A stretch of DNA of 64,000 bases, taken from contig NW_027437431.1 in assembly GCF_964204645.1 (NCBI RefSeq), positions 177,463-241,462 on the forward strand, written 5' to 3'. The translations under genes were made by a program, and so were the position numbers. This DNA is from Tubulanus polymorphus. Taxonomy: Eukaryota; Nemertea; Palaeonemertea; Tubulaniformes; Tubulanidae. Under the pieces are notes generated by a model. That model was not told the DNA's origin. It made no database searches and saw only the letters and a program-made list of their open reading frames with translations. Positions 1 through 64,000 of this stretch are shown one piece after another; within the stretch, counting starts at the first letter, position 1; each line of letters opens with the position of its first letter.

Positions 1-113
1 TATGTTCTTTAGACAGACCCATAAAAGATATTTATACTACACAAAAAGGTTTCGGCGTGGCCGAACCCGCGACCTTCCGCGTGTGAAGCGGACGTGATAA
101 CTGTAACCGGCTG
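1..113 (-). pseudogene. Left-side continuation of the interrupted retroelement
   Basis: This flank lies outside the palindromic element. On the minus strand it should follow the protease gene at 4752-5635, because the 6-base duplication links the two sides. The protease frame stays open here for 27 codons and stops at 32-34. I recognise no domain in this short stretch, so its role is inferred only from position. Confidence 0.4.
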
Positions 114-119
114 GTTGTT
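114..119. repeat. Left target-site duplication GTTGTT
   Basis: GTTGTT directly precedes the first base of the inverted repeat and is repeated exactly after its last base at 4752-4757. A 6-base duplication is typical of Polinton/Maverick integration. Confidence 0.8.
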
Positions 120-336
120 AGTAATAGGGGTAATGGGCTTTCAGATCAAAGGTCGAAGGGTCGAGCTCGTAAAAAATGAAAAACATAAAAATAATATCAA
201 TTTCTACTTGAATTACTCGCGAAACTCATAAAAATGAAAAATAAATTCTCACACGCTCGAATTTATTTTTCATTTTTACTCGCTAGAAAAAAGTGTGAGT
301 GAAATAATTCATAAATCATTGAATATTTATATTTAT

Positions 337-996
337 ATGCGTTGGATTCATTTTAATAAAAGTTTTGTTATTGAAATGAAGACAGAAGAAGAAGAACCCA
401 ACTTTAAAATCGAAATCAATGAAACCAATAAATCATTTTCACAGTTTTACATTAAAAATTATATTTCAGCAACAAATTTAGTGTCCGCAAGACATTATAA
501 AATCGATAACATAACTATGATTAATCAAATATTATCAAATGAAACATATTTACTCACTGAACTAGTAGATACTTTTGATAATGGTGTTAAAAATCCTAAA
601 GTATTCAATACAGTTTTAAATTTTAAAGGAACTTTAGATGAAAACATAATTAATATTCTTAAAACTCCTTTCAATGAAAGAAATGATGATATAATACTTT
701 CAAAAGATTACAATGATTTGATTAACTTAAGAATTGAAAAAAGACAATTATATTATTTCAATTTTGATAATAAACAAATTATCTATAATGAAAATTCATC
801 AAATATTGGCATTCAATGTGAATCAGATAATGAAAAATCATTTAAAGATATTGCAGTTTAATGTAATTTAGATGATGAATTTAGAAAATTCAATCCTAAT
901 GAAAAAGTGCATTGTTATTGCGGAGGTAAATATTTAAAATCACATAAATCAAAGCATTATGAAACAATTAAACATAAAAACTGGCGTAAAGAGTAA
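337..996 (+). pseudogene. Left-arm copy of a 219-residue protein, broken by a nonsense codon
   Basis: The first ATG in the frame is at 337. The frame matches the intact minus-strand copy at 3875-4534, but here a CAA codon has become TAA at 859-861, so translation would stop after 174 residues. The lost part contains the C-terminal Cys/His cluster. A few other substitutions separate the copies. The function is not recognised. Confidence 0.6.
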
Positions 997-1050
997 CAAT
1001 TCTACATTATAATTATTGAATTGAGTTAAATGATTTAAATATCTAATAGA

Positions 1051-1367
1051 CTGTTAAAATGATAAATTGTTTTACAGTTAAAATGATAAATTGTTTGACA
1101 GTTAAAATGATGAATTGTTTGACGGTTGAAATGATAAATTGTTTGGCAGTTGAAATGATAAATTGTTCGACAGTTGAAATGATAAATTGTTTGACAGTTG
1201 AAATGATAAATTGTTAGACAGTTAAAATGATAAATTGTTTGACTGTTGAAATGATAAATTGTTTGACTGTTGAAATGATAAATTGTTTGACAGTTGAAAT
1301 GATAAATTGTTTGACTGTTGAAATGTTAAATTGTTAGACTGTTGAAATGTTAAATTGTTTGGCTGTA
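1051..1367. repeat. 24-bp tandem repeat array, about 13 copies
   Basis: The units resemble CAGTTGAAATGATAAATTG followed by TTTGA, with variants such as CTGTT and CAGTTA at the start. The period is 24 bases (unit starts at 1051 and 1075). There are no spacers between units. The mirror array is at 3504-3820. Confidence 0.9.
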
Positions 1368-1485
1368 AATTTAATTGTTATTTGATTTAATCATTTAAAG
1401 GTTTAATATTTTTAAAATGATTATAAAATATCTAATTAAAAACTAGCAAATATTTTATAAACTGTTTAATTTTTCTCTTAAATAA

Positions 1486-1704
1486 ATGGATGGTTTCATC
1501 CCAACTGGGAAAAGTGATTTGAAACATTATTTAGTTGCTGGAGGTTTAATATTGGCAGCATTATATTTTTACTATGAGAATATTTCAAAAGATTTGATGA
1601 ATGAAAATAATAAATTGAGTAAAAAATTAAAGAAGTTAAATGGAAACAATCACAGAAATAAAAAGAATAAAAATGTTAATTTAGAAAATGATTTAGAGGA
1701 CTAA
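1486..1704 (+). CDS. Small single-pass membrane protein, 72 aa (left arm)
   Basis: The ORF starts with ATG at 1486. Residues about 15-30 form one hydrophobic segment rich in Leu, Ala, Gly and Ile, followed by a strongly basic, Asn/Lys-rich tail with a coiled-coil-like start (about residues 34-50), then an acidic end. This suggests a short N-terminus, one membrane helix and a charged soluble tail. It is identical to the right-arm copy at 3167-3385. Its conservation in both arms argues it is or recently was a gene rather than a chance frame. I do not recognise the family; small membrane proteins are common in Polinton-like viruses, but that link is inference. Confidence 0.5.
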   Translation: MDGFIPTGKSDLKHYLVAGGLILAALYFYYENISKDLMNENNKLSKKLKKLNGNNHRNKKNKNVNLENDLED

Positions 1705-1742
1705 AACAGCATCTTTTAATTTCATATATTTTGACTATAAAA

Positions 1743-2045
1743 ATGAGTGAAAATATATTCAACTTATTACATCTAATATATAAAAATCAACAGAATATTA
1801 AATCAATTATTATGCTTACAGGTTTATTTTCTTTTTCAATTTATAGTATAAAACAGTTGTTAGAATTCTATGATAGCTGTAAAATTAGATATACAGAATT
1901 GAAAGATAACATAAATTATATTTCAGATAGATTGAATAATATTAAATGCTGTGAAATATGCAATAAAAGATATAAAAATAAAAAGAGTTTAAAAACTCAT
2001 AAATATATTCATGAATTAGATGATAAACTGTATAATTCAAATTAA
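1743..2045 (+). CDS. Membrane segment plus C2H2 zinc finger protein, 100 aa
   Basis: The first ATG is at 1743, 38 bases after the stop of the previous small gene. Residues about 20-38 are hydrophobic and could span a membrane. The C-terminal third has one classical C2H2 finger: C-E-I-C, twelve residues, H, three residues, H. The gene runs across the inner end of the left arm (1908), so its zinc-finger half lies in the spacer and is absent from the right-arm copy. This is therefore the only full-length version here. The family is unknown to me. Confidence 0.5.
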   Translation: MSENIFNLLHLIYKNQQNIKSIIMLTGLFSFSIYSIKQLLEFYDSCKIRYTELKDNINYISDRLNNIKCCEICNKRYKNKKSLKTHKYIHELDDKLYNSN

Positions 2046-2150
2046 GCAATAGACTGTTAAATTGGTTGAACATATAAAAATAGATAATATTATAACTATT
2101 TCAATATTTAGATTAATAATTTATATTTATGATTTTTATAAAAACTAATC

Positions 2151-2258
2151 TATATATCTATGTACTAGACGTACGAGTAAGAAAGTAAGATTCTTGCCAA
2201 GAAAGTAAGAAAGTAAGATTTCTTGGATTCTTACGTACGTCTAGTACATAGATATATA
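2151..2258. repeat. Perfect 24-bp inverted repeat
   Basis: The arms 2151-2174 and 2235-2258 are exact reverse complements (core GTACTAGACGTAC) around a 60-base loop made of repeated GAAAGTAAG. This could be a small nested MITE or a hairpin; no coding content. Confidence 0.75.
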
Positions 2259-2884
2259 AATAGTTTTATCATATATATTTCTGTTTCAATATTTATTTAT
2301 CTATCTCACAGATTTATTATAAATATTTGGAAAAGTATAAATCATATTAAATTATATATTTACATTTATCATAATTAACAGAGTAATACAATGAACCCGC
2401 TAGATTGTTAAACTGTTTAAGTATTGAATTGTGTAGATTGTATATTCATAAACTAAATGATAAATCACGAATAAGACTGTTAAATTAGCTGAAAATATAA
2501 AATATTGGTATGAAATATTAGTTAATTGAAAAAGGGGGTTGAGGTATCAATGTATTAAATACGTATTAAATACGTATCAAATACGTATTAATGGTATTAA
2601 ATACGTATTAATGGTATTAAATACATATTAGGCTTTATTTCTGAAAATGAAGTAACAGAAGCAATTTATGTTTTAATTCATTCAAGTATGATATTTTAAA
2701 TTCTTTACATTTGACTAGGATAATACAAGAGTGATATTAGTTAGTTGGCTTATTCAATAAGAGAAACAATGAAATAATACTAGAGTGATACTAACAGTTA
2801 AAGTTATTGATATTCTTGTTAAATCTATTTGAATTCTAGTCAATTCTTGTTAACCAATAGCGCGAATAGAAATCAAATAGATTT

Positions 2885-2948
2885 GAATAAAAAAACAATA
2901 ATTTAAATAAGTTAGTATTAGATAAAGTAACTTATTGTTTTTTTATTC
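2885..2948. repeat. 17-bp inverted repeat beside the right arm
   Basis: GAATAAAAAAACAATAA at 2885-2901 pairs exactly with 2932-2948, leaving a 30-base AT-rich loop. Confidence 0.7.
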
Positions 2949-2951
2949 AGA

Positions 2952-3128
2952 TCATATCTTCATATCTTTCAATTCTGTATATCTAATTTTACAGCTATCA
3001 TAGAATTCTAACAACTGTTTTATACTATAAATTGAAAAAGAAAATAAACCTGTAAGCATAATAATTGATTTAATATTCTGTTGATTTTTATATATTAGAT
3101 GTAATAAGTTGAATATATTTTCACTCAT
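2952..3128 (-). pseudogene. Truncated right-arm copy of the membrane/zinc-finger protein
   Basis: From the ATG at 3128 this matches the left copy up to the arm boundary at 2963, then runs three codons into the spacer and stops. The C2H2 finger is missing, so this copy would give only the N-terminal and membrane part. Confidence 0.6.
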
Positions 3129-3166
3129 TTTTATAGTCAAAATATATGAAATTAAAAGATGCTGTT

Positions 3167-3385
3167 TTAATCCTCTAAATCATTTTCTAAATTAACATTT
3201 TTATTCTTTTTATTTCTGTGATTGTTTCCATTTAACTTCTTTAATTTTTTACTCAATTTATTATTTTCATTCATCAAATCTTTTGAAATATTCTCATAGT
3301 AAAAATATAATGCTGCCAATATTAAACCTCCAGCAACTAAATAATGTTTCAAATCACTTTTCCCAGTTGGGATGAAACCATCCAT
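3167..3385 (-). CDS. Small single-pass membrane protein, 72 aa (right arm)
   Basis: The same 72-residue product as 1486-1704, read from the ATG at 3385. No residue differs from the left copy. Confidence 0.5.
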   Translation of the reverse strand: MDGFIPTGKSDLKHYLVAGGLILAALYFYYENISKDLMNENNKLSKKLKKLNGNNHRNKKNKNVNLENDLED

Positions 3386-3503
3386 TTATTTAAGAGAAAA
3401 ATTAAACAGTTTATAAAATATTTGCTAGTTTTTAATTAGATATTTTATAATCATTTTAAAAATATTAAACCTTTAAATGATTAAATCAAATAACAATTAA
3501 ATT

Positions 3504-3820
3504 TACAGCCAAACAATTTAACATTTCAACAGTCTAACAATTTAACATTTCAACAGTCAAACAATTTATCATTTCAACTGTCAAACAATTTATCATTTCA
3601 ACAGTCAAACAATTTATCATTTCAACAGTCAAACAATTTATCATTTTAACTGTCTAACAATTTATCATTTCAACTGTCAAACAATTTATCATTTCAACTG
3701 TCGAACAATTTATCATTTCAACTGCCAAACAATTTATCATTTCAACCGTCAAACAATTCATCATTTTAACTGTCAAACAATTTATCATTTTAACTGTAAA
3801 ACAATTTATCATTTTAACAG
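3504..3820. repeat. 24-bp tandem repeat array, right-arm copy
   Basis: Mirror of 1051-1367, with the same order of variant units where I compared them. This implies the arms arose by recent copying rather than independent repeat expansion. Confidence 0.85.
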
Positions 3821-3874
3821 TCTATTAGATATTTAAATCATTTAACTCAATTCAATAATTATAATGTAGAATTG

Positions 3875-4534
3875 TTACTCTTTACGCCAGTTTTTATGTT
3901 TAATTGTTTCATAATGCTTTGATTTATGTGATTTTAAATATTTACCTCCGCAATAACAATGCACTTTTTCATTAGGATTGAATTTTCTAAATTCATCATC
4001 TAAATTACATTGAACTGCAATATCTTTAAATGATTTTTCATTATCTAATTCACATTGAATGCCAATATTTGATGAATTTTCATTATAGATAATTTGTTTA
4101 TTATCAAAATTGAAATAATATAATTGTCTTTTTTCAATTCTTAAGTTAATCAAATCATTGTAATCTTTTGAAAGTATTATATCATCATTTCTTTCATTGA
4201 AAGGAGTTTTAAGAATATTAATTATGTTTTCATCTAAAGTTCCTTTAAAATTTAAAACTGTATTGAATACTTTAGGATTTTTAACACCATTATCAAAAGT
4301 ATCTACTAGTTCAGTGAGTAAATATGTTTCATTTGATAATATTTGATTAATCATAGTTATGTTATCGATTTTATAATGTCTTGCGGACACTAAATTTGTT
4401 GCTGAAATATAATTTTTAATGTAAAACTGTGAAAATGATTTATTGGTTTCATTGATTTCGATTTTAAAGTTGGGTTCTTCTTCTTCTGTCTTCATTTCAA
4501 TAACAAAACTTTTATCAAAATGAATCCAACGCAT
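3875..4534 (-). CDS. Intact right-arm copy of the 219-residue protein
   Basis: The first ATG is at 4534 and the stop at 3875-3877. The protein is rich in Asn, Ile, Lys and Asp with no clear membrane segment. The C-terminus carries a Cys/His cluster: C193-x-C195, eleven residues, H207, five residues, H213, within a C-Y-C-G-G-K-Y context. Similar short CxCG...H...H tails occur in proteins of large DNA viruses and Polinton-like elements (from memory, not searched). It is the outermost gene of the arm and reads inward from the element end. The left copy at 337-996 has a premature stop. The function is unknown. Confidence 0.5.
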   Translation of the reverse strand: MRWIHFDKSFVIEMKTEEEEPNFKIEINETNKSFSQFYIKNYISATNLVSARHYKIDNITMINQILSNETYLLTELVDTFDNGVKNPKVFNTVLNFKGTLDENIINILKTPFNERNDDIILSKDYNDLINLRIEKRQLYYFNFDNKQIIYNENSSNIGIQCELDNEKSFKDIAVQCNLDDEFRKFNPNEKVHCYCGGKYLKSHKSKHYETIKHKNWRKE

Positions 4535-4751
4535 ATAAATATAAATATTCAATGATTTATGAATTATTTCACTCACACTTTTTTCTAGCGAGTAAAAATG
4601 AAAAATAAATTCGAGCGTGTGAGAATTTATTTTTAATTTTTATGAGTTTCGCGAGTAATTCAAGTAGAAATTGTTATTATTTTTATGTTTTTCATTTTTT
4701 ACGAGCTCGACCCTTCGACCTTTGATCTGAAAGCCCATTACCCCTATTACT

Positions 4752-4757
4752 GTTGTT
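4752..4757. repeat. Right target-site duplication GTTGTT
   Basis: Exact repeat of 114-119, directly abutting the last base of the right arm. Confidence 0.8.
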
Positions 4758-5635
4758 GTATCGGCAGGCTGGCTGAAAATGTTTGCACTAGTATTGTCAT
4801 CTGCGAAATCGAAACAATCATCGTCAGTTACATTGTATGCAAATCCAAGCACATAATCTTTTGAAATTTGAATTGGTTCATTAGTAGGATTCACAATAGT
4901 AGCGAAAATTTTACCGTCCGTGATTTTGCATAATGTTTTACCTCCACCTAAACATTTATTCAATAACTTGTGGTTGTATGGTTCAAAAACAACCAATGAA
5001 CCTTCCGCCAACGTATCGACACTTATTTGAACTATTTGTTTAGTATTTGGTGAAATAACTATCATGTTAACCGTTTTAGCTTTATTTCTGTACAGCTCTT
5101 GTTTATTCCTAAGAATCTTTAATGGAATCGAAACATCTTTAAATTCAATTGTGCCTGATGCAAAGTCAATGTTTACATTGTTTTCCTTCAAAAAATCCAG
5201 TCCTAGAATGACATCTGTATGTAGCCTATCGAATACATAAAAATTATGCGTTAATACATGAGATTGAATGCAAATGGGTACATCAATTCTACCAATTACT
5301 GAATGTGCTTCCCCACAAACTCCTCTAATAATGTTTATATCCGAATGACTATATATGGGATTTTTGATACACCTTTCGACCGTTGATCTAGCAATACATG
5401 AAATTGATGCACCTGTATCGACTAATGCTCGTTGGGAGTGTTTATTAATATCAACGTTTATAATATTCCGATTCAACCCTGAAACTAAGCTTATATCAAT
5501 CGCATTGATATCAGGTACCCATAATCGAGATGCTTCTTTGCGACAAACATCCTTACTACAATCACAGGCACTTGAATATGGGCTTTGATAATGGATGAAT
5601 ATTTGATAATTTACCAGCGATACGTCAATCCTACT
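4752..5635 (-). pseudogene. Retropepsin-like aspartic protease of an LTR-type retroelement
   Basis: The frame is open from 5635 down to the palindromic element with no convincing ATG, so this is an internal part of a gag-pol-like polyprotein. The active-site motif A-L-V-D-T-G-A-S-I-S is followed about 65 residues later by V-I-L-G-L-D-F-L, the paired hallmark of retroviral-type proteases, which act as homodimers to cut the polyprotein. A second region of about 130 residues follows the protease, as in Ty3/Gypsy-like pol before the reverse transcriptase. The reading frame is cut by the palindromic element at 4751 and ends in a stop on the other side. No reverse transcriptase is visible here. Confidence 0.75.
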
Positions 5636-5759
5636 TTAATAGATCCGCCATGTTTTAAAATAAATTTACCCATGATGCAACGCGCGCCGGTCGTTTAGCT
5701 ATACTATACAGAAAGGCTGGAAACGATCCTATCTCCGTAATGCTTAAATCTACCCGCAG

Positions 5760-5980
5760 TTATCGGGACAGCCGAACACTGCCGATGATTGCCGAAGTAC
5801 GTCCTTAGTGTCAATTTTAATCCTGAAATATAGGAGCGCCCATAATTTCAATTGTAGATGATTTTTTGGAAACATTGACACTGTTTTAGCTCCATTAAAG
5901 ATTTTAAATGGCAACAAAATTGATTTTTGAAAATTCGCGATGCCTCTTCGGGATTGCTGTGACGTCATCTGTCCCGATAA
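5760..5980. mobile_element. MITE candidate with 12-bp terminal inverted repeats
   Basis: TTATCGGGACAG at 5760-5771 pairs exactly with 5969-5980. The 221-base interior has no coding content I trust. I see no clear target duplication, so the call rests on the inverted ends alone. Confidence 0.45.
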
Positions 5981-6583
5981 TCCCGTGAATAAGGAAATAT
6001 ACCTATCAATATATATATACATATATATATCTATTTTCTTTGCATCATTGATCAATAAGCTATATACCTGTATATTAACTCATTGTTAAATTTGACAAAA
6101 TAAAAATAAAAAATCAATTCTCAGAAAACGAGCACAATTCGACCAGATTCGTGACTTGAATAGATTCATATGAAAGTTTGAAATCTCACTGAATCTCATT
6201 GAATGGTGCTAAATCGGAAAACTGGAATCGAATGAAGCTAAGGGAGCCACCGAAAACCGAACAAAACCAGAATGTCCACACAACTAAAACTAAAAAGTAC
6301 ATTGAACTAGCAACTGATAATATTCTCATTATATATCATGGGAGGAAGCTAAGTTATGTAATATCTCGGATGTATGTAATTCGCTTCTGTGGTCAGTGGA
6401 CAGCAGCTACGAAACATCAGGTATGGTACTAGCTGTCAAGAACATGGCCATGATCTGTTGTCAACGGCTACAGGAAACGTGCGACTCGATACTGTACACA
6501 GTTTGTAGCATGATCTTGCGTAGACTGGCTCAAAATAGGCCTTTAGGTTGGTTTCCCCTTGGTAAAACTGAGCGAGATTATAT
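5981..6583. other. Non-coding, nothing recognised
   Basis: AT-rich sequence with a short AT dinucleotide-like tract (about 6009-6030) and no supported gene. Confidence 0.6.
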
Positions 6584-6954
6584 CAGGCCCGTAACCAGGG
6601 AGGGGGGAGGAGGCAGGGCACCTCCACACAAAATCTAGAAATCCACTATTTTTTGTCAAAGAAAATTTCTCAAGACTTGATTTCACGTCTCTCTTCTCTC
6701 GCTTGCCCACATTCATATAACTATGATATGGATATAGCCCGTTATAAAAAATAGCCAGTCTCCATAAACGAAGGATGAGACTCCAGTATATGTTATTGGA
6801 GTAAGACCTACTTAATACAAACTTATTCTGAATATGTTTCGAGGATCAATTACATTTTTTTCAATGCGCTCGCATTGGCCACGGACGCAATCAAATAAGT
6901 TCCACCCTCTTTAAATTTAAACCCACCCAAAAGAGAGGCTGCGTACGGGCCTGT
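6584..6954. mobile_element. MITE with CAGGCCCGTA ends
   Basis: CAGGCCCGTAACCAG at the left end pairs with CTGCGTACGGGCCTG at the right end, with two mismatches. TATAT flanks both sides and may be the target duplication. The interior is non-coding. The CAGG start resembles hAT-type MITEs, but the superfamily is not certain. Confidence 0.6.
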
Positions 6955-7299
6955 ATATCTCTTGTTATCTTATTCCATGACAGTGAATGAATGTTTAGAC
7001 CATCTAATCTTTATAGCGTGTTAAATTTCGATGAAAGTATATTATTAATTATGGCTATATTTTGAGAGAAACATACAACAGTATTGAAAAAGTATTCAAC
7101 CCCAGTGCAATTTCTCAAAATCAAACTTGTTTTCTAGGACTTAGATAAACCACTAGTTTTAAATTTTGACCTGAAGGTGAATACATTAGATTTTTTTGTA
7201 CATTTCAATTCTCCATTAAGTAAACCACCAATCAAGAGTCAAAATTTGTGTAAATGAGGTTTCATTTTGAGCTCCAGATTGCCGCTCGCCGCTACGCCG
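6955..7299. other. Non-coding, nothing recognised
   Basis: AT-rich, ending in a short GCCGCTCGCCGCTAC repeat near 7273-7310. No gene supported. Confidence 0.55.
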
Positions 7300-7306
7300 C
7301 TCGCCG

Positions 7307-7946
7307 CTACCGCGTCCCCATTGATTGAAGAGGTTTGTCGAGGCTTTCTTGCGGTATACCATCGTTTAGTATATAATTAACTGAGGGCCTAGGACGCCGG
7401 CTAGGGATAGGACGCCTACTGCGCCAAGTCAGCTGTAGTTTCCCATCTATGGCTTCTTGATCAATAACGCGTTCCTCCAGTAATTTGAACAGGGCATTTT
7501 CTACATTAGTGTTCGTACCTGATGACTTCAACGACTTAACCGATTTTTCGACATCGCTTATCTTTATGGTAAACTCATTTCGTAACTGGCCTACGACAGA
7601 ATCAATTCTAAAATCGATAGTTTTTTCAATCTCGGATCTGGAGTGTTGGATCTCCTCTCTCAGTAGGTTGAACTTCCTATCGATTTTCTTTTCGATGGTT
7701 TTTTCATCCCCCTGATCTCATATAGCACATCGTTCAATGTAAGCGCATCCTCGTCGTCGCTGTAGTCCGATGCTTATTCATTTTCCGAGGAAATTGGTTC
7801 ATCTGGAGCGTTCTGGACGGTAACGACTTTTTAGCGGGAGGGGTGTTATTTGCCCCAAATGAGCCACGTTTTGAACTTTTGGTCGACTGAGTTTGCGGAG
7901 TATTATGGTTTTTACCTTTGTCCTTTTTCCCGTTTGCAGGCATCAC
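7307..7946 (-). pseudogene. Decayed ORF1-like coiled-coil protein of a LINE
   Basis: A minus-strand ATG near 7944 begins a Lys/Ser/Thr/Pro-rich basic N-terminus. After at least two frame changes the reading becomes acidic and then shows a heptad-like run of Glu, Lys, Ile and Leu, ending in an open frame at 7307-7531. A basic disordered start followed by a coiled coil fits ORF1 proteins of non-LTR retrotransposons. No zinc knuckle or endonuclease is seen, and no reverse transcriptase follows. The family is uncertain. Confidence 0.4.
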
Positions 7947-8324
7947 GAAATAAACGGTAATACTGCTTGTGAAGAGATTTCTAGTGCATTCACTACTTAG
8001 TTTCGAGCGGGTTTATAGCTTCATTCATGCGTGACGGAATTTCGCCTATGTCGCGTCTATTGGTAATGATCGGGTCTGCAATGGCGAGAATTACTAAGTC
8101 CAATAGCGAATAAAATCACGAAGTTTTCTAATGTATTTTACAAGTCACCATATTGCGCAAAACTCACAAAATTCATGCATACACATCTCCCGAGATTTAC
8201 GTACTTTCTCTTGTCCAATCCTTGTGAGTGTCAGATGTCATATCAAAGGAATTTTGCAAATATTTTCGGACGACATACACACTTTGCGTCTACATACACG
8301 CCGCCATTTTGCCCAGGATTTTGC

Positions 8325-8445
8325 TCAGGATTGTAGATATAGATATTGTCTACGAGTAGAATCGGTCGACAATTAGGATTGTAGACATAGTCGACGAGTA
8401 AAATCGGTCGACAATCAGGATTGTAGACATTGTTGACGAGTAAAT
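8325..8445 (+). repeat. Short tandem repeat, about 2.5 units of 42-49 bp
   Basis: Units start AGGATTGTAGA, contain GACGAGTA and end CGGTCGACAAT. They lie upstream of the DIRS gag start and may be part of that element's 5' terminal region. Confidence 0.6.
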
Positions 8446-8679
8446 GGGGCTAATTCTCCAGCATTACGTCATAATGCTCGGGATTCCATGAGAAGAGATC
8501 ACTTCCGGAGTCACTGAGGTCCAACTTCCTTGTGGGTGACGGACCTATTTTGAGAGTGCTCTCATCAAAATTATTTTGGTTCGTTATCGGTGGTCATCTA
8601 CTGTTGTAAGGTGAAAAATATTATATATTTATATTTGTTTACTTTTTCTTTACCTACTGTTGTAAGGTATGTTTATGCC

Positions 8680-9063
8680 ATGGCGGCTCATAATAAATTA
8701 GATTTACTTGACATTGGGTCAGAAATTACGGTCGCCAATGAGGACGAGTCAGCTTGTTCTGCTGGTCTTGTGGCTGACGAAATGTCGGTTCAACAGGCTA
8801 TTGATAAAGGACGGAGTCAGTCTTTTCTCCTTCTGTCTGACTATTATGGGTCTTCAAATAAGAACACTCAGGCTGTAAGTGTTGATAAAAAAGATAAGGA
8901 CAAAGCCGCTAAACTGAAAGTTATTCCTAAAATTGCTCGTCGAGTTGTTAGGTCAAAAAGCTCAGGTTCAGCTCAACCAGAGACTTTATCTGAAAGTCAT
9001 GTCGATCCTGTTATAACAGAGTTTTTAGAGATGAAAAAGAGACCTGAGGCTTTAGAGTCTTAA
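8680..9063 (+). pseudogene. DIRS gag-like protein, N-terminal part
   Basis: The ATG at 8680 sits in a strong context (GCC ATG G). The 127-residue product is acidic at first, then has a Lys/Arg-rich middle and ends in E-F-L-E-M-K-K-R-P-E-A-L-E-S before a stop at 9061-9063. I read it as the start of the DIRS gag, whose later part appears after the LINE at about 13776-14450. The stop then belongs to the insertion boundary rather than being a mutation in one long gene. The alternative, that it is the N-terminus of the LINE ORF1, is possible because the frame is shared. A duplicated CTACTGTTGTAAGGT upstream (8597 and 8656) may be a leader repeat. Confidence 0.5.
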
Positions 9064-9198
9064 TATTTGCAAAATGATTATGATCGGTTACAGGATCATT
9101 GTATACGAGTATATCAATATGGCGGCTTAGAGTCAGACGCACAAATTTCGTGCTCGTTATATTTTCTCAATAATCGTTGTCCAAGTGATCGTAAGACA

Positions 9199-10593
9199 AT
9201 GGATGCTGTGCAAGAATCGTTATTAATAAGAGAGAATTCTGTTAAATTCAGCCTCAGTCAGTTTGGGAAGCAGAAGTTAGGACATCTGGATGTAGTAAAT
9301 GCGTTAGCGAAATATAAAATTGACGTGAGTAAAATCCTGTCGATTCAGTTAACTAACTCTAACTGTATAATCACAGCCACTGACAAGGAAACAAAAAATC
9401 GTTTATCAAAGCTCCAACTTGTTATCATGGATCGGCAAGTTAATTTCACCGATGTGGATGTTAATTACATTAATGTTAAGATAGTTGACGCTCCGATTGA
9501 AATGGACGACAAGGTGATCGTTGCGTTTTTATTGAAATACGGAGATTACGTGGACGGATCAATTAAAAGAGGTGTCATAAAAGGAACTCAGATATTTACA
9601 GGTACAAGGTATCTCCAGCTTCGTAACCTTGCAAACGTTATGCCGACATTTACAAAAATTGGAAATTTTCCAGTGAGATTGGATTGCGACTCTATATGTC
9701 ATCTCTGTCTGAATTGTGATCACAATTCTTCAAATTGCCCGCGCCGACCGAACAATCGTTTATGTCACAACTGTAAATCGGCAGATCATTTTAAACGCGA
9801 TTGTCCGTTGTTGAATGACCATGCTAAACAAGAGAGTATTGGTCACCCGGTCACTGAAAGAGCTAATCTCCCAGGACCTGAAAGCACGCAAACAAGTGTA
9901 GAATCCGATAGAAACCAATCGCCTGATGTTGTCATTATTGGAGATTCGAACATGCGAGATCTCCAGTATCCACATAGTAGCAGCGCTGTCATCCACCATT
10001 CTGGAGCAGCCGCTGAAAATATTCAGTCGCTTTTAGAAAAAGCATCATCCCAAATACCGAATCTAGAATCCGTTAAGGAGGTCATCGTTCACATTGGTAC
10101 CAATGACGTCAATCGCAACAAGTCCGATACCGATGCTATCAAAATGAACATTACCTTCGCCATCGCCAAAGTTCAGGAAAACTTTCCTTCCGCAAAAATA
10201 TCACTTTCAAGTATCTTCCCTAAGAAAGGGAACTCAAACGCTGCGAGGGATTTCAATACTGCCGCCTGCGCAGTTAATTCATACATGGGGCGATTCTGCT
10301 CCAAACAGAACATCCTATTCATTGATAATGACATCATTCTGAAACCCCACGGGGCTTTAAGAGATAGGTTTTACAACATTAGTGACAAATCGGGGATTCA
10401 TTTGAACGAACTCGGGAAATCAACTGTTGCGAAGAACTTTGAATCGATGATCACTGCGATTACTACTGAAAACCACACTGAAGTTTTCAGTACCCCTGTG
10501 AATACAACGAAAAGAAAAGATCGATCTGAATCACAGACGCCACCAAGCGCAGGGAAAATAACCAAAAAGCCTTATATCGATGATGATCAATAA
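9199..10593 (+). CDS. LINE ORF1: zinc knuckle and SGNH hydrolase-like protein, 464 aa
   Basis: I choose the ATG at 9199 (ACA ATG G), the first good start after the presumed insertion boundary. Cys-rich residues begin at C167; the second knuckle is a perfect C-x2-C-x4-H-x4-C, typical of nucleic-acid binding gag-like proteins. An SGNH/GDSL esterase-like domain follows: V-V-I-I-G-D-S-N with the likely nucleophile at S250, then H-I-G-T-N-D, and a C-terminal G-I-H-L-N-E-L-G-K block carrying the Asp/His side. The tail is basic (T-K-R-K-D-R). ORF1 proteins of this kind bind LINE RNA; the role of the esterase is unclear. The frame is intact, unlike ORF2, which starts two bases after its stop. Confidence 0.75.
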   Translation: MDAVQESLLIRENSVKFSLSQFGKQKLGHLDVVNALAKYKIDVSKILSIQLTNSNCIITATDKETKNRLSKLQLVIMDRQVNFTDVDVNYINVKIVDAPIEMDDKVIVAFLLKYGDYVDGSIKRGVIKGTQIFTGTRYLQLRNLANVMPTFTKIGNFPVRLDCDSICHLCLNCDHNSSNCPRRPNNRLCHNCKSADHFKRDCPLLNDHAKQESIGHPVTERANLPGPESTQTSVESDRNQSPDVVIIGDSNMRDLQYPHSSSAVIHHSGAAAENIQSLLEKASSQIPNLESVKEVIVHIGTNDVNRNKSDTDAIKMNITFAIAKVQENFPSAKISLSSIFPKKGNSNAARDFNTAACAVNSYMGRFCSKQNILFIDNDIILKPHGALRDRFYNISDKSGIHLNELGKSTVAKNFESMITAITTENHTEVFSTPVNTTKRKDRSESQTPPSAGKITKKPYIDDDQ

Positions 10594-10595
10594 CT

Positions 10596-13514
10596 ATGTT
10601 TGTACATGTTATGCATGACATTCCAGACCTGATAGATAATTGTAATTACTATTTTTCGTCCGATTTCAACTTGAAATCGCACGATGACTTATTTAGTGTG
10701 TTTCATTCTAACATCCGAAGTGCCAAGAAAAATTTCGACTCGTTAGCTGACTACCTACATTTATTAAAGTTCAAATTTTCTGTAATCGGTCTGACTGAAA
10801 CGTGGACTGATACTAATCACCCAAATGAATGTTTATATAATCTGCCTGGCTATTCCGGTGTTTACCAGAGCAGGCTTAATAAAAAAGGAGGCGGAGTTGG
10901 TATTCTGGTTAATAATACTATTCCGTTTAAACGAAGGGAAGACCTCCATTTAGCAGAATCTCTCATTATAGAGATTCCACAAAGTAAATCATGCATGAAA
11001 ACTGTTATCGGCGTTGTATATCGTGCACCTGATACAAGTATAGCGGCACTTTTATCTGATTTTGAACAATTTGTAAGCCAAGTCGACAATGAAAAGCTAC
11101 GTGTTATTATATTAGGTGACTTTAATATTTATTTCGGTAAATACGGTGATAATTCACCAAATGATTCTTTCTTTAACTATGCAATAAGTAATTCTTTTTT
11201 CCCGCATATAAATTTACCAACTCGAGTAACAGATACTACATCAACTGTTATTGACCATATATTGACCAATTTTAACGACAATTGCCAATCTCAAAGTGGT
11301 GTTTTCTTAGTTGATATATCAGACCACTACCCAATTTTTGCTAGTTTTAACTGTATCTATAAAAGACATAAAACAAGTAATAATACTAAGTTAATCCATG
11401 ATATAAATCCTAGGACCATTGAAAATTTCTCCCGTTCTTTGCTGACCAATGATTGGCAAAGTGTGTACGAGTATAGTGACCCTGAAGCGTCATGCACGGA
11501 ATTTTATAAGATTATTAACAATTGTTTTGAGACGAGTTTTCCAATTAAATCTATACGTGATAAATCAAATTATAGCCATAAGCCGTGGATTACCACGGGA
11601 ATAAAAAAATCGATTCGTTTCAAGGAAAAACTGTATAAAAAGTACTTACGAAAACGGACTAAAGAGAGGAAAGATAAATATAATAGACATAGAAATATTC
11701 TTAATTCTGTCATCAAGAAGAGTAAATATTCATTTTATAGGGACAAATTTATAGCATGTAAATTAAACCCTAGAGAAATATGGCGAAACGTTAATTCTCT
11801 ACTTAACAAAGGTAAACAAAATCCTGAGATTAACTCAGAATTTCTTCTTAATGATAAAGTTCTAAAAAATGAGCAAGAAATTGCTGAAAGTTTCAATGAG
11901 TATTTTGTAAACGCTGCGCGGTCATTGGAATCTCAAATACCTATTTCCGAGAAAAACTTTAAAGATTACTTAGGTGAAAATGTATGTGAAAATTTTTTCC
12001 TCTCACCAACATGTACCCAGGAAATTGAATTAATTGTCTCTAATTTCAAGTCAAAACCTTCAAGTGGCTTTGATAACATAAGTATGAAGTTACTTAAATC
12101 GATTATTTCTATAATTTCACAACCTCTATGCCATATATTCAATTGCAGTTTCACTTCAGGGCAAGTGCCCAGTGCATTCAAAATAGCTCATGTTACTCCA
12201 ATCTATAAAAGTGGAAATAATAATCTATTCAGTAATTACCGTCCTATTTCCGTCTTGCCGTCTATATCAAAAATATTGGAAAAAATCGTATATGACAGAC
12301 TTAACAAATTTTTTGAAAAACTCAAACTTTTTAATCAACACCAATTTGGTTTCAGGAAAAAGTACTCAACTACACTCGCTTATCTAGTGCCCTTGATAAG
12401 GGCCTTTTTACTGCAGGGGTATTTATTGACCTGTCAAAGGCATTTGACACCCTTAAGTTTGATATCCTGATTTCTAAACTTGAGCACTATGGAATTCGTG
12501 GCATTCCGCTAAACTGGTTTCAAAGTTATATCACAGGTCGAAAACAAGCGGTCAAGTATAAAAATGCTTTATCCTTAACTGCGGATATAACATCCGGTGT
12601 TCCACAAGGTTCCATACTAGGACCTATTTTGTTTCTAGTATACATAAACGACTGTCCTAATGCTTGTAAATTATTAGACTCTATATTTTTTGCTGACGAT
12701 AGCAACTTTTTTTGTAGTAACTCTAATTATAAAAAGTTAGAGGGCATTCTTAACCGAGAGTTAAATCAGCTCCTCAACTGGTTTAGAGCGAATCGATCGC
12801 CTTTCCGTTAATATAGATAAAACAAATTAAATTATTTTTGGCAACAGATTTTTTCCGGATCTAAATATACGCTTAGATGGTCAACCGATAAAAAGAGTAA
12901 CAAGCACAAAATTTCTAGGCATAATTTTTGATCAAACTTTAACATGGAAGGAACACATCAATTTTGTTTGTAAAAAAGTCTCACGTGGCATTGGCATCAT
13001 TAACCGGTTGAAAAATTTCTTATCTCCAGACATTTTGAAAAATTTATACCATTGTTTTGTCCATTCACATTTGGATTATGCCAATGTTATATGGGGAAAT
13101 GCTTGTTGTACCTATTTAAACCCTCTTTTTGTTCTCCAGAAAAGAGCAATACGTACTGTAACGCATTCTGACTGGTTAGAACACACGTCACCAATTTTCA
13201 AAAGACTCAAAATCCTGAAATTATGTGATATTTATAAACAACAGCTTGGAACTTTCACCTTCTGTCAAATTAATAATTTGTTACCTGACCTTTTTGAAGA
13301 TTTCTTCATTTTTCGGCGTACTAGACCTAATTGGCGCAACACGCGCAGAATCAATGATCTTTTCATCGAATTTTCCAAAACTAATATAAAATCTAGAAGT
13401 ATTAAAATTCAAGGTGCAAAATACTGGAACAATCTACCATCTGAATTGAAAAATCAGCCCCATTTAAGTATATTTCGTTACAGTCTCAGAAGTCTGCTCT
13501 TGTCTAATTACTAG
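10596..13514 (+). pseudogene. LINE ORF2: APE endonuclease and reverse transcriptase, frameshifted
   Basis: The ATG at 10596 opens a frame running to about 12400. The endonuclease comes first: H-S-N-I-R-S, G-L-T-E-T-W, I-L-G-D-F-N-I and I-S-D-H-Y-P-I, the APE/EEP signature used for target nicking. The reverse transcriptase begins with P-I-Y-K-S-G...N-Y-R-P-I-S-V-L. Near 12390-12415 the frame shifts; the next frame carries F-I-D-L-S-K-A-F-D-T, S-G-V-P-Q-G-S-I-L-G-P and the catalytic box F-A-D-D-S-N. A second shift at about 12795 follows a CGATCG duplication, and a TAA replaces a sense codon near 12829. The last frame has the K-F-L-G-I-I-F-D box and a typical C-terminal H-L-D-Y-A-N-V-I-W-G region. 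It cannot make a full protein as it stands. Confidence 0.85.
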
Positions 13515-13775
13515 TAACCATGATTGTGTGTTCTGACTTCAAGTCTAATTTATATTTATATCTTTTAGAGTGTCTCTAGTAACGTATGTGTGTGGTGTGC
13601 GTATGATTGCGAGAATGTGAGCGTATGTGGTGAGGGATTTCAGACTAGTATAAGCCTTATTGGCTTTTCTTCAATTCCTCGCATAAATTATTGTTACACC
13701 GACTATATATTATGTAATAACTATTATGCTATAATCCTTGTACCAATTATTCATGCAAAATAAATCAAATCGAAT
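13515..13775 (+). other. LINE 3' untranslated region
   Basis: It follows the ORF2 stop, contains a GTGTGTGGTGTGCGTATG-like patch and ends in short AATCAAAT/CGAATTG repeats. The DIRS frame resumes immediately after. Confidence 0.55.
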
Positions 13776-15400
13776 TGTGATTTGGGTGATGAGCTCAATG
13801 CGTCTGACCAATTTGCGGCTATTTTTTTCCAAGATAAAGATCGTAATAATAACGTCCAGTTACATGAGGACAATGACTTTATGACCTGTATTACGTCAGA
13901 GATGGAGGGTCTTAAAAATGTCGGACCCCCAACAAAAAATCTACAGTTAGCACAAGCCGTTGATAAACTGATGACAGGGTTTAGGGGAGAGATAATTTTG
14001 ATATTAAGAAGGATTTGTTCGATAAATTGGAGAAATCCGTTAGGCAGTATGCTTGCCCTGAAAATGTTCCGAGTTTGGCCGTCGCTAAAGTAAATCAGCC
14101 AATTTGTTCTAAGCTAACTAAAGAGTCGGCTGCTTTCGATTTAAAGTGTCAGAAGATTCAGAATTATAACCTATGAGGTATTACTGCGGTCACACAATGG
14201 ATCTTTTATCGGGTCTAGAACCTTTAGACAAAAATACCTTAGGTATGACGTTATATCACTCCTTGAGTCTCTTTGCGCAAAGCAACTATGAAATGAATTT
14301 AAGACGTCGGGAACTATTGAAGCGTGGATTTAACGATGTTTATAAGCCAATCTGGCTCCCCTCAAATCCTATTGGGAAAGATCTTTTCGGGGATCAACTT
14401 GATGACAACTTGAGTTGCGAGACATAGAAAGGTCAAGTCGTATGGTTACGAAGATGGTAGATCGAGGTCGTGGGAACTATCGATCTAGAGGTTATGGAAA
14501 CGGGAGATTCCAGCCATATAGAAGGCCTGCTTATTCCAATTTCCCTAAACAGGATTTTTGGAAAAGAGGTCAACATCAGAGGAAACAATAAGTTCTCAAT
14601 TACCATCTGTTGCTGGCCAAATTAAACATTTTTTTCTCCTTCTGGGAGACTTTAACTTCTGACAAATCAATTTTGAATTTGGTTTTGGGTTATAACATTG
14701 AATGGAATTCGATGCCTCCTAATCAATTTTTTCCACCGCGTTCAATTAGTTTCAATGAGGTTGAAACTTCTGCTATTGACTCACTATTATCAGATTTTTC
14801 GAGTCGTGGAATTATTGAATTGGCTTCACCTGACAGGGGTCAATTTTTATCAAATATTTTCGTCGTTCCGAAAAAATGGATCATTCAGACTTATTTCAAA
14901 TTTGACTTGTTTAAACAAACATGTTCAAACATTATCATTTTAAAATGAACTCTTTGAAATCAGTTCTTAGTCCTATGACTCCAGGTTGTTTCATGGCCTC
15001 TCTTGATTTGAAAGATGCCTATTATTCTGTCAATATTGCTTGAAGTGATCGGAAATATCTTCGATTCATTTGGAAGGGTCAACTTTTTTCAGTATACCTG
15101 CCTTCCAAACGGAATTTCATCGGCGCCAAGAATTTTTTACCAGGCTTCTGAAGCCTGTTTTTACTCCCCTTCGAGAATTGGGGTATAATTCCGCAGATTA
15201 CATTGATGATATTTAAATGCAAGGAGATGACGAGCCTTGTTGCGATGATAATGTATGTGTTACAGAAAAACTATTAGTAAATTGTGGTTATGTTATAAAT
15301 TCGGTTAAATCGGAAAAGAAATCTAGTACTCAGAGAAAATGGATTTTGGATGAGTTCCATTACTTGGAAAGTTTTTCTTGGCCAGGCCAAAGTCCATAAG
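13776..15400 (+). pseudogene. DIRS-type retrotransposon: gag end and reverse transcriptase fragments
   Basis: After the LINE, a gag-like frame (13782-14093) continues with E-N-V-P-S-L-A-V-A-K-V-N-Q-P-I-C-S-K-L, a DIRS gag hallmark, then a Gly/Arg/Tyr-rich tail around 14450-14590. The reverse transcriptase follows in several frames: F-F-S-F-W-E-T-L-T-S-D-K-S-I-L, G-Q-F-L-S-N-I-F-V-V-P-K-K, then A-S-L-D-L-K-D-A-Y-Y-S-V, an N-G-I-S-S-A-P-R-like block and Y-I-D-D-I. Frameshifts and stops break it many times. RNase H, methyltransferase-like and tyrosine recombinase parts are missing on the right, where the Helitron begins. DIRS elements integrate with a tyrosine recombinase rather than a DDE integrase. 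Confidence 0.75.
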
Positions 15401-15450
15401 GTTGTGAATGAATGCAGATTATTATTAGATACTTCATAACCTTCAATACA

Positions 15451-16100
15451 TCACATAGCCAAAGTTGTCGGAATTTTGGTTTCTGTTTTACCTGCTGTTG
15501 TTGGGGTGGAAACGAGTTGCCGGAAACCATAAAACTTGAATATTTTGTGTACAACGTGATTTTTGCTAGCTTCTATATTGAAATCACCGATAACTACAAT
15601 AGGAACATTCATGAATGGTGTTGCTTGAATGAGTTGTTCAATGAGATACTTTGTTACATGGAAGTTACGAACTTGCTCTGGAGTTATGTAGACAGTAGCA
15701 ATAAGTAACTGCATAGAGCTAGTACGGGTGCAATCAAGTATTCCAGGTTGGGAATTGGTAGATGCTTAAATGTGAACATAGGTAACGTGTTACGCCAGTA
15801 AAATGCAATACCACCATGACATTTCCATTTCCTTGTTGATTTATCCAGAATGTGATTGTTGTAGGAGTCGATAGGGTCAGCACGTGATATCAGAAAATGA
15901 TTGAGGGAATAGAAATTGCCGTCGTCTGAAGGACGACTCCAAGTTTCTGTGAGGGAAATCATATGTGCATGTAGAAAAATATCGTCATTCTGAAAATCAT
16001 TGATATGGGCAGCCTGCGATTGTATGTTGAGATAAGCAATAGTAAAGGCCATGTAAGAAGGTTGCTGTAATATATGTGCATGAGGAATCTGTAAACTGTT
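15451..16100 (-). pseudogene. Helentron C-terminal APE-like endonuclease domain
   Basis: Reading down from about 16100: A-F-T-I-A-Y-L-N-I-Q-S, M-I-S-L-T-E-T-W, a G-G-I-A-F-Y-W-R block and I-V-V-I-G-D-F-N-I-E-A at about 15580, the standard EEP endonuclease motifs. The frame shifts at about 15710. The final S-D-H box is absent, cut off near the DIRS junction at about 15450. In Helentrons this domain is fused behind the helicase. Confidence 0.75.
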
Positions 16101-17450
16101 GTACATCTTCATATCAGCAAGATGGTTCATAGTTTCCTGATAAGCCCGTAATTTATTACTATCAAAATCCAGTAAGAAAATACCCTGGGGGCTAGAAACT
16201 CTGCTTAGAACTACATACAGTTGGCCATCTTGATATCGACCTTCACAAGATATCACTACTTCAGATTAAGTTTGACCTTGAACTTTATAGGTCGTACATG
16301 CCCATGCTAGAACTAAAGGGAATAGGTATCTAGATAAATCTGCTTTAGAACGTAAATTGAATTTCCCTTCTTCACGCTTGATAGGGACAGCTGATCTGTT
16401 ATGATGGAGGAGAGCCATTTGCAATCTAGTATGTGAACCAATGTTGGGGTTGTCAAACTCAATGAGAATGTATTTAGGAGAATAAATACTTCATCTGAGA
16501 AATCAATTGGGATGGGAGGGATGAACCCAATAACATTACCCTGTGCACCATTTACCAGTCCATCTTTGACATTGACATTTTTGGTAAGCATAACTCTAGC
16601 ATTCAGGCAAACTTCTAATGTAGTCGGCAATCCAGCTGTTGCTGCATGGGTACCACGATCAATTGGCTCTTTGATAGGAAGATGAGTATTTCCCTCTTTG
16701 CAAGTGTCTTTTGCTTTAACAGTAACAACAGGAGTTTGCGTTGCATAGACTGTATTAGCTTTTTATTGTGGGTCTCAACTCATTTGTTCGTCGGGAAAAT
16801 GTGCAGAGCCTCTCTAGGTTAGGAAATATCATCACGAGAGATCAATCTCGAAGAAATCATATTGTGATCATTATGAGTTAAAGCATTGACTCTAGTCCGG
16901 TTAAGTAGCTATGCAAAAGACTTGTCTTCTCTTTGCCGCATTATTTCGCTGAGTTCAATTCTTTTGAAAATCGAACCGTAGCATGGCGCAAGATATGAAG
17001 GATTGGCTTTAAAGAGACTTGCCTGAGCATCTGGGGCCAATTGCAACATATCACCAATAACAACTAATACAGTGATGCCACCAAATAGAGAGTTGTTACC
17101 TTTTATTTCCATTAGGCGTTGATCTATATAGAGAAGCATGTCATAACCCACCATAGAAATCTCATCTATTATCAAGATCTTGAGGTTAGCAAAAGCAACT
17201 TGGAAAGAGTGTTTGGTTTCAGGAGGGTAGTAGGTTTTGAAACGTTGATTCACTGGCAAATGAAATGCAGTATGAAGAGTTATGCCTTTGATGTTGAAAG
17301 CAGCAGTGCCAGTAGGAGCAGTCAACAACACAGTAATGTCATCTGATAATTCATCTGTGTGATGATGGAATCTATGACTAGCAGTATGATAGATAGTTGT
17401 TATCAAATGGCTTTCCCCTGTTCCACCTGGTCCTGAAACAAAAATGCTAA
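16101..17450 (-). pseudogene. Helentron Pif1-like superfamily 1 helicase domain
   Basis: Motifs in order on the minus strand: a weakened Walker A just above 17406 (G-P-G-G-T-G-E-S-H-like, where GKS/T is expected), T-A-P-T-G-T-A-A-F-N-I, L-I-I-D-E-I-S-M-V-G (Walker B), V-I-G-D-M-L-Q-L-A-P and L-S-E-I-M-R-Q in 16909-17406. Then come A-R-V-M-L-T-K-N-V and D-G-L-V-N-G-A-Q-G in 16313-16630, and G-Q-L-Y-V-V-L-S-R-V-S-S-P-Q-G near 16200. This is the 5'-3' helicase that unwinds during rolling-circle transposition. Several frame changes and an in-frame stop near 16270 make it non-functional. Confidence 0.8.
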
Positions 17451-17502
17451 AGGGCTCAGGACATGGACAGTCAGGGTTTTTCTTATGTTGAGAAAATTCA
17501 GT

Positions 17503-17760
17503 TCACCAGGTGACGAGCAGTTGGAAGATATTACGTTGTTGGAAGTTCAACTGCTGAGCCATGAATCTCAACTCCTGTAGAGCAGGGACATTATCTTGAA
17601 CATGAATAGATACATGGGAGGAACCTAAATCTACAGACTGTTGACCATGAGGTTGAAAGGCAATTAAAGCTGGAGATAAGCCTTCAACCATAGCATCGAA
17701 GTCTTCTTGTTGTGATTAAGAAGCCAGAGCATTCCAAGGGTCATTATTCGGACCAATAGT
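17503..17760 (-). pseudogene. Helentron linker between Rep and helicase
   Basis: An open stretch of about 62 codons with F-Q-P-H-G-Q-Q and R-F-M-A-Q-Q-L-N-F-Q-Q-R-N-I-F, which leads into the helicase (the Q-motif-like region before Walker A). It directly adjoins the inverted-repeat element. Confidence 0.5.
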
Positions 17761-17788
17761 TTCATAAGCATCAAGAGCATTATCTATG

Positions 17789-18365
17789 TCAATAAACCAT
17801 TTTACAGTTGCTAGCCGCCATTTTGTTAGGGTACTTTTGTCCCGTATTGTTGGGTCATTTTTTTCTATTTTTTAAAAACTGTCCGTGATGTGTGTTGTAT
17901 CATATTTCATCTGTCCATGGATGGATTTTGACAACTTCAGCAACATTCAAACTGCGTGAATCTCTAGTTTTCAGTTATGTAAAAATAATTTCTCAAATTT
18001 ACAACAATGCGACATGAGAGCGATATAAAAATCGGTGGTCAGTTTTTGCCGTGCGCATAGAAATCAAGGGTACTGAACTTTGAAGTTCGTTATTTTCAGA
18101 AATAATTTTCTAAAAAATCCTAGCATTTCAAGAACTATGCGCATAAATGCCCCCTTTCAGGTGAACTTTGAAATTTTAAGATATCTTGCCTAGTTTTTTT
18201 TCTATGGCACTTTAACTGCAGCGCGTGTATTGTCATTCCGAGATTCGGCGCTGTTTTCTTTGCGTGTATTTCAGTATATGGGTGTTATTTTTTCACTTTT
18301 ACTACACTTGTCTCTACGGAAAATGGTTTTAATTGTTGGTACGAGTATCAGGTTTTAATATTACG
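17789..18365 (+). repeat. Left arm of the 1.77-kb inverted-repeat element
   Basis: Matches 18980-19556 in reverse complement. Confidence 0.8.
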
Positions 18366-18979
18366 TCATTTATGCAATATAATAGATCGAAGACATTAGA
18401 GATGTTGGAGTTAAAGGGATTTTTTTACCAGTTTTAGCAGCGAGACTGAACGGCATTTTGATCACGTATTCGAAGTTGCGCGCGGGAAGAGAATATATGG
18501 GCCTATATTGAGATGGAAGAAGAAAAGAAATATAACACACAAAATCGAGTATGATGACCATTTAAATCAGTAGTCTATCAATAAATTTACATAAAAATCT
18601 ACTGAAATTAGATGGATGGAGAAGTGGTCAAAAAGCTGGACAAATGGGTTGGGGCAAATATTCAGCTACTTTCTATGAATACTTTCTATTAAGTACACAC
18701 AAGATTGATTAGATTGGGAAGAAAATATAGGAGAACGTTTTCTTGCTTTGGTGGTGACATATCAAGTATCAAGTCCTAATGTCAGACACCGGTGATAAAA
18801 AGTAAAAAGTGACATCTACCATCACAAAAACGCAAGAAGTGTGTGGATTGCATTTACAACAAAAGAGTGATATTTTGGGTTTTCTTGGGTGCATGTACGT
18901 AAGCCTCTGCCTGCTGTAAAAGCGGCTACCAATACAGCCATTACGAACTAGCGCCGGAGAACGGAATACAGTATTAATG

Positions 18980-19556
18980 CCGTAATATTAAAACCTGATA
19001 CTCGTACCAACAATTAAAACCATTTTCCGTAGAGACAAGTGTAGTAAAAATGAAAAAATAACGCCCATATACTGAAATACACGCAAAGAAAACAGCGCCG
19101 AATCTCGGAATGACAATACACGCGCTGCAGTTAAAGTGCCATAGAAAAAAAACTAGGCAAGATATCTTAAAATTTCAAAGTTCACCTGAAAGGGGGCATT
19201 TATGCGCATAGTTCTTGAAATGCTAGGATTTTTTAGAAAATTATTTCTGAAAATAACGAACTTCAAAGTTCAGTACCCTTGATTTCTATGCGCACGGCAA
19301 AAACTGACCACCGATTTTTATATTGCTCTCATGTCGCATTGTTGTAAATTTGAGAAATGATTTTTACATAACTGATACTAGAGATTCACGCGGTTTGAAT
19401 GTTGCTGAAGTTGTCAAAATCCATCCATGGACAGATGAAATATGATACAACACGCATCACGGATAGTTTTTAAAAAAGAGAAAAAAATGACCCAACAATA
19501 CGGGACATAAGTACCCTAACAAAATGGCGGCTAGCAACTGTAAAATGGTTTATTGA
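18980..19556 (-). repeat. Right arm of the 1.77-kb inverted-repeat element
   Basis: Matches 17789-18365 in reverse complement, with a one-base shift near its inner end. Confidence 0.8.
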
Positions 19557-19569
19557 GTTACGGTCAAAC

Positions 19570-20611
19570 TGTTCACGATGTAATGTTACAATATCCAGGT
19601 ATCTAGGCATTTTTCCATGAAAGTTGAGGTGATTAGGTCACTGTCTTCATGTCTCCAAGGAAAATACAGCATCAACCTACTATGATAATACCTCTCAGGT
19701 TATTTCTGTACTGAAAATTTATGAGTTCGAATTACAGCAGGCTTAGCGCGTTGAGTTATGTGAATTTGTTCAATACGGTCGATGGTTTTAATAAACTGCT
19801 TGCTTTCAGGGTTCCAAGTGTGTCGAAAACCTTCTATAGAACTATAGTATGATTGATGATAGGTTTAGCATGGTAAAGATGAGACGCAGTGTCACGAGTT
19901 CTGTAGGTGATGTTAGCTGTCTGCAAACTAAAGTTTTTGATGCTGGGGGCTTTGGAAAGGAGAATCCACACTTTTTACTTGTTTTTCAGCAGGATGGTGA
20001 ATGAGTGTTTCTCGACTAGTATGACCAAAATAGACATTTGTTCATCATCATCAGGGATCGAAGCAGTGATGTAAGAATCAACATATTTCTGTACTTCTTC
20101 ATCGTTTGAGTCAGATAGATGTGAAGTATTCTTTATCCAGAAAACAGCATGAATATGAGGAAAACTGAAATGAGGATATATGAAAGTAAAAGATGCAATA
20201 ATCACAGTAGGAAGTGTTAAACAAGTAAAAATTGAAGGATAACAAATATCAGTTTCATTGGAAATGAGATTGAATAATGGTGTTTGAGAAATCACCTCGC
20301 TGTAAGAACTCAACTCTATATGTATATGCTGAAACTGTGCCAATAGGACCATCATCTTTTAGTAGCAGATGTTTGAAAAACAGCTGAACTCTGTAATCAA
20401 AGTGACGAGCAGCTGTTACAGGATTCTGGCGCAACCACTTATTTTCTTCTTCCCATGTCATAGCATTGACATCATCAACAGACAGATAAGACCCATACTG
20501 AGCTGCGATGATTTGTATTACATAAGGCCACTTGAGGTCAGCAGCAGAAAGTGTCAGAAAGAAGGTAAAGATGCCTAGTTGCCGAACCATAGCCAAAAGG
20601 TCATAAAACAT
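19570..20611 (-). pseudogene. Helentron HUH Rep nuclease domain
   Basis: From 20611 down: M-V-R-Q-L-G-I-F-T-F-F-L-T-L-S, N-P-V-T-A-A-R-H-F-D-Y-R, then in a second frame F-P-H-I-H-A-V-F-W-I, the HUH pair that binds metal in rolling-circle nucleases. Further down, in shifted frames, are a C-G-F-S-F-P-K-P block, H-T-W-N-P-E and Y-H-S-R-L-M-L-Y-F-P-W-R (about 19660), all recurrent in Helitron Rep. I could not place the catalytic tyrosines because the frame changes near 19980. The frame also shifts around 20300. Decayed. Confidence 0.8.
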
Positions 20612-20885
20612 CTTCTTCAGTAAGGAGGGGATCCGTGAATATTTTTCAGAAACTGATAACCATCATCAGATGATAATTTTAGGGTTTCTGGCTTTTTCAA
20701 AGACCCAGTCCTCACATCTGTTTCCAGTGTTACTTGATTATTTCTTCAAATGGCTATAGATATACAATCATTAATTTGCTTCATCTCCGTTACATGTTGA
20801 GCATAGAATAGGTATGGTATACACCTGGCAAATCATTGATTATATCCACACAAGCGTGCTTTGAAATATTGCTTCAGTGATAATA

Positions 20886-21392
20886 TTAAGAGGCTTTTGA
20901 TGCATCATGACCAAAAACTCCATTAGGGAAGAGTTGTGGGAAAGACAGAACATCACTGGCAGGATCATCGAGGATGCTCAGAGGTTTCTGTGCTTCTCCT
21001 GGAGCAATTTCTATAATTTCGTTTCCTTTATCGGTAGATGTTGTATCAACATTAACTGGAACATTGACAACTGTTTCAAGTATTGCATTTTGCTTTCCTC
21101 TAGGAAGAGCCATAATCTTCATGAAAGGAATTCTTTGTGATATCATAGTAGCTTCCAAATCAGATAAACCTTTGAATTCATCACTTAAAGGTGGAAGATC
21201 TAATTTGTTGGCCTTTGCTCCTGCAGGCATACATCCCCTTTTAATACTGTTATGGCAAGTATGGCAAATATATGTCAAGCCATCAGAACTAGGCAATGCA
21301 TAACGGATAAGACACTCCTGTAATAATGTATCAGGAGTGTTAACGTACTTTGAAGCACCAAAAGGAATGCAGGAAACTTTATACATCAGCAT
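20886..21392 (-). pseudogene. Helentron N-terminal Cys-rich domain
   Basis: The open frame contains Y-I-C-H-T-C-H-N-S-I-K-R-G and then I-S-Q-R-I-P-F-M-K-I-M-A-L-P-R-G-K-Q and V-V-N-V-P-V-N-V, a block seen before Rep in many Helitron-like proteins (OTU-less type). It ends with S-F-P-Q-L-F-P-N-G, also common there. The stop at its end and the next frame at 20611 show decay between this part and Rep. Confidence 0.7.
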
Positions 21393-21569
21393 ATGACAAC
21401 AAATGCAGACTAAGGTTGGTCAACATGAAACAGAAGTTTCAAAGGTTCCCATACTAGAAGAATTGAACGTATTAATATTTTGTCGATATGAGCTTTGAAG
21501 CATGTTTTCTACTTTGTCCCGTTTACCATTCTTTAAGCTTATTTTCTTCGACTGTAAGTGTAGTTCCTT

Positions 21570-21930
21570 TTCCTTTTTTTGTTGAACAAGATCAGATCTG
21601 GTAAGGTTTTTACTACGTAGTTCCACAATGCGTTCTGCTTGACGTTTAGCAGAATCAGATCTGGATGACTGCCGTTGTTGTTAGTCAGCCTTTTTCTTTT
21701 TCGCATTTAGCAGGATCAGATCTTGTTTTGTTTTTACTACGCAGTCCGATGACACGTTCTGCTCGACGTTTAGCAGGATAAGATCTGGATGACTGCCGTT
21801 GTTGTAAGTCAGCCTTTTTTCGTGTTTAGCAGGATCAGATCTGGTTTTGTTTTTACTATGCAGTCCGACGACACGTTCTGCTTGACGTTTAGTGGCATCA
21901 GATCTGGCTTTCATTTTACTCAAAAGCTCA
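21570..21930 (-). repeat. Coding tandem repeat in the Helentron N-terminus
   Basis: About three copies of a roughly 120-base unit with AGGATCAGATCTGG, TTTTGTTTTTACTA and ACACGTTCTGCTTGACG. On the minus strand each encodes basic text such as A-K-R-Q-A-E-R-V-V-G and N-K-T-R-S-D. Confidence 0.7.
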
Positions 21931-22822
21931 ATTTTTTTTTCTTTTTCACGTTAAGGATCATTTCGAAGTGTTGATCATTTCGATGTGTTGATCGGCGAAG
22001 TTTGTCCAAAATTGTCTCCCTTGTTTTATAATTGGTATCTAAACGTCTAATCTTTTTACGTAGGGCATCTTTGGTACAGTGATTATCTTGATTCTCTTGA
22101 AAGTGCATTGAAGTACTGTGGGCATGTTGTAATTCCAACTGGTCTGTAGATATGTGCTGAATGGCTTGTAGAATGCCTGAAAATTTAATGAGGGACATGA
22201 AACTTAGAATTTCAATTAGTCGATTTTGTGTGCAGGTATGGAAAAAGACAGATTTTTTTAGCTCGAATACATGGAATAAAGAAATGTGAGAAGAGTATCA
22301 CATATTGTTCTAACAGGATATGAAGCGTCGGTGCAAAGATTTTTGTAACAATATGGCAAGAAAATGAAGGCAATGTGAATTGATTGATATTGAACAAAGA
22401 TACAGCTGAGATTGAGTTGTAGATGTGGAATTTGAGGTGTTTGGTATTATGTACTGCATCATTTGCCTAAAAGAAAATAAATCAGTAAACTAACTAGGAA
22501 AGACCCATATGCAATCTATGAGGACAGTTATTTCTTATATTTACTCAAGTTACTATTCACAGAGAGTACCAGTACATTAAAAGAAGTAATAAAAACGTAG
22601 GATGCTGAGATGATAGATGACAGTGGTTGATAATGTGTACTATCAATATTAGTTATAACCTTCTCTGGGTAAGTAAGATAAACCTTGAGCTAAAAGAAAT
22701 CATCTTATTCAGAAATCATGATTCAGTAGGTTCTATAATGGGCATAGTGGTAATGGAAAGAATAATGAGTTACACTGATATTGCATTGAACAAAAAATAA
22801 CTGATAACTTACTAAGAACTAC

Positions 22823-22890
22823 CTGATGCTGTTTTCGTAATTTATCCTCTTCTCTTTTTTACGTGGGCTTTTTGATTTAAATTTCGGCAT
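22823..22890 (-). CDS. Possible first exon of the Helentron gene
   Basis: The ATG at 22890 starts a very basic 22-codon stretch (M-P-K-F-K-S-K-S-P-R-K-K-E-K-R) that ends AGCATCAG followed by GTAGTT, a plausible donor. A plausible acceptor (TTTTCTTTTAG) precedes 22466, but the frame after it soon stops. Weak, position-based call. Confidence 0.3.
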
Positions 22891-24050
22891 CGTTGCTGCA
22901 TGAAGGTTGAAGAAACTGAAGTGGAGTAGTTTTGATTAGTTGTGCCTTAAACCAAACTACTGTATTCTGTAGCGTTAAGCTATTATCCATATAATTTCTA
23001 CCTTTCTAGGCACATGGTTTAACTTCACATCACTATAATTGGGAGGTGCAATGGCAGGTTTTCCCGCCAGATGGCGTGACGAATACTCAGTGTTTCGATG
23101 TCAATCAAGATCAGTTCATATTTGATGAACTTCAAACTGAAATTTTAGGCTCCCGAATCCATACATTATCATATGACCCCACAAATATACTTAATATTCA
23201 TTTTCCTACTTAGATGTCGGTGTAGTTTCCATAATATCTGATAAGAGAAAAGTCCATTCGGTTTTCATTGAAAAGTAGAAGAGCACGAAAGACCGAGTAA
23301 CTACTAGCGAAACCGGCGGATTCTTGCTTGTCACAGGAGTGCTGGTAGTTCCCCATTGCTTAATGCCAATGAATAGAGTAGTTAGGTATATTGACTGCCA
23401 GAGTAATGTTATAAAAGTTAGAGAAACTTATGTGAAAGTCATCATTACATGACAATCACCCCGAGTAATGATGACTTGCATGCACCACTTGTCATGCATA
23501 TGTCAAGGTGGCAATGCAGACTTGTATTATCACTGCCACAATGCAGACAGAAGTGTTGCATGATCTTACTTAGAAAATATATATATACTAAATGATCTGA
23601 AAGTACAATTTATTGTCAAAACCTTTTTTGATCGTACGAACATTAATACAAGAACTCTAACACATTCGTTCTTCGGATATAGGCAAGTAGGAAACTTTAG
23701 CAACTTTTGAATGTAGCATTAAGACGAGATATAATAACAGTGGTAGACATAATCCTACACTTAAAGTCTAGCCGAATTGACTAGACGATGAAAAAGAACA
23801 TTTGAAATAATACACGAAACAACTAAAGTGCCCTGTTTAGCGTTTGTAGTATTAAGCTTTTGTAGGCCTAGTCGAAGTACTGTCAGTACTTGCAACACAA
23901 TTACAACATCTTAAGTCTAGACAAATTTTACTAGACTATCAAAAGTTATATAAAAACACAAATGAATTAATGTCAACAGATAGGAAGATATAGCAAATAC
24001 ATAAAACATGTCTACTATGTATGCACTTGTTTATTCATTATAGTTGTCTG
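22891..24050. other. Non-coding, one 12-bp hairpin
   Basis: No gene supported. AGTCATCATTAC at 23438-23449 pairs exactly with 23465-23476. A duplicated TGTCATGCATATG/TGCAGAC patch follows. Confidence 0.6.
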
Positions 24051-24089
24051 TGGCGATGCTTTGGTCATTAATGTCCATCACATCAGCAT

Positions 24090-25225
24090 TTATACTGAGT
24101 CAACTTTAACTGGTGTACTAGTTAGTGCTTCATCCATAGTGAATTCATCGTCACCAAAATCGACCATGACCAGTCTCCGTCGTCTAGGAATTTGGTCCAG
24201 TTGTTGTGACATATTAGTAAGTTTCTCTTTGAGAGGAAGCCATGCTGATTTGGAGAGATCATGTTTTCTGTTGTCAGGTGATTCATAATTTCGTCTCTTG
24301 ATGGTTTCTAATATTTTGCAACATATTGCATGTTAGGCTAGCGGGTCTGTAGTTAGATGATTTGGATTTATCGCCCTTTTTGTGGATCGGTTTAAATATC
24401 CCCATTTTTCATTCCGACGGCAGTGTACAGGTAGTGAGCGATTTTTGGAATATTATCTAACTTGTCTGCTATTTCTTTCAATAGTCTGGGATCGAGCTTA
24501 TATGGACCTGGACTCTTACTCGTTTTGAGGTTTTTGAGTTTCTTCAGAACTGATGCAGCTGTGACGTGTTGATCCACGTGGCCAATATTTCTACCTACTG
24601 TCAGAGGGGTAGGGTGGGGGATGTTGTGAACATCCTCAGTAACGAATACACTGCTGAAATATCTATTAAAAATCTCGGCTTTTTCGGTGTTTTCCGAAGC
24701 GATGACCTCATTATGATGAATAGCTGGAATCTTGGAATTTCTTGATCAATGGCTTTTTCACGGTTTGAAAGAATTAGATCTAAAAGGCTCGGTTGTTGGT
24801 TTGGCCGGTACCTTGTTGGCTCATCTACGAATTGGCGAAGATAGCAGTCGTTTACCGTTTCGATAAATAGGCTTGATGCATGGTTTCTGTTTGCCATAGA
24901 TGTTTCAGTCTCCCAATTTATTTCAGGGAGGTTGAAATCACCAGTAATCAATAGGTCGTCACAAGCCCCCCTTTCATCTGACATACTTCTAATCACGTTG
25001 TTTAACTTCATATTGTTTTCGGTGGTAGAATTTGGGCTCCTGTATATAGTACCGAAGAAGGGAATTTCCATCCTCCTTTGGGACCCTAATCCACTTGTTT
25101 TCGGAGGCATTTATTTTCGGGGTTATTTCGTTAATCATCATATTGTTTCCAACGTATTTACAAATACCGCGCCCGATCTCATTTAAATTATTAACAGGGG
25201 CTTGATATCCAGGACCCGGTTTCAC
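24090..25225 (-). pseudogene. LINE fragment: endonuclease and start of reverse transcriptase
   Basis: Reading down from 25225: an endonuclease start (G-R-G-I-C-K-Y-V-G), a frameshift, F-F-G-T-I-Y-R-S-P-N-S, L-I-T-G-D-F-N-L-P-E-I-N-W and L-L-D-L-I-L-S-N at 24601-25110, then L-K-T-S-K-S-P-G-P-Y-K-L-D-P-R-L-L-K (24392-24577) and a weak S-N-Y-R-P-A-S-L-T fragment near 24340. This is a CR1-like order. Frameshifts and stops interrupt it, and the catalytic reverse transcriptase part is missing. It differs from the LINE at 9064-13775. Confidence 0.75.
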
Positions 25226-26094
25226 AGTTCCGAATTAAGATTTGACTCAAGAGTTAACTCATTGAAAATGAACTCATTTTAAATCAGAGTTAACTCTAAC
25301 TCACAACTGTGGGAACTGGATCCAGGTAACAACAGAGAGTCCGGATTTACGTTCTCTCCGAAAGGGCTAACGCGCTCGACGGTTCTTCTATTTCGCGTAG
25401 AAATGTGACCGAGGTTTCTAACCTATACATAGTGTTTTCAGCCACGTGACACATTCCAAATCTTTGAAAAGTCATATCTCGTGTAGCCCCTAACCTCCGC
25501 GTAAAATATCGTTCCCAATGTCGGCAAGTCAAACTAACCTACGTAAAATTTCTCTTTCCCAATGTCGGCAAGTAAAAATAACCTACACTGATCTCTGGCG
25601 CATTGATTCTTTTTTGTGATAAGTCTCATCGTCCTACTTTTCCGTATACGCACATGTACTAAAATGGATACTTGAGCCGGGTTTCACATAAAAATGTCTG
25701 TGGATATAACAATAAAATTTCGTAACACAAAAAAATATTTGCCCCAACTACAATGCAGGAAGATTTTTAAAAAGGGCAGGAGCAGATACAAAAAGGGCTT
25801 TAACCAATATCTCTGGAGAAGGCTAGCAGTACTGTCCCTGTTATTTCCGACGGCTAGCGGTACTGTCCCTGTTATTTCCGACCCTCAAATCCAAGGCAGA
25901 AAAAATCCCAGAGAAATATCAGTTCAGCATATTCTTCAAATAACTATACCGGTAAATACATCTTTATTTCACAATCGGAAAAACCACAAATAATCTTTTA
26001 ATGAAATTAGAACAATAGCGTTTACTGCAACAATTCTAAACGTAATTGAGGTTTTAAGAAAATAGAAACATGACTTGATAACAATGAATTCATA
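25226..26094. other. Non-coding with two short tandem duplications
   Basis: A unit of about 45 bases with CCCAATGTCGGCAAGT is doubled near 25500-25590, and a 31-base unit with GTACTGTCCCTGTTATTTCC is doubled near 25823-25884. The motif CCGGGTTTCACA occurs in similar form at 25213 and 25678 and may mark the ends of a small inserted element. No gene supported. Confidence 0.5.
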
Positions 26095-26158
26095 ACAGAA
26101 AATCTTATTGCTAAAAAAAGTCAGAGAGTTTGTTGTATACGAGTACGTATGAAAATAT
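26095..26158. repeat. Direct repeat left of the DNA transposon
   Basis: About 58-64 bases including GTCAGAGAGTTTGTTGTATA recur at 29724-29783 with small differences, bracketing the transposon. Confidence 0.7.
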
Positions 26159-26698
26159 CGTCAATAGTAGGACGAAGGGTGAATGGGAATTTTTTACAGT
26201 TTTTAACTGAGCCCACTAGGAACATTATGGGGATGGTTTCTATGGCCTTATGAAGTATTTTTGTCTATTTTTACTGGAAATACGATTTCTAAAAATCCAC
26301 TAAGGTCATCTAAAATATTAAGCCCAATTACCTCATTCGCCATTTTGTTAAATATGCATTGCTATAGTAACGACTTAGCAACTACAAGTGGGGCGAATGA
26401 GTGAAATTTAAAAACAAAAACGATATGGCCTAAATTTCATTATCGATTCTGTTTGACTGAGTCGTTTAGTAACCTGACAAATTTCAAAAACGTTTCCTAT
26501 TGGTGGAGATTTCATTCATCGTCATTGAGTTTTGCTTGTCATCGGTGGTGAAACGAATATAAAAAAATCTACATTATCAAAGGTAAGTTTTGCTTTACGG
26601 AGCCTAATCGTATATTTTGATATTTCTAAATACAATGATTATTATCATATTGAAATTCATTTCACATTATCCGAATACATATTCTTATTTCTATATAG

Positions 26699-29334
26699 AT
26701 GGAACCGTCTGAGTTAATCGCTGATCTAGTTTCTGTAAGCTAGTGCGAACTCGTTAAAGGTTACAGCAGATACAAGATAGGCGCAAGAATTCGTTATCGG
26801 TGGAGCAAAAGGTGGTGGTACGGAAAAATAGTCGATACTGATATAGTTTCAGAAGATAAAGATAACGATGTTCCCATGACAGTTCTGTTAAAAGCTAATT
26901 GTGGAGAATCTCATGAAAATGTAAGCATGTTTAATTATATCGAAAATATTCCACCATCTCCTAAGATAGCAGAGGAAACTGAGCGTCCTGTATTCAAGGA
27001 TATAACAAACGTCTGCTTGTGCGAATTGAAAAGTTGCGAAGAAGTTTTTGCTGCATGTAACTCATGCAGACCATGCTGTGTTATAACCATTTTACTCAGG
27101 AGAATTGCCCAGTTCGTAACCCTCAACCTTCGGTGACAGAAGATTCGTTGATGAACGTCGAAATATCCCCAGAAATCTATATAGTAGAAGGTGAAGAACA
27201 AGAGCCAATATCACCCCTCCTTCCTCCAGAAAAACCAACAGAAAAACGATCAAAGGCAAGAAGAAAATTAGTGAAAGAAAATAGAAATCGAGGAATTGAA
27301 TACTCAACAGAAAAAAGTGACATCACTAAATCAATGCAATTGGCGATACATGCAAGACGTTAATAGTTTAATCTCCACTTTCGACAACCTAAACCCTACA
27401 ACCAGCATTGTTCAGCTAGCCAAATTTATTAAACTCGGTCTGCCATTGTCCTAATATTTCTTCGATTAATGTTCTGTATATTTTCAATTATGTTTTAACT
27501 CATCTGTAATTAGTGTTAATTATGCTTCATTTTATTATTTGTTTATCTCCTATTATGTATATACTTGATTTTCCGAATTTGTATCAGTTGCAAACAATGT
27601 TTTATTAATGTTTATGCTGAATAAAGATTGAATTGAATTGAATTGCAAGAATATAGGAAGATGTCTGCAAAAATCCTATGTTTGCGATAGTATCACTAAC
27701 GAACGCACAGAGCAAATCCTCCTCTCATATTGGCATAAAGGTGATTTGAGGGAACTGCGCCATTGAATTAAGTCTCACATTACATCAAATGAACCCATGA
27801 GACAACAAATAAACAGTCGAAAGTCCAGAACCATCAAATACTTTCTTCCAGATACTGAGGGCCATCTGCTACCAGTATGCAGAATCTTGTTTTTCAATAC
27901 ACTTTGTGTCAGTGAAAAGGTTGTCCCGACGGTACTTAGTAAAACTGACGAAACTGGTGCCCTTGAAGATGAGCATCGTGGTGGTCGAGTTGCAACTCTT
28001 GCAGCACGAGACAATGTATTACGTCAATGCGTCGAAGGTCACATCAACAGATTCCCCAGAACAGAATAAAACTACTGTAGGAGAGACACAAAATTTCAGT
28101 ACCTTTTACCAGACCCCACCCAAAGAAAAATGTGGGAATTGTATGACCACGAGTGACAACCAGAAAACAAAGTGTCTTTCTCATACTATTGCAAGGTCTT
28201 CAAATCTATGAAATTGAAATTTCATTATCCCAAGAAAGATGCATGTGGTTTATGCGAATCATATCGTAACGGAAATGAAACAGAGAAGGCCAAACTGAAG
28301 GGTCAATTTGAAAGCCACATCAGTGAAAAGGAGAAAGTTCGGAATATCAAATTGTCTTTGAAATGTCATGCATCATTAAATGACAAGATAACATCTGTTC
28401 ATTTGATCTACAACAAATAATATTCCTACCAAAAACAAACCGCTCGTTAATATTCTACAGTAGAAGATTATCTTGTTATAACTTTACGATATACGATGTC
28501 AATTCGAAACATTGTGAATGTTTTTTATGGCATGAAGGCATTGCTGGTCGAGGTTCAAACGAAATCGCCTCATGCGTGTATCAGTACTTGAAAAGAATTG
28601 ACGCATACTCTGTACGCCATTTATTCCTTTTTGCTGATGGATGTTCCGGGCAGAATAAGATTAGTATTTTATCGTGTATGCTTTTGTACTTTGTCCAGAA
28701 TAGCGTTAATGTACAACAATGTATAACAATACATTATTTTGAACCACACCACGGTCAAAACGAGGGCAATGCTGTACACAGAGTTGCGTCGAACGCGCAA
28801 TAAAATGAATTCCGGAGATTATGACACCGAGCGAATTTTTGGCAATAATCAAAATGGCACGCTTGAGATCAACAACTAGCGTCACTCAAGTGGATACTGG
28901 CGATATCCTGAACTGGAAAGATTTGGCGAAAAATCTGTCCATTCTTCGCATTCGAGAGGCCAGCGATGGTTGGTTGGAAATTGACTGGAAAAAGTTTGCG
29001 AGTTGCAAGTGAACAAAGTTCACCCAGCATAATCGGATTCAAGATGTCGCATCATGATGACGTATTCGCACCTTTAGATCGTAAGTCGAGACGAAACTTC
29101 GTAGAGATGGTCCCATATCCAATGCCGGCGTACGATGAAAAACCGAAGTTGAGCGCCGGCAAGTTGAATGATCTGATGCGTTTATGTCAGGGAGAAATGC
29201 CGGTAATCAGTAATTCGGATACAAAAGCGTTTTACCAAAATCTTTCCCACAAGAAATTGAGAGTTGAATTGTTTGTTTCGAAAATAAATTTACTTTTCGT
29301 GGATTTCCTGTGTTTTGATACTTTTTCTTTCTAG
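26699..29334 (+). pseudogene. Transposase-like gene with an ADGCSGQNK motif, broken
   Basis: The ATG at 26699 follows a CTATATAG acceptor-like sequence. The frame has one TAG (26741-26743), a region with W-S-K-R-W-W-Y-G-K-I-V that looks like a Tudor/PWWP-type start, and a Lys/Glu-rich end at 27363. After a LINE tail, later parts appear in several frames: D-A-C-G-L-C-E-S-Y-R (about 28240), F-A-D-G-C-S-G-Q-N-K (about 28630) and E-P-H-H-G-Q-N-E-G-N-A-V-H (about 28745). These blocks recur in many uncharacterised metazoan proteins; I believe they match the group annotated DUF7869, but I could not verify that. The Asp and His residues could be part of an RNase H-like catalytic core. The gene has stops and frameshifts. 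Confidence 0.55.
27365..27650 (+). mobile_element. 3' tail of a LINE-like retroelement
   Basis: AT-rich non-coding sequence ending in GAATAAAGATTGAATTGAAT, a polyadenylation-like signal with short TTGAA repeats, as at the 3' ends of CR1/L2-type elements. It interrupts the transposase-like gene. The left limit is uncertain. Confidence 0.45.
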
Positions 29335-29723
29335 TAAATGATAGATATCATTTTAAGATACACATTTCCATACACAGAAAGGACAAATGAAGGACGAATC
29401 GGAGTATTAATTTGATTCCTGTTATGACAAATGGGTGAATCGAGGGCAATTGAACCATCAATGCTAAGTGGTTGATTTTACGAAAGGGCGAATGGGACAT
29501 CTATATTCAATGAGACCAAACACACTAAATTCATGTCCAAAATGATAAATATTTGTCATGTTGATAGAAATTATCAAGATTTAATAAATGGTACCAAATA
29601 AGAATTAATAGCATACATATTTACTTGATTTTAGCGGTCTGAATTCAAAGAAGAATTCAGACACGCAATAACCCAAATGTTCTATTACCCCATTCGCCCC
29701 TTCGTCCTACTACTGACGTCATA

Positions 29724-29783
29724 TCAGAAAATCTTATTGTTAAAAGTCAGAGAGTTTGTTGTATACGAGTATGAAAATATGAT
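29724..29783. repeat. Direct repeat right of the DNA transposon
   Basis: Partner of 26095-26158. It is too long for a normal target duplication, so it may be an older tandem or dispersed repeat that the transposon split. Confidence 0.65.
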
Positions 29784-30196
29784 ATATCTTTATCAAAGTG
29801 ACATGTGTATATAATAGTTCATTTGCTTACAATTGTTTGTTTTTATCACCCCCAATAGGTATCTACAAGTCGTTTGGATAAAGCTAATAAAGGACCATGG
29901 GTCCAGAAGGATCAACTGAGTACATTTTAGTTTTGAGCACAAAATCGATTTGTTCTTAGATTTGCAACAAAATCAGAAAAGTTACAACCAAATTTTCAAA
30001 TGTTCCATAAGATTCTTATACAAAATGATACTTGACAGTTTGGTCAATATAAGCATAATATAAAAGCTGTATAAAATGAGAAACTGGAGGTCCAGAGACA
30101 CGATGCCCACTAGCTGAAATGCTTGATAATCTGATCATTTTAATATGCATGACCCTGGTGATCAAATAAAAATTCCATACCAACATTCCGGTATCA
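29784..30196. other. Non-coding, nothing recognised
   Basis: AT-rich; no supported gene or repeat. Confidence 0.5.
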
Positions 30197-30602
30197 GGAC
30201 AATTGCCCCCGGACAATTGCCCCCCAAATTAAATCTTCTTAATCTTAAAGTAACACAGATATTTACACAAATTAATTAGACAAAATGAACTAATTCTAGC
30301 TAATTACTCTAGGACAGCTTTAAAGTTTTTGATTGGCTAAAGTAACACTAAAACTAATTCCAATAAATTAGCCGACGTTAACGATTGCACAAATAAGTGG
30401 ACCTATTAAGTTTTCTTTAATTCGGTAAGTGAATTATCATTACGCAAGGACTGATTTAAAGTTTTTGATCTGCATACAACATCAGTAATTCTATATCTTA
30501 TAAATCTATATTCAATAATAGACAAATCAATTTCTAAGTAAAGTATTTAGGTGGTGTTAATACAAATCAAAAAGGATTTTATTCGGGGGGCAATTGTCCT
30601 AG
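30197..30602. mobile_element. MITE with GGACAATTGCCCCC ends
   Basis: GGACAATTGCCCCC occurs twice in tandem at the left end, and its reverse complement lies at about 30586-30600. The interior of about 400 bases is non-coding. One further copy of the end motif occurs alone near 33840. No clear target duplication. Confidence 0.55.
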
Positions 30603-32195
30603 AATCCAACATTCCATATCAATTCCAACCCTTTTTCCCTCCTAATGACAAAATAGCAGCTGTGTCAGCTAGTCAGCAATGGCATAAGCCGAAAAACTGT
30701 AAATATATGTAATTCAACATTAAAGCCTACTGGAGGAGAGAAAAAACAACAGGTAATCTTAATTCGACTTGAGATGTGTTCTACCTATAACAGTGCTAAC
30801 AATCATTATTGAATATAAATACCGGTACAAAAACCAAAATCCTACTGTGATATTTCCTCACAAACCTTTTCCCATCTATGAACAAATAATTTGACCAAAA
30901 CAGACAATAAAGGTCCAATGGCCCTGTGGCTCACCATCAAATCATAGAGTGTATATTGTCAAAATTATTACACTAACTATGAATTAATTTGGATTGCAAT
31001 CGAATGTAGGATAGATTACCGAATTAAAACCATCAACTGACGACGATATGCTGAACAAACTCTTCAAACAACAATCTTTTATTCTTAATCTAATCACTTC
31101 ATTAATTCTTAGCCCCTTATTACACGATTAATACATACTAAGATATTATTATACTCGCAATTTCCAGATTTTATTATCCTTGAATTAAATCAAAATACAC
31201 GCCCAACGCACGACTTCTCCCAGTCTCATATGAGTTTGTTTTTAACAGCACACGTGTGATAACTATGCTGTACGTTCTCTACTGATCGCTCCACACGGAT
31301 TTCCGTAGTACGATAGCTGTATATATAAGGGTATAATGTGTGCAGACTAGCTCCCACCTCTAAATCAGTTGAAAAAACTGACTGTTGATTAGATGAAAAG
31401 CTGAGAGCATTCCACTGCCCGCTATTGTCTACAGACTATTCAGTCCATTATTAATTTATTACCGCTCACAATTCTACCTAAGAACGTACTAAAATTGAAT
31501 AGATTAGAGCAGTAACACGGTTCACAAAAATCCTGGTTAGCAGGTCTTTTAAGGCATTGACAAGACAAATCTAAGCCAAAACTCCATTGGCATCGCCATA
31601 CTTGCTATTTGGATACTGAATTGAATAGCCTACTTGTTTATAATCGTAACACCGAACAAATTATAAGCTAACATACGATACCTAGTCGAATGAAATGCTC
31701 GCCATTGGGTTTTCCCAATAGGCTTTCCCAATTACATCAGAAGTTCCTGGAATTTCCTGTATATCTAACAAACAGCCAATCACATTCAATGTACCTCAGG
31801 TAACAAGGTCAACTCGGATGAATAGAAGCGAGAAAATTTAGGGGGTTTATAAAGTGAGGGCCTATAGGTCGAAAAGTACATCCAGATGAGTCGCACAAAA
31901 AACGGCAACATTTCCAGTAAGGATTGAACTTTTATATATTTCAATTCCAAGTATGCAAATTCTCATATGTGAAAACGTGCCATTACTTAGTGCTAAAAAG
32001 CAGGGTTTTTACATGTTTATCAAGAATAAGTCCCCTAAAAATAACTCAATCACTATGAAATTTTTGTGGGCTCAAGAACTCATTAAGCCAAACCATGACA
32101 CCAAAAATCAACACTATTCGTTCAACAGCCATGTTTGTGCCTTGTTGAATCACCGATACTCTATTCATTTTCGATGAAAACTGCTTCACCAGATC
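30603..32195. other. Non-coding, nothing recognised
   Basis: Long AT-rich stretch without a supported gene. A TATATATAAGGGTATAATG patch at about 31319 looks TATA-like but has no gene after it. Confidence 0.5.
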
Positions 32196-32311
32196 GTTTG
32201 CATAGGCAAACCTCATCCTCCCCCGGCAGGGATTCGAACCTGATGGCATCGAGATTGCCACGGCACGAAACCCTGCCATAATCGACTGTGTGCGCAGATA
32301 CATGCGCAGTT
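32196..32311 (-). mobile_element. tRNA-derived SINE-like unit, first of an inverted pair
   Basis: The minus strand reads GCCATCAGGTTCGAATCCC, which contains a perfect internal B-box-like GGTTCGAATCC, preceded by GTTTCGTGCCGTGGCA. It is related to 32453-32571 in the opposite direction. No clover-leaf can be built, so it is not a tRNA gene. Confidence 0.5.
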
Positions 32312-32452
32312 CAGATGATGTGATTTTTAGCCAATCAGAAATCCCGTTTTATTTTAGCCCGGGTTTTCCCATTTATAGTTCTTCCTTGAAATTTGCCTCA
32401 ACGATTATACAACAAGCAATCTGATTGGTGCCGCCAGTTTTCGTTCGGAAAG

Positions 32453-32571
32453 CTGCGCATGTACCTGCGCACCCGGTCTACTGATGCAGGGGTTCGTGCC
32501 GTGGCTGAGTGTAGCGATGCCATCAGGTTCGAGTCCCTGCAGAAGGAGGATGAGGCAAACCTATGGTTCGC
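32453..32571 (+). mobile_element. tRNA-derived SINE-like unit, second of an inverted pair
   Basis: Reads GCCATCAGGTTCGAGTCCC with a B-box-like core and shares GCGCATGTA, CTGCGCAC and GGAGGATGAGG with the first unit. About 140 bases separate the two, so the pair could fold into one large hairpin. Confidence 0.5.
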
Positions 32572-32822
32572 CAAAAAGTGATCGCAATAGTCATATGGGG
32601 CTTGAGTTCTACTTTAAGAATTTATGTTAAGAATCTAGCTTAAAACCGATTAAAACAATGTGACATTTGACCCTTAGAGGCTAGTTTGTGTTGCCGTGCA
32701 ACTGAAACTGGCAGTGTCCTGAAGTGTTGATCGACTATCAGCTACTGTAGGCAGGTAGAATATTTTGTTATCATTGCTAATTATCGAATTGACTTGACAC
32801 CAAACTACAATGTTTTGTGGAG

Positions 32823-33577
32823 TTAACCCTTTGGTGCCTTGAGATGCTGGAAGCGAATGTCCAAACGACGAATCGTGCATGAAAAAATCTTTTTAGTGTC
32901 CAAGCGAAGATAGTTATGAGGACTGGACATTCTGAAGGGGCAGGTGATAGCGACTTAGGTGACTATTCTAATCAAAATAACACTGGAAATGGCTCTGAAT
33001 GAGACTATCATGAACACTGATACCGAAAATGAGGATAATAGCGATGCTAGGGGGTAGCAACACTGACAGTGACCTTGATTTACCCCCTCATCCCGAGGAA
33101 GTGATAATGATAATAAGGATGATATAATTTACCACCATTGTGATGAGCGACAAAAGCTGGGAGAGCTGATCAGAGAGAAAGTAGCATAGACAACTAAGGA
33201 ACATTTTTTAAGTTGTAATAGCATACATTTATTATTTAGCTGAAATGAATAAAGCTTGTTGGTAACTGCAAGTGATTGTTCTAATAAAGGTAAGATACTT
33301 TTCAAAGAAAAAGTTCTGTTTTCAGAATTAAACCCAAAAATTTTTTTGGGTGTTTAAAATTTTCCAGCAGCCCCCCAGATGTATAATTTTGGACAGTGGA
33401 TTCTAATTCTGCTAGAAGATACCTTTTACCTGATACTTGGTTGAATACTGTAGCGCCAAAAATAAAAAAGTAATAGCAATTTCATTATCAGCTGTTTTTG
33501 TCTTTCATAAAAACAAAAGAAATGCTCAGGCAGATTAATAGCTTTACCGGTTGAAAGCTCAGGCACCAAAGGGTTAA
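32823..33577. mobile_element. piggyBac-like non-autonomous element
   Basis: TTAA followed by CCCTTTGGTGCCTTGAG at the left pairs with CTCAGGCACCAAAGGG followed by TTAA at the right. A TTAA duplication with CCC ends is the piggyBac signature. Inside, acidic Ser/Asp/Glu-rich text with several stops (32910-33150) resembles a decayed transposase N-terminus. Confidence 0.7.
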
Positions 33578-34316
33578 CATTCTCTACTACATATCTATGG
33601 AACACATGTAATGAAAAAACATCGCATGTATTCCACTGTGGTATTTTTAGTTACACACTATGTTAAAATTGCTATTACCCCCCGGTATGCACCGAATGAA
33701 TACTTGCTACAATGTAGCTTATTTTACAATGTGCCCAATGAATTCGCCAAGAAGCAGCTTGTTTGCTGCACTTTGCTTATTTGTAATATAGTTCAAAATC
33801 ATGTCAAGAGATGGAAGGGCCGTATTTAGCAGGGGGCAGGGACAATTGCCCCCAAGAAATTTTGGAAAAATGCTCATTTATTGTTATATCCTATAGAACT
33901 GCCCTTTTATGGATTCTTCTGCTCTCTAAAATTCAAATCTTAGGTACAGCTATGGCGCACTAACAAGATGTCTTTTGAACTAGATTGAATTGAATATGAT
34001 TAATCAGACGCTGATAATTACAGGCAAAAAGATAATGATTCAAGGTAGGTCAGCATGATTTTCAAGTTGTGACCAGTTAAGTTGAATCAAGGCATGTCAC
34101 ACAGAGACATAAACCAGCCTCTATATACAATCATGGATGTATATACATCCATGATACAACAGACAAGATAATGGTCCTGGCATGATGTGCACGATATACA
34201 TAGAATTAAAAACCATTCCAACATGAAATATAAAGTAATGATACGTATTTACAAATTGCTGTTATTACCAGGATAAGTGCTAGTAACTATCAAGTAGTAC
34301 AACATTATTTACCGCT
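33578..34316. other. Non-coding; probable 3' flank of the DUF3883 gene
   Basis: No gene supported. It lies downstream of the minus-strand gene's stop and may hold its 3' untranslated region; a minus-strand AATAAA occurs near 33873. A short CATCCATGAT/ATCATGGATG inverted repeat sits near 34131. Confidence 0.45.
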
Positions 34317-34792
34317 TTAGATGACCATACATAAACGGATTTGCTTCTTTTCTAGTTTATCAACCAAATTGGCAATTCGACATACTTTGATGCTATCAGC
34401 ATTTCCCAGGCTGAAAACTCTGAGTAAATCATAATGATCACGCAGTTCATTTGCGCAGCTGATTTGCTGGATGGATATTTCAAGCACTTCTTTTGAATCT
34501 GAGACGGTAGCCTTCACTTCGATGTATTGTAACTGTTCATCACCATTGACATCTTTGAGAGAGAGCACAAAATCATAAGGATGTCCTATTTCATCTTGTT
34601 CGTTCAACCAGGTAACTTCGAGAATTTTTTTATCATTATAAGTATCCAAGCTCTTCAGGTACTGATGCACAAGTCTTTCCCCAAGATTTCCGATTTCCGG
34701 TTGGTCAGCTGCTTTATCGAACACGACCTGTTCTGGAATGTTTGGAATGTGTAATTCTTCGAATAGAGTCTCATCTCGGATTTCATAATGAT
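34317..34792 (-). CDS. Last exon of a DUF3883 (NO VEIN-type) domain gene
   Basis: The acceptor CTATTTTCAG precedes 34792 and the stop is TAA at 34317-34319. The product has the DUF3883 order: G-N-L-G-E-R-L-V-H-Q-Y-L, then W-L-N-E-Q-D-E-I-G-H-P-Y-D-F, then Y-I-E-V-K-A-T-V (the E-V-K core), and A-N-E-L-R-D-H-Y-D-L-L-R-V-F. In NO VEIN-like and some sacsin-like proteins this domain is C-terminal and resembles a restriction-endonuclease fold. The frame is intact with no stops, unlike the transposon genes around it. The exon begins with two bases of a split codon whose first base is the end of exon 38700-38853. It is probably a real host gene; the full-length product is not visible. Confidence 0.7.
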
Positions 34793-35154
34793 CTGAAAAT
34801 AGTTCAGTGAAAATTTACAATAAATCCACTCTAATCATCATCGATGCATGCAACCTCGTCAGAGAATCACATTTTTTTTCTTAACCCATTTACACTCAAG
34901 CCGCCCGTAGCCACCCTGCCTATTACTCCTTAAGCCGCCCGCATCCGCCCGCCACTTTTTTCGTATGCTGCACAAAAACAGTTATAGTGGGATTTGAACC
35001 CAATGGCTTATGATAAACGAGACACCCAAGTCCTCAAAATACCATACAGAAATCAACATCCTTCCATCATTTTTCGAGTATTTGGAGTATGAACATGACA
35101 GATCTGAGCGCTCACTTCAAATCCAAGTAAGTTTGGATGAATTTTGGGGGCACA
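34793..35154. other. Start of the large intron, nothing recognised
   Basis: Intronic by the exon model. It contains a second GGGATTTGAACCC patch (about 34989) like a tRNA-derived B box, without other SINE features. Confidence 0.45.
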
Positions 35155-37335
35155 ATTTTGGTGGTTTACCACAATCATAGAACATGTCAGCAGCTATGAT
35201 TTTGTAATTGATTGTGAAAACGTTACCTCGTTACCAATTTAATATGGAAATACTAAGTATTCTACTATTCCAACGCCCCCTGGTGACCATATTCAAAACC
35301 CAATGACCTTAAAACTCATCATAATCATAGAACATGTCATAAACTACAACTTTGCAATTGATCATGATAACAAAATATGTCTCGTTACCAATTTAATATG
35401 GAAATACTAAGTATTCTACTATTCAATGCCCCCTGGTGACCATATTCAAAACCCAATAACCTTAAAACTCACCATAATCATAGAAAATGTCATAAACTAC
35501 ATCTTTGCAATTGATCAAGGTAACAAAATATGCCTAGGTACCAATCTAATAAGGAAATACTAGGTTATTCTACTATTCAACGCCCCCTGGTGACCATATA
35601 GAATAACTAATGTCCTTAAAACTCACCACAATCATAGATGATGTCATGAGCAACAACTTTGCAATTAATTATGGTAACAAAATATGCTTAGGTATCAATA
35701 TAATGTGGAAAAACATTTTCCCACCTACCAATGAGTACTGATGATACCAAGATGGCCGCCAATTGCGTCACAAATGGCCGATCAAAAATACCTGGCTCAG
35801 GTATAAAACAACCCTTTCCAAGGAATACCCATCAAAAATTGCAATGAGAAATGGCAAACCAGTAGGAAGCTACAGGACTCAGAATTTGGGCCAAAATTGA
35901 CATTTTTGGGCACTAAAAAGGTCATAGGACGGCCATCTTGAGTCCGATCGACCCAATTTTTCTTATGGTGATGGGCCCTGGGGGGATTCAAATATATATG
36001 AAAGATCAAGGTAATTGATTTAAGCGTCTTCAAAATTTCCCTCAAAAAGTGTAAAAAGTGCTGATTTTGACGAACAACAATGGCTGCCAGTCGGCCATCT
36101 TGAATCTGAGAGGGCCAGTTTTTGGGGTGAAGATGTGTCTAGGGTAGACACATGTATAAACCAAATATCAAGACATTACCTTGAAGCGTCTTCAAAACTT
36201 CCCAAAATAACTAGATTCCGTCTACGGACGGACGAAAAGTGAACGCAATAGCCCGCTGGGACTAAAGTCCCAAGTGGGCTAAAAACCAATGACCTTGAAA
36301 CTAACCACAATCATAGAACATTTCAGCAGCTACAATTTTGTAATCGATTGTGATAACAAAATATACCTCGTTACCAATTTAATATGGACATACTAAGTTA
36401 TTCTACTATTCAATGCCCCTGGTGACCATATTCAAAACCCAATGTCTTTGAAACTCACCACAATCATTGAATATGTTATGAGCTACAACTTTGCAATCGG
36501 TCATGGTAACAAAATATGCCTAGGTACCAATATGATTAGGAAATACTAAGTTATTCTACTATTCAACGCCCCCTAGTGACCATATGGAATAACTAATGTC
36601 CTTGAAACTCACCACAATCATAGAGGATGTCATGAGCTACAACTTTGCAATTGATTGTGGTAACAAAATATGCATTGGTACAAATATAATATAGAAATAC
36701 TAAGATATTAACGCCAATGACCTTGAAACTCACCACAATCATAGAACACTTTATAAGCTACAACTTTCTAATTCATTGTGGTCACAAAATATGCTTAGGA
36801 ATCAATATAATGCCGAAAAACTTTTTCCCACCTACGAATGAGTACTGATGACACCAAGATGGCCGCCAATTGCGTCATAATTGGCTGATCAAAAATACCT
36901 GTCCCGGGTATAAAACATCCCTCTCCAAAGAAAACCCATCGCAAATTGCAATGAGAAATAGTAAACCAGTAGGAAGCTAAGGGACTCAGAATTCGGGCCA
37001 AAATTGACACTTTTGGGCACTAAATAGGTCATAGGATGGCCATCTTGAGGCTTATTGACCCAAGTTTTCTTATGCTAATGGGCCCTTGGGGGATTCAAAT
37101 ACATATGAAAGATCAAGGTAATTGATCAAAGCGTCTTCAAAATTTCCCTCAAAAAGTTCAAAAACGTGTAAAAAGTGCTAATTTTGGCGAACAACGATGT
37201 CTGCCAGTCGGCCATCTTGATTCTGACAGGGCCAGTTTTTGGGCTGAAGATGTGTCTAGGGTAGATACATGTGTAACCCAAATATCAAGACATTTTATTA
37301 AAGCGTCTTCAAAACTTCTCAAAATAACTGGATTC
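35155..37335. repeat. Composite satellite: two cycles of a 154-bp array plus a unique block
   Basis: Four units of about 154 bases (core AACTCACCACAATCATAGA) at 35155-35710 are followed by a block of about 580 bases (35710-36289). A second set of four units (36290-36815) is followed by a second copy of the block (36816-37335). The larger period is about 1,135 bases. The block ends in a hairpin-like TAGCCCGCTGGGACT...AGTCCCAAGTGGGCTA. The second block is cut near 37335 and seems to resume after the piggyBac relic at 38267. Confidence 0.75.
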
Positions 37336-37339
37336 CGTT

Positions 37340-38271
37340 TACGCTCCTTGCCACTACGAGATATCTCGTAGTAAGCCCGGAGTGAATGAATTCATTTTTT
37401 TTCTGTTTGGCAATGTGGATAACAACATAAATCGAAGTCTGGCAACTCAGATAAACAAGTAATTTTAAAAAAATCAATAACTAACTTTTTTTATCAATTC
37501 TTTATTTATTTATGAACATCTAAAAAATCAAATTATATTACGTGCTTATTTTCACATCAAAGTTTATAAGGCATCAAACGCTTATCAAATACCTTTCCTA
37601 ATTGGAAAGAAATGATTCACCTCACTGTGAATCGATAATAAACATAGTACGATAGAAATTATAGCATTGTTGTCATGGCATTTCTTTAGTTTTGTACATG
37701 GTATCTCCTGAAACAAGGGGTTACACATAATGCTGGTTTTCCAGGACAGACATCACAAACGTAACGTGTTTCTTTGCGGTTACCATCTCTTCTGCAAATG
37801 CGACATGGCTTTGTGGGGTATTGCTTTCTATCTGATGGGGGAACACATGAAGATAGTGAAATGCTGCTGGAACATCTGGGTTTAGGGGAGGGGGAACTAA
37901 TGCAACTGGTGCCAAGGCGGGGGATGTCGCCAAGCAAATGTTTGACGATGGCTTCACGGAAAGCTAATATCTGAATTGAGTCATTTGCATCATTGTACAT
38001 CATATGTGCATTGACAATGCTCATTTCTAGTATGTGCAAGCCAATCTTTTAACCAACTACAAGTCTCGTAGCTGGCAACTGGTATAAAACGTTTACCCCC
38101 ACTGCCAACTACGAGACTCGATTCAACTCTGTTTTCACCATATAATAGGTGTAATACATGCATTAAATGCAATAAAAATCAATATATGTGGTTTCCGCCT
38201 GCTTTTCGTTGATTGGTGAAATTGGCAATGTTGAGAAAAAAAAATTTTTTGAGTGGCAGTCAACGTGTTAA
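37340..38271 (-). mobile_element. piggyBac relic inserted in the composite satellite
   Basis: The right edge is GAGTGGCAGTCAACGTG followed by TTAA, that is TTAA plus a typical piggyBac end when read on the minus strand, and the satellite resumes just after it. The left end is degraded: a palindrome ACTACGAGATATCTCGTAGT at about 37350 remains, but no clear TTAA. Confidence 0.6.
37686..38039 (-). pseudogene. piggyBac transposase, C-terminal Cys-rich domain
   Basis: The frame begins inside the protein with S-I-V-N-A-H-M-M-Y, a block near the end of the DDE catalytic domain, then a Ser/Pro-rich linker, then a zinc-binding tail: C-R-I-C-R-R-D-G, V-C-D-V-C-P-G, L-C-V-T-P-C-F-R-R-Y-H. This RING-like cysteine-rich domain binds the transposon ends in piggyBac transposases. 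The catalytic aspartates are not present; the region upstream (38040-38172) is in a different frame and decayed. Confidence 0.75.
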
Positions 38272-38699
38272 GTCCCAAGTGGCTAAAAAAGGCCTTACCA
38301 TTTGCAATGTATATTTACATTGCAAATAATGACCTTCCCTCGCCATGCATTACGTCGCAAATATGTGGTTACTACAATAGCGGCTGTGGGGAGTCATTAC
38401 GCCGCTGGCGTGTAGCCGTTCATCTGGGCTTGTCCGCTTGAACTTAGTTTCAATTCTCACTCACAGATGGAGGAGGTTTAGTACCTCAAATATTGAATTG
38501 ATTTCAATTGAATAATGCCATCGGGTTCAAATCCTGGTGAGGGGTGCTGCATTATCTACTGTAGTGAAGAAGTTAACCCATTGGGTATTCTAACAGAGAA
38601 CAGACGTACTTTAAATCTGAGGGTAGAGATTTGAGGAATTTGATTTGACGGCGTATTTGTTGTACGAGAAGAATATTACAATTCTCTATAATATCTTAC
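38272..38699. other. Intronic, short palindrome and SINE-like B box
   Basis: ATTTGCAATGTA and TACATTGCAAAT form a near-perfect palindrome at about 38299-38328. GGGTTCAAATCCTGG at about 38524 resembles a tRNA-derived B box. No gene supported. Confidence 0.45.
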
Positions 38700-38853
38700 C
38701 AAAATTGAGCCTGAATTTTCGAACGCTTTGTGGGGTTTTATCATAATCGACCAATTCTGAGGATTTCATGTGTTCCCAGGGGTGTTCTCGACTCGTGTCC
38801 ATTGCCAAATCTGAATGATTGTTGGTTGTGGTACTCTGAACAGAGTAACCACT
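38700..38853 (-). CDS. Penultimate exon of the DUF3883 gene
   Basis: The acceptor TTTTTTCAG precedes 38853 and the donor GTAAGA follows 38700. The 154-base exon is open in one frame throughout (51 codons plus one base), polar, with H-P-W-E-H-M-K-S and a basic end. Its phase fits both neighbours: it starts in phase 0 after the exon at 39213-39340 and ends with one base that completes a codon with the two leading bases of the last exon. No transposon similarity is seen. Confidence 0.6.
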
Positions 38854-39212
38854 CTGAAAAAAGATCAAGATATCCACATATAAATAAAGTGTTTGGTTTC
38901 TATATCTACTGTACTGTAACCTATCATAATAGATTATTGTAAATTACATATACCCATTAAGATTATCGCTTTACGAAGCAAAAGCCTAAGAAAGTACAAG
39001 TCTTAGACATGTTCTAGATATGTTTCTGATACAATATTCCCTGAATGAAGTGTATATTGATATTCGAAGGAGGAATTCCTGCCACTCTTAATTCAGGAAA
39101 TTACTACACTAGTTTACAATATTTATTTTGACAATGATAGAAATATGTAAATGATAAAGAATACAAGCCCAAATGAAATCCTAAATTCACTGAGACGCTA
39201 GAATTCACTTAC

Positions 39213-39340
39213 TAATTCTGCACTATCAGCTGATCTTGGTCGTTTAGCCGGACGATCAATGTCTGTTCTGTCATTGTCCCGTTTAATTGAACCAGCAACT
39301 GCACTGCTACTGCTATCCTGTGCTGAGCTTATCATTTCGC
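39213..39340 (-). CDS. Upstream exon of the DUF3883 gene
   Basis: The acceptor TACTTTCAG precedes 39340 and a perfect donor GTAAGT follows 39213. The 128-base exon is open, Ser/Asp-rich, with a basic patch D-R-P-A-K-R-P-R that could be a nuclear localisation signal. It begins with two bases of a split codon, so at least one more exon must lie further right, at or beyond the mobile elements. The intron to the next exon is 359 bases. Confidence 0.55.
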
Positions 39341-39509
39341 CTGAAAGTACATAGGTCATCTATGATAGAAATGCAAAAGCAGCCAAAATCATCACAATCT
39401 ATTCATAATTAGGCACCCAGGGATAGAAAGCCCACTTGGTGAAATGCAATACAAAATAAACAGTGCTGTATCAAACTAATATTTGATCTCTAGATTTTCA
39501 GAGTGGAAA
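39341..39509. other. Intronic sequence, nothing recognised
   Basis: Short non-coding stretch upstream of the exon acceptor. Confidence 0.4.
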
Positions 39510-39740
39510 TCGTCGTATTTGACCTCAACGCGAGGTTCGAAATCATTCTCATCTGTGAGAAGCGTTACGGTCGTTCACGTCAGAGTGGAGAACAATGCGA
39601 TAGACCTCGATGTGAGGTTTGTAACCTTACTCGCCGGTATGAGAATCATCGGACTTAGCCTCAGCGTGAGGACCGTGACTTTTCTCGTCCGTGAGAAGGT
39701 CGTGTCGACCTCAGCATGAGGTTCGTAACCATTCTCATTC
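39510..39740. repeat. Degenerate tandem repeat made of alternating small hairpins
   Basis: Units of about 60 bases alternate CCTC-n5-GAGG hairpins (CCTCAACGCGAGG, CCTCGATGTGAGG, CCTCAGCGTGAGG, CCTCAGCATGAGG) with CTC-n-GAG hairpins (CTCATCTGTGAG, CTCGTCCGTGAG). About four units. Confidence 0.7.
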
Positions 39741-39939
39741 TAACTCAATTCACATTTATGGCCCCATGCTGTGGAATATGACCCGATGAAATTTCTCAAT
39801 GTCATATAATCTCAATGAAATTTCATTGATGTCAAATGCCATTTGAGATTGTCAAATAAATCTAAGAAAGCACAAAACTGTAGTTCAACCGTTTTCATGA
39901 GTTATTTAGAACCTAGCAGGAAATTGTATCAGCTACTTT
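39741..39939. other. Non-coding, nothing recognised
   Basis: AT-rich with a repeated AATGAAATTTCA-like patch near 39789-39828. Confidence 0.4.
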
Positions 39940-41350
39940 TCATGTATGGTTGAAGCCTGCTATGATAGTTGACAGCTGAGAAATTTGGCAATAGCTTTTT
40001 CTTGCTTCTGTATTTTCTTCTTCTTGGGCTAATGATAGGAAATTACCGACTGGAAACCGCCCATGAAATATTACAATTTTTGTAGCTAAAATTTGTATTT
40101 CCGAGTAGTACTTACCCCTTCCTATGGTGGGAATGATGGGAAATACAAAAGAATTCTGGGGTTGTCGCATAGAAGGTTGAGAAGTGGTAGGAACCATTTC
40201 TGAGCTGGCTAATATGGAGCTACCAGAACTATGTTGCAATTGACTGATCTCTCTACTTGATCCAGCAGGCACCGGAGGACTGGTGTGGGAGGGAACGCAC
40301 ATGTATGCATCCCTGACCAGTCCAGAGAGAAGGCATCGACCCCCATGCTTCCACGTCTGAAAACGGGAAATGAACAGCGGACACCTCCGATTGAACTGGG
40401 TGGCAAACAGATCCAGCAGAGGATTGCCGAACATGTCTCGAACCCGATTGGCCACTTTTTTGGTGGTGGACCCATTCTGTCGCAATAGCTTGACCTTGAC
40501 AAGAAAAAGCATCGGCCATCATGTTCCTTTTCCCTGCTAGATGTGCCACAGTCAGGGAAACGCCCTTTGTCTGGCAAAGAAGAATTTAGGCTGACAGGTC
40601 CATGTGGGTTTCTGAGTGAGCGCCCCCTTGATTCTGAAGGTAGGCCTTCACTGTTCAGTTGTCCGTGGCTAACCAAAGGTGGTGGCCCTCCACTCTCCTG
40701 TGAAAGAACTTCAGAGCCTTCAACACGGCCAGAAGTTCCAGGAAATTTATGTGGTTGGTGGCCTCTTAGCGAGACCACTTTCTGGCCTTGACTTCGTTCT
40801 CCAGATGCGTCCTCGACCCTTGGTGGCTGGGATCCGTGAATACACGAACAGGAGCCTACGACTAAGATTCATAGTTGCCGCCCACCAACGAAGGTCTGAT
40901 CTTAGATCCGTTAGAGGTACGGGAATCAAGGTCTCCCAGCTGCCCTTCGACCGAGACCAGTAGACTTTCCAAAACTGTTGCAAGCGCCTGCTTCTGAGGC
41001 GGCGTAAGGGCATCATCAGACCGATGGAGCTAATGGAGCCTAGAAGCCTTGACCAGTAACGAGCTGTATTCGGGGTTGCGGAAACTCCCGCTACAGCTTC
41101 TTGAAGTTTGGCTTGAGCCATGGATGAAAAGACCTTGCCGATTCGAAGATCGAAGTCCATGCTGAGATACCTGAACTGTTGAGCCGGCGTCAGCTGAGAG
41201 TTCCCCGTTTACACAGAACCCTAGCTGGTGAACTAAGTCCAAGACTGAGGTCATTGCCTCCCGACATTCTTGAGCCGAGTTTTCGACTACTTACCAGTCG
41301 TCGAGGTAAATGAACAGTCAAACACCCCTGGACTGAAGCACCTTCTGAAA
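39940..41350 (-). pseudogene. Second DIRS-type element: reverse transcriptase end and RNase H
   Basis: From 41350 down: L-D-D-W (the reverse transcriptase catalytic box) followed immediately by a stop, L-G-F-C-V-N-G-E, Y-L-G-M-D-F-D-L-R-I-type text, L-L-G-S-I-S-S-I-G-L-M-M-P-L-R, then H-L-A-G-K-R-N-M-M-A-D-A-F-S (RNase H end) and P-L-L-D-L-F-A-T-Q-F-N-R-R in overlapping frames, and A-F-P-P-T-P-V-L-R. These blocks in this order are DIRS-like. Stops and frameshifts are frequent. No tyrosine recombinase is visible. It differs in sequence from the DIRS element at 8680-15400. It ends where the BEL-like sequence begins. Confidence 0.75.
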
Positions 41351-41358
41351 TGACTTGT

Positions 41359-41836
41359 GTGAAGTCAATGTATATGTTATATGTAAAGTTATTTGTTTGT
41401 ATAAAGTGTAACGGTAGTTGGTCGTTCTTTTGTTCGTTCTCTTGTCAGTATTCCAGTATTCGGTAGTATTGTGTTGTATTGTTGTTGTTGTCTGGTATTG
41501 TTATTTTCCCGCCTCAAAGTTTATTGGCATATCCGTTTCCGGGTTACTCCCGCATTTTGTGTAATATTTTTGGCACTTGGTCGTTCGAGCTCCTCGGAGT
41601 ATCAGTGCTTGTCTGTGTGCTTGCTATATTGGAATCTCCCTCAGTCGTCATGTAAGTTTTGTGCAAATTTATATTAATTAATTATTGTAACTGTTTACAA
41701 CATTTCCTACCCTTATAATATTTGTTTTTGTAGAAACGTGTAATATTCGTCGTTTGTTTTTTGTCGTCGTAATTTGAAAATAAACGCATCAATGAGAAGT
41801 ATCGACTGACTTCGTTTGTCATCTGCAACACTGTTT
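41359..41836 (+). repeat. Putative 5' LTR and leader of a BEL/Pao element
   Basis: It begins TGTGTGAAGTCAATG directly after DIRS sequence, has AATAAA near 41780 and precedes the gag ATG. The TG start fits an LTR, but no 3' LTR or clear primer-binding site is in view, so the right limit of the LTR is unknown. Confidence 0.45.
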
Positions 41837-42416
41837 ATGACGAGGGAGATGGCATCACTTGACGAGAAGGTTAAATCGAGAGCGGGTTTCAAGGCCAACG
41901 TCACAAAAAGAAGCAACATCCTTCGGAAGGCGTTAAAAGAAGGGCTACCGTATGATGATGTAAAGAAATTAATCGACGACGTTACACAATCGTGGGAAAA
42001 GTTCGAAAACGCGCACGACGCCGTTCATTGTCTGTATATCGAAGATGATGACATTGAAAATTCATATATGTATTTCGATCGGGAAGAGAAAAAGTATCGC
42101 GAGTTGCTAGAAAAGGCAACCAAAGTTCAAAGTCCTGTGGTTTCGGATTCCGTAGCTGCGTCAACAGGTAATAGTGATAGTGATCTTGCTGCGATGGTAA
42201 AAAGTCTAAAACGAATGGCTTTACCACAACAAGAAGTGCCAATTTTCGGCCATGATCCTATTGAATATTGCTATTTCGTAAAAGCTTTTGAAAATATAAT
42301 CGAAAGTAAAACCGATTGCAGTAGCCAAAGGCTGTATTATCTAATGCAATATACGCGCGGTGAGGTGAAAGAGTTAGTGCGAAGCTGCATGGAGCAACCA
42401 CCAGACATCGGGTACT
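41837..42416 (+). pseudogene. BEL/Pao gag-like protein, cut by the viral array
   Basis: From the ATG at 41837 the frame is intact for 193 codons. An N-terminal helical region rich in Lys and Glu is followed by a DUF1759-like start: V-P-I-F-G-H-D-P-I-E-Y-C-Y-F-V-K-A-F, then R-L-Y-Y-L-M-Q-Y-T-R-G-E-V-K-E-L-V. DUF1759 is a gag domain of BEL/Pao retrotransposons and related elements. Host text ends at 42416; the frame then runs 35 bases into viral sequence and stops at 42449-42451. No other break is visible, so the element may have been young when interrupted. Confidence 0.7.
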
Positions 42417-42437
42417 CACAGCCCGTGGTGGTCTGTG
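42417..42437 (+). repeat. Stem-loop at the left junction of the array
   Basis: CACAG (42417-42421) pairs with CTGTG (42433-42437) around the loop CCCGTGGTGGT. The first base shared by host-junction and internal copies is the first base of this stem. Internal copies occur every 3,406 bases, from 45823 on. Confidence 0.6.
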
Positions 42438-42686
42438 ACAGTGGAGGTTAGTTAAAGTTCGAGGCGTGTGACTAGTCGGGGGGAATAACATAGGCGGCTA
42501 CGCCGCGATAGTTAGTCGGCAAGGTCGGCTGCGCCTCCGGCGGTACAGATTACATCTGAGTGTATTAGTCTACCAACGGAAGCCCAAACCCTAAATAATA
42601 TTAGTCGGAAAAATCTGAGTTAGAGGGTCGCAACCGGTTCAAACAATTTAACATCTCATACAGGTGACTCGTACTTTTAGTATCAA
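42417..42686 (+). promoter_or_regulatory. Non-coding leader before the first capsid gene
   Basis: 270 bases identical to the second half of the internal non-coding regions. It contains the small hairpin GGCGGCTACGCCGC, a second GC-rich patch GGCTGCGCCTCCGGCGG and an AT-rich CTAAATAATATTAG (about 42591) that could serve as a TATA-like element. No promoter is proven. The first copy lacks the other half of the non-coding region. Confidence 0.5.
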
Positions 42687-43769
42687 ATGCCATCGTTGAA
42701 ACGGAGGCGAAACGGATTTACATTGCCCGGTTTACCACATTGCGGTCCATTCAACGATATATCCAGTTACAAAAGCGAAGGAATAGACGAAGTGTGCCGT
42801 ATTCACGACAAAGAGTACGGAGAACTGCAAGAGAAATACGGTAAATGGGCTCCGTACTTCCAGTACAATTCAGCGGATCAGACATTTTTGGACAGTGCTT
42901 CGGGTGTGAACGGTGTAGGTGCGAGACTAACGTCGAGTGTATTCAGAGCAAAACGGGCGTTATTTCCAACAATGGCGGAAGAACCGGCATTAAAAAGATC
43001 AAAGAGAACGGCGGAAACGGGGAGCGAAGAAGGGAACGCCCAACAAATGATGACTCACATGACGGAAAAGCCGTCACTACACTATAAGAGCGTGTTAATA
43101 CATAGAGGTTACCTAACGTTTACGAATTGGGATCCGGACCAGGCGTACGGAGCATTCGGAAGAAAAGCGAAGATTTACTGTTCGGGAATGAGAACGTTTA
43201 ACTTCGGATTAAAAGAAAGAGAAGGATGGAGAAGATTTCCAGCCAGCATGGATACCATAGGGATGTGGGATCAATTCAAAGTGACTTCGGGTAAAATAAC
43301 GTTATACCCCATAGCGAGCGAAAGCGCGGTAAGCTCTGATTCGAACGCGTTCCAAGATCCGATAGTATGGTTAAAGACGGCAGCCGATTGGGACTTGAAA
43401 GTGAAAGACTCGGCCGCCAATACTCACCAGGGATCGCCGTACGCCGATATAAATTTATTAACTCAAAAGCAAAGCTACAGGCAATACGAATTAGGTCGGG
43501 GATGCGTTAGCATGGGATTACCCATGTCGACCATAAGAACCGAAATACAAGACACGAGTGACCCGACAGACGTTACCAGATCGGTGAATATCGGGGATAA
43601 CTCGGCGTGGTTAGACGGAGCGTACCGCGATCATTGGCAATCAGCCGCGCTCATTATGCAAATGTTAGTGTACAACGATTCGATACACGCGGATTTAAAC
43701 ACGCCCCATACAGAAATTATCGTTCCAGCGGAAGTGGAGTTTACGATGATTCATAGAAACAGAGTATAA
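42687..43769 (+). CDS. Capsid-like protein with phospholipase A2 motif, copy 1
   Basis: 360 residues from the ATG at 42687. Basic K-R-R-R at 5-8, then a parvovirus-type phospholipase A2 region: H-C-G-P-F-N at 18-23 (the calcium loop, with Phe where the second Gly is usual), D-E-V-C-R-I-H-D-K-E-Y at 34-44 (His40-Asp41 catalytic pair) and A-D-Q-T-F at 63-67 (Asp64). In parvoviruses this domain helps virions leave endosomes. A second basic patch K-R-S-K-R is at 103-107. Residues about 120-360 are beta-rich and would hold the jelly-roll; the protein is short for a parvovirus VP1. An ATG at codon 96 (42972) has a better context (ACA ATG G) than the first and would give a 265-residue form lacking the lipase. 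The small gene starts one base after the stop. The fold of the second half is inference. Confidence 0.8.
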   Translation: MPSLKRRRNGFTLPGLPHCGPFNDISSYKSEGIDEVCRIHDKEYGELQEKYGKWAPYFQYNSADQTFLDSASGVNGVGARLTSSVFRAKRALFPTMAEEPALKRSKRTAETGSEEGNAQQMMTHMTEKPSLHYKSVLIHRGYLTFTNWDPDQAYGAFGRKAKIYCSGMRTFNFGLKEREGWRRFPASMDTIGMWDQFKVTSGKITLYPIASESAVSSDSNAFQDPIVWLKTAADWDLKVKDSAANTHQGSPYADINLLTQKQSYRQYELGRGCVSMGLPMSTIRTEIQDTSDPTDVTRSVNIGDNSAWLDGAYRDHWQSAALIMQMLVYNDSIHADLNTPHTEIIVPAEVEFTMIHRNRV

Positions 43770-43770
43770 T

Positions 43771-44079
43771 ATGATAATAACTTTCCTATTCTTGGCATCC
43801 GGTTTCCTACACGAGTACAAGTGGCACGTATATACTAAACGTATCATGAGTAGAACGCAACGATTCATGAAAATAAGAGACGAAGTGGCGAACGAGTGGG
43901 TCATCAAACACGACGTCAACGAAAATCGGGTACTAAGGGAACAACACATTACAGAAGTAGCGAAAAGGATATTCTACTACCGGGAAAAACAATGGGAACT
44001 AAGTCGAGAAACTGGTCGTTCACAACCGACAATCGAGCAGAAGTCTGCCTCGAAAGTCAAATCGGAACGTCAACAGTAA
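43771..44079 (+). CDS. Small protein with hydrophobic N-terminus, 102 aa, copy 1
   Basis: The ATG is one base after the capsid stop (TAATATG) with A at -3, so ribosome re-initiation or a short intron could feed it. Residues 2-13 are hydrophobic (I-I-T-F-L-F-L-A-S-G-F-L), perhaps a signal anchor or membrane-active helix. The rest is charged and predicted helical (R-D-E-V-A-N-E-W, I-T-E-V-A-K-R-I-F-Y-Y-R), with a Ser/Lys/Gln-rich tail. Its last 88 bases overlap the replication gene in another frame. I do not recognise a family. It could act as an accessory protein, or its message could continue into the replication gene by frameshifting or splicing. Confidence 0.6.
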   Translation: MIITFLFLASGFLHEYKWHVYTKRIMSRTQRFMKIRDEVANEWVIKHDVNENRVLREQHITEVAKRIFYYREKQWELSRETGRSQPTIEQKSASKVKSERQQ

Positions 44080-45395
44080 CCGTACACATAGGTCCGCAAG
44101 AAGATCCGGACGGTTACGCGCACGGAGTAATAATAACGTTAGCCAAAGGTACGCAACGACCGTTGAAACAGAGCGAAAACGCGATTAGACAACTGTTACA
44201 CTCGCTAGGCATTAGATTAGTTAACGACTACATCAAACCGACGGAAAAATTAGGCGCCTACATTCAATACATGTACAAAGAAGCCGACAAAATACCGGAA
44301 GAATTACGAGGTCACTTGGAGGTGAAAAACTCGAAAACGAACGACGACTTTTTCGGCCAAAAGATAAACGCGTTATACGCGGAATACCAACAAAGACCGG
44401 GACTAGCCGATTGGACGGCGAGAATAGTGAAGGAGTTCGGTTACAACGTACCCGAACTGAAAGTGAAAAGATCGTTTAAAAATTGGCCGGTAAGGGTAAA
44501 AGATATTACGAGAAACGCGGGTGACTTTGCGTTGAAAATGACGGACATAACAGAGCCGAAATTGACGCCGGAAATGGGAGTAGAAATTATAACGAAATGC
44601 CTGGATAACGTTCAATCGGCGATGTGGGATGGTAAACATATAAATAAACGTGACCTGCTGGTAATATTGGTGAACGCGGCGATCGAGGGAGGTACGAGTA
44701 AAATCAGAAACGCGCCTCATATAATATTTTACGGAGATGCCGGGTCTGGTAAATCGATGTTGGCTAAATTATTGTTCCCGGATTCGATTACGAGCCAAAT
44801 GCCGACGGATTCGGAAGGCGTAGGAGCGTGCGAGATGGGAGGAGGACAACGTATATTCAAAGTCGACGACGCCAGCGACGCTTTTTGGCACAACTCGGGG
44901 TTGTTGTCGATGATACTCGCGATGTACCAGTCCACCTGGGAGGCAAAAGTACATTCTAGTAAACAAAGTAACCCGCCGTGTATGACGGTAATTACGACGA
45001 ATTGTAAGAATCCGTTAGAGAAGTTCGCCTCTACAGTAGCTTTGGAAGCTGTGGAAAGGAGATTCTTGTCGGTGTATTTCAAAGGTAAAGCAGATTTGGG
45101 AAACGTAGTTTACGACATTACGCCGGGCGTATGCGAAGAAATATTAGAAATAATAGTTAACGAAATTAGACAAGGTAGATATCTGGACAACCAAGTCCAC
45201 TTGGACGACTGGGAAACGGATGATGACGTGGTGATACCGTTCGAAAAAGAAAGAAACTTCATCGAAGCGTACCACGTAGGTCACATGTCGGACGCGATGC
45301 ATCAGAATATGGAGGAAAGGTTAAAACGTAAACGTAAAGAAGAAGACGATACGAATGAAACTCTTAAGTTCGCTAAACGCGGGGAAATCCTGTAG
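43992..45395 (+). CDS. Replication protein with SF3 helicase, copy 1
   Basis: 467 residues from the ATG at 43992 (ACA ATG G); the frame is open further up to a GTG at 43896, but ATG is expected in an animal virus. The C-terminal half is a superfamily 3 helicase: Walker A G-D-A-G-S-G-K-S at 248-255 (Lys254), the acidic pair D292-D293 after F-K-V, and motif C V-I-T-T-N-C with Asn337. The N-terminal 110 residues align by pattern with the parvovirus NS1 nuclease: strands around T-V-T-V-H-I-G, then Y-A-H-G-V-I-I-T at 42-49 where an H-x-H pair is expected, and Y-I-Q-Y-M-Y-K at 90-96 where the Tyr/Lys motif would lie. The second His is Val here. The C-terminus is basic (K-R-K-R-K). The polyadenylation signal is 12 bases after the stop. 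Confidence 0.85.
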   Translation: MGTKSRNWSFTTDNRAEVCLESQIGTSTVTVHIGPQEDPDGYAHGVIITLAKGTQRPLKQSENAIRQLLHSLGIRLVNDYIKPTEKLGAYIQYMYKEADKIPEELRGHLEVKNSKTNDDFFGQKINALYAEYQQRPGLADWTARIVKEFGYNVPELKVKRSFKNWPVRVKDITRNAGDFALKMTDITEPKLTPEMGVEIITKCLDNVQSAMWDGKHINKRDLLVILVNAAIEGGTSKIRNAPHIIFYGDAGSGKSMLAKLLFPDSITSQMPTDSEGVGACEMGGGQRIFKVDDASDAFWHNSGLLSMILAMYQSTWEAKVHSSKQSNPPCMTVITTNCKNPLEKFASTVALEAVERRFLSVYFKGKADLGNVVYDITPGVCEEILEIIVNEIRQGRYLDNQVHLDDWETDDDVVIPFEKERNFIEAYHVGHMSDAMHQNMEERLKRKRKEEDDTNETLKFAKRGEIL

Positions 45396-45406
45396 TTGGC
45401 AATGTA

Positions 45407-45412
45407 AATAAA
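45407..45412 (+). terminator. Polyadenylation signal AATAAA
   Basis: AATAAA lies 12 bases after the replication gene's stop and would end transcripts of all three genes. Confidence 0.6.
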
Positions 45413-45452
45413 TCTATAAATAGAATTCTATAAATTTCTCAATTCGTTACTA

Positions 45453-45484
45453 CCAGTGGACCCGCAGACCCGCGGACCCACTGG
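45453..45484 (+). repeat. 32-base hairpin
   Basis: CCAGTGG and CCACTGG pair at the base, and CCGC with GCGG inside, with an AC/AC mismatch between them. Confidence 0.7.
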
Positions 45485-45566
45485 CTGTTCGTTTTTCATG
45501 GTCTACCCCCCCTTATATATATAATAAGGAAAGAGAAGGAGGGTCCGCGGGTCCGCGGGTCTGCGG
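45462..45566 (+). repeat. 18-bp inverted repeat around a TATA-like palindrome
   Basis: CCGCAGACCCGCGGACCC at 45462-45479 pairs exactly with 45549-45566. Three tandem GGGTCCGC-like repeats make up the right arm. The loop contains CCTTATATATATAATAAGG (45511-45529), a near-palindrome with a TATA core. Confidence 0.75.
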
Positions 45567-45650
45567 TATTCTCTAAACCGAGAATCGAAAAGTTAATGAA
45601 ACTAGGTCGGAAAGATAACAAATTATTATTCAATATATCCTAAAGCTTCT

Positions 45651-45700
45651 ACGAGGTTGGTCACGCGCTCGCTACGCTCGCCAGCGTGACACAACCTCGT
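45651..45700 (+). repeat. 50-base long-stem hairpin with a GCTCGC-rich apex
   Basis: ACGAGGTTG plus GTCACGC on the left pairs with GCGTGAC plus CAACCTCGT on the right: 16 pairs with one bulged A at 45691. The apex reads GCTCGCTACGCTCGCCA. Confidence 0.75.
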
Positions 45701-45752
45701 GGACGCTCCAAAGATAATGAGTATGTGCTTGATAATGAGTGAATTAATTGGG

Positions 45753-45796
45753 AACCCTATAGCGGGTAAAAGGTAAGAAGTAGAAATTATAGGGTT
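45753..45796 (+). repeat. 9-bp inverted repeat near the unit boundary
   Basis: AACCCTATA at 45753-45761 pairs with 45788-45796 around 26 bases. Confidence 0.6.
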
Positions 45797-46092
45797 AGGG
45801 GTTATCATTATACTCGGATGCCCACAGCCCGTGGTGGTCTGTGACAGTGGAGGTTAGTTAAAGTTCGAGGCGTGTGACTAGTCGGGGGGAATAACATAGG
45901 CGGCTACGCCGCGATAGTTAGTCGGCAAGGTCGGCTGCGCCTCCGGCGGTACAGATTACATCTGAGTGTATTAGTCTACCAACGGAAGCCCAAACCCTAA
46001 ATAATATTAGTCGGAAAAATCTGAGTTAGAGGGTCGCAACCGGTTCAAACAATTTAACATCTCATACAGGTGACTCGTACTTTTAGTATCAA

Positions 46093-47175
46093 ATGCCATC
46101 GTTGAAACGGAGGCGAAACGGATTTACATTGCCCGGTTTACCACATTGCGGTCCATTCAACGATATATCCAGTTACAAAAGCGAAGGAATAGACGAAGTG
46201 TGCCGTATTCACGACAAAGAGTACGGAGAACTGCAAGAGAAATACGGTAAATGGGCTCCGTACTTCCAGTACAATTCAGCGGATCAGACATTTTTGGACA
46301 GTGCTTCGGGTGTGAACGGTGTAGGTGCGAGACTAACGTCGAGTGTATTCAGAGCAAAACGGGCGTTATTTCCAACAATGGCGGAAGAACCGGCATTAAA
46401 AAGATCAAAGAGAACGGCGGAAACGGGGAGCGAAGAAGGGAACGCCCAACAAATGATGACTCACATGACGGAAAAGCCGTCACTACACTATAAGAGCGTG
46501 TTAATACATAGAGGTTACCTAACGTTTACGAATTGGGATCCGGACCAGGCGTACGGAGCATTCGGAAGAAAAGCGAAGATTTACTGTTCGGGAATGAGAA
46601 CGTTTAACTTCGGATTAAAAGAAAGAGAAGGATGGAGAAGATTTCCAGCCAGCATGGATACCATAGGGATGTGGGATCAATTCAAAGTGACTTCGGGTAA
46701 AATAACGTTATACCCCATAGCGAGCGAAAGCGCGGTAAGCTCTGATTCGAACGCGTTCCAAGATCCGATAGTATGGTTAAAGACGGCAGCCGATTGGGAC
46801 TTGAAAGTGAAAGACTCGGCCGCCAATACTCACCAGGGATCGCCGTACGCCGATATAAATTTATTAACTCAAAAGCAAAGCTACAGGCAATACGAATTAG
46901 GTCGGGGATGCGTTAGCATGGGATTACCCATGTCGACCATAAGAACCGAAATACAAGACACGAGTGACCCGACAGACGTTACCAGATCGGTGAATATCGG
47001 GGATAACTCGGCGTGGTTAGACGGAGCGTACCGCGATCATTGGCAATCAGCCGCGCTCATTATGCAAATGTTAGTGTACAACGATTCGATACACGCGGAT
47101 TTAAACACGCCCCATACAGAAATTATCGTTCCAGCGGAAGTGGAGTTTACGATGATTCATAGAAACAGAGTATAA
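46093..47175 (+). CDS. Capsid-like protein, copy 2
   Basis: Residue-for-residue identical to copy 1. Confidence 0.8.
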   Translation: MPSLKRRRNGFTLPGLPHCGPFNDISSYKSEGIDEVCRIHDKEYGELQEKYGKWAPYFQYNSADQTFLDSASGVNGVGARLTSSVFRAKRALFPTMAEEPALKRSKRTAETGSEEGNAQQMMTHMTEKPSLHYKSVLIHRGYLTFTNWDPDQAYGAFGRKAKIYCSGMRTFNFGLKEREGWRRFPASMDTIGMWDQFKVTSGKITLYPIASESAVSSDSNAFQDPIVWLKTAADWDLKVKDSAANTHQGSPYADINLLTQKQSYRQYELGRGCVSMGLPMSTIRTEIQDTSDPTDVTRSVNIGDNSAWLDGAYRDHWQSAALIMQMLVYNDSIHADLNTPHTEIIVPAEVEFTMIHRNRV

Positions 47176-47176
47176 T

Positions 47177-47485
47177 ATGATAATAACTTTCCTATTCTTG
47201 GCATCCGGTTTCCTACACGAGTACAAGTGGCACGTATATACTAAACGTATCATGAGTAGAACGCAACGATTCATGAAAATAAGAGACGAAGTGGCGAACG
47301 AGTGGGTCATCAAACACGACGTCAACGAAAATCGGGTACTAAGGGAACAACACATTACAGAAGTAGCGAAAAGGATATTCTACTACCGGGAAAAACAATG
47401 GGAACTAAGTCGAGAAACTGGTCGTTCACAACCGACAATCGAGCAGAAGTCTGCCTCGAAAGTCAAATCGGAACGTCAACAGTAA
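47177..47485 (+). CDS. Small hydrophobic-start protein, copy 2
   Basis: Identical to copy 1. Confidence 0.6.
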   Translation: MIITFLFLASGFLHEYKWHVYTKRIMSRTQRFMKIRDEVANEWVIKHDVNENRVLREQHITEVAKRIFYYREKQWELSRETGRSQPTIEQKSASKVKSERQQ

Positions 47486-48801
47486 CCGTACACATAGGTC
47501 CGCAAGAAGATCCGGACGGTTACGCGCACGGAGTAATAATAACGTTAGCCAAAGGTACGCAACGACCGTTGAAACAGAGCGAAAACGCGATTAGACAACT
47601 GTTACACTCGCTAGGCATTAGATTAGTTAACGACTACATCAAACCGACGGAAAAATTAGGCGCCTACATTCAATACATGTACAAAGAAGCCGACAAAATA
47701 CCGGAAGAATTACGAGGTCACTTGGAGGTGAAAAACTCGAAAACGAACGACGACTTTTTCGGCCAAAAGATAAACGCGTTATACGCGGAATACCAACAAA
47801 GACCGGGACTAGCCGATTGGACGGCGAGAATAGTGAAGGAGTTCGGTTACAACGTACCCGAACTGAAAGTGAAAAGATCGTTTAAAAATTGGCCGGTAAG
47901 GGTAAAAGATATTACGAGAAACGCGGGTGACTTTGCGTTGAAAATGACGGACATAACAGAGCCGAAATTGACGCCGGAAATGGGAGTAGAAATTATAACG
48001 AAATGCCTGGATAACGTTCAATCGGCGATGTGGGATGGTAAACATATAAATAAACGTGACCTGCTGGTAATATTGGTGAACGCGGCGATCGAGGGAGGTA
48101 CGAGTAAAATCAGAAACGCGCCTCATATAATATTTTACGGAGATGCCGGGTCTGGTAAATCGATGTTGGCTAAATTATTGTTCCCGGATTCGATTACGAG
48201 CCAAATGCCGACGGATTCGGAAGGCGTAGGAGCGTGCGAGATGGGAGGAGGACAACGTATATTCAAAGTCGACGACGCCAGCGACGCTTTTTGGCACAAC
48301 TCGGGGTTGTTGTCGATGATACTCGCGATGTACCAGTCCACCTGGGAGGCAAAAGTACATTCTAGTAAACAAAGTAACCCGCCGTGTATGACGGTAATTA
48401 CGACGAATTGTAAGAATCCGTTAGAGAAGTTCGCCTCTACAGTAGCTTTGGAAGCTGTGGAAAGGAGATTCTTGTCGGTGTATTTCAAAGGTAAAGCAGA
48501 TTTGGGAAACGTAGTTTACGACATTACGCCGGGCGTATGCGAAGAAATATTAGAAATAATAGTTAACGAAATTAGACAAGGTAGATATCTGGACAACCAA
48601 GTCCACTTGGACGACTGGGAAACGGATGATGACGTGGTGATACCGTTCGAAAAAGAAAGAAACTTCATCGAAGCGTACCACGTAGGTCACATGTCGGACG
48701 CGATGCATCAGAATATGGAGGAAAGGTTAAAACGTAAACGTAAAGAAGAAGACGATACGAATGAAACTCTTAAGTTCGCTAAACGCGGGGAAATCCTGTA
48801 G
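47398..48801 (+). CDS. SF3 helicase replication protein, copy 2
   Basis: Identical to copy 1. Confidence 0.85.
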   Translation: MGTKSRNWSFTTDNRAEVCLESQIGTSTVTVHIGPQEDPDGYAHGVIITLAKGTQRPLKQSENAIRQLLHSLGIRLVNDYIKPTEKLGAYIQYMYKEADKIPEELRGHLEVKNSKTNDDFFGQKINALYAEYQQRPGLADWTARIVKEFGYNVPELKVKRSFKNWPVRVKDITRNAGDFALKMTDITEPKLTPEMGVEIITKCLDNVQSAMWDGKHINKRDLLVILVNAAIEGGTSKIRNAPHIIFYGDAGSGKSMLAKLLFPDSITSQMPTDSEGVGACEMGGGQRIFKVDDASDAFWHNSGLLSMILAMYQSTWEAKVHSSKQSNPPCMTVITTNCKNPLEKFASTVALEAVERRFLSVYFKGKADLGNVVYDITPGVCEEILEIIVNEIRQGRYLDNQVHLDDWETDDDVVIPFEKERNFIEAYHVGHMSDAMHQNMEERLKRKRKEEDDTNETLKFAKRGEIL

Positions 48802-49498
48802 TTGGCAATGTAAATAAATCTATAAATAGAATTCTATAAATTTCTCAATTCGTTACTACCAGTGGACCCGCAGACCCGCGGACCCACTGGCTGTTCGTTT
48901 TTCATGGTCTACCCCCCCTTATATATATAATAAGGAAAGAGAAGGAGGGTCCGCGGGTCCGCGGGTCTGCGGTATTCTCTAAACCGAGAATCGAAAAGTT
49001 AATGAAACTAGGTCGGAAAGATAACAAATTATTATTCAATATATCCTAAAGCTTCTACGAGGTTGGTCACGCGCTCGCTACGCTCGCCAGCGTGACACAA
49101 CCTCGTGGACGCTCCAAAGATAATGAGTATGTGCTTGATAATGAGTGAATTAATTGGGAACCCTATAGCGGGTAAAAGGTAAGAAGTAGAAATTATAGGG
49201 TTAGGGGTTATCATTATACTCGGATGCCCACAGCCCGTGGTGGTCTGTGACAGTGGAGGTTAGTTAAAGTTCGAGGCGTGTGACTAGTCGGGGGGAATAA
49301 CATAGGCGGCTACGCCGCGATAGTTAGTCGGCAAGGTCGGCTGCGCCTCCGGCGGTACAGATTACATCTGAGTGTATTAGTCTACCAACGGAAGCCCAAA
49401 CCCTAAATAATATTAGTCGGAAAAATCTGAGTTAGAGGGTCGCAACCGGTTCAAACAATTTAACATCTCATACAGGTGACTCGTACTTTTAGTATCAA
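48802..49498 (+). promoter_or_regulatory. Non-coding region, units 2/3
   Basis: Same length and elements as 45396-46092; all hairpins are shifted by 3,406. The unit boundary is at 49229. Confidence 0.65.
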
Positions 49499-50581
49499 AT
49501 GCCATCGTTGAAACGGAGGCGAAACGGATTTACATTGCCCGGTTTACCACATTGCGGTCCATTCAACGATATATCCAGTTACAAAAGCGAAGGAATAGAC
49601 GAAGTGTGCCGTATTCACGACAAAGAGTACGGAGAACTGCAAGAGAAATACGGTAAATGGGCTCCGTACTTCCAGTACAATTCAGCGGATCAGACATTTT
49701 TGGACAGTGCTTCGGGTGTGAACGGTGTAGGTGCGAGACTAACGTCGAGTGTATTCAGAGCAAAACGGGCGTTATTTCCAACAATGGCGGAAGAACCGGC
49801 ATTAAAAAGATCAAAGAGAACGGCGGAAACGGGGAGCGAAGAAGGGAACGCCCAACAAATGATGACTCACATGACGGAAAAGCCGTCACTACACTATAAG
49901 AGCGTGTTAATACATAGAGGTTACCTAACGTTTACGAATTGGGATCCGGACCAGGCGTACGGAGCATTCGGAAGAAAAGCGAAGATTTACTGTTCGGGAA
50001 TGAGAACGTTTAACTTCGGATTAAAAGAAAGAGAAGGATGGAGAAGATTTCCAGCCAGCATGGATACCATAGGGATGTGGGATCAATTCAAAGTGACTTC
50101 GGGTAAAATAACGTTATACCCCATAGCGAGCGAAAGCGCGGTAAGCTCTGATTCGAACGCGTTCCAAGATCCGATAGTATGGTTAAAGACGGCAGCCGAT
50201 TGGGACTTGAAAGTGAAAGACTCGGCCGCCAATACTCACCAGGGATCGCCGTACGCCGATATAAATTTATTAACTCAAAAGCAAAGCTACAGGCAATACG
50301 AATTAGGTCGGGGATGCGTTAGCATGGGATTACCCATGTCGACCATAAGAACCGAAATACAAGACACGAGTGACCCGACAGACGTTACCAGATCGGTGAA
50401 TATCGGGGATAACTCGGCGTGGTTAGACGGAGCGTACCGCGATCATTGGCAATCAGCCGCGCTCATTATGCAAATGTTAGTGTACAACGATTCGATACAC
50501 GCGGATTTAAACACGCCCCATACAGAAATTATCGTTCCAGCGGAAGTGGAGTTTACGATGATTCATAGAAACAGAGTATAA
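49499..50581 (+). CDS. Capsid-like protein, copy 3
   Basis: Identical to copy 1. Confidence 0.8.
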   Translation: MPSLKRRRNGFTLPGLPHCGPFNDISSYKSEGIDEVCRIHDKEYGELQEKYGKWAPYFQYNSADQTFLDSASGVNGVGARLTSSVFRAKRALFPTMAEEPALKRSKRTAETGSEEGNAQQMMTHMTEKPSLHYKSVLIHRGYLTFTNWDPDQAYGAFGRKAKIYCSGMRTFNFGLKEREGWRRFPASMDTIGMWDQFKVTSGKITLYPIASESAVSSDSNAFQDPIVWLKTAADWDLKVKDSAANTHQGSPYADINLLTQKQSYRQYELGRGCVSMGLPMSTIRTEIQDTSDPTDVTRSVNIGDNSAWLDGAYRDHWQSAALIMQMLVYNDSIHADLNTPHTEIIVPAEVEFTMIHRNRV

Positions 50582-50582
50582 T

Positions 50583-50891
50583 ATGATAATAACTTTCCTA
50601 TTCTTGGCATCCGGTTTCCTACACGAGTACAAGTGGCACGTATATACTAAACGTATCATGAGTAGAACGCAACGATTCATGAAAATAAGAGACGAAGTGG
50701 CGAACGAGTGGGTCATCAAACACGACGTCAACGAAAATCGGGTACTAAGGGAACAACACATTACAGAAGTAGCGAAAAGGATATTCTACTACCGGGAAAA
50801 ACAATGGGAACTAAGTCGAGAAACTGGTCGTTCACAACCGACAATCGAGCAGAAGTCTGCCTCGAAAGTCAAATCGGAACGTCAACAGTAA
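50583..50891 (+). CDS. Small hydrophobic-start protein, copy 3
   Basis: Identical to copy 1. Confidence 0.6.
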   Translation: MIITFLFLASGFLHEYKWHVYTKRIMSRTQRFMKIRDEVANEWVIKHDVNENRVLREQHITEVAKRIFYYREKQWELSRETGRSQPTIEQKSASKVKSERQQ

Positions 50892-52207
50892 CCGTACACA
50901 TAGGTCCGCAAGAAGATCCGGACGGTTACGCGCACGGAGTAATAATAACGTTAGCCAAAGGTACGCAACGACCGTTGAAACAGAGCGAAAACGCGATTAG
51001 ACAACTGTTACACTCGCTAGGCATTAGATTAGTTAACGACTACATCAAACCGACGGAAAAATTAGGCGCCTACATTCAATACATGTACAAAGAAGCCGAC
51101 AAAATACCGGAAGAATTACGAGGTCACTTGGAGGTGAAAAACTCGAAAACGAACGACGACTTTTTCGGCCAAAAGATAAACGCGTTATACGCGGAATACC
51201 AACAAAGACCGGGACTAGCCGATTGGACGGCGAGAATAGTGAAGGAGTTCGGTTACAACGTACCCGAACTGAAAGTGAAAAGATCGTTTAAAAATTGGCC
51301 GGTAAGGGTAAAAGATATTACGAGAAACGCGGGTGACTTTGCGTTGAAAATGACGGACATAACAGAGCCGAAATTGACGCCGGAAATGGGAGTAGAAATT
51401 ATAACGAAATGCCTGGATAACGTTCAATCGGCGATGTGGGATGGTAAACATATAAATAAACGTGACCTGCTGGTAATATTGGTGAACGCGGCGATCGAGG
51501 GAGGTACGAGTAAAATCAGAAACGCGCCTCATATAATATTTTACGGAGATGCCGGGTCTGGTAAATCGATGTTGGCTAAATTATTGTTCCCGGATTCGAT
51601 TACGAGCCAAATGCCGACGGATTCGGAAGGCGTAGGAGCGTGCGAGATGGGAGGAGGACAACGTATATTCAAAGTCGACGACGCCAGCGACGCTTTTTGG
51701 CACAACTCGGGGTTGTTGTCGATGATACTCGCGATGTACCAGTCCACCTGGGAGGCAAAAGTACATTCTAGTAAACAAAGTAACCCGCCGTGTATGACGG
51801 TAATTACGACGAATTGTAAGAATCCGTTAGAGAAGTTCGCCTCTACAGTAGCTTTGGAAGCTGTGGAAAGGAGATTCTTGTCGGTGTATTTCAAAGGTAA
51901 AGCAGATTTGGGAAACGTAGTTTACGACATTACGCCGGGCGTATGCGAAGAAATATTAGAAATAATAGTTAACGAAATTAGACAAGGTAGATATCTGGAC
52001 AACCAAGTCCACTTGGACGACTGGGAAACGGATGATGACGTGGTGATACCGTTCGAAAAAGAAAGAAACTTCATCGAAGCGTACCACGTAGGTCACATGT
52101 CGGACGCGATGCATCAGAATATGGAGGAAAGGTTAAAACGTAAACGTAAAGAAGAAGACGATACGAATGAAACTCTTAAGTTCGCTAAACGCGGGGAAAT
52201 CCTGTAG
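50804..52207 (+). CDS. SF3 helicase replication protein, copy 3
   Basis: Identical to copy 1. Confidence 0.85.
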   Translation: MGTKSRNWSFTTDNRAEVCLESQIGTSTVTVHIGPQEDPDGYAHGVIITLAKGTQRPLKQSENAIRQLLHSLGIRLVNDYIKPTEKLGAYIQYMYKEADKIPEELRGHLEVKNSKTNDDFFGQKINALYAEYQQRPGLADWTARIVKEFGYNVPELKVKRSFKNWPVRVKDITRNAGDFALKMTDITEPKLTPEMGVEIITKCLDNVQSAMWDGKHINKRDLLVILVNAAIEGGTSKIRNAPHIIFYGDAGSGKSMLAKLLFPDSITSQMPTDSEGVGACEMGGGQRIFKVDDASDAFWHNSGLLSMILAMYQSTWEAKVHSSKQSNPPCMTVITTNCKNPLEKFASTVALEAVERRFLSVYFKGKADLGNVVYDITPGVCEEILEIIVNEIRQGRYLDNQVHLDDWETDDDVVIPFEKERNFIEAYHVGHMSDAMHQNMEERLKRKRKEEDDTNETLKFAKRGEIL

Positions 52208-52904
52208 TTGGCAATGTAAATAAATCTATAAATAGAATTCTATAAATTTCTCAATTCGTTACTACCAGTGGACCCGCAGACCCGCGGACCCACTGGCTGT
52301 TCGTTTTTCATGGTCTACCCCCCCTTATATATATAATAAGGAAAGAGAAGGAGGGTCCGCGGGTCCGCGGGTCTGCGGTATTCTCTAAACCGAGAATCGA
52401 AAAGTTAATGAAACTAGGTCGGAAAGATAACAAATTATTATTCAATATATCCTAAAGCTTCTACGAGGTTGGTCACGCGCTCGCTACGCTCGCCAGCGTG
52501 ACACAACCTCGTGGACGCTCCAAAGATAATGAGTATGTGCTTGATAATGAGTGAATTAATTGGGAACCCTATAGCGGGTAAAAGGTAAGAAGTAGAAATT
52601 ATAGGGTTAGGGGTTATCATTATACTCGGATGCCCACAGCCCGTGGTGGTCTGTGACAGTGGAGGTTAGTTAAAGTTCGAGGCGTGTGACTAGTCGGGGG
52701 GAATAACATAGGCGGCTACGCCGCGATAGTTAGTCGGCAAGGTCGGCTGCGCCTCCGGCGGTACAGATTACATCTGAGTGTATTAGTCTACCAACGGAAG
52801 CCCAAACCCTAAATAATATTAGTCGGAAAAATCTGAGTTAGAGGGTCGCAACCGGTTCAAACAATTTAACATCTCATACAGGTGACTCGTACTTTTAGTA
52901 TCAA
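52208..52904 (+). promoter_or_regulatory. Non-coding region, units 3/4
   Basis: Same as the first internal non-coding region. The unit boundary is at 52635. Confidence 0.65.
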
Positions 52905-53987
52905 ATGCCATCGTTGAAACGGAGGCGAAACGGATTTACATTGCCCGGTTTACCACATTGCGGTCCATTCAACGATATATCCAGTTACAAAAGCGAAGGA
53001 ATAGACGAAGTGTGCCGTATTCACGACAAAGAGTACGGAGAACTGCAAGAGAAATACGGTAAATGGGCTCCGTACTTCCAGTACAATTCAGCGGATCAGA
53101 CATTTTTGGACAGTGCTTCGGGTGTGAACGGTGTAGGTGCGAGACTAACGTCGAGTGTATTCAGAGCAAAACGGGCGTTATTTCCAACAATGGCGGAAGA
53201 ACCGGCATTAAAAAGATCAAAGAGAACGGCGGAAACGGGGAGCGAAGAAGGGAACGCCCAACAAATGATGACTCACATGACGGAAAAGCCGTCACTACAC
53301 TATAAGAGCGTGTTAATACATAGAGGTTACCTAACGTTTACGAATTGGGATCCGGACCAGGCGTACGGAGCATTCGGAAGAAAAGCGAAGATTTACTGTT
53401 CGGGAATGAGAACGTTTAACTTCGGATTAAAAGAAAGAGAAGGATGGAGAAGATTTCCAGCCAGCATGGATACCATAGGGATGTGGGATCAATTCAAAGT
53501 GACTTCGGGTAAAATAACGTTATACCCCATAGCGAGCGAAAGCGCGGTAAGCTCTGATTCGAACGCGTTCCAAGATCCGATAGTATGGTTAAAGACGGCA
53601 GCCGATTGGGACTTGAAAGTGAAAGACTCGGCCGCCAATACTCACCAGGGATCGCCGTACGCCGATATAAATTTATTAACTCAAAAGCAAAGCTACAGGC
53701 AATACGAATTAGGTCGGGGATGCGTTAGCATGGGATTACCCATGTCGACCATAAGAACCGAAATACAAGACACGAGTGACCCGACAGACGTTACCAGATC
53801 GGTGAATATCGGGGATAACTCGGCGTGGTTAGACGGAGCGTACCGCGATCATTGGCAATCAGCCGCGCTCATTATGCAAATGTTAGTGTACAACTATTCG
53901 ATACACGCGGATTTAAACACGCCCCATACAGAAATTATCGTTCCAGCGGAAGTGGAGTTTACGATGATTCATAGAAACAGAGTATAA
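52905..53987 (+). CDS. Capsid-like protein, copy 4, with one substitution
   Basis: The only copy that differs in protein: G-to-T at 53895 changes Asp331 to Tyr in the C-terminal part, between V-Y-N and S-I-H-A-D. The change serves as a marker that copies 3, 4 and 5 are separate sequences, or as a sequencing error. Confidence 0.8.
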   Translation: MPSLKRRRNGFTLPGLPHCGPFNDISSYKSEGIDEVCRIHDKEYGELQEKYGKWAPYFQYNSADQTFLDSASGVNGVGARLTSSVFRAKRALFPTMAEEPALKRSKRTAETGSEEGNAQQMMTHMTEKPSLHYKSVLIHRGYLTFTNWDPDQAYGAFGRKAKIYCSGMRTFNFGLKEREGWRRFPASMDTIGMWDQFKVTSGKITLYPIASESAVSSDSNAFQDPIVWLKTAADWDLKVKDSAANTHQGSPYADINLLTQKQSYRQYELGRGCVSMGLPMSTIRTEIQDTSDPTDVTRSVNIGDNSAWLDGAYRDHWQSAALIMQMLVYNYSIHADLNTPHTEIIVPAEVEFTMIHRNRV

Positions 53988-53988
53988 T

Positions 53989-54297
53989 ATGATAATAACT
54001 TTCCTATTCTTGGCATCCGGTTTCCTACACGAGTACAAGTGGCACGTATATACTAAACGTATCATGAGTAGAACGCAACGATTCATGAAAATAAGAGACG
54101 AAGTGGCGAACGAGTGGGTCATCAAACACGACGTCAACGAAAATCGGGTACTAAGGGAACAACACATTACAGAAGTAGCGAAAAGGATATTCTACTACCG
54201 GGAAAAACAATGGGAACTAAGTCGAGAAACTGGTCGTTCACAACCGACAATCGAGCAGAAGTCTGCCTCGAAAGTCAAATCGGAACGTCAACAGTAA
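53989..54297 (+). CDS. Small hydrophobic-start protein, copy 4
   Basis: Identical to copy 1. Confidence 0.6.
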   Translation: MIITFLFLASGFLHEYKWHVYTKRIMSRTQRFMKIRDEVANEWVIKHDVNENRVLREQHITEVAKRIFYYREKQWELSRETGRSQPTIEQKSASKVKSERQQ

Positions 54298-55613
54298 CCG
54301 TACACATAGGTCCGCAAGAAGATCCGGACGGTTACGCGCACGGAGTAATAATAACGTTAGCCAAAGGTACGCAACGACCGTTGAAACAGAGCGAAAACGC
54401 GATTAGACAACTGTTACACTCGCTAGGCATTAGATTAGTTAACGACTACATCAAACCGACGGAAAAATTAGGCGCCTACATTCAATACATGTACAAAGAA
54501 GCCGACAAAATACCGGAAGAATTACGAGGTCACTTGGAGGTGAAAAACTCGAAAACGAACGACGACTTTTTCGGCCAAAAGATAAACGCGTTATACGCGG
54601 AATACCAACAAAGACCGGGACTAGCCGATTGGACGGCGAGAATAGTGAAGGAGTTCGGTTACAACGTACCCGAACTGAAAGTGAAAAGATCGTTTAAAAA
54701 TTGGCCGGTAAGGGTAAAAGATATTACGAGAAACGCGGGTGACTTTGCGTTGAAAATGACGGACATAACAGAGCCGAAATTGACGCCGGAAATGGGAGTA
54801 GAAATTATAACGAAATGCCTGGATAACGTTCAATCGGCGATGTGGGATGGTAAACATATAAATAAACGTGACCTGCTGGTAATATTGGTGAACGCGGCGA
54901 TCGAGGGAGGTACGAGTAAAATCAGAAACGCGCCTCATATAATATTTTACGGAGATGCCGGGTCTGGTAAATCGATGTTGGCTAAATTATTGTTCCCGGA
55001 TTCGATTACGAGCCAAATGCCGACGGATTCGGAAGGCGTAGGAGCGTGCGAGATGGGAGGAGGACAACGTATATTCAAAGTCGACGACGCCAGCGACGCT
55101 TTTTGGCACAACTCGGGGTTGTTGTCGATGATACTCGCGATGTACCAGTCCACCTGGGAGGCAAAAGTACATTCTAGTAAACAAAGTAACCCGCCGTGTA
55201 TGACGGTAATTACGACGAATTGTAAGAATCCGTTAGAGAAGTTCGCCTCTACAGTAGCTTTGGAAGCTGTGGAAAGGAGATTCTTGTCGGTGTATTTCAA
55301 AGGTAAAGCAGATTTGGGAAACGTAGTTTACGACATTACGCCGGGCGTATGCGAAGAAATATTAGAAATAATAGTTAACGAAATTAGACAAGGTAGATAT
55401 CTGGACAACCAAGTCCACTTGGACGACTGGGAAACGGATGATGACGTGGTGATACCGTTCGAAAAAGAAAGAAACTTCATCGAAGCGTACCACGTAGGTC
55501 ACATGTCGGACGCGATGCATCAGAATATGGAGGAAAGGTTAAAACGTAAACGTAAAGAAGAAGACGATACGAATGAAACTCTTAAGTTCGCTAAACGCGG
55601 GGAAATCCTGTAG
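54210..55613 (+). CDS. SF3 helicase replication protein, copy 4
   Basis: Identical to copy 1. Confidence 0.85.
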   Translation: MGTKSRNWSFTTDNRAEVCLESQIGTSTVTVHIGPQEDPDGYAHGVIITLAKGTQRPLKQSENAIRQLLHSLGIRLVNDYIKPTEKLGAYIQYMYKEADKIPEELRGHLEVKNSKTNDDFFGQKINALYAEYQQRPGLADWTARIVKEFGYNVPELKVKRSFKNWPVRVKDITRNAGDFALKMTDITEPKLTPEMGVEIITKCLDNVQSAMWDGKHINKRDLLVILVNAAIEGGTSKIRNAPHIIFYGDAGSGKSMLAKLLFPDSITSQMPTDSEGVGACEMGGGQRIFKVDDASDAFWHNSGLLSMILAMYQSTWEAKVHSSKQSNPPCMTVITTNCKNPLEKFASTVALEAVERRFLSVYFKGKADLGNVVYDITPGVCEEILEIIVNEIRQGRYLDNQVHLDDWETDDDVVIPFEKERNFIEAYHVGHMSDAMHQNMEERLKRKRKEEDDTNETLKFAKRGEIL

Positions 55614-56310
55614 TTGGCAATGTAAATAAATCTATAAATAGAATTCTATAAATTTCTCAATTCGTTACTACCAGTGGACCCGCAGACCCGCGGACCCACT
55701 GGCTGTTCGTTTTTCATGGTCTACCCCCCCTTATATATATAATAAGGAAAGAGAAGGAGGGTCCGCGGGTCCGCGGGTCTGCGGTATTCTCTAAACCGAG
55801 AATCGAAAAGTTAATGAAACTAGGTCGGAAAGATAACAAATTATTATTCAATATATCCTAAAGCTTCTACGAGGTTGGTCACGCGCTCGCTACGCTCGCC
55901 AGCGTGACACAACCTCGTGGACGCTCCAAAGATAATGAGTATGTGCTTGATAATGAGTGAATTAATTGGGAACCCTATAGCGGGTAAAAGGTAAGAAGTA
56001 GAAATTATAGGGTTAGGGGTTATCATTATACTCGGATGCCCACAGCCCGTGGTGGTCTGTGACAGTGGAGGTTAGTTAAAGTTCGAGGCGTGTGACTAGT
56101 CGGGGGGAATAACATAGGCGGCTACGCCGCGATAGTTAGTCGGCAAGGTCGGCTGCGCCTCCGGCGGTACAGATTACATCTGAGTGTATTAGTCTACCAA
56201 CGGAAGCCCAAACCCTAAATAATATTAGTCGGAAAAATCTGAGTTAGAGGGTCGCAACCGGTTCAAACAATTTAACATCTCATACAGGTGACTCGTACTT
56301 TTAGTATCAA
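55614..56310 (+). promoter_or_regulatory. Non-coding region, units 4/5
   Basis: Same as the first internal non-coding region. The unit boundary is at 56041. Confidence 0.65.
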
Positions 56311-57393
56311 ATGCCATCGTTGAAACGGAGGCGAAACGGATTTACATTGCCCGGTTTACCACATTGCGGTCCATTCAACGATATATCCAGTTACAAAAGC
56401 GAAGGAATAGACGAAGTGTGCCGTATTCACGACAAAGAGTACGGAGAACTGCAAGAGAAATACGGTAAATGGGCTCCGTACTTCCAGTACAATTCAGCGG
56501 ATCAGACATTTTTGGACAGTGCTTCGGGTGTGAACGGTGTAGGTGCGAGACTAACGTCGAGTGTATTCAGAGCAAAACGGGCGTTATTTCCAACAATGGC
56601 GGAAGAACCGGCATTAAAAAGATCAAAGAGAACGGCGGAAACGGGGAGCGAAGAAGGGAACGCCCAACAAATGATGACTCACATGACGGAAAAGCCGTCA
56701 CTACACTATAAGAGCGTGTTAATACATAGAGGTTACCTAACGTTTACGAATTGGGATCCGGACCAGGCGTACGGAGCATTCGGAAGAAAAGCGAAGATTT
56801 ACTGTTCGGGAATGAGAACGTTTAACTTCGGATTAAAAGAAAGAGAAGGATGGAGAAGATTTCCAGCCAGCATGGATACCATAGGGATGTGGGATCAATT
56901 CAAAGTGACTTCGGGTAAAATAACGTTATACCCCATAGCGAGCGAAAGCGCGGTAAGCTCTGATTCGAACGCGTTCCAAGATCCGATAGTATGGTTAAAG
57001 ACGGCAGCCGATTGGGACTTGAAAGTGAAAGACTCGGCCGCCAATACTCACCAGGGATCGCCGTACGCCGATATAAATTTATTAACTCAAAAGCAAAGCT
57101 ACAGGCAATACGAATTAGGTCGGGGATGCGTTAGCATGGGATTACCCATGTCGACCATAAGAACCGAAATACAAGACACGAGTGACCCGACAGACGTTAC
57201 CAGATCGGTGAATATCGGGGATAACTCGGCGTGGTTAGACGGAGCGTACCGCGATCATTGGCAATCAGCCGCGCTCATTATGCAAATGTTAGTGTACAAC
57301 GATTCGATACACGCGGATTTAAACACGCCCCATACAGAAATTATCGTTCCAGCGGAAGTGGAGTTTACGATGATTCATAGAAACAGAGTATAA
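56311..57393 (+). CDS. Capsid-like protein, copy 5
   Basis: Identical to copy 1. Confidence 0.8.
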   Translation: MPSLKRRRNGFTLPGLPHCGPFNDISSYKSEGIDEVCRIHDKEYGELQEKYGKWAPYFQYNSADQTFLDSASGVNGVGARLTSSVFRAKRALFPTMAEEPALKRSKRTAETGSEEGNAQQMMTHMTEKPSLHYKSVLIHRGYLTFTNWDPDQAYGAFGRKAKIYCSGMRTFNFGLKEREGWRRFPASMDTIGMWDQFKVTSGKITLYPIASESAVSSDSNAFQDPIVWLKTAADWDLKVKDSAANTHQGSPYADINLLTQKQSYRQYELGRGCVSMGLPMSTIRTEIQDTSDPTDVTRSVNIGDNSAWLDGAYRDHWQSAALIMQMLVYNDSIHADLNTPHTEIIVPAEVEFTMIHRNRV

Positions 57394-57394
57394 T

Positions 57395-57703
57395 ATGATA
57401 ATAACTTTCCTATTCTTGGCATCCGGTTTCCTACACGAGTACAAGTGGCACGTATATACTAAACGTATCATGAGTAGAACGCAACGATTCATGAAAATAA
57501 GAGACGAAGTGGCGAACGAGTGGGTCATCAAACACGACGTCAACGAAAATCGGGTACTAAGGGAACAACACATTACAGAAGTAGCGAAAAGGATATTCTA
57601 CTACCGGGAAAAACAATGGGAACTAAGTCGAGAAACTGGTCGTTCACAACCGACAATCGAGCAGAAGTCTGCCTCGAAAGTCAAATCGGAACGTCAACAG
57701 TAA
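57395..57703 (+). CDS. Small hydrophobic-start protein, copy 5
   Basis: Identical to copy 1. Confidence 0.6.
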   Translation: MIITFLFLASGFLHEYKWHVYTKRIMSRTQRFMKIRDEVANEWVIKHDVNENRVLREQHITEVAKRIFYYREKQWELSRETGRSQPTIEQKSASKVKSERQQ

Positions 57704-59019
57704 CCGTACACATAGGTCCGCAAGAAGATCCGGACGGTTACGCGCACGGAGTAATAATAACGTTAGCCAAAGGTACGCAACGACCGTTGAAACAGAGCGA
57801 AAACGCGATTAGACAACTGTTACACTCGCTAGGCATTAGATTAGTTAACGACTACATCAAACCGACGGAAAAATTAGGCGCCTACATTCAATACATGTAC
57901 AAAGAAGCCGACAAAATACCGGAAGAATTACGAGGTCACTTGGAGGTGAAAAACTCGAAAACGAACGACGACTTTTTCGGCCAAAAGATAAACGCGTTAT
58001 ACGCGGAATACCAACAAAGACCGGGACTAGCCGATTGGACGGCGAGAATAGTGAAGGAGTTCGGTTACAACGTACCCGAACTGAAAGTGAAAAGATCGTT
58101 TAAAAATTGGCCGGTAAGGGTAAAAGATATTACGAGAAACGCGGGTGACTTTGCGTTGAAAATGACGGACATAACAGAGCCGAAATTGACGCCGGAAATG
58201 GGAGTAGAAATTATAACGAAATGCCTGGATAACGTTCAATCGGCGATGTGGGATGGTAAACATATAAATAAACGTGACCTGCTGGTAATATTGGTGAACG
58301 CGGCGATCGAGGGAGGTACGAGTAAAATCAGAAACGCGCCTCATATAATATTTTACGGAGATGCCGGGTCTGGTAAATCGATGTTGGCTAAATTATTGTT
58401 CCCGGATTCGATTACGAGCCAAATGCCGACGGATTCGGAAGGCGTAGGAGCGTGCGAGATGGGAGGAGGACAACGTATATTCAAAGTCGACGACGCCAGC
58501 GACGCTTTTTGGCACAACTCGGGGTTGTTGTCGATGATACTCGCGATGTACCAGTCCACCTGGGAGGCAAAAGTACATTCTAGTAAACAAAGTAACCCGC
58601 CGTGTATGACGGTAATTACGACGAATTGTAAGAATCCGTTAGAGAAGTTCGCCTCTACAGTAGCTTTGGAAGCTGTGGAAAGGAGATTCTTGTCGGTGTA
58701 TTTCAAAGGTAAAGCAGATTTGGGAAACGTAGTTTACGACATTACGCCGGGCGTATGCGAAGAAATATTAGAAATAATAGTTAACGAAATTAGACAAGGT
58801 AGATATCTGGACAACCAAGTCCACTTGGACGACTGGGAAACGGATGATGACGTGGTGATACCGTTCGAAAAAGAAAGAAACTTCATCGAAGCGTACCACG
58901 TAGGTCACATGTCGGACGCGATGCATCAGAATATGGAGGAAAGGTTAAAACGTAAACGTAAAGAAGAAGACGATACGAATGAAACTCTTAAGTTCGCTAA
59001 ACGCGGGGAAATCCTGTAG
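57616..59019 (+). CDS. SF3 helicase replication protein, copy 5
   Basis: Identical to copy 1. Confidence 0.85.
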   Translation: MGTKSRNWSFTTDNRAEVCLESQIGTSTVTVHIGPQEDPDGYAHGVIITLAKGTQRPLKQSENAIRQLLHSLGIRLVNDYIKPTEKLGAYIQYMYKEADKIPEELRGHLEVKNSKTNDDFFGQKINALYAEYQQRPGLADWTARIVKEFGYNVPELKVKRSFKNWPVRVKDITRNAGDFALKMTDITEPKLTPEMGVEIITKCLDNVQSAMWDGKHINKRDLLVILVNAAIEGGTSKIRNAPHIIFYGDAGSGKSMLAKLLFPDSITSQMPTDSEGVGACEMGGGQRIFKVDDASDAFWHNSGLLSMILAMYQSTWEAKVHSSKQSNPPCMTVITTNCKNPLEKFASTVALEAVERRFLSVYFKGKADLGNVVYDITPGVCEEILEIIVNEIRQGRYLDNQVHLDDWETDDDVVIPFEKERNFIEAYHVGHMSDAMHQNMEERLKRKRKEEDDTNETLKFAKRGEIL

Positions 59020-59716
59020 TTGGCAATGTAAATAAATCTATAAATAGAATTCTATAAATTTCTCAATTCGTTACTACCAGTGGACCCGCAGACCCGCGGA
59101 CCCACTGGCTGTTCGTTTTTCATGGTCTACCCCCCCTTATATATATAATAAGGAAAGAGAAGGAGGGTCCGCGGGTCCGCGGGTCTGCGGTATTCTCTAA
59201 ACCGAGAATCGAAAAGTTAATGAAACTAGGTCGGAAAGATAACAAATTATTATTCAATATATCCTAAAGCTTCTACGAGGTTGGTCACGCGCTCGCTACG
59301 CTCGCCAGCGTGACACAACCTCGTGGACGCTCCAAAGATAATGAGTATGTGCTTGATAATGAGTGAATTAATTGGGAACCCTATAGCGGGTAAAAGGTAA
59401 GAAGTAGAAATTATAGGGTTAGGGGTTATCATTATACTCGGATGCCCACAGCCCGTGGTGGTCTGTGACAGTGGAGGTTAGTTAAAGTTCGAGGCGTGTG
59501 ACTAGTCGGGGGGAATAACATAGGCGGCTACGCCGCGATAGTTAGTCGGCAAGGTCGGCTGCGCCTCCGGCGGTACAGATTACATCTGAGTGTATTAGTC
59601 TACCAACGGAAGCCCAAACCCTAAATAATATTAGTCGGAAAAATCTGAGTTAGAGGGTCGCAACCGGTTCAAACAATTTAACATCTCATACAGGTGACTC
59701 GTACTTTTAGTATCAA
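59020..59716 (+). promoter_or_regulatory. Non-coding region, units 5/6
   Basis: Same as the first internal non-coding region. The unit boundary is at 59447. Confidence 0.65.
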
Positions 59717-60799
59717 ATGCCATCGTTGAAACGGAGGCGAAACGGATTTACATTGCCCGGTTTACCACATTGCGGTCCATTCAACGATATATCCAGTTAC
59801 AAAAGCGAAGGAATAGACGAAGTGTGCCGTATTCACGACAAAGAGTACGGAGAACTGCAAGAGAAATACGGTAAATGGGCTCCGTACTTCCAGTACAATT
59901 CAGCGGATCAGACATTTTTGGACAGTGCTTCGGGTGTGAACGGTGTAGGTGCGAGACTAACGTCGAGTGTATTCAGAGCAAAACGGGCGTTATTTCCAAC
60001 AATGGCGGAAGAACCGGCATTAAAAAGATCAAAGAGAACGGCGGAAACGGGGAGCGAAGAAGGGAACGCCCAACAAATGATGACTCACATGACGGAAAAG
60101 CCGTCACTACACTATAAGAGCGTGTTAATACATAGAGGTTACCTAACGTTTACGAATTGGGATCCGGACCAGGCGTACGGAGCATTCGGAAGAAAAGCGA
60201 AGATTTACTGTTCGGGAATGAGAACGTTTAACTTCGGATTAAAAGAAAGAGAAGGATGGAGAAGATTTCCAGCCAGCATGGATACCATAGGGATGTGGGA
60301 TCAATTCAAAGTGACTTCGGGTAAAATAACGTTATACCCCATAGCGAGCGAAAGCGCGGTAAGCTCTGATTCGAACGCGTTCCAAGATCCGATAGTATGG
60401 TTAAAGACGGCAGCCGATTGGGACTTGAAAGTGAAAGACTCGGCCGCCAATACTCACCAGGGATCGCCGTACGCCGATATAAATTTATTAACTCAAAAGC
60501 AAAGCTACAGGCAATACGAATTAGGTCGGGGATGCGTTAGCATGGGATTACCCATGTCGACCATAAGAACCGAAATACAAGACACGAGTGACCCGACAGA
60601 CGTTACCAGATCGGTGAATATCGGGGATAACTCGGCGTGGTTAGACGGAGCGTACCGCGATCATTGGCAATCAGCCGCGCTCATTATGCAAATGTTAGTG
60701 TACAACGATTCGATACACGCGGATTTAAACACGCCCCATACAGAAATTATCGTTCCAGCGGAAGTGGAGTTTACGATGATTCATAGAAACAGAGTATAA
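59717..60799 (+). CDS. Capsid-like protein, copy 6
   Basis: Identical to copy 1. Confidence 0.8.
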   Translation: MPSLKRRRNGFTLPGLPHCGPFNDISSYKSEGIDEVCRIHDKEYGELQEKYGKWAPYFQYNSADQTFLDSASGVNGVGARLTSSVFRAKRALFPTMAEEPALKRSKRTAETGSEEGNAQQMMTHMTEKPSLHYKSVLIHRGYLTFTNWDPDQAYGAFGRKAKIYCSGMRTFNFGLKEREGWRRFPASMDTIGMWDQFKVTSGKITLYPIASESAVSSDSNAFQDPIVWLKTAADWDLKVKDSAANTHQGSPYADINLLTQKQSYRQYELGRGCVSMGLPMSTIRTEIQDTSDPTDVTRSVNIGDNSAWLDGAYRDHWQSAALIMQMLVYNDSIHADLNTPHTEIIVPAEVEFTMIHRNRV

Positions 60800-60800
60800 T

Positions 60801-61109
60801 ATGATAATAACTTTCCTATTCTTGGCATCCGGTTTCCTACACGAGTACAAGTGGCACGTATATACTAAACGTATCATGAGTAGAACGCAACGATTCATGA
60901 AAATAAGAGACGAAGTGGCGAACGAGTGGGTCATCAAACACGACGTCAACGAAAATCGGGTACTAAGGGAACAACACATTACAGAAGTAGCGAAAAGGAT
61001 ATTCTACTACCGGGAAAAACAATGGGAACTAAGTCGAGAAACTGGTCGTTCACAACCGACAATCGAGCAGAAGTCTGCCTCGAAAGTCAAATCGGAACGT
61101 CAACAGTAA
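60801..61109 (+). CDS. Small hydrophobic-start protein, copy 6
   Basis: Identical to copy 1. Confidence 0.6.
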   Translation: MIITFLFLASGFLHEYKWHVYTKRIMSRTQRFMKIRDEVANEWVIKHDVNENRVLREQHITEVAKRIFYYREKQWELSRETGRSQPTIEQKSASKVKSERQQ

Positions 61110-62425
61110 CCGTACACATAGGTCCGCAAGAAGATCCGGACGGTTACGCGCACGGAGTAATAATAACGTTAGCCAAAGGTACGCAACGACCGTTGAAACA
61201 GAGCGAAAACGCGATTAGACAACTGTTACACTCGCTAGGCATTAGATTAGTTAACGACTACATCAAACCGACGGAAAAATTAGGCGCCTACATTCAATAC
61301 ATGTACAAAGAAGCCGACAAAATACCGGAAGAATTACGAGGTCACTTGGAGGTGAAAAACTCGAAAACGAACGACGACTTTTTCGGCCAAAAGATAAACG
61401 CGTTATACGCGGAATACCAACAAAGACCGGGACTAGCCGATTGGACGGCGAGAATAGTGAAGGAGTTCGGTTACAACGTACCCGAACTGAAAGTGAAAAG
61501 ATCGTTTAAAAATTGGCCGGTAAGGGTAAAAGATATTACGAGAAACGCGGGTGACTTTGCGTTGAAAATGACGGACATAACAGAGCCGAAATTGACGCCG
61601 GAAATGGGAGTAGAAATTATAACGAAATGCCTGGATAACGTTCAATCGGCGATGTGGGATGGTAAACATATAAATAAACGTGACCTGCTGGTAATATTGG
61701 TGAACGCGGCGATCGAGGGAGGTACGAGTAAAATCAGAAACGCGCCTCATATAATATTTTACGGAGATGCCGGGTCTGGTAAATCGATGTTGGCTAAATT
61801 ATTGTTCCCGGATTCGATTACGAGCCAAATGCCGACGGATTCGGAAGGCGTAGGAGCGTGCGAGATGGGAGGAGGACAACGTATATTCAAAGTCGACGAC
61901 GCCAGCGACGCTTTTTGGCACAACTCGGGGTTGTTGTCGATGATACTCGCGATGTACCAGTCCACCTGGGAGGCAAAAGTACATTCTAGTAAACAAAGTA
62001 ACCCGCCGTGTATGACGGTAATTACGACGAATTGTAAGAATCCGTTAGAGAAGTTCGCCTCTACAGTAGCTTTGGAAGCTGTGGAAAGGAGATTCTTGTC
62101 GGTGTATTTCAAAGGTAAAGCAGATTTGGGAAACGTAGTTTACGACATTACGCCGGGCGTATGCGAAGAAATATTAGAAATAATAGTTAACGAAATTAGA
62201 CAAGGTAGATATCTGGACAACCAAGTCCACTTGGACGACTGGGAAACGGATGATGACGTGGTGATACCGTTCGAAAAAGAAAGAAACTTCATCGAAGCGT
62301 ACCACGTAGGTCACATGTCGGACGCGATGCATCAGAATATGGAGGAAAGGTTAAAACGTAAACGTAAAGAAGAAGACGATACGAATGAAACTCTTAAGTT
62401 CGCTAAACGCGGGGAAATCCTGTAG
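61022..62425 (+). CDS. SF3 helicase replication protein, copy 6
   Basis: Identical to copy 1. Confidence 0.85.
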   Translation: MGTKSRNWSFTTDNRAEVCLESQIGTSTVTVHIGPQEDPDGYAHGVIITLAKGTQRPLKQSENAIRQLLHSLGIRLVNDYIKPTEKLGAYIQYMYKEADKIPEELRGHLEVKNSKTNDDFFGQKINALYAEYQQRPGLADWTARIVKEFGYNVPELKVKRSFKNWPVRVKDITRNAGDFALKMTDITEPKLTPEMGVEIITKCLDNVQSAMWDGKHINKRDLLVILVNAAIEGGTSKIRNAPHIIFYGDAGSGKSMLAKLLFPDSITSQMPTDSEGVGACEMGGGQRIFKVDDASDAFWHNSGLLSMILAMYQSTWEAKVHSSKQSNPPCMTVITTNCKNPLEKFASTVALEAVERRFLSVYFKGKADLGNVVYDITPGVCEEILEIIVNEIRQGRYLDNQVHLDDWETDDDVVIPFEKERNFIEAYHVGHMSDAMHQNMEERLKRKRKEEDDTNETLKFAKRGEIL

Positions 62426-63122
62426 TTGGCAATGTAAATAAATCTATAAATAGAATTCTATAAATTTCTCAATTCGTTACTACCAGTGGACCCGCAGACC
62501 CGCGGACCCACTGGCTGTTCGTTTTTCATGGTCTACCCCCCCTTATATATATAATAAGGAAAGAGAAGGAGGGTCCGCGGGTCCGCGGGTCTGCGGTATT
62601 CTCTAAACCGAGAATCGAAAAGTTAATGAAACTAGGTCGGAAAGATAACAAATTATTATTCAATATATCCTAAAGCTTCTACGAGGTTGGTCACGCGCTC
62701 GCTACGCTCGCCAGCGTGACACAACCTCGTGGACGCTCCAAAGATAATGAGTATGTGCTTGATAATGAGTGAATTAATTGGGAACCCTATAGCGGGTAAA
62801 AGGTAAGAAGTAGAAATTATAGGGTTAGGGGTTATCATTATACTCGGATGCCCACAGCCCGTGGTGGTCTGTGACAGTGGAGGTTAGTTAAAGTTCGAGG
62901 CGTGTGACTAGTCGGGGGGAATAACATAGGCGGCTACGCCGCGATAGTTAGTCGGCAAGGTCGGCTGCGCCTCCGGCGGTACAGATTACATCTGAGTGTA
63001 TTAGTCTACCAACGGAAGCCCAAACCCTAAATAATATTAGTCGGAAAAATCTGAGTTAGAGGGTCGCAACCGGTTCAAACAATTTAACATCTCATACAGG
63101 TGACTCGTACTTTTAGTATCAA
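62426..63122 (+). promoter_or_regulatory. Non-coding region, units 6/7
   Basis: Same as the first internal non-coding region. The unit boundary is at 62853. Confidence 0.65.
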
Positions 63123-64000
63123 ATGCCATCGTTGAAACGGAGGCGAAACGGATTTACATTGCCCGGTTTACCACATTGCGGTCCATTCAACGATATATCC
63201 AGTTACAAAAGCGAAGGAATAGACGAAGTGTGCCGTATTCACGACAAAGAGTACGGAGAACTGCAAGAGAAATACGGTAAATGGGCTCCGTACTTCCAGT
63301 ACAATTCAGCGGATCAGACATTTTTGGACAGTGCTTCGGGTGTGAACGGTGTAGGTGCGAGACTAACGTCGAGTGTATTCAGAGCAAAACGGGCGTTATT
63401 TCCAACAATGGCGGAAGAACCGGCATTAAAAAGATCAAAGAGAACGGCGGAAACGGGGAGCGAAGAAGGGAACGCCCAACAAATGATGACTCACATGACG
63501 GAAAAGCCGTCACTACACTATAAGAGCGTGTTAATACATAGAGGTTACCTAACGTTTACGAATTGGGATCCGGACCAGGCGTACGGAGCATTCGGAAGAA
63601 AAGCGAAGATTTACTGTTCGGGAATGAGAACGTTTAACTTCGGATTAAAAGAAAGAGAAGGATGGAGAAGATTTCCAGCCAGCATGGATACCATAGGGAT
63701 GTGGGATCAATTCAAAGTGACTTCGGGTAAAATAACGTTATACCCCATAGCGAGCGAAAGCGCGGTAAGCTCTGATTCGAACGCGTTCCAAGATCCGATA
63801 GTATGGTTAAAGACGGCAGCCGATTGGGACTTGAAAGTGAAAGACTCGGCCGCCAATACTCACCAGGGATCGCCGTACGCCGATATAAATTTATTAACTC
63901 AAAAGCAAAGCTACAGGCAATACGAATTAGGTCGGGGATGCGTTAGCATGGGATTACCCATGTCGACCATAAGAACCGAAATACAAGACACGAGTGACCC
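63123..64000 (+). CDS. Capsid-like protein, copy 7, cut by the window end
   Basis: The first 292 codons of a seventh copy, matching copy 1 as far as the window goes. The array therefore continues to the right. Confidence 0.8.
   Translation, partial: MPSLKRRRNGFTLPGLPHCGPFNDISSYKSEGIDEVCRIHDKEYGELQEKYGKWAPYFQYNSADQTFLDSASGVNGVGARLTSSVFRAKRALFPTMAEEPALKRSKRTAETGSEEGNAQQMMTHMTEKPSLHYKSVLIHRGYLTFTNWDPDQAYGAFGRKAKIYCSGMRTFNFGLKEREGWRRFPASMDTIGMWDQFKVTSGKITLYPIASESAVSSDSNAFQDPIVWLKTAADWDLKVKDSAANTHQGSPYADINLLTQKQSYRQYELGRGCVSMGLPMSTIRTEIQDTSD

What the first reader, a model, noticed from the sequence alone, without database searches (positions are those of the whole stretch)
42417..64000. Tandem array of a 3.4-kb parvovirus-like genome in an animal genome
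Six full units and part of a seventh repeat with an exact 3,406-base period. Each pairs a capsid-like protein carrying a parvovirus-type PLA2 motif with an NS1-like SF3 helicase. Parvovirus genomes are typically about 4-6 kb, so this unit is unusually small. Most known endogenous parvovirus sequences are single decayed fragments, whereas these genes are all open. This may be a new lineage of small parvovirus-like agents or a domesticated amplified element.
Basis: partly seen in the sequence, partly recalled or inferred. Interest (0 to 1): 0.95.

Follow-up and report, generated by a model that had tools for sequence, protein, structure and literature searches.

The report
Tandem viral array in animal genome
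Dozens of near-identical, mostly gene-intact copies of a very small virus, part parvovirus-like and perhaps copied as a circle, sit head to tail in an animal genome assembly beside a duplicated piece of chromosome whose uninterrupted version is also in the assembly.

Summary
The window is C14:177463-241462 of a 267.8-Mb, 77-contig assembly; C14 ends inside the array. C14 holds 46 complete 3.4-kb units in two blocks: 40 in a 136-kb block, 6 plus a part in the window. 45 of 46 full-length VP frames and 46 of 46 NS frames lack stops.

A 45.4-kb host segment lies between the blocks; a second near-identical copy precedes the first. Chromosome-sized contig C2 carries the same segment (99.96%) without the array; there a gag-like frame reads straight through the junction.

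An old relative on C11 keeps the order, shows purifying selection, and has a 70-nt terminal redundancy suggesting a 3.2-kb circular or concatemeric parent.

Best reading: a head-to-tail concatemer of a small ssDNA virus, integrated and co-amplified with host DNA. Parvoviridae membership fails on gene order and, by eye, on two NS motifs. No reads were available; the host is not identified.

The parts
42417..64000 (+). Array block A2: 6 full units and 1,148 nt of a seventh, period 3,406; cut by the contig end
42687..43769 (+). VP, 360 aa (first copy; repeats every 3,406 nt). PLA2 domain residues 10-89; C-terminal part of about 255 aa without any match
   Evidence: Pfam PF08398 E=2.4e-11; PDB parvovirus VP1s, best over residues 1-108 at E=1.3e-13 with profile A2
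42804..42818 (+). HDKEY, PLA2-type catalytic motif (VP residues 40-44)
   Evidence: motif name recalled
43771..44079 (+). ORF3, 102 aa, hydrophobic first 14 residues; starts one base after the VP stop and overlaps the start of NS in another frame
   Evidence: 61% aa identity to the C11 relative over 70 codons that do not overlap NS, dN 0.29 / dS 1.22; C11 frame intact, 117 aa
43992..45395 (+). NS, putative replication protein, 467 aa from ATG (the 499-aa GTG frame begins 43896)
44733..44756 (+). Walker A GDAGSGKS (NS residues 248-255); VDDA at 291-294, ITTN at 334-337, RR at 356-357 further on
   Evidence: positions; same or similar words in the C11 and C8 relatives; motif assignment by eye
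45396..46092 (+). Intergenic region, 697 nt, between NS and the next VP
45450..45570 (+). Strong GC-rich palindrome 1
   Evidence: arms 45459-45479 / 45541-45561; DNA fold z=-5.7, 0 of 200 shuffles as good
45640..45712 (+). Strong palindrome 2
   Evidence: arms 45644-45659 / 45692-45707; z=-5.2, 0 of 200 shuffles
45924..45946 (+). Motif shared with the C11 relative upstream of VP (there twice, 31 nt apart); iteron/origin candidate
42416..42417 (.). Host/array junction inside a BEL/Pao-like gag frame; contig C2 reads through here without the array
   Evidence: gag family name recalled, not found by Pfam
1..42416 (.). Host DNA, most of segment H (H is C14:174431-219878), 99.96% identical to C2:17666838-17712286

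Best explanation
The array is an endogenized head-to-tail concatemer of a small (3.4 kb) animal ssDNA-type virus. The virus encodes, on one strand, a PLA2-bearing capsid protein, a small protein with a hydrophobic start and a helicase-type replication protein. Inferred steps: rolling-circle-like replication of a circular form made a concatemer; it joined the C2 locus by end joining with about 2 nt of microhomology at breakpoints inside the viral intergenic region; virus and a 45.4-kb host segment were then amplified together, giving host-array-host-array. Shown at assembly level: unit structure, 46 units, the two-block layout, the uninterrupted C2 allele, variants shared by neighbouring units. 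Shown by comparison: selection on all three genes between this and an older relative, and that relative's terminal redundancy. Not shown: circular molecules, expression, particles, whether C14 is chromosomal or extrachromosomal. The likeliest present role is a recent genomic passenger, drifting after insertion, and possibly a source of antiviral small RNAs (speculation).
For: Period and identity. 46 complete VP and 46 complete NS frames on C14; 40 in block 1, 6 in block 2. C2 reads through both junctions without array; microhomology 'CA' left and 'AA' right read. The two host copies on C14 differ from each other at 14 sites in 38.4 kb and share 5 differences from C2, so they look like two real copies and not one circle written twice. 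Three variants are each shared by two adjacent units: unit positions 43077, 45091 and 42700. The C11 relative has the order VP-ORF3-NS, dN 0.29-0.52 against dS 1.2 to saturated, and direct repeats about 70 nt long in all, 3,195-3,196 nt apart, at its two ends. VP and NS are A-rich on the coding strand (AT skew 0.23, 0.25) and CpG-rich (1.49, 1.75); the host flank has 0.01 and 0.84 overall, 0.39-1.20 in 2-kb blocks. The two ends of block 1 both lie in the 20% of the unit that is intergenic; chance 0.04.
Against: No reads, so copy number, linkage and C14's placement rest on one assembly; C14 is unplaced and ends in the array. The strong palindromes could be parvovirus-like hairpin telomeres, which would favour a linear genome; the right end of block 1 lies between them. 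No strong palindrome was seen in four folded stretches of the C11 intergenic DNA (not its whole length). No homologue of NS was found outside this genome, so 'replication protein' rests on motifs by eye and weak SF3 matches. The intergenic region itself has little AT skew (0.07).
Confidence: 0.72

Rival explanations
1. C14 is an extrachromosomal virus-host circle or amplicon (about 181.5 kb: 45.4 kb host plus 136 kb array), somatic or germline, like the virus-host concatemers described for HPV.
For: The contig repeats with period 181,489 (host-array-host-array) and both array ends join the two ends of the same 45.4-kb segment, the layout expected of a circle.
Against: The two host copies differ at 14 sites and share 5 differences from C2, so a single circle is unlikely. 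Five of the 9 private changes of one copy are clustered in 114 bp, which could be one event, and a multimeric circle is not excluded.
Confidence: 0.15
2. Assembly artefact: reads of an abundant free virus were joined to a host contig, or the graph was walked round a loop.
For: Unplaced contig ending in the array; near-identical units; host segment nearly identical to C2.
Against: Distinct substitutions in the host copies, three variants each confined to two adjacent units among the stretches read, and both array ends joined to the two ends of one host segment. Older relatives on C11, C8, C2 and C5 suggest that this lineage does integrate in this host.
Confidence: 0.08
3. The genome form was linear with hairpin ends, as in parvoviruses; the two adjacent palindromes are right and left telomeres fused in head-to-tail joints.
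For: Two significant palindromes about 80 nt apart; the right end of block 1 falls at unit position 45622, between them.
Against: No strong palindrome in the C11 stretches folded, while C11 is redundant at its ends; head-to-tail joints are not the main product of hairpin replication (recalled).
Confidence: 0.25
4. Domesticated element: the host keeps the array for capsid, replication-protein or small-RNA use.
For: 45 of 46 full-length VP and 46 of 46 NS frames without stops.
Against: Little divergence has accumulated, so open frames are expected; 8 of 46 VP copies carry amino-acid changes, one a stop. Conservation of the locus in other species or individuals was not tested.
Confidence: 0.06

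Closest known systems
Parvoviridae (densoviruses, hamaparvoviruses; VP1 unique region with PLA2)
   Same: PLA2-type N-terminus matching parvovirus VP1s in the PDB over about 105 residues; SF3-like NS; compact coding
   Different: Unit 3.4 kb; VP upstream of NS on the same strand; VP only 360 aa; VDDA and Y/F-A-H in place of the EE and HxH words reported for the Parvovirinae genomes of PMC9896142 (passages); C11 relative suggests a circular or concatemeric parent
Parvo-like hybrid viruses (NIH-CQV/PHV)
   Same: Recalled as small genomes between parvoviruses and circoviruses. PMC9896142 (passages) groups 31 bird contigs with them
   Different: PHV is judged mostly reagent-derived (PMC13141889, read nearly whole), whereas ours is joined to host DNA with old relatives on large contigs. 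No sequence comparison with PHV could be made, so the resemblance is a lead only
Endogenous geminiviral tandem repeats in yam and Nicotiana
   Same: Direct repeats of a rolling-circle ssDNA virus in a nuclear genome; yam arrays inferred to exceed 23 kb (PMC5014472, passages)
   Different: Plant hosts, truncated or degenerate Rep in Nicotiana, no coat-protein gene detected in the yam sequences; here the genes are open and host DNA is repeated with the array
IHHNV endogenous element of Penaeus monodon
   Same: Repeated parvovirus DNA in an invertebrate genome, flanked by a repeated host sequence (PMC8982415, passages)
   Different: There jumbled, inverted fragments; here uniform head-to-tail complete units
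HPV heterocateny (virus-host concatemers)
   Same: Alternating virus concatemer and host segment (PMC13386876, passages)
   Different: Tumours and a papillomavirus; here a genome assembly and a different virus

Membership tests
Parvoviridae | VP1 unique region with PLA2 (most members, PMC5013282, passages) | tested here: met
Parvoviridae | NS1 with SF3 helicase | tested here: inconclusive
   Motifs by eye; weak, below-cut-off SF3-family matches only for the C11 and C8 relatives; Parvo_NS1 not listed (E limit 10, filters drop most matches above 0.1)
Parvoviridae | NS1 words HxH (nuclease) and Walker B EE, as reported for Parvovirinae genomes in PMC9896142 | tested here: not met
   C14 and C11 have Y/F-A-H-G; C14, C11 and C8 have VDDA; by eye, and not checked in all subfamilies
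Parvoviridae | NS on the left, VP on the right of the genome (PMC9896142, passages) | tested here: not met
   VP-ORF3-NS in the array and in C11, if the genome ends lie in the long intergenic region
Parvoviridae | Linear genome of 4-6 kb with hairpin ends | tested here: inconclusive
   3,406 and about 3,196 nt units; two palindromes in C14, none in the C11 stretches folded
CRESS DNA viruses | Circular genome | tested here: inconclusive
   Head-to-tail units and terminal redundancy of C11 fit; no free molecule seen
CRESS DNA viruses | Rep with FTxxN, HUH/HUQ and YxxK motifs plus SF3 helicase (recalled) | tested here: inconclusive
   FTTDN, YAHG, YMYK by eye; Viral_Rep not listed
CRESS DNA viruses | Nonanucleotide in the loop of a stem (recalled) | tested here: not met
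   One TAATATTAG word at 46002; its surroundings fold no better than shuffles (z 0.21 and -0.56)
Parvo-like hybrid viruses (PHV) | Sequence relationship to NIH-CQV | not testable with these tools
   Two primary papers not held; no PHV sequence was at hand
Endogenous viral element | Joined to host DNA at defined breakpoints, uninterrupted allele known | tested here: met
   assembly level only

The most novel reading that the evidence does not exclude
A so far undescribed lineage of small ssDNA viruses that joins a parvovirus-type PLA2 entry domain to a short capsid and a CRESS-like replication protein on a circular genome, that has repeatedly entered this animal's chromosomes, and that has once produced a heritable virus-host concatemer of at least 46 units, nearly all with open genes.
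Probability: 0.4. Interest if true: 0.85.

Novelty: new variant of a known kind. Interest (0 to 1): 0.72.

Why it matters
Endogenous parvovirus-like sequences are, to my knowledge (recalled; one jumbled case read), mostly single or rearranged fragments. A near-identical array of at least 46 units, with the uninterrupted locus in the same assembly and decayed relatives elsewhere, shows steps of endogenization side by side: integration, amplification with host DNA, drift, decay. A PLA2-bearing capsid gene beside a replication gene without clear parvovirus signatures, perhaps on a circular form, bears on how parvoviruses and circular ssDNA viruses are related. If the parvo-like hybrids prove related, it would also give that group a real host, a point that reagent contamination has clouded.

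Tried and rejected

Homologues: none at E<=1e-3 for NS or VP in the protein collection; none at E<=0.01 for alignment A1, of which the 7,999 candidates sharing most words were scored; none in IMG/VR, GTDB contigs (NS only) or phage records. These say little: two motif scans of IMG/VR returned 3 and 33 stretches, from contigs of 4 kb or more, which I take (without opening any) as a sign that small eukaryotic ssDNA viruses are scarcely held. NS and VP were not compared with named circovirus or PHV sequences.

Host: I first guessed a ctenophore from the number and size of large contigs. The two published ctenophore assemblies named that come near in size differ in size and scaffold number (265 Mb/346 and 248 Mb/142), and two glutamate-receptor frames look NMDA-like to me by eye, which I recall as arguing against it. 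A COX1 search did not complete. Host stays unidentified.

Rejected: circular contig written once and a bit; ORF3 as an N-terminal exon of NS (NS aligns to C11 from its own ATG; ORF3 is intact in C11). A spliced form was not tested.

The capsid core looked CRESS-like to me by eye; this is untested and not used as evidence.
Full report
1. Observation. The array is real at sequence level. At lag 3,406 the window is identical from 42417 to its end apart from one substitution in one unit. Between 36001 and 42000 identity at that lag is 0.23-0.29 in 500-base blocks. Six full units and 1,148 nt of a seventh are present; VP and NS are open in all six full units.

2. Larger setting. The window is C14:177463-241462 of an assembly of 267,791,593 bases in 77 contigs, and C14 is 241,462 bases long, so the window's right edge is the contig's end. 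A six-frame search of the whole assembly found 51 NS matches: 46 complete on C14 (40 in block 1, 6 in block 2) and 5 elsewhere. It found 53 VP matches: 46 complete and one cut on C14, and 6 elsewhere. 44 of 46 NS and 38 of 46 full VP copies share the top score; 8 of 46 VP copies score lower, one with a TGA. Block 1 runs C14:38390-174430 (136,041 nt, 39.94 units); block 2 starts at 219879.

3. Host segment and empty site. Between the blocks lies host segment H, 45,448 nt. C14:1-38389 is 99.964% identical to the matching part of H (13 mismatches, 1 gap). Chromosome-sized contig C2 (31.9 Mb) carries the same segment at 17666838-17712286, 99.963% identical to H; searches with 1.6-kb flanking pieces led there. 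On C2 the sequence runs through both junctions without the viral DNA. At the left junction the C2 frame continues a BEL/Pao-like gag (name recalled), which the array cuts in C14. Each junction has 2 nt that could belong to either side. Over the 38.4 kb where three copies can be compared there are 19 variable sites: 9 private to H (one a 1-base gap), 5 private to the other C14 copy, 5 shared by both C14 copies against C2; 3 more separate H from C2 outside that part. So the C14 copies are sisters and not one copy written twice.

4. Array evolution. Variants are few. Three are each found in two adjacent units, as expected if the array grew by local duplication or unequal exchange after the mutations. 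The stretches were chosen because searches had shown paired score drops there. Others were seen in single units (43610, 45257, 43677).

5. Genes. VP: PLA2 domain at residues 10-89 (E=2.4e-11). A profile of VP with its relatives matches parvovirus VP1 chains in the PDB, best over residues 1-108 (E=1.3e-13). The remaining 255 residues match nothing. NS: 467 aa from ATG 43992. Its SF3-like words (Walker A, VDDA, a TTN word, RR) recur in relatives on C11 and C8; library matches are weak and below cut-off.

6. Old relatives. NS or VP fragments occur on C11, C8, C2, C5 and weakly C10. C11 has one near-complete element. Its VP pieces are 58% and 47% and its NS pieces 59% and 60% identical to the array's proteins, with one frame break in each gene. 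dN is 0.29-0.52 and dS 1.2 to saturated over its five pieces; the ratio for the 70 ORF3 codons outside NS is about 0.24. All three genes were therefore under purifying selection between the two elements. C11 begins and ends with the same roughly 70 nt, 3,195-3,196 nt apart, 315 nt from its VP start and 316 nt from its NS end. An element longer than one unit with redundant ends is what a circular or head-to-tail parent leaves. It is one locus, and collapse of a larger array would look the same.

7. Intergenic region. 697 nt with two significant palindromes (z -5.7 and -5.2); two other stretches tested folded no better than shuffles (z -0.47, -0.55). A motif is shared with C11, where it is repeated. 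None of four C11 stretches folded was notable. Block 1 starts at unit position 42417 and ends at 45622, so 200 nt containing palindrome 2 are missing across the array ends. Both breakpoints are intergenic (chance 0.04).

8. What it is. It works like a small rolling-circle ssDNA virus (inferred); PLA2 suggests entry as in parvoviruses (established for parvoviruses, inferred here). It is not filed as a parvovirus: gene order and two NS words were tested and not met, the words by eye and against the Parvovirinae genomes of one paper. It is not filed as a CRESS virus: no nonanucleotide stem-loop was found and no Rep profile matched. It is filed as an endogenous viral element, at assembly level.

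9. Literature. Passages of PMC9896142, PMC5013282, PMC11357303, PMC8982415, PMC13386876, PMC5014472, PMC11797021 and PMC10232365 and the first part (nearly all) of the letter PMC13141889 were read; passages of PMC10821283, PMC8625350 and PMC6950620 added nothing. Ten paper searches were answered. As far as titles and abstract openings show, none listed an animal array of this kind, but most subscription papers are not held.

10. Limits. No reads, no expression data, no host name, no confident protein model. Absence of homologues is weak evidence because the collections seem poor in small eukaryotic viruses.

Noticed in passing
window 120-1908 and 2963-4751: Two 1.8-kb arms, 99.7% identical and inverted, each with a 24-bp tandem repeat array and a copy of one 188/233-aa frame, in AT-rich DNA (22-24% GC over window 1-4000); looks like a recent inverted duplication of a mobile element.
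   Followed up: partly
window 8590-12470: LINE-like pair: zinc-knuckle plus GDSL-esterase ORF followed by endonuclease-RT ORF.
   Followed up: partly
window 16909-21392 (-): PIF1-helicase and DUF6570 frames, a Helitron-like remnant by my reading.
   Followed up: no
window 35232-36822: 154-bp satellite-like tandem repeats, about 6 kb before the array.
   Followed up: no
window 34317-34724 (-): Frame with NO VEIN C-terminal domain, a possible host gene piece.
   Followed up: no
L014 (C2:9506001-9515900): Two NS fragments about 1 kb apart covering the same NS region, hinting at an old tandem or double insertion.
   Followed up: no
C14 unit spacing near 73929-77336: One unit is 3,407 nt long, with changes in a C-run and TA-repeat stretch at unit position about 45513.
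   Followed up: partly
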